Source of the DNA: Deuterostichococcus epilithicus | Taxonomy: Eukaryota; Chlorophyta; Trebouxiophyceae; Prasiolales; Stichococcaceae | Reading direction: 5' to 3' | DNA length: 64,000 nucleotides | Assembly: GCA_033439295.1 (NCBI GenBank) | Contig: JAVTLE010000007.1 | Coordinates: 930,001 to 994,000 of the forward strand | Shown: piece after piece, positions 1 to 64,000 of the stretch | Layout: each line of letters starts with the position of its first letter | Position numbering within the stretch: position 1 is the first letter of the stretch | Translations under genes and position numbers: made by a program | Notes under the pieces: model-generated | The model's input: the letters and a program-made list of their open reading frames with translations, nothing else | Told to the model about the DNA's origin: nothing | Databases searched by the model: none

Positions 1-3000
1 TCAGCAGCACCAGGCCATCTGCGTCGATGTGGCCCAGCTTCTTCAGAATGGACGTCCTGTGCAGCAAAGGAATAAAGAAGTGCACATCAGCAACCATTCG
101 CTGGGTTCGACTCCTAACGCAACGTGGCTTCGCCCTCCTGCAGTGGCGCGTGCACTGGACAGCGGGCAAGGCTTGCGCACGGGCGATCAGTATTCCGTCA
201 AAAGGCAGCAATAAAGCCAGACACTCGTCCAGCATGGCGCACAGGAGCTCGGCCGGGCCACATCTGGTTGATAAGGCCCGGCACAGGGTCCGGCTGCATG
301 GCCAGCAGCACGGCAGCTGGCGGGCGCACCGCTGCTTGACCTCCTCCCGGAAGCCGGCGAGGTGGGACTCGCGCATGCGCGCCCGCAGCGCCTCCGCCCG
401 CGCCTTCAGTTCCGCCTTCTTCTCGAACGCTGCGTGCCTGCGGCGCAGGCGGCAAGCCATCAGTCCTCCGGGGACCAGTCGCTCGGTCATGCACCCTTTG
501 CAGGCGCCAGTGCCCCTCCGCCCCACCTTCAGCTCCGCCTGCCTCCTGCACGCCGCATGCCGGCGGCACGGCGGCAAAGTTGTTGTCAGACCTGATCGAT
601 GCACGCGCTGCTACAGGAATGCCTGCACCTCCGCCGCCGCTAACGGCGACTTAGAGCAAGTTGGTGGCCTCCTTGACATCCCTCTCTGAGAGCTTCTCTA
701 GTTCTGGCGATGGCTGTAGAGTGCCAAGCTGTGGCGCATGACAACCGGCATAAAGACGATGCCAAGCTTTCAGAACACCGGCTGTCGAACATCCCGGGCG
801 CGTGGGTTGCGCACTTCTTGTCGCTGTCCGTTGTCGACGCATGCAGCGCGTTGGCCGCCAGCTGCTGCTCGAGGGTGGCTATGCGCTGCGCGGCGGCCAC
901 CAGCCCAGGGTCCTCGATGCCGACATCCTCCACAGGGTCCAGCCGCGGCAGCCCGTCCGGGTGCTTGCCCTCCAGCTCCTGCGACCCGCATTGGTTCGCA
1001 TCGAGTGGATCTGATCAAGATCAATTTAGTGTGTGTGTGCTCCAGCATAGCGGCAATAGCTGGAATGCGCAGGATGCGAACAGGCTCCCGGCCGCGGCAG
1101 CATGGAGTCTTGGCGGGTCGCACGGCAAGCAGCGCGGCGCACAGCTGCTGCAGCACGCCTCCCAGTACGGTCTGCCTCAGGCCGCGACGGCCCCGTCGGA
1201 CGCCCCGGGCTCTGGCCTTGAACCATGATGGGAGGCGCAACACGCCGACAGGAAGGCATTGTGCGGCGGCATCGGCAGCTCCTTGGGGCTCGGCGCGCAC
1301 CCGCAGCATGAGCAGCATGGCGTGGCGGGCGTCGGCTCCGCGCAGGTCCGGCGGCACCGTGACCCGCATGCTGCCCACCGCCGTCAGCAGCGTCAGCGGC
1401 ACCGGGATGACGTGCATCTCCGCGCCCGCCCCCGCGCCCGGCGCCGGCCGCCCGCCTGCCGCACACCGGGCAATGAGGGGGCGTCCAGCAGCAGCCCCAT
1501 CCGGAGGACTGTGTGCATGGGATGCGCTTGCAGGGCAGGTGGGTGAGGCCGTGCGCTGTCGGCGGGTCAGAGCGCAACATGGTGGCCGCGGCTGCAGCCA
1601 CGCGGCAGGTCGGGGCTCGACCGGTTCGTTGAAGGCAGCGACCCCCGGCAAGCCGGACGCTTGCTGATGCTGATGCTGACGGTGCAAGGCAATCACCGCT
1701 GCACAGGCGTACGCTGCAGACATGCATCTAGGACAGCAAGGCGCACTGGCGACGGAGCCGGGCGCGCAGGGTAGCAAGGTGTCCAGCATGTACTGCTCAG
1801 CCGCGCCAGGCGGGCCCGCCGCTGCATGCCCATTGGCACCACCGCTGCCGGGCTGCGCTCCCCGCCGCGTGACGCACACCACGATGCCCCAGCCCCATTC
1901 GGTGTCGCCTTCCCGAACCCGCACCTGCGAGCGGCGCATAGATTGTGAACACCTGACTTCACCCCAAAGCGCAGCCACAGACAGGCACGCAGACTGCCTC
2001 GGCAGGCACCTCAGGGCGATGCTCGCTCGCGATCGGCTCGAGTTGACTGGGCAAGCTCACCCGCCTCACAGCTGGGAGAGCCCAGAATCTCGGCCGACTG
2101 GACAGGTGCCGTGAATTGCTCGTGGGCCGCGCAAACATGGTTCAGGGTTGAGGGCTTGAGGTTTTTAGGGCGTGCGCACCAGGCGGCCAGGGCGCAGGAA
2201 GTGCAGCAGCTTCTCGGGCCGCAGCATCGCTTTCAGCACCACCGCTTCCTGCTCCCGGATGTCCTGCGCTACGCACAGCACGCTTTGTCTCGGCCAACAA
2301 CCCTGCCGCTGCTCCTGGCCCGCCAGCGCACGTGCAAATGGCTGCAGCGTTCCGGACGCCGGTTGCCAGTTGCCTGCTGCTGGCAGCATACGTGCAGGCG
2401 TGGGCAATATACGCTGCTTCTGAGCAGTGCGCCTCATAAATGGGCACCACGTGTGGCGGCAGCACTGCTGTCGCACCTGCCGCAGCTGGTGGTACTGCGC
2501 GACTGCCTCCTCGCTGACCTCGCTGATCTCAGCCGCCTGCGCCTCCAGCTCGTCCACCTGCCGCTGCGTCTGCGCTTGTGGTGAAACCCAAAAGCTCTTT
2601 GTCAAGACGGATCACTGTTGCGACCAGAGGGCCTCCAGCTCGTCCACATGCTGCTGCGTCTATGTTCGCGAACAGCAGCACGGCCTCGAGCTCCGAGGGA
2701 GGCGCAGTCCCGGTCGCAGCTCAAGGTGATAGCGCACGGCTCGTGCGGCAGTTCTGGTGCCGCAGGGGAGCTGTGAGCGGACAGCACTTGGGCAGCAGGC
2801 CCTCGGCGTTGGGGAAGAGGTTGCGGAAAACAGCTGCGGACCTCTCCCCAATCAGGCCCGCGGCTTCGGAATGTGCACGCAGATGTCTGCACACCTCCGG
2901 CAGCGAGCGCTCGAACTGGAACTGCTGGAAGGAGTTGGCGATGACGTACTCCATGTCGTGCTCGGAGCCCTCGATGCGGCGGAGCAGGTTGAGCAGCGTG

Positions 3001-6000
3001 TAGTACGACAGCTTGAAGCTGGACAGCAGCGGGCTCGGCTTGCCCTGCACTATCGACCTGCGCGCGAACATCTGGGTCAGCAAAGCACCGTTCGCCGGTT
3101 CATGAGGGGTTTTCCGGATGGGGGGTGTCAAGGTGGGAAGGTGCAACTGCTGGCTACGCCTCGGCTCCTCCTGGAGGCGGCTTGAGGCACTTGCGCAAAT
3201 CAACCTCGTCTCTCAATCGATCTTCCGCAGGACCTGTAACCCCCACAACAGGCCGCGCCCGGCTTGCTGGCAGGAGAGAAGCAGGACGGTCAGATCGTCG
3301 TGTCGTGGCGCCGCACCGGCACGCCGCTGTGTCCATTTTCTCGTCGATCATCTGGATGACGACGCCAAAGTCGTCTTTTCCGCGCCGCCCTGCCCGCCCG
3401 CTCATCTGGATGTACTCGCCGCTGCTGACCCACCGCCTCTGCGTGCCCAGGCATGACCGACGGCTGTATTCCCCTTTGGGGTTGTACATGTTGCGCAGAC
3501 TGCGGCAGGACCCGGGGGCTATTCTGGTTCGGTGCTGCTCCATGTGATCCAGCGAGACAGCGCGGTGCTGGCCTCACCCTGCCACATGACTGCGGAGCGC
3601 AGCGGAGGAGCAGCACAAAGAATGGCAGCGGGATGGCATCTGCAGCTCACCTGCGTGCCATCCCACTTGCTCATGGCGGTAAAGATGACTGTCTTCGCCG
3701 GCATGTTGAGCCCCATGGCAAACGTCTCCGTCGCAAACAGGCACTGCACCGCATGGCAACCGCACTCGTCTGGCGGGATCCTGGGGCAACAGCATCATCT
3801 GCATGCAGATCAGTGCGTTCTCGCATAGCAGCTGTTGGGATGCATGACTCTGCTAGCAGCAGCCAGGTCCGCTGGATCGACAATGTCCACCAGGCAAGGA
3901 ACTGCACCTTGATGAGCTGCTCCTGGAAGAGGATCTCCACCAGCTCCTTCAAGATGGGCAGCAGCCCCGAGTGGTGCACCCCGATACCCTGCAGGGTGGG
4001 CAGAGCTCGTCAGGACAAGCAGCAGGCAGGGTCGCCCGCCAACGTTGATGCCAATTTGTGAACGACCCCCGCTATCTACTCGGCACTTGCGGCAAGCAGG
4101 TTGACGCCTTGGCCGCAGACGCGGCGCGCACCCACCTGGGTCGAGCAGGGGCAGCAATGCAGGTGACGAGGCAAGCGCCCTCGACAGGCAGTGCTGAACC
4201 CGTTCGGCGTTCGAACCCCTTCAGCATCCCCACGTCAGGCACATCAGCACCTGGGCCCAGCGCCGCGGCCCGCACCCTTGCCTCCAGCGTCTCACCTTCT
4301 TCAGCATGGGCAGCATGCGTGCAACGGGTCCCAGGCTACGGTCCTCCTCGCTGAGGCACTGGATGGCGTTGTTGAAGACCGTCTCCACCTCCGCCGCCTC
4401 CTCTGGCGTGTTGAAGTCCAGCTTGTTGCTGACTGCCATGCCGTACTGCTCGCACTCCCTGGGGATGGGGAACAAAACCTTGAACCTCGAACGCGCCTCA
4501 GACCGAGCGGCAGGCGGTGAACACAAGTGTTCGGCCAAGTCCGAACGGCAGGCGCTTTGCCTCAAGACAGAGTGATTTTCAAGCTTCCTGTAGGTCTCGG
4601 TCTTTGCTTGCACTTCCTGGGTCATGCACCTCAGCCATGGCTCATTGACGAGCGCTCACGTCACACGAGGGGCACTGTGGAGCTCCGTACCTCACGACTG
4701 GTCTGGCTCGTCCAAAGGCTTGCAAGCCATCCAAAACTTGTGGCTGGACGAACATCCAATACGTGGTGACAGCTACAGTGCCGGCAGCGCGCGGTGGCAC
4801 CCACTTGCGGCTGAAGCTGAAGACGATGACAGGCTCGAAGCGCTTGTCCTTGACCAGGCGCAGGATCTTGTAGATGTCCGTTCCCAGGTCGCCGTCGCCC
4901 TTGCCGCCGCCGCGGCCGCCATCGCGCCCTCCACCGCGGCCACGGCCGCCGCGCCCGCCCCGGCCACCTGCACGGCGCAGGTTGGCTGCCTTCACCGAGA
5001 ATGTGCACCGGTCACCCAAACCTGTACCACACTCTGCAGCCGGCACAGACATTCGATCCCAGCGATGACAGTGATCTGCTTCGCCTTGTGATCTGCTTTC
5101 TCTTCGTGGTCTGCCCCTTCTTCGCTGATCAGCAATGACTAATATCATGTAACTGCTGCCCAGCATTGCCGCCCGACGCCGCACCTCGGCTGCCGCGGCC
5201 GCCACCGTCCCGGCCGCCGCCGCCGCCGTCGGGCGTGCCATTGGAGGCGAGCCCTGACTCGTTGCGACCCGCAGGCGGTGCGGCCTCGCCGTCTGTCAGG
5301 CCGAAGGCCTTGAAGCGCAGGTCCGCAAAGTTGGCTTCCTTGAAGCGGCCCTGCTCGTCCAGCACCTATGCCGGGAAGGGCAAGATGTGTCGCACAGGTG
5401 GTTTGCACAGGACCCTTCTGAGGGGACAGGAGCTGTGACCACAGACAGCAGACCACAGCCGTTCGCAAGGCAACCTTTCCACGATCAACAGATCTGAGCA
5501 CTGCAGCTGCAGCTCCCCTCTAGACTGCAGCGCCCCAAGCTGCAGACCAGGCAGTGCTCGAAGGGCATGCTGCCATCGAGCCGGTTCATGAGCACGGGCG
5601 AGCAAGGCGCACCGCGTACAGGCCGTTGCCGCCAATGGGAAAGGCGTAGTGCTGCAGCGGTGTGGGGCGATAGTCGGTGTACACCACGTGGCATGGCTGC
5701 CGGTGGAGCGACGCCACCCAGGCGGCAAACTCTGTCGCGTTCGCCAGCGTTGCTGAGAGAAACACCTGGCACGATGGGGTATTTGGCAGATATCAGAAGC
5801 GCGTGGTGATGCGGATGCCATGAGCCCTGCCACATGGTGACGCGCTCACATCTGCATGCATGCCGTCGACCGCTGATACCCAGTGCACAGCGCTTGATGT
5901 GGACGTCCTGGGGCAGGAAGATATAGACTGACCTAACTGCCAGCTTTGGAAAAATTTCCAGCAGTAAGCTGAGCCAGAAGGAGGAAGGAGGGCACAGTAG

Positions 6001-7744
6001 GAGCGTACCATGTGGATGTCTTCGAGCAGGAGATGACGAACTGCCTTGCACACAGACGGCAAACGACGAACAAAGAAACGCCTGTGGCGGCGGCACCAGC
6101 GCCCCCGAACGGCAAACGCGGGACACGCACCATGTGGATGTCCTTGGGCAGGAAGATGATGGACTCCTCCCACACAACGCCGCGCTCCCGGTCCTGCATG
6201 TAGTGCACCTCATCGAAGATCACCCATGCCACCTCCCGCAGCAGCTCGCTGCCCCTGGATCGGGTTGCCAAAATGACCAATCAGTTTCTGGTTTGCAGCC
6301 AATTCTGGTGTCGGGCGCGAGGCGGAGGCCATTGGAGCATCCCATGCCACCACCTCCAGCAGCAGCTCGTTGCCCCTGCAGTGGTTGCCAGAGGCACGCG
6401 CAACCTGAACTCTGTCGGTTCAACGCTTCGTTCAACGCTTAAATTGTGGTGTTGAGGGCACGCTGGATGGTGCGCTCAAAGTCCTGTTGTCTGAGGCACT
6501 GCGGGGGATGCGGCGTGTCCTGCTGCCACTTCAACCCCGCTGGTCCGAGATGCCCACAAACAGCTACGCGACAAACTGGCAGAGTGTGCTTGCGATGCAG
6601 CCTTCCACACATACCTCCGGCATACCCTGGCAGAGCCCTGCAGAAGGGAGGTGCTCCTGCTGGACGGGGGAAAACGAGAAGGAAGTCGCACCGGTACAGC
6701 ATGGAACGCAGGATCTCGGTCGTCATGACGACGCACGCGGCGTTGGGGTTAATGGAGACATCGCCTGTCATCAGCCCCACGTCATGAAACTCCTCGCTGA
6801 GCTCACGGAACTTCTGGTTGCTCAGTGCCTGTGCGCATGGAACGCAGACGTGGCGTGTTGGAGCGCCACAGCCTTTGGTCGCACTTGCGGGCGGCCCCTG
6901 GCCGCTGGCGCTGGCGCCCCTAAAACTGCCATCACTCAGGACGCAGGGCGCCTGATTGAACACGCCACATTCATGTGGTGAAGCAATGCGATGGACAGCG
7001 CTCATGCCGGAGAATCTTCGCCAACCTTGCCGCCCCGTTCCCCCAGCTGACCTTGAGCGGCGAGGTGTAGATGACGCGCTGCTTGTCGCGCCACGCCATG
7101 GCGATCGCATACTCAGCGACCGCAGTCTTGCCCGCTGACGTGTGCGCCGACACCAGCACCGACTCCTGCCGCTCCTTTGGGCAGGAAGCAGCCCCGGCAG
7201 AGATCAGTGCCCTCCGCCGCAGCTCACACGCATCAGGCCAAGCTGCTGCATTGCGTGCAGGGCGGATCAAGACGCTTCATTGCAATACGGCTGGCGTCCG
7301 GACCCCGGGCCGTGCACAGAGCTCTTGCGCACCAGGCAAGCCACGGCCGTGCTCTGGAAGGGGTCCAGCTTGAATGGGTACTCCTTTGCCATGGTGCCGT
7401 GCCATGCCGGCTCCTGCAGTGTGCCTGCGTGCGGCATGCGTGTTGTGTAGGAATGTGACAATTGCAGTGTCGGAGGCGACATTCATGATCGACGTGAGTT
7501 TGCTTATTGCTCGTATTGCTGTGTGCAGCGCAGCGCCCACACCGTGCAGCGCAGGGTCGAGACTCCTGGTGGCCTCATCGAACTCCGGTGGCACCTCCAC
7601 TTCGTGCTTCAGCACCGGAATCGGCCGGGTCCGCTTGGGCTTGGGTGCTGAGGCGCTTGCGTCTTCGTCATGCTGCTCCCTCTTGCGTTTGGCGGCCTCA
7701 CGTGTGGCAGCAGCAACCTTCAGACCATCCTCTGTGGCTTCCAT
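1..7744 (-). CDS. MTR4: MTR4-type exosome-assisting DExH RNA helicase (partial, C-terminus beyond left edge)
   Basis: Ski2-like helicase that feeds nuclear RNA to the exosome. Start chosen at 7744 ([10 protein letters not shown]), since the longer reading begins with TTG. Exons seen: 7543-7744, 7333-7424 ([11 protein letters not shown]), 7052-7174 ([17 protein letters not shown], Walker A), 6692-6828, 6131-6254 (VIFDEVHYM, motif II), 5613-5765 ([14 protein letters not shown], motif III), 5154-5365, about 4805-5005, 4296-4458, 3908-3988 ([11 protein letters not shown]), 3651-3743 ([13 protein letters not shown]), 3317-3438 ([12 protein letters not shown], motif VI), 2895-3057, 2467-2569 (coiled start of the arch), 2180-2263, 1747-1924 (WGWGIVV, KOW-type arch), then smaller exons about 1235-1530, 850-985 ([11 protein letters not shown]), 640-720, 330-590 and 1-60 ([11 protein letters not shown]). 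MTR4 is favoured over SKI2 because of the [16 protein letters not shown] context and arch motifs. An RG-rich stretch (about 4900-4990) sits where other MTR4s have a short linker. The 5154/5005 intron boundary is unresolved. Head-to-head with the methyltransferase, 265 bp between start codons. Confidence 0.93.
2631..2664 (-). repeat. Echo of MTR4 arch exon 5' edge
   Basis: 30 of 34 bases match 2541-2574, exactly 90 bp away. The real exon follows GCGCAG|ACGCAG; the copy follows CATAG|ACGCAG, so an acceptor AG is kept. Confidence 0.92.
5893..6036 (-). repeat. Two echoes of MTR4 motif-II exon 3' edge
   Basis: 6005-6036 and 5893-5925 repeat the real edge at 6127-6160 (encoding FLPKDIHMV plus donor), spaced about 115-120 bp. 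The nearer copy keeps CCACATG|GTACG next to real CCACATG|GTGCG; the farther copy has lost the GT. Confidence 0.88.
6341..6390 (-). repeat. Echo of MTR4 motif-II exon 5' edge
   Basis: Matches 6223-6270 at an offset of about 118 bp (CCCATGCCACC, CAGCAGCTCG, TGCCCCTG, GTTGCCA). The acceptor is kept: CTGCAG|GGGCAACGAG beside the real ATCCAG|GGGCAGCGAG. Confidence 0.9.
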
Positions 7745-8009
7745 CGCAGCGGACAATCAAGTCACCGCCGTTGCATCATTAATACGACATCACGGTGCAC
7801 GTCACGCGGCCAACGATGTCGATCTGCGCACCTGCACTTGCGATCTGTGTGTGTCGGCAATCTGCTGCAGGGCGGGCCGTGAATCGACCACTGCGACTGC
7901 GATTTGGCGCGAGTCATTTCGATTTTGAAGCTTTGATCGTCGCTTCAGTTCAGGCTTCACAAGACAAAGTCGCCCTGCGCACATGCCCCATAGGCAAGCG
8001 TTCTGCACA
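7745..8009. promoter_or_regulatory. Divergent promoter interval, MTR4 / methyltransferase
   Basis: The 265 bp between the two opposed start codons must hold both 5' regions. I see no clear TATA box. An in-frame ATG at 7983 gives the methyltransferase a possible nine-residue longer start. Confidence 0.5.
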
Positions 8010-10307
8010 ATGACAGACAGGGTTGATCCCGCGGTCGCAGACGGCGCGGCACAAGCACCTGACGCCAAGACTCCTGCCGACGAGCTGCTGTCAGAGGACG
8101 ATGCAACAGCCCAGGCCAGATGGGAGCAGCTCAACGAGGAGGAGCTGCAGCAGGAGATCGCGCGGTATCGCACATCGCTGCAGGGCTTGGCCACAGACCT
8201 GGCCTCCGCTGGGTTCGGCGCCGATCTCCAGCACGGCGATCGCTCAGGTGCAATGCATTACCACGTGCAAGCAGCCCTTGATGCATGCGCGACTTGTGGT
8301 GTTAGTACAGGTATCGATAATTTTGTTAGGCGACGGATCCTGGCGACATAATCAGGCAATGGCGCTGGGGGCGCGGCGACCGACAGCGGGCTCGGCCTTG
8401 GTCAAGAGGGGTTGGACTATCAGCTCGGGTCGGTCGACGATCTGGAGCCTTCCGAGTGGCAGGTGCGCAATTGGATCTGGTGGACCGTGGGGCCATGGTC
8501 ATCTGCTGTTATCAAGAGGCATGCACACACATCGCGGCTTGCTGCGGGATGATCCAACTCGGCATGTGTGCCGGCAACAGCAGCCTGCTGACAGGACAGT
8601 GCTGCACGTGTTTTGTCATGCCTTCTTGTCATGGTGGACTGAATGCGCCCCTGGCATATGGCAGGTGCCGCCGCACTGCATTCCTATCCACGCAAACGTG
8701 ATGTCCTACGACTGGAGCCAGCTGGCGGCCACGACGCAGTTCGACGTCATCATGATGGACCCGCCATGGGCGCTGGCGACTGCAAACCCCACCCGAGGTC
8801 AATGTGCTGATCGCCCACTGCGGCTGTTGCAGACATACTCTTAGTGTCGCCTGCACATGGCGGTCATGAGGCTTGAGGGGTGCACCCTCAGGTCACACGT
8901 TTGAAAACTCAAGGCGATTGACTCAACACGTGGGAAGGCAGACGCACATCTAACATTGCAGTCTATAAAATAGATGGATTTGTGGCTCCAGGCGTGGCGC
9001 TGGGGTACAGCCAGCTTACGGACGCGGACATTGTCAACCTGCCAATCCCGCGATTGCAGACCGCTGGCTTCCTGTTCGTGTGGGTCATCAACGCCAAGTA
9101 CAAGTTCACGCTGGACCTATTCGAGCGCTGGGGTTACACGTACGACTTTGGCACCGGCTGCTGCGAATGCCGCTGTGCCACTTTCAAGAGACTGTTGCAG
9201 CACTGCCTGGGTCTGCGATTGTGCATCTCGTGCTGCTCTGCGTGCATCTCAAGCCCGCTCATCTGTGCGGCTTGGAACTGGACATTGGAAGGGTGCGCTG
9301 CACCGCTCATACGTCGATTCCAATTCCGCACCGTGCAGGGTGGTGGACGAGATCGTTTGGGTGAAGATGACTGTCAACCGGCGCCTGGCGAAAAGCCATG
9401 GCTACTACCTGCAGCACGCCAAGGAGGCGTGCCACCGATTGGATGCCCCCGAATGCCTGCTTTCTTGTCTTCTGTGGCTTTTGCACCACGAGCCGGCGTC
9501 CGTCATGTGCAGGTGCCTTGAGCTGATCGCCTGTCTAGACTTATGGCACGGCAGGCCGAGTTGCTGCTCTGCCATATGGCAGCGCACGGCCAGTCCTATG
9601 TGAAGCTCTGGACCGAGACCTGAATCACAGTCTCAATGAAATAATGTGTGGAACTTGAACCTCCAGGTATGCCTGGTGGGGCGGAAGGGAGACGACCCGC
9701 CGGGGATGCGGCGCGGCGCCGGCAACGACGTCATCTACAGCGAGCGCCGGGGGCAGAGCCAGAAGCCGGAGGAGATCTACCAGCTCATCGAGGAGCTGGT
9801 GCCCAACGGTGCGCTCGCCCTGAGAAGTCTGAAGGCCATGCTTTTGATTCTGAATATTTATGGACCTGGTGCCCATTGGTAGCGCTTGTCCTAACGTCAT
9901 CTACAGAGATGCCGCTGATTGTCATCTGGTTCTGCTGCTTCTGGGCTCGATGGCACGGCACATCTTTGCCGACTGATGCACTGACGCCGAATGATGCACG
10001 GGTGCGCACTGGCCAGGCAGGTAGAGGGCAATTGTTCCACTGGTTGCTGCTGACATCTGGTGATGCGTCCCAAAGAGAACAATCCCTATACTGATGCGCT
10101 TTGATTCGTTGATGTGCAGGCAAGTACCTGGAGATATTTGGCAGAAAGAACAACTTGCGCAACTACTGGGTGACGCTCGGCAACGAGGTCACCGGCACAG
10201 GGCTGCCGCCAGAGGACCGCACTGTGCTTGCCGGCGCCTTGGGCGTACCAGGCGCCGTGTATGGCCGCAGGAACGAGCAGCAAGCAGCTTCGCCCATGAC
10301 AACTTGA
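8010..10307 (+). CDS. MT-A70 family adenine-N6 methyltransferase, AMT1/MTA1-like
   Basis: SAM-dependent methyltransferase. Seven exons: 8010-8247, 8356-8462, 8665-8797 (end +/-1), 8992-9139, 9339-9426, 9667-9808, 10120-10307; about 347 residues. The N-terminus is acidic and coiled. The catalytic DPPW sits in DVIMMDPPWALATANPTRG; the core continues GYSQLTDADIVNLPIP, GFLFVWVINAKYKF, VVDEIVWVKMTVNRR, GYYLQHAKEVCLVGRKG, SQKPEEIYQLIEELVP, and ends FGRKNNLRNYWVTLGNEV. DPPW shows the active subunit type rather than the METTL14 EPPL type. The NPTRG after DPPW and the HGYYLQHAKE block differ from METTL3 (PYGTMSDDE, GHWLNHGKEH) and recall the ciliate MTA1/AMT1 group that methylates DNA. That assignment is from memory; METTL3-like mRNA activity is the alternative. 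Intron 5 (9427-9666) has a GC-AG boundary. TGTAA lies at about 10397, 90 nt after the stop. Confidence 0.85.
9863..9892 (+). repeat. Echo of methyltransferase exon 6 3' edge
   Basis: Within intron 6, this segment resembles 9793-9821, the last 16 exon bases plus donor, at an offset of 70 bp. Both read GA-CTGGTGCCC followed by a G|GT donor-like step and then GCGCT. A second short block (GTCATCTACAG at about 9895) also recurs from the exon at about 9730. Confidence 0.7.
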
Positions 10308-10396
10308 CATGCCCGTGTTCGTGATTTGTGAAATAGTAGGTAGTAGGTTGCAACATACAAACCAGCAGCTCCAAAATCCGCATGAACAACAAGAAT

Positions 10397-10401
10397 TGTA
10401 A
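10397..10401 (+). terminator. TGTAA poly(A)-type signal of the methyltransferase gene
   Basis: TGTAA is the usual near-upstream polyadenylation element of chlorophyte nuclear genes. It lies about 90 nt past the stop at 10307, before the convergent peroxidase gene ends at 10512. Confidence 0.55.
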
Positions 10402-10511
10402 CAAGGCCGCACACACTAGGTTTAATGTACACATGGCGATTCGCCAGCAGCCCCGAACACCCTGCGACTCGCGAAGCAAGGCCGAGCCAGGTTCCGTTTG
10501 AATCTGCCTAG

Positions 10512-12570
10512 TCAGGAAAACAGCCCTCTGGTCTGGCGTCGTCGCCGGCCGTACCACCACCCCGCGGCGGCGACTGCGCCAACGGCCACGACAGCCACCG
10601 CCAGCTGCAGAACGAAGGTAGCATGTCAAGGCTGCAGGTGAGCTCGCATCAGGCCATGGCCCAAAGCATCGCGCCATGGCCCAACCATCAAGTAATGCAC
10701 TGACTGCCCAGAGTTCAGCGCCTCGTTGACACAAGGCATGCACACACTCGACCAACATCCACACGCTCATGCCGCCGCACCTGTGCTGATGTCATTGTGT
10801 CTTGAATGGAGGGCGCCTGCGCGCGAGGCAGCGTCAGCCCCAGCTCCGACGCCCGCTGCCACGCCGCTGCATAGTCCTACATGGGGCGGCACCGGCGCTC
10901 GTCAGTGACTGGAACGTCACCAACCATGGCCTATGCTGCATGTGTCCGCGACTGGTTTCGCAATAGCTGCAAACAGCCTCTGCCGCCACGCTGCTGGGCC
11001 CCGCCGCTGGCCACGGCGTGGGAAGTCACCATACATGTACGAGTCAGCTTTCGCAAGGTGGCCTCAAGAGACCAGAAGCAACAACAGAAGGCAGACGGCA
11101 TTTGCAGAAGGCTGGGCAGTGTGCACCTCCGTGTACAAGTCAGCATTGTCGGCCCACTTCTGCGCCTGATGCCGCAGGGCGGGCTCTTGAAGCAGGCCCG
11201 CCTCCGCGCCGGACGGCGACGACTCCAGCAGGTGCCTGTGCCGGGTGTGATGTCGGCATGTCTGAGCTCCTGGACACCGTCGGCCTGTGAGGGTGCCGGT
11301 GCACCAAGTGCCACCGTCGCAAGGCACTCTGCATTGGTCGCCTGCCTGAAGAGCATCCCCGGCAGGGCGCCCGAGGGAATGTCATCGTTGCCTCGGGCGC
11401 CCTCATCCAGCCAATTGTCATCGTCTCGGGCGCCCTCATCCAGCCCATCGTCCAGCCTTCATCCACCATCAGGCAGGGCTGGCCCAACATTGGCAGCACA
11501 CTGCGTGTTATGGGCCATTACCAAGAACACTTCCATTGACGCCTGCGGAACACGGCAGGTCCCGGCTGTAATCGTCGAGCTGCGGAGCCTACCGCCCACC
11601 TGTAGAAGGCGTTGCCAAAGCGCGGCGGCGCGGCGGCATTGCCGGCCTCTGCGACCGTCGGGTCTGCCCAGCTGCGCGCAAAAGGGTGGAACCCCAGCAG
11701 CGCCAGAGCGTCCCTATCGGCCAGCCCCGTGCGCCTGAAGCTGCGCCACAGCTGCTGCGCATCCTCCTGGTCTGCAGAGTGCACGCAGAGCCGCTCCGTC
11801 ACATATTCACGACACGACCGCAGCGGCGAACATGCTCCCAAGTCGCCCTGTAAACCATGGGGAAATGAGTGCTTCCTCGCTTGATCAATGGTGCTGACTA
11901 AGAGCTGAGCTTCCCTGCCCACACTCCGGCAGATGCAGGGCTGTGTGTCCCTCAGCGTGGAAGGTGTCTCACTCTTGTCGAATGCAGGCAGGCGGCCTTC
12001 TGGCGGGTGGATGCGTGAGTCCCGCCGGCCGGCAGTGAATGGCACGGCTGGACCGCCAAGCGCCTCCAGGCTCAGTGCACCGGCCAGCTGCAGGATGTCT
12101 GCACCACAACAAATGCTGTGCTTGGCATCCGAGGTGCCAACGTCACAGAAACCATCTGCTGCTGAGGCACAGTGCAAGATGTGTATCGTTTGGCCGCAGT
12201 GCACTGCATACAAGACGCACAATAGGCATGTCTAAAGGTCACATTTGGTCCGCACATCGGTCAAACGAGAGTTGAAGACTCAGCGGACGCAACCTGCAAA
12301 GCTGAAGCCCGGCACCCGCTGCTTCACGAGCCCCAGGTCATCCACCGCCGCCTGCAGTCCCTCGTTGCCGCGGTGCTGCAGCTCGGCGGACGTCCTGATG
12401 GAGCCGTTGGCGCCGCCAGTGCGCGTGGCGGCGTCCCAAGTCAGGGCGTCATGCAGCGCCAGCCGCAAGAACGCGGGGGCGCGGCCGTGCGACTCGATAT
12501 GCCTACTTATCAGTGTCCTGGCCTCCTTCTGGACGGCCCTGCTGGCCTCTGCAGATTGAACTCCCGCCAT
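10512..12570 (-). CDS. Tail-anchored ascorbate-peroxidase-like class I heme peroxidase
   Basis: Six exons: 12294-12570, 11973-12098, 11600-11771, 11127-11235, 10781-10876, 10512-10604; 290 residues, the usual peroxisomal APX size. The start (MAGVQSAEASR) matches APX N-termini; an upstream ATG at 12654 would add 28 residues. Family marks: APAFLRLALHDALTWD (distal Arg and His), GGANGSIRTSAEL, GGPAVPFTAGRRDS, PPEGRLPAF, and a proximal-His region ALALLGFHPFAR. The last exon encodes one membrane helix (LAVAVVAVGAVAAAGWW) then YGRRRRQTRGLFS, the basic tail typical of peroxisome/ER-targeted APX. Two oddities: the distal Trp of RLAWHD is Leu, and the proximal Trp region (normally near GPWT) is replaced by GNAAAPPRFGN. 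It could be a divergent peroxidase with changed donor use rather than a standard APX. Confidence 0.85.
11380..11448. repeat. Tandem 33-36 bp repeat in APX-like intron 3
   Basis: Two adjacent units (11380-11415 and 11416-11448) begin TGTCATCGT, share CTCGGGCGCCCTCATCCAGC, and differ mainly by a three-base insertion. They lie inside the intron between the 11600 and 11235 exon edges. Confidence 0.85.
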
Positions 12571-12925
12571 GTCCACTTTGTTCACTGGATTCAGAAAAGT
12601 GCTCGAAACGGGATGAACTGAGAGGGAGTTGAAAGCTCTTGTGTGCTGCAGCAATCAGGAGTGATGAGAAGGAAGGAGGTTTTCCGGGAAGAATTTGCTC
12701 CGGAATGCAGAGGAAGGCCTTGCGAGAGTTGCCATCTGCTTCCACCTTGCCATCCCAGTACACATCGATGCGGCGGCAAACCACTTTGATCCAAACCTCA
12801 GCGTGTTGCAGAGTCATTCAGAGAAACCTGGCGGAGGTCGTGAGGCGTGCCGATCGATGCCCTAGATGGCAGAACGAGCCGCACTGGCCACCAAACGTGG
12901 CAGCCGCAACGGTCTACAGCATGAT

Positions 12926-14941
12926 TCATCCTGATGTCAAACTGGCACAGCGTAAACGTCCCCCTGTCTTCAAAAGGATCGGACCAGTGTCGACTGCGGC
13001 CACCGAGCCTCGCTGCAGGCCCAGTCCTGCCATGACGGCCTGCGCCCGCTCGCTGCTGCCTCCCTGCGGCGGCACAATGTTCCGTTTCAGGGGTGCAACG
13101 ATCGGTCCTTGTCCCACACACAGGGGCAGCCGAACAAGCAGGAGTGCAACGGGCTGGACACGGCTCAAGTCCCGGGTCAGCTTGCGCAAGCGGGATACAT
13201 CGCAGATTTAAATGATATTGCAATGGCTGATGTGTGTGGAGATTTGGAACTGTGGCAGGGTGAGGCGCGCACCCACAAAGCCTCGCAGTCAAATTCGATG
13301 CGCACGTCGTGCAGTGGCCCCATGCGCATCAGCAGCGCCGCCACGTGTTCCTCTGCGCCGTGCTCCGCCGGGGGCGCCCGCAGCCTGTCACAGGAGGCAG
13401 AAGATCCATCCGGCAGGGCCTTGCACTAAACAGTGAGCACCCATTTCGACGTTGGAGCCTGCTGAATGACATTATATTCTTCATACCCTGGCAGCGACCT
13501 ATGGAGCAGCCAGAAGAGTACGGACCCTGAAGTTTCAATCGCAACTCAATCTGCAGCATCATGCCAACCATGGAGTCCCTTTCACTGAGAGGTGCTTCGC
13601 CTGTGGATCTGACTACGCCCTGACCGCATCTGCAAGGCCCCAACTTCTTGAAGCAGGCATGTAAGCCTGCTCGCCGCTGAGCCGTGCTACAAAGCGGAAC
13701 CCAAAGCACCGGCGCAACTGCCCACCTGATCGCGTCCTCGCCGGTGCGCTCGGTCAGCACAGTGAATGGGGCGCTGCCGCCGGCCACGCAGATGCGCAGC
13801 AGGTGCAGGCTCCAGTCGTCGTCGCGCGTGCACTCCTGCCGCTGCAGCACGACCTCGCTGGTGAACTCCGCCGCCACCGCTCCGTGGCTGTCCCGGATGT
13901 GTCCTGCAGGGCAGCAGATTGCAGCGTGAAGCTCAAAGCTCCTGCAGCGCGGCCCGCGATGCCCTGCTTGAAGCGCATTTCCGACCGGCGCTGCTGCGGC
14001 CAGATCGCATGCTGTTGTGCATTTCGCTCCGGCCGGGTCATGGCCGCAGTGACGCAGAGCATCGCTGGGTGCTCATCGTGACAGGCGTGGTGTGTACTTT
14101 CGCACATGTACAGTGCAGAGTAGATTCGCCTTTACGCAGACCAGCTTGCCTGTGAGGCCTGCGGCGGCTGACTTCATGACAACGATGTCCGCAAAGCCGC
14201 TGATGCTGATGTCTGGAGTGGTCTGAGGCGCCGCATCACCGCCGAAGCGGTCCAGCTCCGAGTCGTAGCCGTTGCATTCAGCTGTAAAATGGTCTAGACT
14301 CCCCAGAGGCGCAGTATGCTGCTGGGCTGGCTGTCCAGACACACTCTGTTCCGCCTCCGCCTCGGCCGCAGAAGTGTGCGCATCGCTGCTTGTGAAAGTG
14401 CTTGGCTCAGCGAGCGCACTTCCCTGTAAGATTGAAGGCAAATGAGCCTGTCGTGCACCCGACTAGGAGCAAAGCTAGGAGAGCCGGTCAGTCGTCGAGA
14501 TCGTGCACTTCGGTCAATGCGGCGGAAAGCGCAGACACATGCATGCTGCAGGAGAGAAGCCCACCAGCGGCACAAAGACTTCGGAGTAGAGTGCAGGCTC
14601 GTCCCGTGCAATTCGTGACCGCTTCTTGCTCTGCCAAGGAGTCACGGAGAAGTGCTCCTTGCCTATTGTTCGCACTCTGGGCATCGATTGCAAACACTGA
14701 AATCTGCCGGTTTCTATATTCGAGGACGGCGCTCTTCTTGATCTTCACGCTTGCACTCCTTCGGCGATGCAGGTCCAGCCTCTGTATGAAAACGGTGTGT
14801 GGTGGCAAACATGCATACTTGGCCAAAGTCCTGCTGTGCGTGCTGCGGGAAGTAAATAGGCAGCAGGCGAGGACTTGGCTCGGCATCAAATGCAGTCTGC
14901 TCGAGCTGACATCGATCAAGCTTTGCTTTCAAAAGTCCCAA
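12926..14941 (-). CDS. Unrecognised protein-coding gene (exon model partial)
   Basis: Not recognised. Supported exons on the minus strand: 14150-14423 (acidic, ending ISGFADIVVMKSAAAGLTG), 13726-13903 (HIRDSHGAVAAEFTSE ... WSLHLLRICVAGGSAPF ... TERTGEDAIR) and 13277-13384 (EEHVAALLMRMGPLHDVRIE). They join in one frame only if intron 14149-13904 uses a GC donor (CACAG|GCAAGC). A possible first exon starts at 14941 (MGLLKAKLDRCQLEQ) and a second near 14705-14780 (RLDLHRRRSASVKIKKSAV). The C-terminal end is unclear: one frame (GPIVAPLKRNIVPPQGG) runs to a stop at 12926, while another would stop near 13095. No signal peptide or membrane helix is seen. The mix of acidic linker and compact globular segment suggests a soluble eukaryotic protein. 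The existence of a gene is likely; its ends are not settled. Confidence 0.5.
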
Positions 14942-15289
14942 CCTCAGATCAAACCAAAGCAGTTGATAAAAGGCTGCACCAAAATCAAAAGCACATGCCG
15001 GCAGGCGTGTTCCATTGCAGTATAGGGTCGGTCATTCTGCGCGAAACGCTTTGTCTAGAAGCCAAACTGCCTGTGAACGTCTGCTATACAAAGCTTCAGC
15101 CACGGCACTACATATCCACACACAAAAAACGGTTTTTGAGGCGTCCGATCGAGATGACGCCGAATTCCACCTTCCCCTCATCCTGCCTCTCAATGCTGTG
15201 ACGCCGTCATGGGTGATGACACGCCGCGGCCGGCAAGCGACCAGCAGTTCATGGTATGCTTGTTGTCATACACGAAGCCGGCTTGCAGC
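14942..15289. other. Intergenic, no gene seen
   Basis: AT-richer than its surroundings. It lies between the 5' end of the unrecognised gene and the 3' end of the transporter, both on the minus strand. I see no poly(A) TGTAA for the transporter here. Confidence 0.4.
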
Positions 15290-18200
15290 CTACAGGTCGA
15301 CGTTGGCGGCGCGGAAGAACGCCATGCACAGTGGGCGGCTGGCCTTGGCGATGCCGAGGATGCCCAACTGCAGCACCACATGCAAACCAGCATTGAGCCG
15401 GCCGGGTAGCCAGGGCAAACTAAGGCAAGACACCGAGCCAGGCAAGACTCCAGAAATCGAGGCACAAGACGACGTGCAAGTGTGGACACCAGCATGGTGG
15501 AAGACGAGTACAACATCGGCAAACAAGCGCAAGACGCACCGGCAGCTGCCAGAGGCCGTCGCCAACCATAAGGCCAGCGCCTGCGGGAATGCCCAACAGC
15601 GCGGCGTGGACCGGGCTGACCATGCGCCTGTTGCAAAAGGGGCAGAAAACACGTGAAGAAATGTTGCTGAAAGCCTGGCATCATGCTCTGCTGCTTGCCA
15701 ACCTGAACACATGATACAGGTGCAGCTCGCACAAGCACACGAGAGCTGCCGTTTGATTGCAAAACAGTCTGCAGAGGCCACCGCCCATACGGACGTGCAA
15801 AGCAGCAGCCAGGCCGCGGTGACATGAGATGCAGCACACTCACCACAGGCAGGGGGCGACCACGATTTTCAAGCTGTGCAGGGTGCAAGAGACAGCTGCG
15901 TGTGGGAATGTTTTCAAGACGCACCAGATGAGCATGATGGCGCCGCCCATGCAGAAGTCGATGGCGATGGGCGCGCCCACAAAGAAAGGGATGGACACCG
16001 CGGACGGGATAGGCACGAACTTTTTGTACGTGCCGGGAACTATAAAGTCCTTGATAAGGTTGACTGCGATTGCAGCGCCCACCAGACCGGCTGCAGGAAG
16101 CAGCAACAGGGAACCCGTCAAGCCCCTGCTGGCAGGGGTAGTTTGCAGGTGACTCCGCACGGCAGAGTCCTGATCAGAGGGTTTGCGACCCGCGGAGTTC
16201 ACAACACCACCTGACAAACTGCTGACGGGGCCCGCCGGGGAGCTGTGCGCAGGGCGCAGCAGGGCTCGAGGCTGAGTGTAACTGCAACTCTTCACCCAAG
16301 TCGAGACCCGGGCAGATCGCTGAAGTTGATGGCAGAACGACGACCGTGTGGCAGCGAGACCACACGACATCATGGCACTCGCATGACAGGGGGAAAAAGC
16401 ATGGCTGCCACACCTGCGATAGAGAGGCAGTGGTCCGGCAGGTCGTTGAAGCCGTTGGCGGACACGACGGCCATGAGGCGGTACACGGTCGCAAAGGGCA
16501 CCGAGTACTGGGTGCCGGGCACGCCGATCGGGAAGGAGGCGGTGTAGAACTTGTAGATGGCCGGCGCAAAAAGGACACCGACAAAGGAGCCGGCCAGCTG
16601 CGCTACGAACAGCGCCTTGGGCGACGCCAGCGTGTAGTAGCTGCGCAGGGAGGCATTGCAAAGGTGATCAAGACTGGTGCTGGCAGCATGTGACAGGATC
16701 GCATCCGCATTGCTAGCACCACAGGTGCCCCTCAGTTCGAGCCAAGCCCGCAAATCGACCTTGCGTCAATGAAAGAGACGCAGAGTGCTGATTGTGTTTG
16801 ACGCCTGCCGGAGGCTGAAAAGGTAGAGCTGCCACATCATGTGGTGGTGTCTGCTTGTCTGGCGGTGCAGCAAAGCAGCGATGACACGACAGGCCAACAG
16901 CCAGCGCGACCGAATTTGCAGGGAGGCAGCTGACGAAAATCTCGAGAGCTGCGAACGTTGTGTACCACTCCCGCAACATCACCACGGCACCAGCGATGCC
17001 GCGGATGTCGTGAGAATACTTGCGTGGACTGTTGCAGTGCAAGGGCGCGAGCAATACGCAATGGGGGGGCATCATCGGGGGCCTCACCCGGTCCGGAAGT
17101 CCTGCATCAGCACCGCGGCCTGCGACACAGCGGCGACCACGACGCCGCAGATGGCAAGACCCGCAATGACGCCGCCATTGCCGACACCAGCCCACGCCGC
17201 GAAGATGAAAATCGCGAACTGGCCGTACACGCTGTAAGAGAGGAGGATGTGCCGGCGAGTCAGCCACTGAGCTTGACAGGTCACCACCATCCACCATTCG
17301 CCCACTGTGTTGTGGATGCAGCAGCTGTGCAGCAGGCCAGCGAAACGGCACATGCCACACACCAAAGCTCGCATACGTTTGCCCACATGATGGTTGTATG
17401 GCTGATAGTTCAAAGGGACAGGAAACCGCACGAACCTGTAGTTATCCTGATCCGTCAGGCCCGCGGCGTAGGCATTGGCTAGTGCAAAGAACGGCACGAA
17501 CAGGAATGCAACGATGAGGTAGTACCTGCAAGCGCACAGGGGCATGGATCAGAAAGGTCCACCGTTTCTTGTCCGACATGGCGTGTGCTGGCAGGCAGTG
17601 CCCCATCACACGGCATAGCGCATGAAGCAAGGCAGCGCTCACTTCAACTCATGTCGTGCCAGTCATGTGCAGGAGCCCACCACTTGACGGGCGGGTAGAT
17701 GTGGGGGATGGCGATGCAGCCGATGACCATGCAGGTCAAGTAGCCGCCCAGGGAGACGCCCCTGCATGCATTTGTGTCACCTTTGAACACTGGAAACGAT
17801 CGTACAACATGCACATGCCACCTGGTCCGTCACGTCCGGCGTCAGCATGCCAGCGACAACACCAGCAGGGCAACCTCAAGAAGCGCAACACCATGCCATG
17901 ACTGGTGTCTGATGGCGCACCAGTGGATGTCGTCCTTGAGGAAGACGCGCTTGCGCAGGCGGCGCTCCTCCGGCGTCTCGCGCGTCGTCAGGCCCACGTG
18001 CAGCGGGTCGTCGACCACCTGCACAGCACCGAGACAGGTATGACGAGAGAGTGCGAAAAACGACCTGCTGTAAGGACTGCAGCAGGCAGGCACGTCGCAG
18101 CAGGCTGCCAGCCCTCCGGCGCCCGCTGCAGGCGCGCTTGAGTGGAGCTCTTCGGGCTGGGCTGCGCACAGAACTGCGGACTGGCGGCTCTGCTGTCACG

Positions 18201-20905
18201 TGTCGGCCTGAGGAATGCCGGATCTGGCCACTAGGACCCCCAATGAGATGAGCTGCGATGAGATGCAGCAAGCTGAATGCAGCAGTGGAAACTCCCTATT
18301 CTGTGAGTTTGCGTGCCGAGGTCAAATTCACCTTCTCGTCCTCTGCAGGCTCGCCGATGTTGGCGCCGCGCCGCTGCATGAGCCAGTGTGTGTATGAGAT
18401 GACCGCCATCTTGACGATCTGGTAGCCTCCATCTCCCAGAAAGAGAGCGATAGCCCAGAACACCTGCAGTCGGCCACATAGGACATTGCCGAGCGCAGCG
18501 CCTCTGATCCACGACAACACCAGACCCTGCAGGCGCGCCTGAACAAAGGCTAACATCAGAATGATCGCAAAGCAGCGGAATACCTCCTAGCAGAAAGAAA
18601 GCTGCAAGCCAACGAGAAAAGGGCGCACATGGTAGGCAAAGGCGCCCTGGAAGTTGTTAGCAGGGTTGGTCAAGTTTGCGGGGTACCAGTCGCCGGCGCG
18701 GTTGTTGATCAACGGCCAGGCGATGCCCCACGACAGGATGGCGCCCACCATCATGGAGTAGTTCACCTGCGGCGTGTCAAAGGTGAGACATGTCAGAGGT
18801 AGACAGCAGCACCAGAAATCCAATGGTTCAACAACATAATTTTAGCAGCAATGCATCAAGATGTGGAACTCACAGGGTTCCTGTCGACTTATGTTTGCGA
18901 CTTCCTGTCGTCAGGCTGGGACGCCTTCAGAGGTTCGCAGCTGTGGTCTTGGCCAGAGAAAAAGCGCTCACGGAGATAGGGGTGATGAAGCCAGCGCCGA
19001 CATATGCCCAATTGAAGTCGAAGTACCAGCCGGCTGCAAACGCCTTGGCGCCCAGGTTGGGCCTGCGGGCAGTGCATGTGCGGCGGTCAGCACGGTGAGA
19101 GGCTTTCAGTCCTACACCAGCGCGAACCTGCGTGCAGCAAATGAGATTGCCGTGCTCGGAGGGGCCTTGAAGAAACAGCAGCACAGGGGCGGCGGCAGAA
19201 GGGGCTCACATGGCGGTCCACTTGGAGGAGACGAAGCCGGCGGCGGCGTTGACGGAGGGCGTGCACACACCATCGGTGAACCAGGTCCAGAAGCCCCAGG
19301 TGAAGGAGGCGAGGCCGGTCTTGGCCATCATGAGCGCCTGCCGGCGCGCCGTGGCGCCGTCCGTGAAGAAGGAGCGGATCATGGTGCCGACCGCCGTGCC
19401 GGTGGGGTACGGCAGGTTGTAGGTGATGACCAGCGGCTGCGGGCAGAGGGAAGCGCAACAGTCTGAGTGCGCATGAGTCTGATTGCACAAGCCTGAGACA
19501 ATGTGCAGGACGCATGACGACGCCGGGCTCGCTAGGGACCCAGGTGGGGATGGTGTGCAGCGCCGAGAGGCCACACGCAGACTTGCATGCAGGCTGCAAT
19601 GCAGCCTGCGGAGCCGCACCTTGCGGACTGTCAGGTTGACGAACACGCCAATGAACACGATGCACATTCCGTACGCAAAGATGCGCCATGTGAACCTGCA
19701 CGGGCAGAGCAGAGCTGCCGTCAGCAGCTGCACTCGACGACCCAGCCCCAGCGTAGGTTTCATATTAGAGGCTGAAGCATTGACAAAGAGCTGCGGGCCT
19801 AGGTCGATTGCAGCAGCAGGCAGAGGTGGCCTGCGATGCAAAGTATTCGCAAGGCGACAGGTGAACAGCATGCGGACTTGCAGCATAATAACGTTGCGGA
19901 AGACCTCCGACAGCAAGGATGTGTTCATGCCAAACACGCACGGGTTCAGTGTGTCCTGCGGGAAGTTGCCGGGCGTGGACAGGCCGCCGGCATTGAGGTA
20001 GCTCTGGTAGTCCATGGCCTGGAGGTAGGATCCGAAGCCCAGGATCCACAGAGAGGTGACCATGGCCATGGCGAAGGTCTGCACCACCGTGTTCTCCTGC
20101 GCCGTGAAGGGCTGGCGGGACCAGCCCATGCGCAGCAGCCAGGCCGTGACCGGCTTCAGGATGAGGAAGGCAGTGAGGCCCTGCGTTGGGAGCGGGACAG
20201 GGGTCGTGGTCAGCAAAGCGCTGCGTGCGGCATGGCAGGCCCTGGAGAGAGGGTGGGGACTGCATGACAATGCTGACAGGGCGAGACTTGGCATGCTGTA
20301 CAAGCACAGCATCATGGACATCAGCTGACCAGATTGCAAGCAACAGGAATGCACCATCGGCATGTTGAACGTCGGGACGACTCCGAACGGCCCCAGCGCA
20401 AAGCGCATCGTGATGAAGCCATAGGCGACACCCAGAACGATGCCGACGCAGATGCTGCGGAAGGTGATCTGCATAGAAGGCCGTCCAGTCACAGATGTGC
20501 AAGGCAACCGCCTGCAGACACGCGGACATGAGTCTGCACAGCCGCATCATCGTGGCAGTCGCAGGCACAGACTGCACCTCACCTGTGTGTGCCACGGCGG
20601 CAGCGCTGCCACGATTTCATCCTCCGTCAGCCGCATCGGCAGCTCGGCGTCCTGTCGCCAGTAACAGAAACTCGACCATGAGCTGAGAATAGTATTAGCA
20701 TGGCACATGGTACCCGCGATGCAGCAGAGTGTTGTGACTTCGCGTAGCGCCCAGCACAGAGCAGGCAGCACAACGCCTGCACCTTGAAGTCGTCGCTGCC
20801 ATCGTCGGAGCCCATGCTCTTGCGCTCAAAGTCGTCCGCCTTGCTGTCGTCAAAGGACATGGAGGTCTTGACGGACATCGGCGCGACCATGCCGGAGGCC
20901 GCCAT
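15290..20905 (-). CDS. OPT-superfamily transporter, YSL/OPT type
   Basis: Oligopeptide or metal-chelate transporter of a cell membrane. Seventeen exons: 20783-20905, 20583-20651, 20355-20468, 19882-20180, 19620-19695, 19210-19436, 18972-19062, 18629-18766, 18332-18463, 17921-18018, 17681-17761, 17436-17525, 17088-17231, 16414-16640, 15925-16090, 15540-15627, 15290-15367. The lengths sum to an intact 746-residue frame, the normal OPT size. Marks: [70 protein letters not shown], and the late [16 protein letters not shown] and VGDGLWQLP blocks; more than ten hydrophobic segments. The N-terminus is acidic and Ser-rich, as in YSLs. Intron 4 must use a GC donor (ATGCT|GCAAGT). I cannot separate the YSL (metal-nicotianamine) from the peptide-transporting branch. 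The start at 20905 is the first ATG of the exon. Confidence 0.88.
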
Positions 20906-22628
20906 GGTGCCCCGCCGCTCCCGAGGAGCTTTGACGCCGCTGCCGCCTCAAAGCTGGCGCGCCTTGCCGCCACTGCCTGTCCAGCACAAAGGCACCGCCA
21001 CATCAGTGCTGTAGCCTTGATGCAGCCGCCCTTCCCTCTGTATTGATACATGTGATCAAGGGGTGGCTCCACCGCTGCCGCTGAAGGCAGCGCCTATTGT
21101 CACCTCGTCGGACTCCCCACCTGCAAGGCACAGCGCCGCGATCTGACGGACAGCACGCGCGCAGATGGCTCGCCTGTGTCAATGGCGACTCACTGACGTT
21201 ACAGCAACCCACACATAAGCCGACCTAGACCCATGCACCAGGTCGGATACGAGCGGTCCGCCCAGTTGTCTGGGACACTTTGAGCTCTCAATCCTCAGGC
21301 GAGACGGTCCAGACGCTGCTCGAGCCTAGTGGTTCCCAACTATCCGAAGGCCGGGCAAGTGAGGGCGGCGCCTGCACTCGTGCTATCGTGCTCTACCTGT
21401 GAGTGGTTGTATGAGGCGGGCCGGCTACCGCGGAGCTGCTGACAGGCGGCCTCAGCCGGACGCGCTGTGCATGCTGACCAGAGATGGAGCAAGGAAAAGC
21501 CAGGCAATAACAGTGCATGTAAAGGGGTGCCGTGAAACAGCTTCTGCTTGCGCGGAGGATTTTACTGCAGCCCTGACAACTGGCGTGTCGTCGAGATAGC
21601 ACGCACGGCGGCCGCGGAGACGGCCGTGGCAGGCCCAGCAGAGAGCAGGAACATGCGCAGCTGTTGTGTACCGCCAGCAGCTGTGGGGCCGCTCATAGAG
21701 CCACTGCGCCCGTGCTGACGCAATGCCACTGAAGGGCGGCAGCGCAGTGATGTTTTGGCTGGCATGACGGCCGTCAGCCCGGGGCGCACGCTGACAACCC
21801 ATCAGCAACGATAAGTGTGTACTGAAAGCATGTTTGGTAACGCCCACCTCACAGCTCACGGGTCTGTCTTGTCCTTCCTCAGAACTTACTTCTTCCAATC
21901 CATCAGACAAGTAACGCACCAAATGCAGCTGCGCGACTTACAACGCTGTACACATGCCCCATTGCATCCAGAGATGCTCCATAGAGACCGCGTCAACCCC
22001 CCAGGCAGCAAGGAGACGAGGCCGTACCACACAGTAAGAGAGGATGCCCACCTGTGTGCAACTTGCAGCCGCCGCCCTGCCTAGCCTCCGATGAAGTGCC
22101 CGACGGTCTCCCTGATCGGCTCAGATGTCGTGCACGTCAAAAACCGGCAGGACCCCCGGCTGTCCCGCTTCAGTCCCGAGCTACAGTCCTCCTGTCTTCG
22201 TCCTGCCCGATGGAGCCGCCGCGGCTTGCCGCTATCTGGCGGGCGTGTTCGGGGAGGCCTGATGCGATGTCAGCTGCGCCTGGCACGATCGACGAGCCTG
22301 CACAACTTGCAACACTGAGTTTGCTGATTGGTGACCGGGCTGACGCGTCCTGTACATCTTGTGGCATTTACGCAACCGCGCTCATGTACGGCTTAGGGTT
22401 TTGGGTAGTGGGTTTTGGCTGGAAGCAGCTTTTGGCGGGAAGGCAGCCAGCTGCAAGCTGCCTCCACGGCGATGTGCAGGCGAGCGGCATTCGTATCAGA
22501 TCAGTGTAGTTGAGCCTTGAGAGTTCTATTGAAAATTGTTTGTCAAACATCACACAGATGCCATCCGAGCGCTGAACATCCTCCAGCCGGCGTGAATTCT
22601 GAAAGATCCTGAGCTTGCGCCGCGGCCC
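20906..22628. other. 1.7-kb divergent intergenic region
   Basis: Between opposed starts of the transporter and YggS. Only shadow open frames are present; I see no family motif, RNA gene or repeat. A lone TTAGGGTTTTGGG-like string near 22390 is not an array. An unrecognised upstream non-coding exon for either gene could lie here. Confidence 0.4.
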
Positions 22629-24403
22629 ATGAACAGGATTGCCTTAAGAACGCTGTCCCAGATGGCCAACAACAGCAATGCAGGCGTGGCAAATGCTCTG
22701 AAGGATGTCATCAAGCGCATGGATGTGGTGAAAGAGCGCGCCAGCATCGCTCGTCAGGTCTGATGCGCACAGCCGCTGACCGGCGACATGCAACCCTGGT
22801 GTTGCCTTAACTCACGCCTTGCTTCCTCATTACCCGTGCGATCGTATTTTTTCAATTGACATCACCGTCAACCGCACTGCAGCCTCGCCTAGTGGCCGTC
22901 AGCAAGACGAAGCCCGCAAGCCAGCTGCAGGAGGCATATGACGCTGGACAGCGGGTCTTTGGCGAAAACTACGTGCAGGTGAAACTCTGCTCATAGTACA
23001 CATCAAGTACGATCAATATCATCGAAATTCTGGACGATCAGTCCTGGGCGAGCCGTACCTAATACATGCGCTTGCACACTCGAAAAGGCTGCGGGTCATG
23101 TTGCGGCTGCTTACAGCGCAGCATCTACGCCCGCGCAGGAACTGGTAGACAAGCACACAGAGCTGCCGGACGACATCCAATGGCACTTTATCGGCCACGT
23201 GCAGTCCAAAAAAGCCAAGCAGCTCATAGGTAGCGCCCGGCGGCGGGGTCTGCTGCTCACTTGTCACAGTGATTTGTGCGGCTGGAGAGCAAGAGCCAAG
23301 CGATGTGCTGCTGTGATCACAGGGGTGCCGAACCTGGTCATGGTGGAGACCGTGGACAGCATCAAGGTAATTATTGAGCTGCTTGTTGTTGTGCGGCCAG
23401 TGTGCATGCACCCTGACGCATGGTGCATTGTGATGGTGTCCTGCAGAAGCAGTGCAGCCAGAGGATGGTCTCTGGTCTACTGTTTTCATGCTTGCGTACA
23501 GCTGGCGAACAAGCTTGACAACGCAGTGGAGGCAGCGGAGCGGGAGCCGCTTGGCGTCATGGTGCAGGTGTGCATAGGTTGAATGAGTGCCACGTGACTG
23601 CCATAATCCTTCGTGACAGGCGCTTCCGATGAGCATGTCGGACGTGCATGTTTTAGAAAAGGAATGTCTCAATCGCACGTGCATCCTGATGCAAAACGCA
23701 GGTGAACACCAGCGGCGAGGAGAGCAAGTTTGGTGTGACGCCAGCGGATGCGCCCGAGCTGGCGAAGCATATACACAACGAGTGCAAGCACTTGCGCCTC
23801 AGGGGGCTCATGACCATTGGTGAGGGACGACAGCGTGAAGCGTCCAGCGGTGCTGTTCTGAGTGGCAGCTTGCTGAGCCGCAGCCGTGCCTGCGGCGTTG
23901 TGGAGCTGACATGGCATGCCAATAGCTCGTTGTGCCTGGCACCTGACCCTGCCTTGCTGCGCTGCGCTGCACTCAGGCATGGCGGACTATTCGTCGCGAC
24001 CAGAGAACTTCACGGTGAGGAAGCGTCACAATGCAAAACATCGCACACATTGCACACACTGGACTGCCTTCAATATGGTGTCGATGTGTGCTTATGCTGG
24101 TGTCCCTAAATTTGGACAGACACTGAGGGAGGTGCGGGCAGAGATATCTAAGCAGCTGGGTCTGTCCGAAGAGGACCTCGAGCTCAGCATGGGCATGTCC
24201 GGCGACTTTGAGCAGGCGGTGTGTGATTGGCCATCCTTTGCCCCTGTACAAGTCACTGCATGCTCTTGATTCTGCTTGTTGCCCGAGTTTTGCTTACATC
24301 TCCTAAAAAGTGTTTGGACCTTGACGCCATGCAGATCGAGATGGGCAGCACCAATATCCGCGTAGGGTCCACCATTTTTGGCGCAAGGAATTATGACAAG
24401 TGA
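22629..24403 (+). CDS. YggS/PLPBP pyridoxal-phosphate homeostasis protein
   Basis: PLP-binding protein of the alanine-racemase-like barrel fold that buffers vitamin B6 and keto/amino-acid pools. Nine exons: 22629-22757, 22883-22978, 23139-23229, 23323-23366, 23502-23567, 23702-23819, 23977-24014, 24120-24218, 24335-24403; 249 residues, as usual. Marks in order: [17 protein letters not shown] (PLP lysine), [74 protein letters not shown]. The start [12 protein letters not shown] could be a weak mitochondrial leader; an internal Met 12 residues in could be a cytosolic start. All introns here are GT-AG. The gene ends 300 bp from the convergent DUF1764 gene. Confidence 0.95.
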
Positions 24404-24704
24404 CGCTCGGCTGACAGAACTTCTGGTTCCCTCCAGCACCAACGACACAGCCATATCCTATCATTGCTGCCTGAAGCCGACCTTGCACCTGTCGAAAGCA
24501 TTCGTCAGTGAGCTTGTTTCTAGACTCAAACGCTGTACAGACGCACACCTGTGCTCAGCAGTCCTCACGCTGCTGCTTGCGAACAGCGCAAAATGAGCTT
24601 GCCAACAGTCAGCGTTAGGTTGCAAGCATGCCTTACCTGATGCCGACGGCCAGCATCGCTAGGGAGGTCTCTCCTGTATTCCGTGCAATGTGCGGCATGC
24701 GGGC
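24404..24704. other. Convergent 3' interval, YggS / DUF1764
   Basis: 300 bp holding both 3' UTRs. I see no TGTAA on either strand and no gene. Confidence 0.4.
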
Positions 24705-25352
24705 TCAGAAGCAGCATTCACAGTCGAACGGGCAGGCCGCTGTGCTGCCGCCCTTTCCAACATTCAACTCTTCCGTCGAGTAGATGGGCACCCCCTCGTC
24801 GTACCTGTGGAGAGGAGGCGCTTGCATCAGATAAGCCGACAATTTGACGGCTGGACCGCAGAGCGATGTAGCAATGCCGCTTGCGTTCCACACACACACC
24901 TTCGCCCTTTCCCAGGTCCATTATCAAATATATCGTCCTTGTTGCCTTTGACGGCCGGCTTGGTCTGTGCTTTCCGTGCCGCTCCAGAGGCCTGTGCGCA
25001 AGCGGCATGATGGCTGTGTGCTCGCCCAAACCAGGAAAGCTGTACATGATGGATCTTGCGCTCTGCTTGTCGCCTGTCCCTCCTTCCACTTGCACTTCGT
25101 GCCCACCTTGCCGCTGCGTTTGCTCGGCCCAGGTTGCGCGTCATCTGCATCTGGCGGCTGCTGCTGCAGCTTTGCCGTGACTTTCGCAGGCCGCGCTCCG
25201 AAGATGTCCTCGATTACGTCCGCTGCCTTGGCCTGCACTTTCAGCGCTTTGGGTGCAGCGGCATCAGCAGCATGAGACGCTGCCGCCTTCCTCTTCCTCT
25301 TGCGCTTGGGCGACAACTCAGCGGTGGCTGTGACACTCCCTGCCTTGACCAT
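24705..25352 (-). CDS. DUF1764-family protein
   Basis: Small conserved eukaryotic protein of unknown function. Three exons: 25107-25352, 24900-24991, 24705-24804, about 145 residues. The N-terminal half is Lys/Arg/Ala-rich (KRKRKRKAAA, nuclear-localisation-like) with acidic DDIFDN and EDIFGA motifs. The C-terminus is diagnostic of DUF1764: YDEGVPIYSTEELNVGKG, then STAACPFDCECCF at the very end, a Cys-rich tail. The start at 25352 (MVKAGSVTATAEL) is preferred; an in-frame ATG at 25481 exists. Exon 1 may instead run to a GC donor (GGACAG|GCGACA), adding 11 residues; both keep the frame. Basic composition suggests a nuclear or nucleolar site. Confidence 0.88.
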
Positions 25353-25787
25353 CACAGTCGGTGCGATATGGTGTTTTCGCCCTTCTCGCGCTAAAGCAAC
25401 TGGCGCCTTGACTGGAAAAGAAGCGTTGGCTGTCTGAGCAAGTGGGCGCTCGAATCTGAGGCAGCACAGGTCACAAGTCAATGGGCAATCAACGAGCTTG
25501 AATCAGGGTCTGGATTGGGTTGCAATTTGCGACTTGCGTGCAGCGCTGTGCGTAGCGCATGAACCACAAAATCTGGCCAAAAACCAGCCCACCTGGCTGA
25601 TGACGCAACAACTTTCGCAACAATGACAGTAGTGCACTCTGTCGCTGCAAAGCCGAGACAGACTCCCTACTAGTACTTGCATTCTAGCACCTCATTTCCG
25701 ATTTGACAAAGCGTAGCGCTCAAGTTCAGCAGCAAATTGCAAATTGGAGTCTGCGCGCATCAGGCAATTATGTTGCAACGTGGCAAC
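25353..25787. promoter_or_regulatory. Divergent promoter interval, DUF1764 / SDHAF2
   Basis: 435 bp, AT-richer than the genes, between opposed starts. No sharp element is seen. Confidence 0.4.
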
Positions 25788-27038
25788 ATGTTGTACAGGC
25801 TTGCATCCGTCGGCACAGCAGCTCAGAGAACATCAAATTCTGCAACACCACTGCACACAACTGCCCGTCCGCTGGCGTGCCAGTGCCTAGCGTCTGCCGC
25901 CGCTCCAGGTGCATGACCGCCACACGAAACATGCTCGGATGCTTGCAGCGTTATGGACAATGCAGTAGTCTTTTGAACCTTTGTGCCATGACTCTGCAGC
26001 GTCCTCGTTAGAGGAGCTGCCGCCCGAGGAGCAGCGGAGGAAGCTAGTGGGCGCACTGCTGTACCGCAGTAAACAGCGTGGCTTCTTGGAGCTCGACCTT
26101 CTAGTGAGGCCTCATGATGCCCGCTAGCTGCGGCAGTTTGTTCAAAGGCGGAGTTCATGTTCCTGTCGAAGCTGGGATCCTGCGCCAGATCGATGATCAA
26201 TTGTCCGTCATCAGAAGCGCCAGGTTGCTTCTGCTCTCGGCAGGTGGGGCTGTGGGCGCAGAAGCATCTGCCGGGCATGGACCTGCCGGCACTGCGACAC
26301 TTCAGCGTGGTGCTGGGGGAAGAGAACCCGGACCTTTTCAAGTGGCTTACGGGGCAGGAGGCGCCGTCGGAGCGCATGGCGCAGAACCCGGCTTTCCAGG
26401 TATGGTCTTGGCGTGTACTGGTGGGAGCTTCCGCTGCACAGCGTGTGGCACACATCAAGCCGCACTGCAGGTGGTGACAGCTCCCAATTTTGCGCTCCTG
26501 CTGAGCTGTCTGCTGTGAGGTTGCCATGCGGCGTCGCTGGCGGTGCCGGGCTAGAGTCCAAGCGCGGCGCCTGCAGATTGCACAAGGGCAGGGAGCTCGA
26601 ACGACGCTGCATGCTTGTTGCTGTTTGCAAGTCCATTTGTGCACACCGCTTTCCGCCCGGGACGCAAAATGTTCCGGACATTCAATTATTCCATTCGCTT
26701 CCAGTACTTGAGACTCTGCGATGCAAAATGTTGGAACATCATGCTCGCTGGGGACGTTCTTAGTGACTGGGCCGAATTTTGTGTGCACAAACGGACTTGC
26801 AAACAGCAATATTCAGTACTGGTGTCACAGAACCAGAGACGGCTGTTCAGCCTGCGCTTAATGCCTGGCGTCCGGTGGTAATGTATGTGTGCGATGTGGC
26901 CATCTCCAGGCCATGCAGGCGGACATCTCGAAGCAGCTGCAGGAGACGCGGCCGCAGAGCTCAGCAACAGTGCCGGGCAAAACATGGCTGAGGGGGTGGG
27001 ACGACTGGAAGAAGGAGCAGGCACCGGCCACACCCTGA
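25788..27038 (+). CDS. SDHAF2: SDHAF2 (SDH5), succinate dehydrogenase flavinylation factor
   Basis: Mitochondrial matrix protein that helps FAD attach to the SDH flavoprotein. Four exons: 25788-25908, 26000-26103, 26244-26399, 26910-27038; 169 residues. Exon 1 is a clear mitochondrial presequence (MLYRLASVGTAAQRTSN, Arg/Ser/Ala-rich, no acids). The core shows LPPEEQRRKLVGALLYRSKQ, RGFLELDLLVGLWAQKHL, then ENPDLFKWLTGQE, the family signature. The C-terminus WLRGWDDWKKEQ is typical of plant and algal members. Intron 3 holds a 195-bp foldback element. A TGTAA occurs at about 27245, 200 nt past the stop. Confidence 0.95.
26616..26810. mobile_element. MITE-like foldback element in SDHAF2 intron 3
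   Basis: Terminal inverted repeats of about 30 bp: left 26618-26647 and right 26781-26810 match at 28 of 30 positions (core TTGCTGTTTGCAAGTCC and TTTGTGCACAC). The inner parts are partly palindromic too (GCAAAATGTTCC against GGAACAT near the centre). No open frame of a transposase and no sure target-site duplication, so a non-autonomous DNA transposon is the best reading. A functional RNA hairpin is the alternative. Confidence 0.65.
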
Positions 27039-27806
27039 AGCAAGGCAGACTGGAGTTGCTGGCGCCAAGTTGTCTTCCTCTCAATTCAGGCTTGCCGTGA
27101 CCTCTTCTACGTGCGGGAACTTACTTGTTCGTCAGGTGCACCCGTGGCCACTCAACCATTTTGAAATCAGCCGTCTCAGTTTCGCCTGCTGTAGCTCGAG
27201 CCAGCGCGCGCCACCTCTCGGAAGGCCACGTGCTCCCACGTGCTTGTAAACCCTTCGGACGCAATGCGTGGCTGAGAGTGACGTGCTTCGCTGTGATTGC
27301 GTATGTGCGTCATTCACCTGAGCTGTTTGCACAACGTTGCAACGAACCCTCATCGATGCTTCAGAAGATGTCGGAGGTCTCTGCAGCCGGTTTGCCGGTC
27401 GCTTTTCCTTAGTTTGGCTGGCGTGACGTGGAAGCACGAGGCAAGAGCAGCCCAGCTTTCAGCCATAGTCCGCGGCTCCGCGCCGCCGTCAGTCGCGTCG
27501 TAGCATGTCAGCACAGGTGGTTCCTATTCTGCTGAAAGCCCACTGCTGGGTCATGGCCTTGTGGTCTCCCTGCATGAGGCTCATCCTCGAAGCGATTGCT
27601 TTACTTCCTCGAGAAGTCGCCGCTGGCACGAATGCATCCTTTATGAAGCTGCAACTTGCTGTAGGACATGCGGACGCTTGCATCGAGAATCAGTCCCGTA
27701 CACCATGTTGTGCATGCTGTCCCGCCGCGTCAGGCTGCAGTCCACAGCTTCGTACCGAATTGTCGAAGTGGTTGCACGGCTAAATTGCTTCTCGGACGTC
27801 TTGCAG
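27039..27806. other. Interval between SDHAF2 and the hydrolase
   Basis: Contains the SDHAF2 3' region and probably the promoter or first exon of the hydrolase. An ATG at 27561 is in frame with hydrolase exon 27807-28002 but gives no recognisable leader. Otherwise nothing seen. Confidence 0.35.
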
Positions 27807-29826
27807 ATTGCTATTGGGCCCGTCAGAGAGAGCCACTCGCCGCTCTGTCCGCATCAACGACGCGCATGGCCGGTCCTTCTTGTGCGGCCGCACCGCAGGC
27901 GCGCCCTGCAAAGCCCGCGGCGGCAGACTGGCCGCTGCCCGAAGACGGAGCGGCTGCTGATCCTGGACGGCAGTGAAGTACGGCAGCAGAAAGCAGTGGT
28001 AAGAGTTTTCCGATCATGGAACTGACCTTGCCATTTCCATTTCTCGTTTCTTTGTGTGCATCTGCTGCACTGATGATGTGTTTCTTGTCGGCGTTGTCAT
28101 GTGACTTTTCGTACTTGATCCGCTACAGGCCGTGGCCACAGAAGGCAGCCAAGCGTACAAGCACACGCTACCCTGCGGCTTGCACCTCGAGGTTTTGCAC
28201 CAGCAGCCGGCACCAGGGCATGCGCGGCAGCAGCCGTCAGCTGAGACGGCACGGCAGTCGCTGCCGCCACTCTTGTTTCTCCATGGCGCCATGCACGGCG
28301 CCTGGTGCTGGCAGGTGCGGACCACACATCGTATCGTCTGCAGGGTGGTTTTCCCAGACTGATGACGTGGCTGCCACCTGATCCAGCTGCCTTCTGAATA
28401 TGTTTTGCTTCAGCACCTCGCCTCAAAACGCAACTCAGGACGTCTGCCGCAGGCAATTGATGTGCTACTGTCGTTGTTGCATCTCCAGGAGAACTTCATG
28501 CCCTACTTTGCGGAGCGTGGCATAGAGACCTACGCACTCAGCCTGCGGGCACACGGCGGCAGCGACCCCATAGGGGACGCCACTTGTCGCATGGCAGACC
28601 AGCTGGGCGATGTGTCGTCCTTCATTTCCAGCCTCGAGCGGCCGCCAGTGCTCGTGGGGCACAGCCTCGGCGGCATCATCGCGCAAAGGTGCGACCTTGA
28701 GGCGCTGTGCTGTATGTCAGTGCTCAGTGGCAGATGACCCGCCCGTGGCGCAGGGCTAGGCTTCATTGGCTGTCACGCTGCCTGCAATTCCCCCTGGCAT
28801 TGTCGAGGCAGGAACATGTGTAGAGCAGGAACCTGTCAAATTTGCAGCAGGAGTCTGACACAACATACACCGCAGCTTGCACCTCGTTACAGGGCTTGAT
28901 CGCACACACGCTCCTCCCTGCAGGTACATTGCGGGGCTTTCGCACGAGCAGGTGGGTCTGGCGCCAGTCGCGGGCGCCGCATTTTTGGCAAATGCCGGGC
29001 CGCGGCAGGCGATGCCGACGCACCGGTGGTTCTCCGAGCAGCGCAGCTGGTGGCACTCGGCTCGCGTGTTCTGGTGGATGCTGCGGCGCCCGGTGCACAA
29101 TGCGGGGCTCGTGCGGGAGATGTTCTTCTCTGACGACCTCCCAGAGGAACACTTTCAGAGGTGCGCCAGGATCGCTTCCTACCAGGATCCTTCTTGCGGG
29201 ATGTTGAGGCTGGACAGCTGCCGCTTCTACTGACTTGCAGCTGGGCGCCGGTCCCGCAGTGCCAACGGCTGGATACTGCTGCATTTGGGCCCGACTGGCT
29301 GAACCATCTGGCGAAGTTGTTTGTCGGTTGCGCCTGCAGGTACCACAGCCACCTCAGCGCCGCGGCGCAGGTCATGCCCATCACGGGCGCTGACATGCAG
29401 GAGACGGTGACGCTGGGGCCGCGGCGCCTGCCGCCAACAATTGCGCTCGGCGGCGCCGCCGATGGCATCGTCATGGAGTATCAGTTGCGGGACGCGGCGG
29501 ACTTCTTCGGGACGGAGGCGGTCGTGGTGCCAGGCGTCGCCCACGACCTAATGCTGGTGCGGTTTTGTGGGCGGTCTTGTGCCCTGCCTGGGGCTGTGAT
29601 GGCACCTGTCATTTCATGAGGTTCCGGCCCATTTGGTACAGTTGAGCAGGGACGCTGGAGCCTGATGATGCTGCAGCACTAGGCTCTGCAAGCCGAGCCT
29701 GTGGTTTTGCTGAAAGAAACCTCGATTTCATATATTGCGCTGCAGGACACGCACTGGGAACGTGCCGCGTCGGTTTTGTTCGAGTGGTTGGAGAGCTGCG
29801 AGTTGGGGAGCAATCAGGCGATCTGA
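27807..29826 (+). CDS. Alpha/beta-hydrolase fold protein (5' end uncertain)
   Basis: Serine hydrolase of the abhydrolase_1/6 type, substrate unknown. Sure exons: 28129-28314, 28489-28688, 28924-29160, 29340-29556, about 29746-29826. An upstream exon ending near 28002 at a strong GTAAGAG donor (LLILDGSEVRQQKAV) joins in frame. Marks: PPLLFLHGAMHGAWCWQ (oxyanion region), RGIETYALSLRAHGGS, PPVLVGHSLGGIIAQR (nucleophile elbow, Ser), TIALGGAADGIV (acid), VVPGVAHDLML (His), so the triad is complete. The lid region FFSDDLPEEHFQR lies between. The N-terminal 60 or so residues before the first strand are poorly defined, and the initiator codon is not fixed. No membrane helix. Confidence 0.82.
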
Positions 29827-30247
29827 GCGGCGATGCTCCGGGGGGACGTGCCGCACCAGCCGCCGGGGGGGGGGGGGNGGAGGTGTGCATTAATACTCGG
29901 GATTGAATTGCAATAGCGGCCACCTACCGCTCTGCCTAGCAGCAGCGGCAGAAGGTCGGCTTTTATGCAGCCAGGCATGGTGCATTGCCAACGGCGTTGC
30001 GCTTCAGCATTGATTGTTGCGCAGCGCCGTTCGATTATATAGCCATCTGCGAATTTTTTTCAGCTTTCAGCCGGTGTTTCACCCGTTGACTGTATTTAGT
30101 AGTAAACACATCTGTGAGACTGACCATATGGGAAGGTGGCTGAAGCTTCCCACCAGCTTCAACACCACCCTTCAAGCTGGAATGAAGCCCGCCACACAAG
30201 CGACACAACCCACCCCACAAATCATTTTACTTATTTACCCCTTTGCA
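29827..30247. other. Intergenic with G-run and ambiguous base
   Basis: Holds a poly-G run (about 29864-29880) broken by an N at 29878, an assembly or sequencing ambiguity. Further on, AT-rich sequence with GATTATATAGCC near 30030 could serve as promoter of the LEA-like gene. No gene seen. Confidence 0.45.
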
Positions 30248-31511
30248 ATGGCGTCCCTCCTGGCAACCTCCTCCCCGGCTAGCATGACACCGGCTCGGCT
30301 CGGGCGGCCCAGTCGTCCGCAAGCGCGTACGGCGCGCGTTGTGATCCGCGCCGAGGTGCCTGCTCTGCCTTTCTGATCTGTTATGTCTGTGCGATGACCG
30401 ACGACCCGCCTGCTCGACAGCACTTCTTAGTTGAGTGTACTGCTCGGCTGGGAGGGAGCAATGCAGCCGGGCGTCAANGCTCCCTCCCGCGGACCAGCCT
30501 GGCTCCCGAGCTAGGCTCCCTGAGCACGATCAAATGACGCGTACAGGATGAGTGGTTGGCAAATTGTGTTACGCCCATGCATGGCTGGCTGTTATGGCAT
30601 CTATCCTAGTGCAAGTTGCCGATAGAGAGATGCAATTTGCTCCCCACAGGGCATCACCGACAAAATCAAAGGGGCGGTCAACGACGCTACCAAGAATCTG
30701 AAGGTGCCTGCATGTATTGATCGCCGTACGCCTGCTCACCAACATCTGCCCTTGTGCCCTGCTGAGCCCCGCTGCAACGCCCCGGACGCTGCCCAAGTAA
30801 AATCCCCCAGATGCCGTGTCATACTATAGTCGTGCTGGTGCGTGTGTGTAAAGGGAGCCGTGGACAACATCGGTGACGCGGCGGGGTCGGCTACCGACTC
30901 TGTGAAAGGAGCGGCCAACGACGCCAGCGATGGCTTCAAGTCGGCAACTGACTCTGCGAAGGATGCTGCCGGCGACGCGTGCGTCTTGCTATCGGACAGT
31001 CTGAACTCTCGTGCTGCAATGATTTGCAATTGCAATCGCATTGGCCGGCGCTGCCAAACCCACGGCCATCCTGCATTATCACGCATGCAACTTCCTGCCC
31101 ATCGTGCCATAGATCACGAGGTTCCAAACAAACCCAGCTGCCAACGCACCACGTGGTTGCTTGCTAATCCACCCTTCGTTTTCCAACCGCTGCAGCGAGA
31201 GCAGCCTCAAGGACGCGGACAAGAAGTCTAAGAACGCTGCCAAGGACGGTGCGGCTTGCGTCAACCCTGTGTCTGTACTGTCGGTGGCCATGACATGCTG
31301 CAGCATGACCACTGGCAGCCGCTGTTAGACCGCCTGTGGAAGTCAGCCGTTCCGGCATGTCGTGGCGTGTTTAATCCCTTTGGACACCTGCTGCTGCCAA
31401 CTGTTCACGTGTTGCCAGCTAAACATTAATAACTGCTTGCAAGCTGCAGGTGCCGACAAGATATCAGAGGGTGTGGACAGTGCGCGCAAGGAAGTCAAGA
31501 GCAACCTTTGA
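30248..31511 (+). CDS. Small LEA-like / amphipathic-repeat protein with organelle leader
   Basis: Five exons: 30248-30355, 30650-30703, 30854-30978, 31196-31248, 31450-31511; 133 residues. Exon 1 alone encodes a plastid-type transit peptide (MASLLATSSPASMTPARL, then Arg-rich, ending VVIRAE). The mature part repeats an 11-residue-like pattern of Ala/Lys/Asp/Ser: DKIKGAVNDATKNLK, GAVDNIGDAAGSATDSVKG, AANDASDGFKSATDSAKD, KDADKKSKNAAKD, EGVDSARKEVKSNL. Such amphipathic repeats are seen in group 3 LEA and related stress proteins that stabilise membranes or enzymes. The exact subfamily cannot be told. All introns are GT-AG; the acceptor at 30853 (GTGTAAAG) is weak. Confidence 0.8.
30450..30488. repeat. 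GC-rich hairpin around an ambiguous base
   Basis: GGGAGGGAGC (30450-30459) faces GCTCCCTCCC (30479-30488), a perfect 10-bp stem with a 19-nt loop that contains the N at 30478. It lies in intron 1 of the LEA-like gene. Confidence 0.8.
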
Positions 31512-31882
31512 TGACCTCTGCTGAGCGCACCGGCAGATAACAAAGGCTTTTCTGCAAGAATGAGAAACATCTGATCAATTTTGATATCAGATCGGTGTTG
31601 CAACCTCAGATTCTGAGCACACCTCAGTGGCTTCAGTCAGAGTGATATTCAGAAAAAAGCTGGACGTTCGTGCTTTGATTGAGAAAGCAGCTTAAGTGTT
31701 TGATTGCAAACACATCAAATGGTCACATGTACGGAATGTGAAAGCGTGGAGTAGTCAAGCAAAAGCGAGCTCTTGCTGCATGCTGGGCTGCAGCAGCGTC
31801 TACAATCAGTTTCACGTAATCCTTACAGTTTTACTTGATGCAACACGACAGCCATCCACTCGGGTAGTTCACCAACAAAACG
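31512..31882. other. Convergent 3' interval, LEA-like / TOM2A
   Basis: AT-rich. On the minus strand a TGTAA (plus-strand TTACA at about 31823) sits 56 nt beyond the TOM2A stop and is its likely poly(A) signal. A short inverted repeat (CTGATCAATTTTGATATCAG, about 31571-31590) lies 60 nt after the LEA-like stop. Confidence 0.5.
31823..31827 (-). terminator. TGTAA poly(A)-type signal of TOM2A
   Basis: Minus-strand TGTAA, 56 nt after the CTIM stop codon. Confidence 0.5.
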
Positions 31883-34009
31883 TCACATGATGGTGCATCT
31901 GGATGACGCATTGTCCTGATGCTCCTGCGCTGCCGCCACACGAGGAGCGGGCGCCCCACCAACCATTGAGGGACCCCCCTCTCCCGGCGAAGGCGGAGCG
32001 TAGGAAAACTGCGAGGTGTCCAGACCGTACCTGCGCACCAAGACGGGATTTCACCTAGCTGTCCATTCTTCACGTTCACTTCCAACAAGCACGCTTCAAG
32101 ATCGCTTTCAAAACACACGCAGGTAATGATCGCCAACGGGTGATCATGCAAGGGGCTGGCTGCGCACTTGTCGCGCATTCGCTGGCTCCAGGGGTCATCC
32201 TTCTCTGGTGTCGGCACTGTCCCCGACTCAACATCCCTGCAAGGATGACATCCACCAGCACATGTTGCATACCTAGCTTCCAAAGTCTGAAAGAAAGGCG
32301 AGATAAGTCGGACCACCCAACAGGGCGGAAGACACGGCAATTGGCGACATGCCAGTGCATCTGCTCACCCTGATGTTGCAGCGGCGCCGCTGGGCGGCAG
32401 CAGGGGATGTCGCCGGCCCCACACCTGGCGACACAAAGCCAGCCTCAAGGGTAACCCAACGCATGCCAGCTGCCACAGGGCTGTGTTCAGGAACCACATG
32501 CAGCGCTGTGTGCATCCTTCACCGTCCAGGCTGAAAAGATGCGACCCTGGTCCTCAAACTGCTTGTTGACAAGGATGTCTGCTGAGCAGCCACTCCTCCG
32601 ACAGACACCTGGCACGCAGCTTACACACTACACACCTCCTCGTCTTCCTCGCTGTCGTTCTCGAGCGCCCGCTGCTGCACCGCGCTGAGGGCGCACGCCA
32701 CAACCACGCTCACGACCTGCAGGCGGTGGCGCACAACCGCTTCACAGTCCACCAACAGCATGCCAATGACCCAGACACAAAATGACGCCACCTCGACACC
32801 GCCTCGCTTGCCCTGTCTGCTGCCCACTGTTGGCTGTCCCGAATGCCTTCCAAGTCCGTCTCGAGACTTGTAAGGTTTCGAGTCTCAAGACGGAAACGTT
32901 GAGGGAATTTTGCGAGATGGGGAGCCACGCCTGGAGCAGCAGCACGCCGAGACCGACCCATTTGCACACTGCCATGCGCTTCTCGATCCAGCGGTGCAGG
33001 CGCTTGGCCTCGCCCGTCTCGTCGTGCGGCAGCCGCTTCTGCCACTCCGCGTCCGCAAAGAACGCCAGCGCCACCGCGGCCTGCAGGCGGGCGGGTGTCA
33101 GGGGATCTCCGAAACAAGTCGTCGTGCAGGGAAGCCCTCCGCTGCCTGCGCTACCGCGTGCCCCTTGCGGATGTGCATCGTCATGCGCTGTGACAGGCAG
33201 AGTTTCTGAGTCCAGGGCAGTACAGCAGGACTCGCAGACGTTCTGCGCTCCACTTGTTTGGCGCGATGCGGCGACGCCTGTCAAAACATTCTTGCCTGGG
33301 CCAGCAGCAGGACGATGGCCAGAAAGGCGTACAGCCCCAGGCACACACGGCTGTTGCGGGCCGCGCCGATGAGGCCCGTCATGGCCGTGACAAACGCAAA
33401 CAGCCCCATACCGCCAAATGCAACGATGAACCTGTGGCGCCGGCACCAGAACGTATTCTTGCATTGGGTTCGATGCCGCGACTGCAGATGGCAGACCAGA
33501 GATGTCGCTGCTGGATAGTTCAAGTATCACGCATCAGCATTTAGCCTTGCGCTGGGCAGCAGCGAACCTTGGCGTGCACAAGGCTCACCAGGGCATCGGC
33601 GCATGCTGCAGCAGCTCAGCGCCAAACAAGTAGGCCGGCATAGGGGGTGCCGGGGGCATCGCAGGGCTGGGCGGCGCCGGCGGCGGCAGCGAGGGCGACT
33701 GTGGCACGGGTGCCGGCCGCCGGTGTATCTCCCCAAACATGTATGTGGCGTAGATCATAATTGCGAGTCCGCACAGCGCCAGCAGGACGTTGGCGAGCTT
33801 CAAAATGAATCTGCGAAGAGTAGACTAGTACCTTCACATGGTCGTGTTGCCTGCAGAGACATGTTCACACAAGGCACCATGCACAGCAAGTGCGCGGGGC
33901 GGCATGCTCACTGCATTGACACGAACGTGGCACCCCACCTCAGCACGGCTGCGACGGCGTTGTTACCCGTCGGACGCACGCTCTCCTGGTGCTGCAGCCT
34001 GGTCCACAT
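31883..34009 (-). CDS. TOM2A-type tetraspanin with C-terminal CaaX box
   Basis: Plant/algal tetraspanin of the TOBAMOVIRUS MULTIPLICATION 2A family. Eight exons: 33939-34009, 33589-33810, 33296-33431, 32931-33080, 32636-32716, 32369-32424, 32168-32236, 31883-32030; 310 residues. Four membrane helices: NVLLALCGLAIMIYATYMF, FIVAFGGMGLFAFVTAM, LGLYAFLAIVLLLAQ with the adjoining alanine-rich AAVALAFF stretch, and VCKWVGLGVLLLQVVSVVV. Family marks: WQKRLPHDETGEAK, the acidic NDSEEDEE, DPWSQRMRDKYGLDTSQFSY, and the end SSRCTIM, a prenylation CaaX box. Odd: the first loop carries a Pro-rich run (PSLPPPAPPSPAMPPAPP) longer than I expect. Two introns have GC donors (CAG|GCAAGA and CAG|GCGTGG), each forced by frame. 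The first exon (MWTRLQHQESVRP) is inferred from frame and donor. Confidence 0.93.
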
Positions 34010-34536
34010 CTTGAGGTTTGGGTATTTTCACGCCTGAAGTTTGCGATCCGAATCGCTCCTCGCCGTGCCAAGTCCCGGCAGGTTACGAGACTGGCAGCCT
34101 AGGCCGCCGAAGATGGGGTCATCTCGTGCAGCACGTGTGCGCTACGCATCGTTTGGCGCTTCTGCATGAATTAGCTGTCGGAGCTCCCTGTACAGGCACC
34201 TTCTGCGTGACGTCCGCCATGACTGATGGGCCTTGAAAAGTACAAGCTTGTCCGCATCAAGGCGAGGCAAAGCTGTTAGCCTTCTCACGTATCTGAAGCT
34301 CTTCTAGCCTGGATGCAGAATGCGTGTCGCCGCCGCCGCCGCTGCTCAAGATTGCTCACCTAGGAAGAACCACGAAGGCCTCGCATTTGCAACAGGCATG
34401 CCGCAGGGCGAGTCAGCGACCACGCAGCGAGCTGTGCACGGGTCGTTACTGTTGCAGAGCAGAACATATCATCTCGCAGTCATCCCCAGAACCCTTCTCG
34501 GCGCTCCGGGTGCCGCAAAACTCTGCCGCCACAGAC
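34010..34536. other. Intergenic, TOM2A 5' / DEAD helicase 3'
   Basis: About 530 bp between two minus-strand genes. No coding motif, RNA or repeat recognised. Confidence 0.4.
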
Positions 34537-37500
34537 TCATTTCTGCACAATGGTCAGCTCGCCGCCGGTGACCTCGGCCTCCGGGATCTTGATGCGCAGC
34601 TTGCGTGCCAGCTTCTCCACCACGAAGGCCTCGCCGGGCGTCACCAGCGACACGACCGTGCCCTTCCTGCACACGACACATGCTGTGCGCTTGTGGAGAA
34701 TGTTTCATGTAGGCTGGGGCAGCCCATGCTCCACCGGCAGGGAGCACAGCAAGCATGCTGACTGAGCAGAGCCTCAGTCGATCAATGAGCTTCAGGATGG
34801 AGTTGCAAACACGCAGAGCGAAGTGCCTTAGAGTGCAGCCGCAGCCGCCTAAACCCTGCTCCTGCGCCCTGCTGTCTCGGCGCACTGGACAGGTGTTACA
34901 GCAAGCTGCGCGCACCGCCCGATGCGGCCGGTGCGGCCGGCGCGGTGGGCGTAGGAGGACGCGTCGGACGGCAGCTCCAGATTGACGACGACATCGCAGT
35001 CCTGGATGTCGAGTCCCCTGGCCGCCACGTCGCTCACGATCTGCGGGTCGGCAGCACACGCTGCACAGTTGAAGGTCGTGTGACAGGCGGCACGCGGCGG
35101 CCGTGCTCGCGCGGGTGCTGCGGGCAGGCAGGCAGGCGATGACTCCATGCAAGATGCAGTTCGATGCCGCGGGAATTCCTGCTCAATGCAACTACGCTGA
35201 GCGCCAGGGACGTCAAGGGTCTGCCTGCAGAGCAGGCCCTGACCATAAAACCCTTCCATGATGTTGATAATGCACGTGCGCGGCGCAGCGCCGCACCAGG
35301 GCACGGTAGTCGCCGGCGCGGAACCTGGCCAGGATGGTCTGCCGCTGCATCTTGTTGAGCTCCCCGTGCAGGCAGGCCGCCTTCATGCCGCTCGCCTCCA
35401 GCTTGAACTGCGTGTCCTGCGCGGGAGGCGGCGGACGCAGGTGAAGGGCGGAACAGATACAGAATTTGGTGAAGCAGCGTCGAACCAGGCCTCGAACCAG
35501 GATCTGCTGCCTCCAGCAGCACAGGCGGCACTGCCACAGGTGCTGTCTGCCCGGCACCCAAGGCTCTAGCTTGAGGCGCGTCCCGGCGGCGATGGCCAGA
35601 TGCCAGATGCTGCTGCTGTGCCTGCCCATATCGACGAGGGCCACTCTTTCCAGTGCACGCCTCGAGGCTCTGCTGGAAGTTGATGAAGACCGGGCCGTGG
35701 TCAACGCCGCCTGAAAACCGATCCGTTTGGCATGCACCTCACAACAGCTCCCTCCATCACACACTCACCTTGAGTCGCTGCCGGAACTTCAAGAAGACGA
35801 GGGGGCACGGCCGGTGCCGCCCAAAACGTGTTTGTTCGTCTCCTGTCCACCGCCCGTCTTGCCGTTGCCCCAGAGCGGGATTTCGTTAGGGCAGCGCTTT
35901 GCTGTGTGTAGAAAAGTTCAAGGTTGAATGGTTTTGAGTTGGCTCACCTTGAGGCGCTGCTGGAAGTTCATGAAGACTAGGGCGCGGTCGGCGCTGAGCG
36001 CATGGATGCAGCGGCGCAGGGCGTCCACCTTGTGCCGCTGCCCGACCACCAGGCGCACGTGCTCCAGGTGGGGCGGCAGCGCCAGCCCCGCCTCCGCGGC
36101 GCCCGCCTGCTGCGCCTCCGCGCCTGTGAGGGTCGTGACGAAAGACTTTTCACAAGACTTCTCCCTGAGAGTAAACGTCTGACGACTGTGCTCCAGGTGG
36201 GGTGGCAGCGTTAGGCCCGCCTGCAACGCGCCCGCCGACTGCTGCGCCTCCGCGCCTGATTGGATCATATCCCGAAGTTTCAAATGAGTCCGGGATGTGG
36301 GGTCGCTTTGAGAGTCCCAGAGACGAGTTGCGGCAGCGGCGGCAGCGCCAGGCCCGCCTCCGGGGCGCCCGCCTGCAGCGCCGCCGTGCCTGGTAGCCTT
36401 GACAGCGGCCACTGGGCATGTGCGCAAGCATCAGCCGTGATGACAGCGGGTAAGGTAACTCATTATCGAAAATTTGAATATGGGGTGAGCATGCCACGGT
36501 GGTGACTTGTGGACACACAGGCAGGCAGCATGCTCGCTGAGAGGGTGTCCGTGGTGCAGGGCCAATTCCCTCGAGCATTCACAGCGCCAGCCTTTCATTG
36601 TCGTGAAATTGATTCGAAATTGGAAGCGCCGTCGAGGGTCAAGGTGCGCACGCAGCGGCTGGTGGCCGGTGGTGTCCCAGCCCCACTGCGGCGCTGCCGG
36701 CGCCGCCGACGCGGCTGTGCTGGACTGCTGCTGGTGCAGCTGCTGAGGGTGCGGCTGCTGCTGCGGCTGGGTGCTGTCCTGCGGCAGAGCCGGGGCGCCG
36801 CCCGCCGCCGGGGCGAGCCCCTCCGCCGGCGGTGCGCCGACGACCACCGGCTGCAGCTCGGGGCACCAGGGCGCGCAGGCGGCCAGCACGCTGGGAGTCA
36901 GCGTCGCGGACACCAGCACCGTCTGCCGCCCCTCGGCGCACCGCTTGCCTGCACAGGCGGGCCGCAGGTCGTTCAGTCAGCACGCCGGGCCAGACGGTGC
37001 TTTGCAGGGCGCAATTGTGGCCATGTAGCTCCAGGTGGGCCCAAGAAGTTCATGACCGTGCACAAGCCGCCACAATCAAAGCTCGGACTTACGCTAGCCA
37101 TGCAGTGTAACATCCCGAAGCGTAGGGCCGCGCACTCGTCATGAGTGGCGGCCCTGTCATACGAGGCTGCCAGAAGATGCGGCGCATTCTCGGCTGAAAG
37201 ACAATGCGGTCGCTTCACCCCCAGGCGCACCCACCCATGTGCTCCAGGGGCGCAATAGGTCTTTCCCCCGACTCTTATGCCCACTCCCCGGACATCAGGC
37301 ATTCCGGACCCGGATCCCGGCCGCACCGGTGTGCTCCAGGAGGCGTGAGAGGTCCTCCCGGAAGTGCGGCGCCAGCAGCTGGTCCGCCTCGTCCAGCACC
37401 AACGCTGGGGTGTGGTGCGTCGCCAGCCGCCCATCGCGGCTCAGCTCCGCCAGCCGCCCGGGCGTGCCCACCACCAGCACCGGCCGGTTTTCTTTCAGCG

Positions 37501-38788
37501 CCTCCGCCTGGTTCGTGCGAGAGTGTTTTAATCGTTGTCAGGCGAGGCAGAGACTGTCCAGTTTGGAGCACATATGGCAGGGAAGGTCGGTTCAGCAAGG
37601 AGGGGGAGCAGTGCCGGAACACCACTTCTGGCATAGCACGGCACTTGCAAGAAGGAGGAGCTGTGGTGTGATGCTCTCGTGTTTGGATCGCATAGCGGGT
37701 GTCGCCATCGGCGCCTGTTCCTTGGCATGCAACGAACACGGGCGGAGCCAAGCATGCAAACAGACATATTCAGGCACACGGTCTCTGCTGCACCTGACGG
37801 TGCGGGTTGGCGCCGCCGATGCACTGCTGCACCGCCGCGCGGCTCCCCTCTGGGAGCAGGCTCTGCGCCACGCGCACTATCTGCATGCCCAGCTCCCGGG
37901 AGGGCACCACAACCAGCGCCTGCAGCGTGCCCCACTGCCCACGGCCGCCGGCCTTCTGCGCTGCGACCGCCTCAACCTCGGCGCGTGCGATGGCCGCCGT
38001 CAGCACCGGCAGCAGGTATGCCAGCGTCTGCAGGGCCACAGACGTGCATCTTGGTTCAAGGGTGCAGTATTCACTGCGTCTTGCAGGGAGCTGCGGCTTC
38101 ATCGGTTCCCACATCTCTCGGCTCGCAAGGGCGGCTGCTGAAATTGCAAACGTGCGCTGTTGAGGGGCCAGGCGCAAGCGAACTACCCCCTGATACGGTG
38201 CCCATTGGCGCACCTTGCCAGAGCCAGTGTAGCACTGCACAGCGACATTGCCGCCCTGCAGCACCTTGGGAATGGCCGCCGCCTGCACCGCTGTCGGCTC
38301 AACGATGTCCTGCCGCCGCAGCTCTGCCTGTGACGGTTCGATTGCAAGATCAAAGCAGTATTTGCGGACGTCTATGTGATGGGTGTGGCTCTGATTCTCG
38401 TCAGGTGGCTTCGTTGGCAAGACTTGCTCACCGCAAGGCGGCCGTCAACGCCTAGGCGCTCGAAAAGGTTGCCAGGGGTAGCGACGGCTGCAGACTGCTC
38501 TGCTGTGGCTATTGCGGCCGTCGCATGGGACACTCCTCGTCTGGGCAGCGCTGAATGCCTGCTGAAGGACGCTGCAGAGCTGGCGGCGGCGGTACAGCGA
38601 CCCCGGCCTCGTTGGTGGGGGTGCAGCTGCGGACCTAAGCTGTGCGAGGCTGTCGTGCATGCATTATTATTGCTGAACCTGCTATATCTGCTGCCGCCGA
38701 AGCTACTGAGAGACACGAGGCTGCTGTGGCGGAGCGGACGCCGCAGCAGCATGGGCGCCCGGTGGCCCAACATCAGCATCAGGCTCAT
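34537..38788 (-). CDS. DEAD-box RNA helicase, organelle-targeted (RH39/RH47-like)
   Basis: ATP-dependent RNA helicase, probably plastid or mitochondrial. Nine exons: 38432-38788, 38214-38327, 37794-38027, 37327-37507, 36652-36948, 35948-36123, 35297-35416, 34916-35040, 34537-34666; 577 residues in one intact frame. The N-terminus (MLLRRPLRHSSLVSLSSF) is transit-peptide-like. Motifs in order: Q motif (IVEPTAVQAAAIPK), I (CYTGSGKTLAYLLP), Ia (PSRELG), Ib (GTPGRL), II (VLDEADQLL), III (VSATL), IV (RALVFMNFQQRLK), V (SDVAARGLDIQD), VI (YAHRAGRTGR). A low-complexity insert rich in Ala/Pro/Gln (PQQQPHPQQLHQQQ) separates the two RecA domains. Exon 6 is flanked on both sides by degenerate copies of its own edges. 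Which plant RH number it matches cannot be fixed from sequence memory alone. Confidence 0.92.
35656..35812 (-). repeat. Two echoes of DEAD helicase exon 6 3' edge
   Basis: Copies at 35763-35812 and 35656-35701 match the real edge at 35942-35985 (encoding LVFMNFQQRLK plus donor). The nearer copy keeps a strong donor (CTCAAG|GTGAGT); the farther copy has CTCGAG|GCGTGC. Both lie in the intron after exon 6. Confidence 0.88.
36188..36390 (-). repeat. Two echoes of DEAD helicase exon 6 5' edge
   Basis: Copies at 36188-36258 and 36322-36390 match the real exon start at 36059-36131 (AEAQQAGAAEAGLALPP), spaced about 130 bp. Each starts directly after an AG: CACAG|GCGCGG (real), ATCAG|GCGCGG and ACCAG|GCACGG (copies). 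Confidence 0.88.
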
Positions 38789-39538
38789 TCAATCTTTGGA
38801 TGGCTTGGAGTGTTTTTCGATGCCAATGAGAGCAAGCCAATGCTTCCGCTGGGAAGCTCAATGCAAAACAGCTGACGGCTGCGAATCGGTGTTGACAGCG
38901 CTTTGGTCGAGCCGCGGATATTGGCCTGCAGCTGTGTATGCTACGCAGGATGTGTTGGCACAGAAGCCTCGCGCAAGTTGCTCGATGAGTGAGCAGCAGT
39001 CGCATCGACCTGTATGCCGGTTCCGGAACACTGTCGGAGTGTTGCTGCGCTCAGACACCATGTCCCTGCAGCACTTGAGTAACGCATTCACAGTTTCTCA
39101 CAGATTTTATTACACCGCTGCATTGCCGTTGTACCGTCTGCGCCGGCTGCAGTCCCTTTGATGCACGCATCCTACCGCGATCCCTTGCCAAATTCTGCGC
39201 GAAGCGCTGACCTTCCTTGCATTCGATCAGCATCCAGTCACCGGCTCCGAGTCGCTTCAAGGCTGGCTGAACAGCGCTCCACCGGACAGCATTGTCGGCA
39301 ACCCAAGCCCTGTGTTGCACTGCGCCGCCGCACATTTGCACTTCTGACCTTTCCAGCATCGAGCCCAAAGAACCAGCATCGAGCCCAGAGAACAGTTGAT
39401 TATGAACTCTGGGTGAAGCTGCCAGGACCCGGACCTCGACAGCACAGCTGGGGCAGCACTGTCACCGAGGCAGCGGAATGTGACCGCTCTGGTGCCTCGC
39501 CAGGCTGTCGAGCCTGTTGCGTTTAATCCTGACTCGAA
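38789..39538. promoter_or_regulatory. Divergent interval, DEAD helicase / CDK8
   Basis: 750 bp between opposed starts. It contains a 20-bp tandem duplication (unit CCAGCATCGAGCCCAAAGAA, about 39356-39395) 150 bp upstream of the kinase start. No other element is seen. Confidence 0.45.
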
Positions 39539-42500
39539 ATGCAGTCCACCCACACGAAATTCGCGGCGCCTCCGTATCTCGCGCAATGGTACGATGTCGA
39601 AGGAAAGATCGGCGAAGGCACGGTGAGTTCAGCGCTGACCCGACGGTGTGTGTACCGACCACCGCTCAGAGTGGAAGAGAAGCAGACGTGAAGTCGAGTA
39701 TGCCAGCTTCTGAAAATCGTGCTTGCGCTGCACAGTTCGGTGTCGTGTATCTTGCTCGCGCCCGCAACAACCGCTCCAAGCTGTTGGCTATCAAGACCAT
39801 GAAACCCACAAAGGCAGGTCCCTTTGACAGCCGTCGCTGTGCAAGCTCAAGCCCAATGGTGCACAGCAGCCAATAATATACGGTGAGGCTAGACCTGCCG
39901 ACTTGATTTGGGCACGTCGCTGCTGCGCAGGAGTCTGACGGCATTTCGCCAACTGCCATCCGGGAGATCATGCTGCTGAAGGAGATCAAGCACGAGCACA
40001 TTGTGCGGCTGGACAGTGTGCACCTGAACCGCCAGGTACCGGCATGCAGGTCTTCTTTGGGGCTTGGGGATTGCACAACTGGCATAAGGAGCCCACGCTG
40101 CATGCCACATGCAAACTGAAGTCACCGACATGCTGCTCTATGGTGCCGCAAACAGGACCCGTGCCTGTCGCTGGCATTTGATTACGCGGACCACGACTTG
40201 TACGAAATTATCCGCTTCCACCGCGAGCGGCTGCGCAATGCGTCCATGGCCCTATATACAGTCAAATCCCTGATGTGGCAGCTGCTCAATGGCCTCAGCT
40301 TCATGGAACAGGTGAGCGTTGGTAGCCACAAGCAAGCCAACACGAAATCGACTGTTGTGTCAGATGCTTGCTGGTCCAGCGCACATGTATTTTGCCGCAA
40401 GCATAGCTCACACTTGTCAACACCTGCTGCAGCACTGGGTCATGCACCGGGACCTGAAACCGAGCAATATCCTCGTGATGGGCGAGGGGCCAGAACAGGT
40501 GTGCCTCCCTCCTCATCTCGTCCCTGTGGCCTGTCATTCATACAGTCCTTCAACCTTGCATTCAAATGGTCTGAGCAAGGTTCGGTGCAGCAGTCGGTAC
40601 CTTGGGTACGGGCAAAATACGCGCTGTTGCCCAAGCGCAGGGTAAGGTCAAGATTGGGGACTTTGGCCTCGCACGCATTGTGAGGGAGCCGCTGCGGCCG
40701 CTGTACGACAATGGTGTCGTGGTGAGCTTGTCCTGATTTTGCAAGCCTCAGTTCATTTGGGGGCTGTGCTACATCACCCGTGAGGCTGTGCTGCAAGGAA
40801 GCTTTGGCATGAGGCATATTGATGTTTGCCGGCGACTTATCAGGTAGCTAGTATCGAGGAGCCCACTGCTTCCTGCAGGTCACGATCTGGTACAGGGCTC
40901 CCGAGCTGCTGCTGGGTGCAAAACACTACACCAGGTGCTGCCGCAGACATCGATTGCCTGTAAGAACTGGCCACCGGCCGCGCTGATACATGCCGGTCTT
41001 CAGCCTGCGTCATGTCGCCAAAGATCACATGTTGCAGGCCAGAGCGACAGTGTGCCAAGTCATCTGGCGCGACAGGATTCCCTGAGCTTGCACTGGCTGT
41101 ATGCAGCGCGGTCGACGCCTGGGCCGCCGGCTGCATCTTTGCGGAGTTATTAACGCTCAAGCCGCTGTTCCAGGTAGTTCCAGACTGGCTACATGGATTT
41201 GAACGATCTTCTTGAACATCATTGAAGGCATATAATCGTACAGACTTTCCGATTAAATGCAAGAGAGATTTTAAGCTCGCTAGTCCAGGGCGAGGAGGAC
41301 AAGCGCCACAACGACTCCTTCCAGCAGGACCAGCTGGACAAGTGCGTCCAGTCTGTGTCGGGATTTTTGGCAAACTCGACTGTCCAACACTTTGACAGCA
41401 TTCGGAGACGTTTCGATTTAGGACTCGGCATGCTGAAACGACACACCCATCAACCTCGTGCGACCTTGACACCTCGACGCTCGCGGCCTGCAGCATGCTG
41501 CGTGAGGTCGATTGACTTTCTCAGAGGGTCAGCAGCACCCCTGCCGCACCGACCGCCAAATACTGAGACTGTGACCGTCGTGGCGTGCAGGATCTTCCGC
41601 ATCCTCGGGCACCCCAGCCCCAAGGTGTGGCCGTCGCTGGAGCTGCACTTCAACTGGGCGGACAACACAAACAACATCCGCGTGCGCAAGCCGGACGCCG
41701 GCAGCACCACCCTTGACGAGGTGCGGGTCGGCAGCTGATGTGACCACGTGGTCCCGGTGTACGGCTGCCGTGGTGTGTCACGCAGAGCGGCGGCAAAGCA
41801 ATGACAGCACACTCTTGACCGCTGACTCTAACCTGGCCAGCGTCATGCGAGCTGCCCCGCACAGACCCTACCCCTTGTACCTATTGCAATGCAGCTTCCA
41901 TGCCATGCTGATCGATACATGACTTGGTGCCGGCTCCACAGCCATGCTGCATGTTGTGATGGCGCCGGCCCAGGATGCTTCACCAGCCGCCTGACTGCCC
42001 CACGGATTGAAATGTCTCCACTGGGGCGCGGCGCATGCGCCGCACATGCAACATTGCAGGCGGGCCGCAGGTGCTGCCTTCGGGCTGCGCCGCACTGAAC
42101 CTGCTGTCTCGGCGGTATAATGTAGTCGCCCGACGCGTATGTAATCTGCTGCGGCGCAGCACATGCGCAATGCGGGCGGGTCGCACACGCTACCGCCGGG
42201 CTGTGCCGCGCTGGACCTGCTTGCGGGGCTGCTGACTTACGACCCGATGCAGCGGCTCACCGCACAGCGTGCGCTGCAGCACCCCTTCTTTGCTGAGGTG
42301 AGAACACAGGCAGGCGGCCTGGGTTGGGTGGCAGTGGCTGTTGAGCTGTATGCCAACCCTCGCTGCGAAACCACCATAGGCGGGCGGCCGGGGTTGAGAG
42401 GCGGTGGCTGTTGAGCTGTCTGCACAGTCCTCGCTGCGGAACCACCATAGGCGGGCGGCTGGAGCGGGCGCCAATTGCTCCGGTTGTTGAGCCGTGGGCG

Positions 42501-42701
42501 CAAGCGGCACGCCGTCCGCTTTGGGTGGAATACCACGGCGGGCGGTGTGGAGGAGACACCCTGTGATTCGGGCCTCCCCATGTGTCACAGGAGCCGCTGC
42601 CGGGCCCCAATGCCTTTCGCCAGGGAGGCAGGACGGTCGCACAGTACCCAGCGCGAACTCAGTACCACCCGTCGGTCCCTGAAGGTGACATGGTAGCGTG
42701 A
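39539..42701 (+). CDS. CDKE: CDK8/CDKE Mediator-module kinase
   Basis: Cyclin-C-dependent kinase of the Mediator kinase module, nuclear. Twelve exons: 39539-39622, 39736-39813, 39931-40035, 40156-40311, 40433-40498, 40641-40721, 40879-40934, 41107-41173, 41289-41341, 41591-41720, 42160-42297, 42591-42701; 374 residues, no breaks. Marks: [14 protein letters not shown] (Gly loop), LLAIKTMK (Lys), [14 protein letters not shown] (the plant CDKE C-helix), [49 protein letters not shown], and the C-terminal [13 protein letters not shown]. The activation loop lacks the phosphorylatable Thr of cell-cycle CDKs, as in CDK8. Intron 2 needs a GC donor (ACAAAG|GCAGGT). Introns 10 and 11 contain an exon echo and a tandem repeat. 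Confidence 0.94.
42041..42108 (+). repeat. Echo of CDK8 exon 11 5' edge
   Basis: This intronic segment resembles 42157-42224 (exon start encoding [13 protein letters not shown]) at an offset of 116 bp, roughly three in four bases. Its own reading gives [12 protein letters not shown]. Confidence 0.82.
42316..42458. repeat. 71-bp tandem repeat in CDK8 intron 11
   Basis: Two adjacent units (about 42316-42386 and 42387-42458) share GGCTGTTGAGCTGT, CCTCGCTGCG and AACCACCATAGGCGGGCGG. A weaker third start follows at about 42459. Confidence 0.88.
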
Positions 42702-43768
42702 CAAAACACAAATTTGTTGCAAGGTTGCGGCACTTACCATCGGAAACAAGCGGCAATGGATGTCAACAATGGTCACTTGTGCTGCCAAAGGCGTGAGCTG
42801 ACCTCTTGTACTTGTGTCTGTGCAGTCGCTGGGTCAATGTGGCAGCGCGGCAGGTAGCCAACCACTGCCAGGAGCTTATCTGCTTACGATATGTTCGTCT
42901 GGTCGTGCCTCTACACGGAAACAGCTGCAAACTGCAGGTACATTGAGAACGCTATGGCATCCCCCCGGGCGGCCCCTCCACCCCTCACCCGTGCTTCAAT
43001 GTGGTTCCCTCACGCCAATGTGGTTGCTTTTTCTACTTTCCAATCGAGTTCATGCCAGGAAGCATGTTTTGTCTGGCACCGCGCAGGTGAGCACGGCTGG
43101 AGTGTCGTGGCGATGCTGGCAGGGTTTCCAATTTCCAGCAATTTGTCCTGTTGGGATGAACGCGCCAGCTGGTGTGGCTGCACCGCAGCAGAAGCACCAG
43201 GTCTCAGGTGACACTGACAAGATCTGATGGGTGCGCTGCTTAAGCCCTCCGCCGCATCCGGTGGATGCTGCGCCGCTGCGGAGGCAGAGGTTCGCAGCTG
43301 AGACCGGATGGGAACGCCACCAAAAGCTTCCGCCGCCTTTCTTGCATATGAGCTTCGATGATACGAATGAATTTTCTATCTGGTAGAGGTGGCAACTCAT
43401 TCCGGGGATTGGCCCAACTGCAGTAGTGAATTCCAGCTTCCATTCCTGCAGCAGCAGCGTCTGCCCCCAGGCCCTTGGCCAGTCACGGCCAGCGCCGCAT
43501 GTGCAAACATTGTGTAATACGCGTGCCTTTGCTGACGTGAAAGCACAGTTTACAATATCTCGCCATCATGGAGTGCCCCAAACCCCGCCTGCTGTCGCCG
43601 TGCTGCCAAATAATAGCCCGAACTTCGCCTGTCGCCACCCAGGTGTGGACAGCCTGTGATGACGTAGCAGGGGGCCGACGGCGGCCACCAGCTTCGCTTG
43701 CGAGGAGAGGAGGCCTGCAACAACTTAGTTTGTGCGCGCGGTAGGGGGAGGACTGCCAGGTCGCCACC
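42702..43768. other. CDK8 / HSP70 intergenic region
   Basis: 1.07 kb with the CDK8 3' end and the HSP70 promoter. I see no recognisable gene. Heat-shock-element-like GAA/TTC pieces occur near 43430-43450 but not in a clean three-unit array. Confidence 0.35.
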
Positions 43769-50155
<6,387 letters not shown>

Positions 50156-50577
50156 TGTGGCTCGTCAGCTGTCAGCCGTCATCCGCCAGCCAAATGTGAC
50201 CGACGGAGCTTCATTGGGGTTGCAGTGTTCACCTACCTAGATCGGCTTGGTTCTATAGTTGCGAGTTGCGCACCTGAGCGACGGACCGAGACCTCTTGTG
50301 CGGGTTGGTGGATTTGTGGTCACAAACTTTTGGATCGTTGATGTATGTACAGATAGGGGTGCGCAGGTTTAATGCCAACGCCTGGAAGCATGAGGGTCAT
50401 CGCAGATTCAACCCAGATGTCCCTCATCCCCGTGTTAAATCGCTTTGTCAGCCTTATCTACAGCACATCTCAGCGGCTTTCGACCAAGGGTTCGATTTCA
50501 CGCTTTCATCTGCATTCCCCGAATGTTTGCGTTCGCGCAAACGCGGCAACAAAATTGCTCACTGCTGACCTCCGTCC
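50156..50577. other. Convergent 3' interval, HSP70 / F-box gene
   Basis: 422 bp of AT-richer sequence carrying both 3' UTRs. No gene or clear TGTAA is seen. Confidence 0.4.
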
Positions 50578-51420
50578 CTAGTACCACTCTCCCCGGACCT
50601 TCTTATATCCCAACGACGCGAAAATGTCGCCATTCTTCCCTGCTTTCTTTTTCGATTGCTGCAGCAGTAACTTGCCGCTGCGGCCGATCAGATCGACACG
50701 GAGGTTTTCCCTGACCAGGCGCTGTTGCACCCAGTCGACCTCTGTGCAGCCCTTGCACAGCAGGAAGAGCTGTGCGCTGCCCGGCGCAAACCTGCAGCTG
50801 AAGTCCCCTGGCGCACCGCACGCCTGACAGGCGTGCTTCCTGCGCAGGTTCCAAGTCCTCCTCGAGATGCCGACAAGGCTTCATAGTTCCAAGGTGCGTC
50901 GAGTGTAACATAGCCAACGAATTTCACACCTGTATAATGCCCTCCACGGGAATGTTGCTCGCTGAGCCTGCTTGCCCCTGGGCAGGCGAGCTGAGCGCCA
51001 GCCATTCCGCAAGCAAAATACCTTTAAGCAACCCTCACATCCATGTGCAAATGCGCGTGACACCTGTGACAAGCGAGTGCTTTCCGTGATGTACGCATTC
51101 GAACGACGAAACCATGCCACATATGTACGATGCGCAATGCACCAGTGCCTGGTGCGCCGAACCTGCGACATCCGGAGTTGGTCGGTCTGGCTGAGTCTGG
51201 AAAGCACCAGCTGCAATAGCTCTGCGGGCAGTTCGCCGAGCGGGAACGCAGAAACGGGGCATGCCGCTGCCTCCGCTGGCGCGGTCGGAGCGACACAAGC
51301 TGACTGCTCAGCAAAGCCGCCAGCTGACCGCCTCGCAGTTGCATCGCTGCTAGCTTGTGGCATTTTGGAGGCTTCATCTGCCTCCAAGGCCTTCGCAGTT
51401 TGTCGCCTGACGCGCTTCAT
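50578..51420 (-). CDS. F-box protein with C-terminal zinc-ribbon-like domain
   Basis: Three exons: 51163-51420, 50930-51063, 50578-50839; 217 residues. Residues about 1-50 are basic then Ala-rich. An F-box follows: FPLGELPAELLQLVLSRLS, QTDQLRMSQVSRAFAHGC, PWRALYR, which would bind SKP1 in an SCF ubiquitin ligase. The last exon has a CxxC...C...CxxC pattern (HACQACGAPGDFSC, LFLLCKGCTEVDW) likely to bind zinc, then VQQRLVRENLRVDLIG and a basic end (KKKAGKNGD, YKKVRGEWY). I do not recognise the C-terminal domain. An upstream in-frame ATG at 51591 exists, but that reading runs into the divergent promoter. Probably substrate recognition lies in the zinc region; this is inference. Confidence 0.72.
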
Positions 51421-51759
51421 GGTTCCGGAAGTTCCGGACTCAGGTTTACCAGCCAAACCAGAGCCGAGAGCGCATGCTTTGCAAGGTAACAAGTGTAGAC
51501 GGCACGCGTGACTGGCAAGCTGTTGTTGTGGGGTCCTGCAGAGCGCCTCCGGGGCAACAGCCTGGAAGCGGGCACTAGGAGCAGTGCTCAAGTACTGCAG
51601 CCCCGCATAAACATGGCACGGTGGTCACCATGTGAAGATGTGATCGAGGCCTGTCGATCAGGCAGGGCTGATCAGAAACCAACAAACGCTCAAACGTGAC
51701 AAGTTCTGCCTACTCGCGCAACTGCACCGCTCGGTTCACGCCCCCCGCAACCCTTAACG
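51421..51759. promoter_or_regulatory. Divergent promoter interval, F-box / small TM gene
   Basis: 339 bp between opposed starts; no specific box recognised. Confidence 0.4.
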
Positions 51760-52752
51760 ATGGCAAGCAACAGCGGAGCAACCCCCGTGGGCAGCAGCAA
51801 GCCCGGTGGCAACCCGGACGCGCCGAGCAAGGACCAGCTGATCGAGTGGGCCAAGGTCAGGACCCCACCAGCCTTGCTGCGGAGGGCCTCGGCCTGCCCG
51901 AGCCCCTCACATGACGATTGCACTCTCGCTGTCCCTGCGCCTCTGCCTGCTGCCCTGTCGTGCCAGCTGCGGGCGCCTGACCGAGCAAATCGCGTTCATC
52001 CGCTTTCAATTTCTGCTGGCTGGCTTGCCCTTTCTGGAGAATTATCACGTTACGCACTGAGATCAACACCGATCTTGCAGCCCCTATGGGGCCAGCCGCT
52101 CTCACTCTGGCCTGTCATGTCTGCTCGTGCAGAAAGCAGCTGTGGCTGCCGCTGCTGTGGCCGTGGTCGTGCTGGGCGTCAAGCAGATCAAGAGGGTGTG
52201 TCAAGCCCCCAACTCCTGCTTCTGCAACAGCCAGTCTCTTGATGCCATGCATGCACACTTGCATACACTCCTCGGCAGCCGCTCATGTGTCTGTCGTCCT
52301 GCTGTTGAGACGTAGCCTTTCGACCGCCGCTTCCCTTGCTGGGTTTGTCAATGTGCGGCGCACTGAGCGTGAAATCTGCATCTCCAGGTGAAGGAGGAGA
52401 ACGAGCCGGAGCCACAGGGCGCCGCAAACAAGGTGCCGCAGATCCCTTATATGCCTGCGCGGAATGCAGCTGACGAACTGCAGCCGAAGCATTGCTCCGC
52501 CTGCTGACGCAACTTGGTACAAATGCTTCTGAAAGCTCATAACACAGTTGCACTCTGGACCCGCTACTTAAGGTTTCAGCCGCTACTGTGCAGGCCAAGA
52601 ACAAGGTGGGGCATCCTTACCAACTCAACCGACAGCAGTGTCAAAGCTGCAGGTCCATCTACGGCCTTCGCGCCCCACAACTGCATTGTCATAAACCTTG
52701 TCCTGAGTCGCAACTGTGTGCACTGCAGGTCAAGGACATCTTCGGCAAGTGA
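51760..52752 (+). CDS. 79-residue single-pass membrane protein with a 12-nt microexon
   Basis: Five exons, all phase 0: 51760-51855, 52133-52195, 52388-52432, 52594-52605, 52729-52752. Exon 1 is polar (MASNSGATPVGSSKPGG, then KDQLIEWAK); exon 2 is one membrane helix (KAAVAAAAVAVVVLGVKQIK); exon 3 is acidic (VKEENEPEPQGAANK). Exon 4 encodes only AKNK, between CTGTGCAG and GTGGGG; exon 5 encodes VKDIFGK and the stop. Family unknown. The helix near the N-terminus with a basic flank would suit an ER or organelle outer-membrane anchor. Exon 4 could be skipped without a frame change, so two isoforms are possible. TGTAA at 52856, 104 nt past the stop, supports the gene end. Confidence 0.72.
52594..52605 (+). 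other. 12-nt microexon
   Basis: GCCAAGAACAAG, flanked by TGTGCAG and GTGGGG, phase 0 on both sides, in the small membrane-protein gene. Confidence 0.7.
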
Positions 52753-53415
52753 AGCTGTTGAGGCTTGTCTATAAACATACAGGCGCCATGGCCGAGGGCA
52801 CCACGTATCAAATTCAGCACTTGACTGTTTCCTTTGCACGCCAATGGGCCCGAGCTGTAAACCATGCTGAATGAGACAACTCGCGCCCCCTTTCCGCCTG
52901 ATGCTGCAGCAAACGATGCACACACACTGCTCGCGTTGTTCACAGCAACTGTGCCTACACTGCGCGAGAGACACCTACCGATCCGCAAGTACAAGAATGG
53001 CATGACGAAGTTACAAGTTTGAGGCCACAGACACGTCTCCAGCTCGGTGATAAACATTTGTGTGGTGGAGCCATCTCCTTCTGCAGGAGCGACGAGGTAT
53101 GCCAAGTCAAACTAAAACGAGTCGGAGTCGCCTAATGAGAAGCAAGTCAAAAGGTCTGAAGCACACGCGGCGGGCCTGCAAAGGAAGGCCTGTAGCTGCA
53201 CATGCTGGTTCTCAAAGCAGCCCCAGCCTGAACCTGCCTACGAACCCTCGTACGCCTTGCCATCTCCTGCTGCTTACGCCTTGCCAACTCCAGTCGCGAG
53301 TGCGGCGCTCTCTCAGTCAGCACAGCCAGGCCCCGAAGTTGGCGCCCCATGATCCATTTCCATAGGTAAATATACACGAGCCAGCGGTGCGCTGGCCCCA
53401 ATGCCTGAGGCGGCC
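52753..53415. other. Convergent 3' interval, small TM gene / MinE
   Basis: 660 bp with the 3' UTRs. TGTAA at 52856-52860 serves the plus-strand gene. No other gene is seen. Confidence 0.45.
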
Positions 53416-54950
53416 CTAGGTCCCGAATGGGAAGCGCGAGGACGGGTCCGCGTCAGGGTCCTCCTCGTCCCACTCCACCTCTGCCAGGCCCTGCAGCATT
53501 GCGAGGTCATCGCTCAGCTCTCTACAATAGAGGGCGCACGGCCTGGCAGCCGCAGAAGTGCACAGCTGGAGAGGGGGGGGCTGTGGTGCAGAAGCAAGAG
53601 TATAGGCGTACATGGTTCGCAACAGCAGTTGCCAGTTGAAGGCGGTCTTGAGGGACACGCTGCCAGCACAGCGCCTCTGTTCTTCATTGGGCCGGAACTG
53701 CAACGCGGGAGAGGGGGGGGCCCCGGCAGCCATGGCATGCCTCCAAGTTCTCCTCGTCCAGGCCGACACACAGGGCGGGCTCGACGCGCTCTGACGAGCA
53801 TGTTGACAACGGCAACATGGCTCATAATCGAAACCTCAAGCGCCCGGCGGAAGGGACCGAGAGAGGCAGCCGGGGCGCGCCTCCATGTTTTCCTCCAGGC
53901 CGACGCGGGCGGTGGGCTTGACGCGCTTGACGGGCAGGTTGACAGAGTAGATGGTGCCCAGGTCGTCGTCCGTGGTGATGCTGACCTCCACCAGCTCCTC
54001 GCCCTCCACCTCCACGTAGTTGGACACCGCCGCCACGATGCTGGACCTGCGCGGGGTTTATGATTGTGAAATTGGGAGTCGGTGAGCCGGCCAGAAGAGG
54101 ACGGCCGTGCAGCGCTGGGATGCGGTGCAGCACTGGGCTCCCATGCAGCCCGGCCTTCTCTGCACAGTGTGCTGTCTGGCCTGAGTGGCTGCGCGACCCA
54201 GCGACAATGCAGAACCGCAGTCAATGTGCACGTCGTTCGCATGGGTGCTGAGTGGCAGCACTTGCCATCAGGCGGATCGTAACAGTTCAAATGAAACCTA
54301 GAGGCCGTGAACCAAGCGCACTTCATGTCGGTGAGCGAGGAAGGGTTCATTGCGCAGCGGTCCGCGACGAGGATCATGCGCAGCCGATTGCGCCCCTGCT
54401 CCTTGGGCGTCAGGTTTCGCTGTTGCACCGGAAAGAAGATGCGGTACGCTGCGGCACACTTGGTCAGGAACTCTGACACGGGGTTGGCCACCCGCTGCTG
54501 CTGCTCTCCCGATGGCGTCCTGGTCACCTTACGCCGCGCCGCCGCGACAATGTCCTGAACTTCGTCGTTACCGCCTGGTGACGACCGCATCCTGCTGTCG
54601 GTCGGCCGCCCCATGGCCTCCTGCGTCGAGCCGGCGGCGCAGCGCGTGGCTCCGCGAGATGCGGGCCTGCTGCGGGCGCCGGGTAGCTTTCGCCTGACAG
54701 GCAGCCGGCAGCCGTGTGCTTGGCGGACCTGCAAGGCGTTGAAAAGACTTTGGACCGTGGCTGTCGGCAAGGACGGCGCCACAACATGACTACAATCAGT
54801 TGTGGTTGCAAGAGAGGGCGCACAAGTGATGCAAGGGTTCCTGCCTCACACCGCATCGAGCTGTCAGATCCAACGCCGGCTGCACCGTTCGAGGAATGCA
54901 GGAACGCGCACCTGTTGGCACGAGGCGGAGGCCAGGCAGCCTCGAGGCAT
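53416..54950 (-). CDS. minE: Plastid MinE, cell-division topological specificity factor
   Basis: Sets the plastid division site with MinD. Four exons: 54912-54950, 54322-54728, 53881-54046, 53416-53517; 237 residues. The leader (MPRGCLASASCQQVRQ, then Arg-rich, GATRCAAGSTQEAMG) is a transit peptide. The mature part: RVANPVSEFLTKCAAAYRIF, KEQGRNRLRMILVADRCAM (anti-MinCD/MinD-binding region), SSLTDMKSSIVAAVSNYVEV, TDDDLGTIYSVNLPVKRVKP, then an acidic tail (EVEWDEEDPDAD) ending SRFPFGT. Nucleus-encoded, intron-bearing MinE is what plants and green algae have. The first exon is inferred from a clean donor and matching phase. Intron 3 keeps frame only with a GC donor (ATGGAG|GCGCGC). Confidence 0.92.
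53721..53807 (-). repeat. Echo of MinE exon 3 3' edge
   Basis: Matches 53861-53944 at an offset of about 140 bp: GGCAGCC, GCCTCCA-GTT, TCCTC, CCAGGCCGAC, GGGC-TGACGCGCT and TTGACA recur in order. Real donor GGAG|GCGCGC, copy donor GGAG|GCATGC: both GC type. Confidence 0.85.
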
Positions 54951-55733
54951 TGATGTCTGCATCTTTTGGTCAGTTCCAAATGGCCGAACTAGGTTGCTGC
55001 AGCGGCCGTGCAAGTAGCAGAGCCACCCGACTGTCGATCTATGCCACCGTCGGACACGCCTAGATATCAGCGCGCCTTTGCGAATCCTCGGACCTCGGAA
55101 AAACCCAGGCACATGCAGACGATCTTTGGTCGCAAAGGGAGGTTGCCGGCCAATGGCGCAGGCCGCAGCGATCAGCACTTTCAACGGCGGTTGCAACGAC
55201 AGCACTGTATCGCAGGCTCTTCAAGCTCTTCTTGCCACCCGTTGCTGGGTGCTGGACTGCTGGCGACAGCTCTGCGCCATGCCCTGATGTAGAAATAAGC
55301 ACAAAGCATGCTGATCGCCAAGTACTAGTCATAGCTTCCAAGCCAGCTCAGACATTCAATTCACTCCTCGCGCCTTACCAGCACAACTTCGGATTGCAAA
55401 TTACATCCGATCGGTGGCTTCGTCTACTCTGCTCTGGAAAGCGCTGGCCCGAAGAGCTGCCAGTCTCCCGTTATTTAGACTCGAGCACCCGAGACAATTT
55501 CTGACACGAGTTGACAGGGCGCCATGACTCTGCGCGGGCATGCACCGCATGCAGGTCCGCTAGCCTCTTGCGCATTACAGAGGGCGATAGCCAACGCCTT
55601 CAAGTCCAGGTGTGGGAGCACACTTGTCCCGCGCTCTTGCCGCCAAGCGACACGCATGGCCCTGTCACCAGGTCACACATGGCCCCGATGGACCTCAGGA
55701 TGAATTTATTTTGACAGGTCGCCGGCGCGGCGG
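54951..55733. promoter_or_regulatory. Divergent interval, MinE / calycin-like gene
   Basis: 780 bp. An acceptor-like TTTTGACAG sits just before the calycin start, so a 5' non-coding exon may lie here. No other gene is seen. Confidence 0.4.
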
Positions 55734-57378
55734 ATGCAGCAGCAGCTGCAGTCCGCATCGTACGGCGTAGACAGCCTGCAGAGTGCTGTGCTGGCGCCGC
55801 GGCAACCACTGGCGGCATCTAATGCGGCCATCCGGAGAGGCGTCTCAGCGTCAGCCCAGAACGATCTGACGGGCACCTGGAAAATGGACAAGGTGGGGCA
55901 TCAGATGCCGCTCTCGATCCGATACCGATGCGAGTGATATTTAGTGCATGACGAGCTTGAACTAGAATGTGTGCGGGGAACCTTGTGGATCTCGCATCGA
56001 TGCAGCACCGATGCCAGCAAGTAGACAGGCTGGACCGAGCCCCACGTCGCGGGGCTCCTTGCATTTACTCCAAAGCAATGTCCGCACCTGGGTTTTGCTG
56101 CCGGCAGGCAGCGAGCGACTCCATGGACGCCGCGTGTGACGCGGTGCAGCTGTCGTGGGTGCTGCGAAAGGGGCTCAAGGTGCTGTCCAAGCTGGAAGTG
56201 GAGGACACTCCGGACGGACACTTCGTCACGCGCATCAAAGCTGGCGGCATCATGGACGTCGTTGAGCGGTGCGGACGTTCTGCGCTACCAGAGGGGCTAG
56301 TCTGGCATGTGCATGACATCTGAAGACATTCCTGTACATCAAGGCCGGTGGCATGGTGGACATAGTCGGACGGCGCATCGCATGTTTCGCAGCAAGATGA
56401 TTGATGTCGGCGGGAGCGATTGCGCAGATGGACCCGCTTCCCTATTGCGATGCGTCCGATCCTGGAAGCATGGCGCTGGCGTGCGTGCCAACGATTTGAT
56501 GTTCCGTGAGAGTGCCGCCGTCAAGCAGTGGAGACCTCCAGCAGTCGTGGCTCTCACAGCAGTCTGCGCGCTTGGCACGAATGGCGAGTGTTTCATTGGC
56601 GCTGGCCACGCCTGGCACATCAAGCGGTGCTGCATCGCCGTTGGTTTGCTCAGCAGTCGCTAACTCTGTGCTGCCAGGTACCCCTGGACCGGAGAGGTGG
56701 TGCTGCACAACAGGCGTGATAAGCGGCGCGGGCAACACCGCGGATCCGTCTCGCGCACCGAGGCCGGCCCCTGCATCCAGTGCGTCTTCATGCAAACCCG
56801 CTGCGCATCCAGACCGCATCCAGGCAACCAGCCGCCCAGCGGCTGCTCTGTGCCCTGCCGCTGCTGGTGTTGTCTGGCTTTAGACACCACCGATGGCCCC
56901 CGGTTGGCAGACCATGATCTGCCCAAGCCAGCCTCTGCAAACGCGAAGATCAACCATCGACGACCTCGGCGCTGCAAGGGCGGACGAGAGTTGCATGTGC
57001 GACCCTGACGCCGGGCGCCGTGCCCTCCTTTGTGCAGTGTGGAGTGGGACAACCCGCACGGCGGCGTGTGCGACGACATTTTCCAGCTGAGCGAGGACGG
57101 TTTGGAGCTCGTACAAGTCACGAATATGATCATCAGGGACACGCAGCAGCACGTCGACTACAAGTGCATTCTTCTCCTGCTCCTTGCTGCTGTTGTGCCC
57201 GATAATTCCTGCTGGTTTGGCTGGAACCTTTGCAATTGCCGCTGCTATGCTGTTTGTTGTTCATTGATCCAACGTGTGGTCCTCATACATCGTCTGGTTG
57301 TGGTTCAACGTCGATGCAGTTCTCGTGTTGAGACTTTGATGCTTGTTCACCTGCAGAACGGTGTACAGGCGAGCCTGA
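55734..57378 (+). CDS. Small calycin (lipocalin/FABP-like) candidate protein
   Basis: Five exons: 55734-55892, 56108-56268, 56678-56779, 57038-57163, 57357-57378; 189 residues, intact. Residues 1-42 look like an organelle leader (PLAASNAAIRRGVSASAQ). Then NDLTGTWKMDKAASDSMDA, the G-x-W start seen in lipocalin-like barrels; LSWVLRKGLKVLSKLEVED; a run of short alternating strands (HFVTRIKAGGIMDVVERY, WTGEVVLHNRRDKRRG, EDGLELVQVTNMIIRD) and the closing VDYKTVYRRA. This beta-rich order with paired Arg suits a hydrophobic-ligand carrier, but I cannot name a family with confidence. Intron 2 carries an echo of the exon 2 edge. The gene ends about 620 bp from the convergent lipin gene. Confidence 0.72.
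56322..56380 (+). repeat. Echo of calycin-like exon 2 3' edge
   Basis: Resembles 56216-56276 about 106 bp downstream of it: GACA-TTC, ATCAA-GC-GG-GGCAT, TGGACGT or TGGACAT and the final CGG step recur in order. Its reading gives FLYIKAGGMVDIVG against FVTRIKAGGIMDVVE. Confidence 0.8.
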
Positions 57379-57999
57379 AGGCCTGCTGACGACACAGTGG
57401 TAGACCGCGCATTGCATGGAAAATACTGCCGTCGTCTTGCTGAGTGAGTGCTACTGATTCTACATTACATGTATTTTGACAAGCAGCATGCATTTGCAGA
57501 AACAGAATGTCGATGTATAGGTGAAGCAGTTCTAGGAATTATGTTGGGAGGCCGGCATGCTGCCAGATGACCATAATGCTGAGAGTTCAGTCTTGCACAT
57601 TCATTGCCTGTGCATCGTACACGCAACTGGAACCAGTTGAGCCTCAAAGATACATCCTGCCTAATGGAGACTTGCGTTGTTGAAGACCGCTACCACCAGA
57701 TCGATGAAGCAAACACAACGATACTGGAAACTGCCTGATGAACGGCACGGCATCCAGAATTCGCTGCCGCGCGGCGAGCACACAGAAAAATCAACATGAT
57801 GAACTTGCTGTTCAAGCACGTGCTGCCAGGCTCCGGCAACAATTCTCCTTGGCCCTCCCTATTCAGTGGGGCCAAGGAAGGATTGCCTGCCAGTCGCCCA
57901 GCTCTGCTTTCAGTCCCTGTTCGGCAGGACGAGTGAGAATATTTTTATCGGTTGCAAAACTCAGCTCCGCTCCGATATTGGTGTGGTGCCGAACCCTTC
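57379..57999. other. Convergent 3' interval, calycin-like / lipin
   Basis: AT-rich 3' UTR-like sequence. TTACA (minus TGTAA) at about 57466 is rather far from the lipin stop. Nothing else seen. Confidence 0.35.
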
Positions 58000-60900
58000 T
58001 CACTTTCCCCTGGGCTCCTCCTCCGGGTCGTCCAGGATCAGCGGCGGCGCAACGTTCCAGTAGTTGAGGTCGCGAAATTCATCCCGGTCATCGGTGTAGT
58101 CTTCAGCCGCAGCTGCGGCGTCTGCGGCCGGCGGCAGCCGAAGCGGCGGGAACATCGCGTGCACCAGCTCGTTGACGGACGTCAGGGACCGCCAGGTGGA
58201 CGTCACGACTGTGGAGGACGCCTTGCGCAGCTCGCCTGAGCGTACACCGGGGGACGACAGCCGTCGGAACACTTCCTCAAAAGGCAAGTAAGCGTCATGC
58301 AGGCATCAAAGTCTGGGAGATGGCTTGTGCAGCACCGAAAGTGCGGGTCTGACGAACTGAAAGTGCGAACCAGAAGAAAAGATATATCAAATTTATCAAA
58401 ACGGCACGGGGCCACGAAGCGGCTTCGAGGACTGTGGCTCGGAGGCCAGCTGCTCATGTATTTTGTGCAAGGCGGTCAAGCGCGCACTGCGGTTGTTGAT
58501 GATGAATATCTTGGAGGCGGGCACGCCAACGGCCAGGTAGCTGATCTCGTCGGTGTCGCGGTTGCCAAAGCCCGCAAAAAATGGGTTGTAGTCCGCCGGG
58601 AACAGCGCCCTGATATCCTCCAGGCACCTGCATTTTTACAAAACTCCGCTGATTGCTCAGCAGGAGCAATGAGGCTAGAACCGCACTCTGCTGCGGATTC
58701 CGTCCGAGTCAGCTGGGGGCTACTGTGCGCTGCCAGCGGTCCGCGCTGCAAGCTGCACCGCCTGCTGCCACGCGACCCGTCGCCCGCTGCTGGAGCAGCG
58801 CGGACGGGGCATGGGCTGCACGGACGAGAATGCGCAAAGCATGCTTTGTCGGTCAGGATCTCGATGCAAACATGCGCTGCAGCGTACAGCATGGCGCGTG
58901 AAGGCTCGGGCAGACGCTTGCCTGATCTTGAACTCGTGTGGGCGGCGCAGAACCAGCTCTCGGTACAGGGATGGCAGCAGACCGTCCGGGGAGATGATGA
59001 CGGGGCCTGCGGCGGCAAGCTGGGGATTCGGGCGCGAAGTGGCAGTGCAGATGTGCGCCTTGTGCAAGCCAGGATTGCACGCGGCCAGAATGCCTGACAT
59101 TCATGACCAAGTTTGCTGGCGGTGCTCGATGCAGGTGCCCTGAAGCCTGCTCTGCAGTATGTATGGAAAGCATCCCCTGCAGCATGTGCCGTGCCTGCAC
59201 GCCTGAAATTTCTCGTCAAGTTTGAGGGCAGGAAGCACCTGACGGCAGCCGATGACCGTTTTGATTTAAACGCTGCAGATAGTCTCGAGTCGTGCTCGCC
59301 TGCGCGATCGCGCGGCTGCTGAGGAACATCATCCGGTACCCGTTTTGCTGCACGTCCGCGCAGCACACGAAAGATGTCAGACGGAAGCCTTTCAGCCTGC
59401 AACCTCCACAGCAAGGCGTGTGCAGCGCGAGTTCATGATGGCTTCTTGCTGAGCTCCCATAACCGAGATGCGGCGTGCCCGTGCGTTGGATGCAATTTGC
59501 GCCAGTCTATTGCGAGCGCACCTGGATGTTGTGAAACAGGTGGGTGATGCCGGAGTGTGCCCAGTCGTAAGACATCATCGGCAGCAGGTGTCCCAGCAGG
59601 TCCGACTTGGTGATGGTCCTGCAGAGGCAGCACGCCAGTGTCGGGCGGTGTATGTCACCCTGACACGCAGGCCGCCCTACAGGCGAGAGAGGCTGCTTTT
59701 CGGCAGCAGGGGGTCAGATCCAAAGGGTCAGTAGCAAATTGTACACGAGGTCTGCTGCGCGGACGCGCAGCTTGAGCGACCTGCCGGGGTGAGGCAGCAC
59801 AGAACCCTCCTCCTGTATCGGGAGCGCTTGTTGCAAGACTCGTGGCCCCGCTAGTGGGTTTGAAACTTGTGTCCTTCCGCTGGAGACTGGCGTCCTTCCG
59901 CACCCGTCGACGTCGCTGATAACGAGGCGCGCATTCCACGGCAGCAGGTGCACAAAGGCGCGCTCCCGCTCCCGTCCAAAGGCGAACTCGATGGTGTTTT
60001 GCCCGTCCTGCAGCGGCAGCGTCGCCAGCTGCTCCAGCGTCGGCACGAACGTGCGGCGGTGCCGCCGCAGCCGCCTGCGTCGTGGCAGGGGGACCTTTCC
60101 GCTGGGCGCAGTGTTGAGACTGATAGAGTGCGCTTGGCCCTGAAGGCCGGTGCGCTGGGATCGGCTTCGCGGCTACAGCCGGCAGCCTGGCGGATGGCAC
60201 ATGTCGCGACGCTGCTCCTGCCTGCCGCTCACGGGGCAGCCGGTCACTGCCTAAGGGTCCATAGCGTCAGCATCCCGGCCTGAGAAGCCCTGAACCCACC
60301 TCGGGGGCTTCAGCTTGGACCTGCCGAAGGAGGACGTGGATCGCCGCAGGGATTGCTCATCGCCGCGCGGAGAGGCGCCGTTCTGTGACCCCGCCCGCGG
60401 GCTGCCACCGCCCGCCTGGCCGCCGCCGGGCTGCTCCTCGCCGGGCTGCTCATCGCCCGCCGCGCCGCCGTCCTGCAAACGCCCGCACGCTCTGGAGTGT
60501 TGGTCGTCGCTGAGTGTCGTGCCCGGCTGACCTGCTGCATCGCCTGCAACTGGCTGCTGGCAGTGAAGGGCGGCAATGCGGCCCGCGTAGTTGCGGCTGG
60601 GCATGGGGGCACCTAGGGCGAAAGAAGGCCAGCTGCAGATGCATATAACGAAGTGTCTATGAAAAGCGGCGCACCAGCTTGCGGGATGCGGAGGAGGACG
60701 TGCGCCACGGCCAGAAGCGCCAGCTGCTGCGCCGCAGCGCCGCCTGTGCCGCACACAAGGCCGGCGGCTCGGGCAGCAGGGCTACGAGGATCATGTGCGC
60801 AGGTTTCACACTCGCCGACGGCGATGCTGATGAGAGGGGGGAGTGAGCGTGAGCGGCCAATGCTGAGGTGGACATGTGGCCAATTGAGCTCTAGCAAATC

Positions 60901-63900
60901 CATGTAACAATAGCCGTGAAAACAGCTCCTTTGTTGTGGCCCAGCAGGTGCACCACTGTGCGGCTACGGTAGCTCTGAATTCCTTTGGCACAAGCGGCAA
61001 GTGGGAGAGGAATGCCTTTCCAAGGGGTTTGCAGGTGCGGACCTCCTTGGCGGAGTCGCTGCGGGCGGGTGCCCGGTCGCCAGGCTCGGGAATGCGCAGG
61101 CCGCCCGCCAGCGCGCCGTCCCAGCCGCTACCGAACGCCAGCAGGCCCAGCACCTGACCACGGCCGACAGAAACAGATCTGTGGAAGGCGCAGTTCTGAA
61201 CTCTCAACCCATCATCAGGGGAGCAGGCGGGGAGCATCCAGATGAGTCGTCGTGCATGTGCTATCATGACGGAGGGGGCGTTGCGCCTGCAACATGAGGT
61301 CAAGGCGCACCGCAGGGGCGGCACTGCTCCAGGGGTGCAGCCGGCCGCCAATGCACACCCACAGGTGCGGCGACGCTGCTATGGCCACCGCATTGGCCGC
61401 AAAGACAGTCTGCAGTGCAGGGACGGTCCGCATGTGTGTTCAGTTACAGAAGGCTCGAAGATGGGGGTACCTTGCATGCTTGTCGATTGAGCCTTTGCAT
61501 AGCACATGTTGAGGCGTGCAACAGCTGCAGGGAGATCTGAAGGACCTGTGGCAGTGCAATTGTAGGAGTCAGCAGGGCCGGCACCTCATCGACTCGTGAA
61601 GCCTGAAATGCCTCCCAAGCCTCATGCGGCCTGCACACCGCAAGCAGACAATCAGCGGAACAGGCAACCTTGAATGGTCTGATTGATCTGCAAACATCGA
61701 AGTGCCTGTGGGTATGTTGCTCGGGCATGCCACACACACTCACACACACACCCACACACACCCAACGGCTCAATCCACCAGCTTTCACATGCATTTGAGA
61801 CTCACCCCATGTCCGGCCGCAGGGTGGGGCCGCACATCGACATCTCCAGGCTGCCGAGCACCGGCGGCGGCTTGGAAGCACCGCGCCGCGCGGGGGTGGA
61901 GGACACGGACGCCGCAGCGGTGTTGGACGTCTGCCGCCCGGCTGCCTGCTCGTCACGGGGGACGCCAAGCGCGTCAGGCCCCTGTGGACTTCGATGAGAG
62001 CTGCTGCAGGCTGCCCGCCATGACTTCCCGTTTGAGAATCTGCCACTCGGTCTCAGGCGGCAGGGATGTAACAGTGGGCGGCCAGTCAGCCGCACGAGCG
62101 CTTGCCCTAGGTTCCGCGTTCAATCTTTATTGCAGCACCCAGCGAGCCGAGACGCACCTCGAAGTCGCCCATGTAGCCCTCGGGAGGCGATTGCCGCAGC
62201 GCGGCGTCGGGCACCCGCAGGCGTGAGGGCGACGCCATGCCGGCCGCCGCCGGCTGCGTTGGGGTCCGCTGTGCCTGTGATACGATACCGACCGTAATAT
62301 TGCCGCAGCTTGGGCTCTGGCATGATGCTTCCCTGCTCCGTTCGTCGTCAAGGCCAGCACATCATCACATGTGCTGGGTCAAGGTCGACATTGGAAGCTT
62401 TGTGAACAACAGCAAGGCGCTCTGAACTGTGCTAGACGCTTGCGTGTGCCTGCTTTCGCTGGCTTTGGCAGTGTAGAGCTCAGTCAGCAGGTGCCGATCC
62501 GCAAAATCGACCTGCAAACAGCAGACCTGGGAGAAGGGGGACTCCTGGCCGTCGTAGAAGCTCTGGGACGACTGCGCCGAGCCGGGCTGCCCGGCCAGGG
62601 GTTCACCGCTGCTGTCCCCGTGGCCGGCAGTGGGCGTCCGCAAGCCCTGCCTCAGAGGCAACGGCGGCGCGCTGCTGTCCGTGCCGTTGGCTGCTGCATC
62701 ACCGGATGCTGGACCACCCGCCTGCTCATCAGAGGCTGGCTCGCTCGTCCGACCATCAGAGACCGTGCTGGCCTCCTTTGTGGGTTCGTTGCTCGGCTCC
62801 AATGGTGTTTGGAAAATGACCGATGCCTGCCGCTGGCCATGGATTATTAACTCTGAAGCTGGCTCTGCGGCCGGCTCTGCAGGCTTCCTGCCGGCCAGGT
62901 CTGCAGCCAGCGCTGCGGCCGGCTCTGCAGTTGCGTCTGCCAGCTGATCATGTGTCGGTGAAGAAGCTGATGCTGCAAGCCTGTCTGCGGCCGGCTCTGA
63001 ACCCGGCTCTGCTGCCAGGCTGTTGCTGCTGCCAGAATGTTCCAGGACTGCGTCTGCTTCACGGTCGACCTCTGCGCACGGCAGCGCCCGCGCCTGCACG
63101 AAGGGGCCGACGCATGTGAGGTCGTGGACATCTGGAAGATGGCCACCTGTGCACAGCCCGAAGTCCGCTGTGGTAACATTTGTTTGGGCGGCCCGCAGCC
63201 AGCTGCAAGCACGTGTTGCACATGCTTGCTTGCTGGCACGGCTGTCAGATGGTCCTATGAAGACGACTTTCGTACATGTCCAGCTGGGCGCACCGCATCG
63301 GAGGACTCGGCCTCGCTGCCAGAGACCGCACGGCTGGCCTCGCGGACTGCCGCCGGCGCGGCAACCCCGTCTTCCACGAGCGCCTCAATGCCCGCCAGCC
63401 GCATGCGGGGGGTCAGCTCGCCGGAGGCCGCATCGGAGGCCGCCTCGCCAGCGGCGCTGCCCGCGGCGGCCGGGATGGCGGTGGCCACGGGGTTGCAGGC
63501 TGCGCTCTCGCCTGCGCACCGCACAAGCTGGATAAGTGAAGAGATTGAAGCTGCTGCTCCACTTGACGCTTTTGGTGGCTACCACATGGCCAATGCTGCA
63601 GCGAGGCTTGCCTCAAAACTGTCCAGTAGCACCCACCAACAGGAGAGGTTGCGTCTGCCAGGCTGATAGTGGCGGGCGCGGCCTCTGCGGGCACGGGCGC
63701 CGTCAGTGGCGCCGGATTGGCCAGGCTCCAGGGGTGCAGCAGGTCGCCTTCCGCATTGGTGTTTGGGTGCGCAGCTGTGCCGGTCCCTGCTGCCTCTGCG
63801 CCTCCACCACTGCCGCTTCGCGCGCTGGCCGCTGCAACAGGCTCCCCTGCGGGGGCGGCGCCTTCGGCGTGCGCCTCTGCTGCGCGCGCTGCTGCAGCAG

Positions 63901-64000
63901 CATGCGGGCCGGCTGCACTGAGGTCGGCGCCATTCGTCTGCCGCCGTCGGGCTGGCTGCCTGCGCTGCGGCACCGCCGGCCCCGCTTTGCGGTGCAGCAG
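58000..64000 (-). CDS. Lipin/PAH-type phosphatidate phosphatase (partial, N-terminus beyond right edge)
   Basis: Mg-dependent enzyme making diacylglycerol from phosphatidate for storage and membrane lipid. The N-terminal lipin domain lies outside the window. From 64000 down come Ala/Glu/Pro-rich linker exons (63255-63524, about 62500-63090), then about 61802-62000 ([17 protein letters not shown], the lipin mid-domain mark), about 61550-61640 ([13 protein letters not shown]), 61043-61153 ([11 protein letters not shown]), Ser/Gly linker exons at 60250-60600, 59904-60094 ([18 protein letters not shown] ... RLVISDVDG), 59522-59618 ([15 protein letters not shown]), 59239-59347 ([16 protein letters not shown]), 58922-59006 ([17 protein letters not shown]), about 58490-58627 ([28 protein letters not shown]), and a last exon ending at 58000 with [16 protein letters not shown]. 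The catalytic DxDxT is DVDGT, interrupted by an intron. The exon joint near 58290-58490 is unresolved. Intron 58921-58628 has a GC donor. Confidence 0.92.
61732..61766. repeat. CA-rich microsatellite in a lipin intron
   Basis: ACACACACTCACACACACAC with interruptions, extending to CCCACACACACCC. Confidence 0.8.

Follow-up and report, generated by a model that had tools for sequence, protein, structure and literature searches.

In the sampled parts of this genome, which is likely that of a green alga, some exons have left degenerate copies of their own edges in the adjoining introns. These exon-edge echoes were confirmed in the window (the whole 64-kb stretch of DNA analysed) and recur in a 170-kb sample and in a held-out 40 kb; a strong copy (z of at least 5) lies in the edge's own adjoining intron at 51 of 756 exon edges (6.7%), in 51 of 378 introns. 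The echoes likely record repeated short tandem duplications across splice sites. Our preferred reading, to which we give a probability of roughly 0.4, is that they are tandem duplications of about 120 bp over the splice junction, in which the exon half has since been renewed and the intron half has drifted. To our knowledge, the lengthening and turnover of introns between bursts of mobile elements are poorly known.

Methods

The DNA sampled came from one genome and comprised the window and the 170-kb sample (together 234 kb) and the held-out 40 kb, 274 kb in all. Exon edges outside HSP70 were the calls of a self-trained ab initio gene finder. In the own-intron test, 756 exon edges of 378 introns (378 acceptor and 378 donor) were each compared with their own adjoining intron, and the same edges paired with foreign introns served as control; exons under 60 bp and introns under 90 bp were left out, and a copy was counted as strong at z≥5. 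Edge-echo cases were collected (77), and 62 pairs had homology no more than 12 bp from the junction and were aligned over at least 20 bp. The intron flank and the neighbouring exon were tested at 56 edges with z≥4.5, and for an mRNA template the decoy joined the edge's own half to a foreign exon half. Repeats spaced less than 45 or more than 330 bp apart, or scoring below 16, were dropped from the repeat collection. A low-complexity edge, W 58816, was left out of the distance, series and patchiness tests and kept among the 62 pairs.

Results

The earlier note had placed echoes in MTR4, a methyltransferase, a DEAD helicase, CDK8, HSP70, MinE and a calycin-like gene. They were recovered in MTR4 (three edges, z 7.5-13.2), the DEAD helicase (two edges, two copies each), a CDK8-like kinase, HSP70, MinE and the calycin-like gene; the MT-A70 methyltransferase reached a best z of 1.9 (p 0.07) and was not confirmed. 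Missing from that list were echoes in an unnamed gene at 330-978 and in the gene with exon 16414-16640, which we take to be an OPT-like transporter. The echoes of the window are as follows, each with the stretch that it copies.

512..577, minus strand: unnamed gene, 388-455 at the acceptor edge of exon 330-437 (z 11.6)
2631..2661, minus strand: MTR4, 2541-2571 at the acceptor edge of exon 2477-2569 (z 7.5)
6350..6390, minus strand: MTR4, 6229-6270 at the acceptor edge of exon 6131-6254 (z 10.1), called as an exon by the ab initio predictor
6004..6031, minus strand: MTR4, nearer of two, 6126-6153 at the donor edge of exon 6131-6254 (z 13.2)
5897..5922, minus strand: MTR4, farther of the two, 6132-6157 at that donor edge
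16311..16352, minus strand: presumed OPT-like transporter, 16437-16479, lying 23 bp in from the donor edge of exon 16414-16640 (z 7.2)
36188..36242, minus strand: DEAD helicase, nearer of two, 36059-36113 at the acceptor edge of exon 35948-36123 (z 12.4)
36338..36392, minus strand: DEAD helicase, farther of the two, 36072-36126 at that acceptor edge
35764..35817, minus strand: DEAD helicase, nearer of two, 35943-35994 at the donor edge of exon 35948-36123, GTGAG kept (z 13.1)
35655..35707, minus strand: DEAD helicase, farther of the two, 35942-35994 at that donor edge
42028..42105, plus strand: CDK8-like kinase, 42151-42221 at the acceptor edge of exon 42160-42297 (z 10.5)
45455..45507, plus strand: HSP70, main echo, 93% identical over 42 bp to 45558-45599 at the acceptor edge of exon 45546-45722 (z 18.7)
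48050..48105, plus strand: HSP70, weaker echo, 48199-48251, lying 22 bp in from the acceptor edge of exon 48177-48283 (z 5.2)
47416..47486, plus strand: HSP70, weak echo, 47249-47318 at the donor edge of exon 47111-47280 (z 4.2, below the z 5 line)
53725..53808, minus strand: MinE gene, 53865-53944 at the donor edge of exon 53881-54046 (z 13.8)
56337..56361, plus strand: calycin-like gene, 56233-56257 at the donor edge of exon 56108-56268 (z 5.2)

A kinase domain was found in the CDK8-like gene, CDK8 being the earlier note's name for it, and the domain search gave no Pfam match for the calycin-like gene. The exon edges of the main HSP70 case are fixed by protein alignment, and its echo is absent from P0003, an intron-free HSP70 relative that is probably a transcript. 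Among the best candidates scored, the HSP70 intron matched only itself and its own exon in the whole genome, and a genome search with the helicase stretch gave no second locus.

Strong copies were found at 12 of 218 edges in the window, 31 of 414 in the 170-kb sample and 8 of 124 in the held-out 40 kb. Both exon ends are copied, as had been claimed, at 36 of 378 acceptor (5') and 15 of 378 donor (3') edges; all eight held-out cases are acceptor edges (donor, 0/62). The check proposed at the outset, own edges against shuffled pairs, run here on the sampled 274 kb, gave 51/756 against 0/756 at z≥5, and exon interiors (0/279) and far edges (0/392) were equally empty at that threshold.

Echoes are direct copies on the same side as the copied edge, where a tandem duplication of the edge unit would place them, and they take in about 29-77 bp of the exon edge rather than the whole exon. 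The nearest copy lies at a median of 122 bp (5th-95th percentile 83-189 bp; 48 edges, W 58816 excluded), a range somewhat wider than the 70-140 bp first reported. Some echoes form regular series with a first spacing of 132±32 bp and a second of 124±23 bp (12 pairs), and within a series the exon part has the same end point in both copies (mean difference 6.8 vs 16.5 at random, P=0.0008). By hand count, the nearer copy of a double echo is the more exon-like at 12 of 15 edges, with two ties and one reversal; W 58816 was excluded from all three counts. Complete tandem arrays also occur in small numbers, C4 40344-40670 and C1 19393-19643 among them. Across the window and the 170-kb sample, direct repeats scoring at least 16 numbered 233 at 15-645 bp apart and 24 at 1000-1630 bp; the same contrast was weaker in the held-out 40 kb (109 near vs 57 far), in our reading due to minisatellite-like arrays in L020. 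Inverted repeats were hardly enriched (near vs far, 15 vs 5 at a score of at least 16 and 37 vs 31 at 14), and snap-back during break repair, which predicts inverted copies, was rejected on this count.

The copies do not look like exons; they are non-coding and decaying. Over the 62 edge-echo pairs the mismatch rates at the three codon positions are 0.196, 0.168 and 0.210, and 56 of 87 gaps inside echoes are of 1 bp, so a first impression that the larger gaps were multiples of three was dropped once proper alignment showed 1-bp gaps to dominate. CpG sites decay fastest, with transitions at 2.4 times the level of other C/G. Only 2 of 350 changed codons became stops, on our impression fewer than junk should show. 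In double echoes (W 58816 excluded), 126 sites changed in both copies against about 80 under independence; the doubly changed sites carry the same base in 58 of 126 cases, with 42 expected at one in three, so most but not all of the descent is independently from the exon. Part of the excess of doubly changed sites comes from columns beyond the homologous stretch and from the two complete arrays. By hand count AG is kept in 14 of 27 acceptor echoes and GT or GC in 15 of 21 donor echoes, in keeping with the report that usable splice bases often survive, and these bases resemble decayed real sites.

Introns with an echo are longer, with a median of 434 bp against 272 bp for those with none (a figure that includes control rows), which bears out the suggested lengthening; echo formation would be one route to longer introns. 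For the further suggestion that echoes seed new introns or alternative splice sites no evidence was found, and the sole spliced comparison, the HSP70 relative, omits the echo.

The match to the exon ends sharply at the splice core. In the 48 of 77 cases detectable from inner exon positions alone, identity is 0.78 on the exon side up to the junction and 0.75 at intron positions 0-4, then 0.578 against 0.556 by chance, so that homology is down to background some 5 bp past the junction. A copy of the intron flank can be detected at 13 of 56 edges, with 2.8 expected by chance (12/52 and 12/62 in earlier versions of the test), and has no detectable homology at the other 43. Among echoes whose exon part is at least 85% identical, 13 of 15 reject neutral co-decay of the flank and 5 of 15 outscore shuffled flanks. 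The spacer does not match the flank on the far side of the echo in 42 of 48 cases at p<0.05.

Discussion

The tandem duplication across splice sites proposed in the earlier note survives in part. Direct copies on the same side, complete arrays and copied flanks at 13/56 edges agree with it, but flanks without homology at 43/56 edges and the rejection of neutral co-decay by 13 of 15 well-kept echoes do not; plain tandem duplication as stated is not supported, because the intron flank should also have been copied and is detectable at 13/56 edges only. Under the preferred reading, a unit of about 50 bp of exon edge and 70 bp of intron would be duplicated in tandem, as seen at a minority of edges and presumably at the rest, and repeated duplication would yield regular series in which the nearest copy is usually the least changed. 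Splicing would stay on the exon-side junction while the copy aged as non-coding DNA, as in HSP70 and by extension elsewhere. The exon, fixed by selection, might then overwrite nearby copies through recombination or template switching; in the intron half, with no fixed master, both copies would change and the match would soon be lost. Only the exon and the core splice signal would stay recognisable, in introns that have become longer and hold short-lived images of exon edges. Renewal from the exon was not seen directly as patches of identity: in 52 echoes the longest identical run averaged 12.8 against 13.4 in permutations, and mismatches were not clustered as patchy ectopic gene conversion would leave them, so renewal would have to replace the entire exon part in one go. 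The excess of doubly changed sites, which slightly lowered our confidence, and the small number of new stops also count against this reading. At C4 40344-40670 the two halves are conserved to about the same degree, so faster drift of the intron half is not universal. The lack of flank homology at 43/56 edges is equally explained by a copy limited to the exon from birth.

A broader statement, which we put forward tentatively and think somewhat doubtful, is that exons continually print images of their edges that end at the core splice signal, about 120 bp apart with the newest nearest the exon, each with the exon as its only source, by renewal or by copying; introns would then grow by an exon-bounded process separate from transposons, introners and plain tandem repeats.

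The strongest rival, itself rather unlikely, is exon-bounded copying, in which a stretch of the adjoining exon, ending at the core splice signal about 5 bp past the junction, serves to fill a break or a stalled copy within the intron, the intron half never being copied. It is favoured by the identity profile, the 13 of 15 well-kept echoes that reject a co-copied, neutrally decaying intron, and the spacers unlike the flank beyond the echo; yet flanks are copied at 13/56 edges, and regular spacing and shared inner ends are unexpected for independent patches. A spliced mRNA or cDNA as template for such copying was rejected: a first scan seemed to give junction-spanning copies in 19 of 2142 own-gene pairs against 1 of 2034 shuffled, but the signal was gone with proper decoys, the neighbouring exon adding nothing (3/56 at p≤0.05; mean gain across the exon-exon junction 1.52 vs 1.61 for decoys, 56 edges).

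Plain short tandem duplication with ordinary neutral decay, in which the intron half fades first since both its copies mutate, is unlikely. Complete arrays and the 13 kept flanks speak for it, and the ratio of intron-intron to exon-intron repeats (14:62 at a score of at least 16, 45-330 bp apart) roughly fits uniform placement and decay twice as fast by our estimate. A full-pipeline simulation of neutral decay, however, predicted 38 (summed) or 47 of 62 flanks at z>2 and 6 were found; drift of the intron half at 2 and 4 times the rate of the echo gave 22.5 and 11.2, respectively, and a fit needs about 6-8 times. Break repair inside the exon, supplying filler with a new splice signal and a long duplication of the edge so that the echo holds the old site and the exon gets the new one, seems improbable: the spacers have no relatives in 234 kb bar their own arrays and short weak matches, they are mostly unrelated to the echo's flank, and the echo's splice bases look like decayed real sites, but the duplication must stop at the splice core every time, the base composition of the outer flank (a test for old-acceptor composition) is intermediate, and an old full site would be expected to stay in use.

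It is very improbable that echoes are second exons, whether tandem or mutually exclusive exons or conserved splice decoys; splice signals are often kept, the gene finder called some echoes exons and stops are few, but codon positions mutate alike, 1-bp gaps dominate, the copies span an edge rather than an exon and the HSP70 echo is missing in the intron-free relative. Chance or artefact (composition, gene-finder bias or assembly error) is scarcely credible, for although edges outside HSP70 depend on a gene finder that took some echoes for exons, the controls are empty at z≥5, the main HSP70 case is anchored by protein alignment and the decay is mutation-like with a CpG excess.

The sharp end of homology at the splice core calls for exon-anchored renewal or for copying that respects exon limits, either of which would be new to us as a general habit. 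The 274 kb hold dozens of self-labelled events, each echo telling its exon, distance and relative age; they make the process measurable and would give a clock for intron growth. They also call for caution in gene prediction, where an echo can be mistaken for an exon.

Short tandem duplication with exon sequence and splice sites also underlies the model of intron gain outlined in PMC3443670, in which an exon segment bearing AGGT is duplicated in tandem in the genome, but there the duplicated unit is the intron, whose ends mirror the far-side exons, whereas echoes lie inside an existing intron on the exon's own side and do not run into the neighbouring exon (3/56). That model was rejected here, as it needs a copy distance equal to the intron length (medians 122 and 434 bp). 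Exonize, as summarised in PMC12343006, finds potentially degenerate exon copies in introns, full duplications being reported in fewer vertebrate genes than partial, inter-boundary and intronic events; it reports categories, and echoes differ in being edge-specific, splice-bounded and in regularly spaced series. The direct repeats at or near exon-intron borders outlined by Rogers and Bendich (2025; PMC11782384) are 4-30 bp long (mean 11.4) and relate the two borders of one intron to each other, whereas echoes pair about 29-77 bp of an edge with the intron interior.

In the open-access literature, searched by titles and abstract openings with subscription papers outside the search, no splice-bounded series of exon edges in introns was described. 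Genome-wide intron change in algae is also known from introners, whose families are common to different genes. Introners, a spliced mRNA template and extra coding exons are disfavoured; no gene-shared family or shared spacers were found in 234 kb, where 452 introns gave three intron-intron matches at E≤1e-4, namely one echo array, one inverted-repeat element and one 29-bp inverted match of neighbouring introns.

Methods

The window (930001-994000 of contig 6; genome 46.8 Mb, 21 contigs) was analyzed together with 170 kb sampled from five other contigs and 40 kb held out from a further four, in all ~0.6% of the genome. HSP70 exon boundaries were set by alignment to P0003, a close intron-free relative (92-100% over most exons) that is probably a transcript, because its 2,324-bp contig is too short for the HSP70 introns. 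The nearest algae among the named HSP70 relatives were trebouxiophytes, Elliptochloris (80%) and Coccomyxa (74-76%) among them, which makes the source likely a trebouxiophyte green alga. All exon edges outside HSP70 are predictions of a gene finder trained on the HSP70 exons (90% of seed codons with G or C at position 3). It returned 457 introns (median 225 bp), with donors mostly CAG/GTGCG and acceptors GCAG/G, and it recovered most HSP70 exons plus a few false ones. GC replaces GT at ~12% of predicted donors across the whole sample. Pfam matches were obtained for the predicted MTR4, MT-A70, DEAD helicase, kinase and MinE models and none for the calycin-like model. Window features include:

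6319-6375, MTR4 echo (decayed exon-edge copy in the adjoining intron), called an exon by the gene finder
45455-45489, HSP70 echo, among the false exons
53416-54728 (minus strand), MinE gene with introns, on the same contig as MTR4 and HSP70
~56108-57163, calycin-like gene, separate from the MinE gene

Results and Discussion

The earlier note's claim that exon edges of unrelated genes are echoed in their own introns held across the sample: in the test that the note had proposed, 51/756 edges matched their own intron vs 0/756 in shuffled pairs, and exon interiors (0/279) and far edges (0/392) gave none. Echoes occurred at 12/218, 31/414 and 8/124 edges of the window, the 170-kb sample and the held-out set, respectively, the last eight all at acceptors. 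The methyltransferase echo that the note had listed was not confirmed (own-intron z of 1.9; strong matches have z>=5). Direct repeats at short vs long distance numbered 233 vs 24 in the window and 170-kb sample, with a hump at 105-165 bp, and 109 vs 57 in the held-out 40 kb, a weaker contrast, in our reading because minisatellite-like arrays dilute the ratio; inverted repeats were barely enriched. Dense arrays of this kind lie within predicted introns at 6416-6905 and 7867-8313 of held-out stretch L020.

The nearest copy lies a median of 122 bp away (5th-95th percentile, 83-189 bp), with an exon part of 29-77 bp. Mismatches hit codon positions alike and showed no clustering within echoes, most gaps are 1 bp, and CpG transitions are in excess; by these features the copies resemble non-coding sequence that ages where it lies, despite few stops (2/350 changed codons). 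Ages are relative only. Codon positions and 1-bp gaps likewise leave coding exons unsupported, as does P0003, which runs directly from SQRQ into a 10-residue stretch without the intronic HSP70 echo (a 15-residue reading).

Homology ends sharply at the splice core. In the 48/77 cases detectable from exon positions at least 15 bp inside, exon-side identity is 0.78 and does not drop before the junction; the first five intron bases give 0.75 (~0.73 for unrelated real splice sites) and those beyond 0.578 (0.556 by chance). Of 52 pairs whose homology crosses the junction or comes to 12 bp or less from it, 47 have the outer end of that homology no more than 13 bp from the junction.

Tandem duplication across splice sites, suggested earlier, is demonstrated as the origin of a part of the echoes, since intron flanks are copied beyond chance at 13/56 edges (decoys, other genes' splice sites) and some arrays are complete. 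The intron half is mostly lost, and this loss is the anomaly to explain: in 13 of the 15 best-preserved echoes the test rejects an intron flank copied together with the exon part and decaying neutrally since, and flanks at z>2 number 6/62, vs 38 or 47 predicted by a neutral tandem model. The best fit of that model has the intron half drifting 6-8 times faster; at a four-fold rate, 11.2 flanks would be expected.

Our leading, tentative reading (probability roughly 0.4) is putative renewal, in which the exon half would be rewritten from the exon while the intron half fades. It fits the fading intron halves and the double echoes, which are evenly spaced with both copies ending at nearly the same exon point; the echoes showed no patchiness. 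Copying that stops at the core splice signal, the intron half never being included, would account for the sharp end of homology and for neither the spacing nor the 13 copied flanks, and is the next most likely reading. With the low-complexity edge at 58816 left out, 126 sites of double echoes changed in both copies vs ~80 expected, 58 to the same base, so each copy derives from the exon largely, though not entirely, on its own; these counts slightly lowered our confidence in renewal. The nearer copy is usually less changed (12/15; 2 ties, 1 reverse). Spliced mRNA as template was unsupported in the decoy test at 56 edges, as were introners as source: genome-wide, in a search scoring best candidates only, the HSP70 intron matched only itself and its own exon.

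We class the pattern under a known process, short tandem duplication, as a new form of it. The searched part of the open-access literature contained related ideas, namely tandem genomic duplication proposed as intron gain (PMC3443670), exon duplications within introns (PMC12343006) and short direct repeats near intron borders (PMC11782384), and no splice-bounded exon-edge echoes.

Other repeats were:

window 42305-42502, directly past the kinase gene's last predicted exon, a tandem repeat of a 70-bp unit (2.2 copies)
window 45905-46152, in the HSP70 intron of 691 bp, a tandem duplication of intron sequence alone, lag 153-156, ~85% identical over 96 bp
window 26618-26809 and 32184-32406 of sample stretch C3, introns of two genes carrying an inverted-repeat element with arms of 41 and 93 bp and a common motif GTCCATTTGT, likely a MITE family
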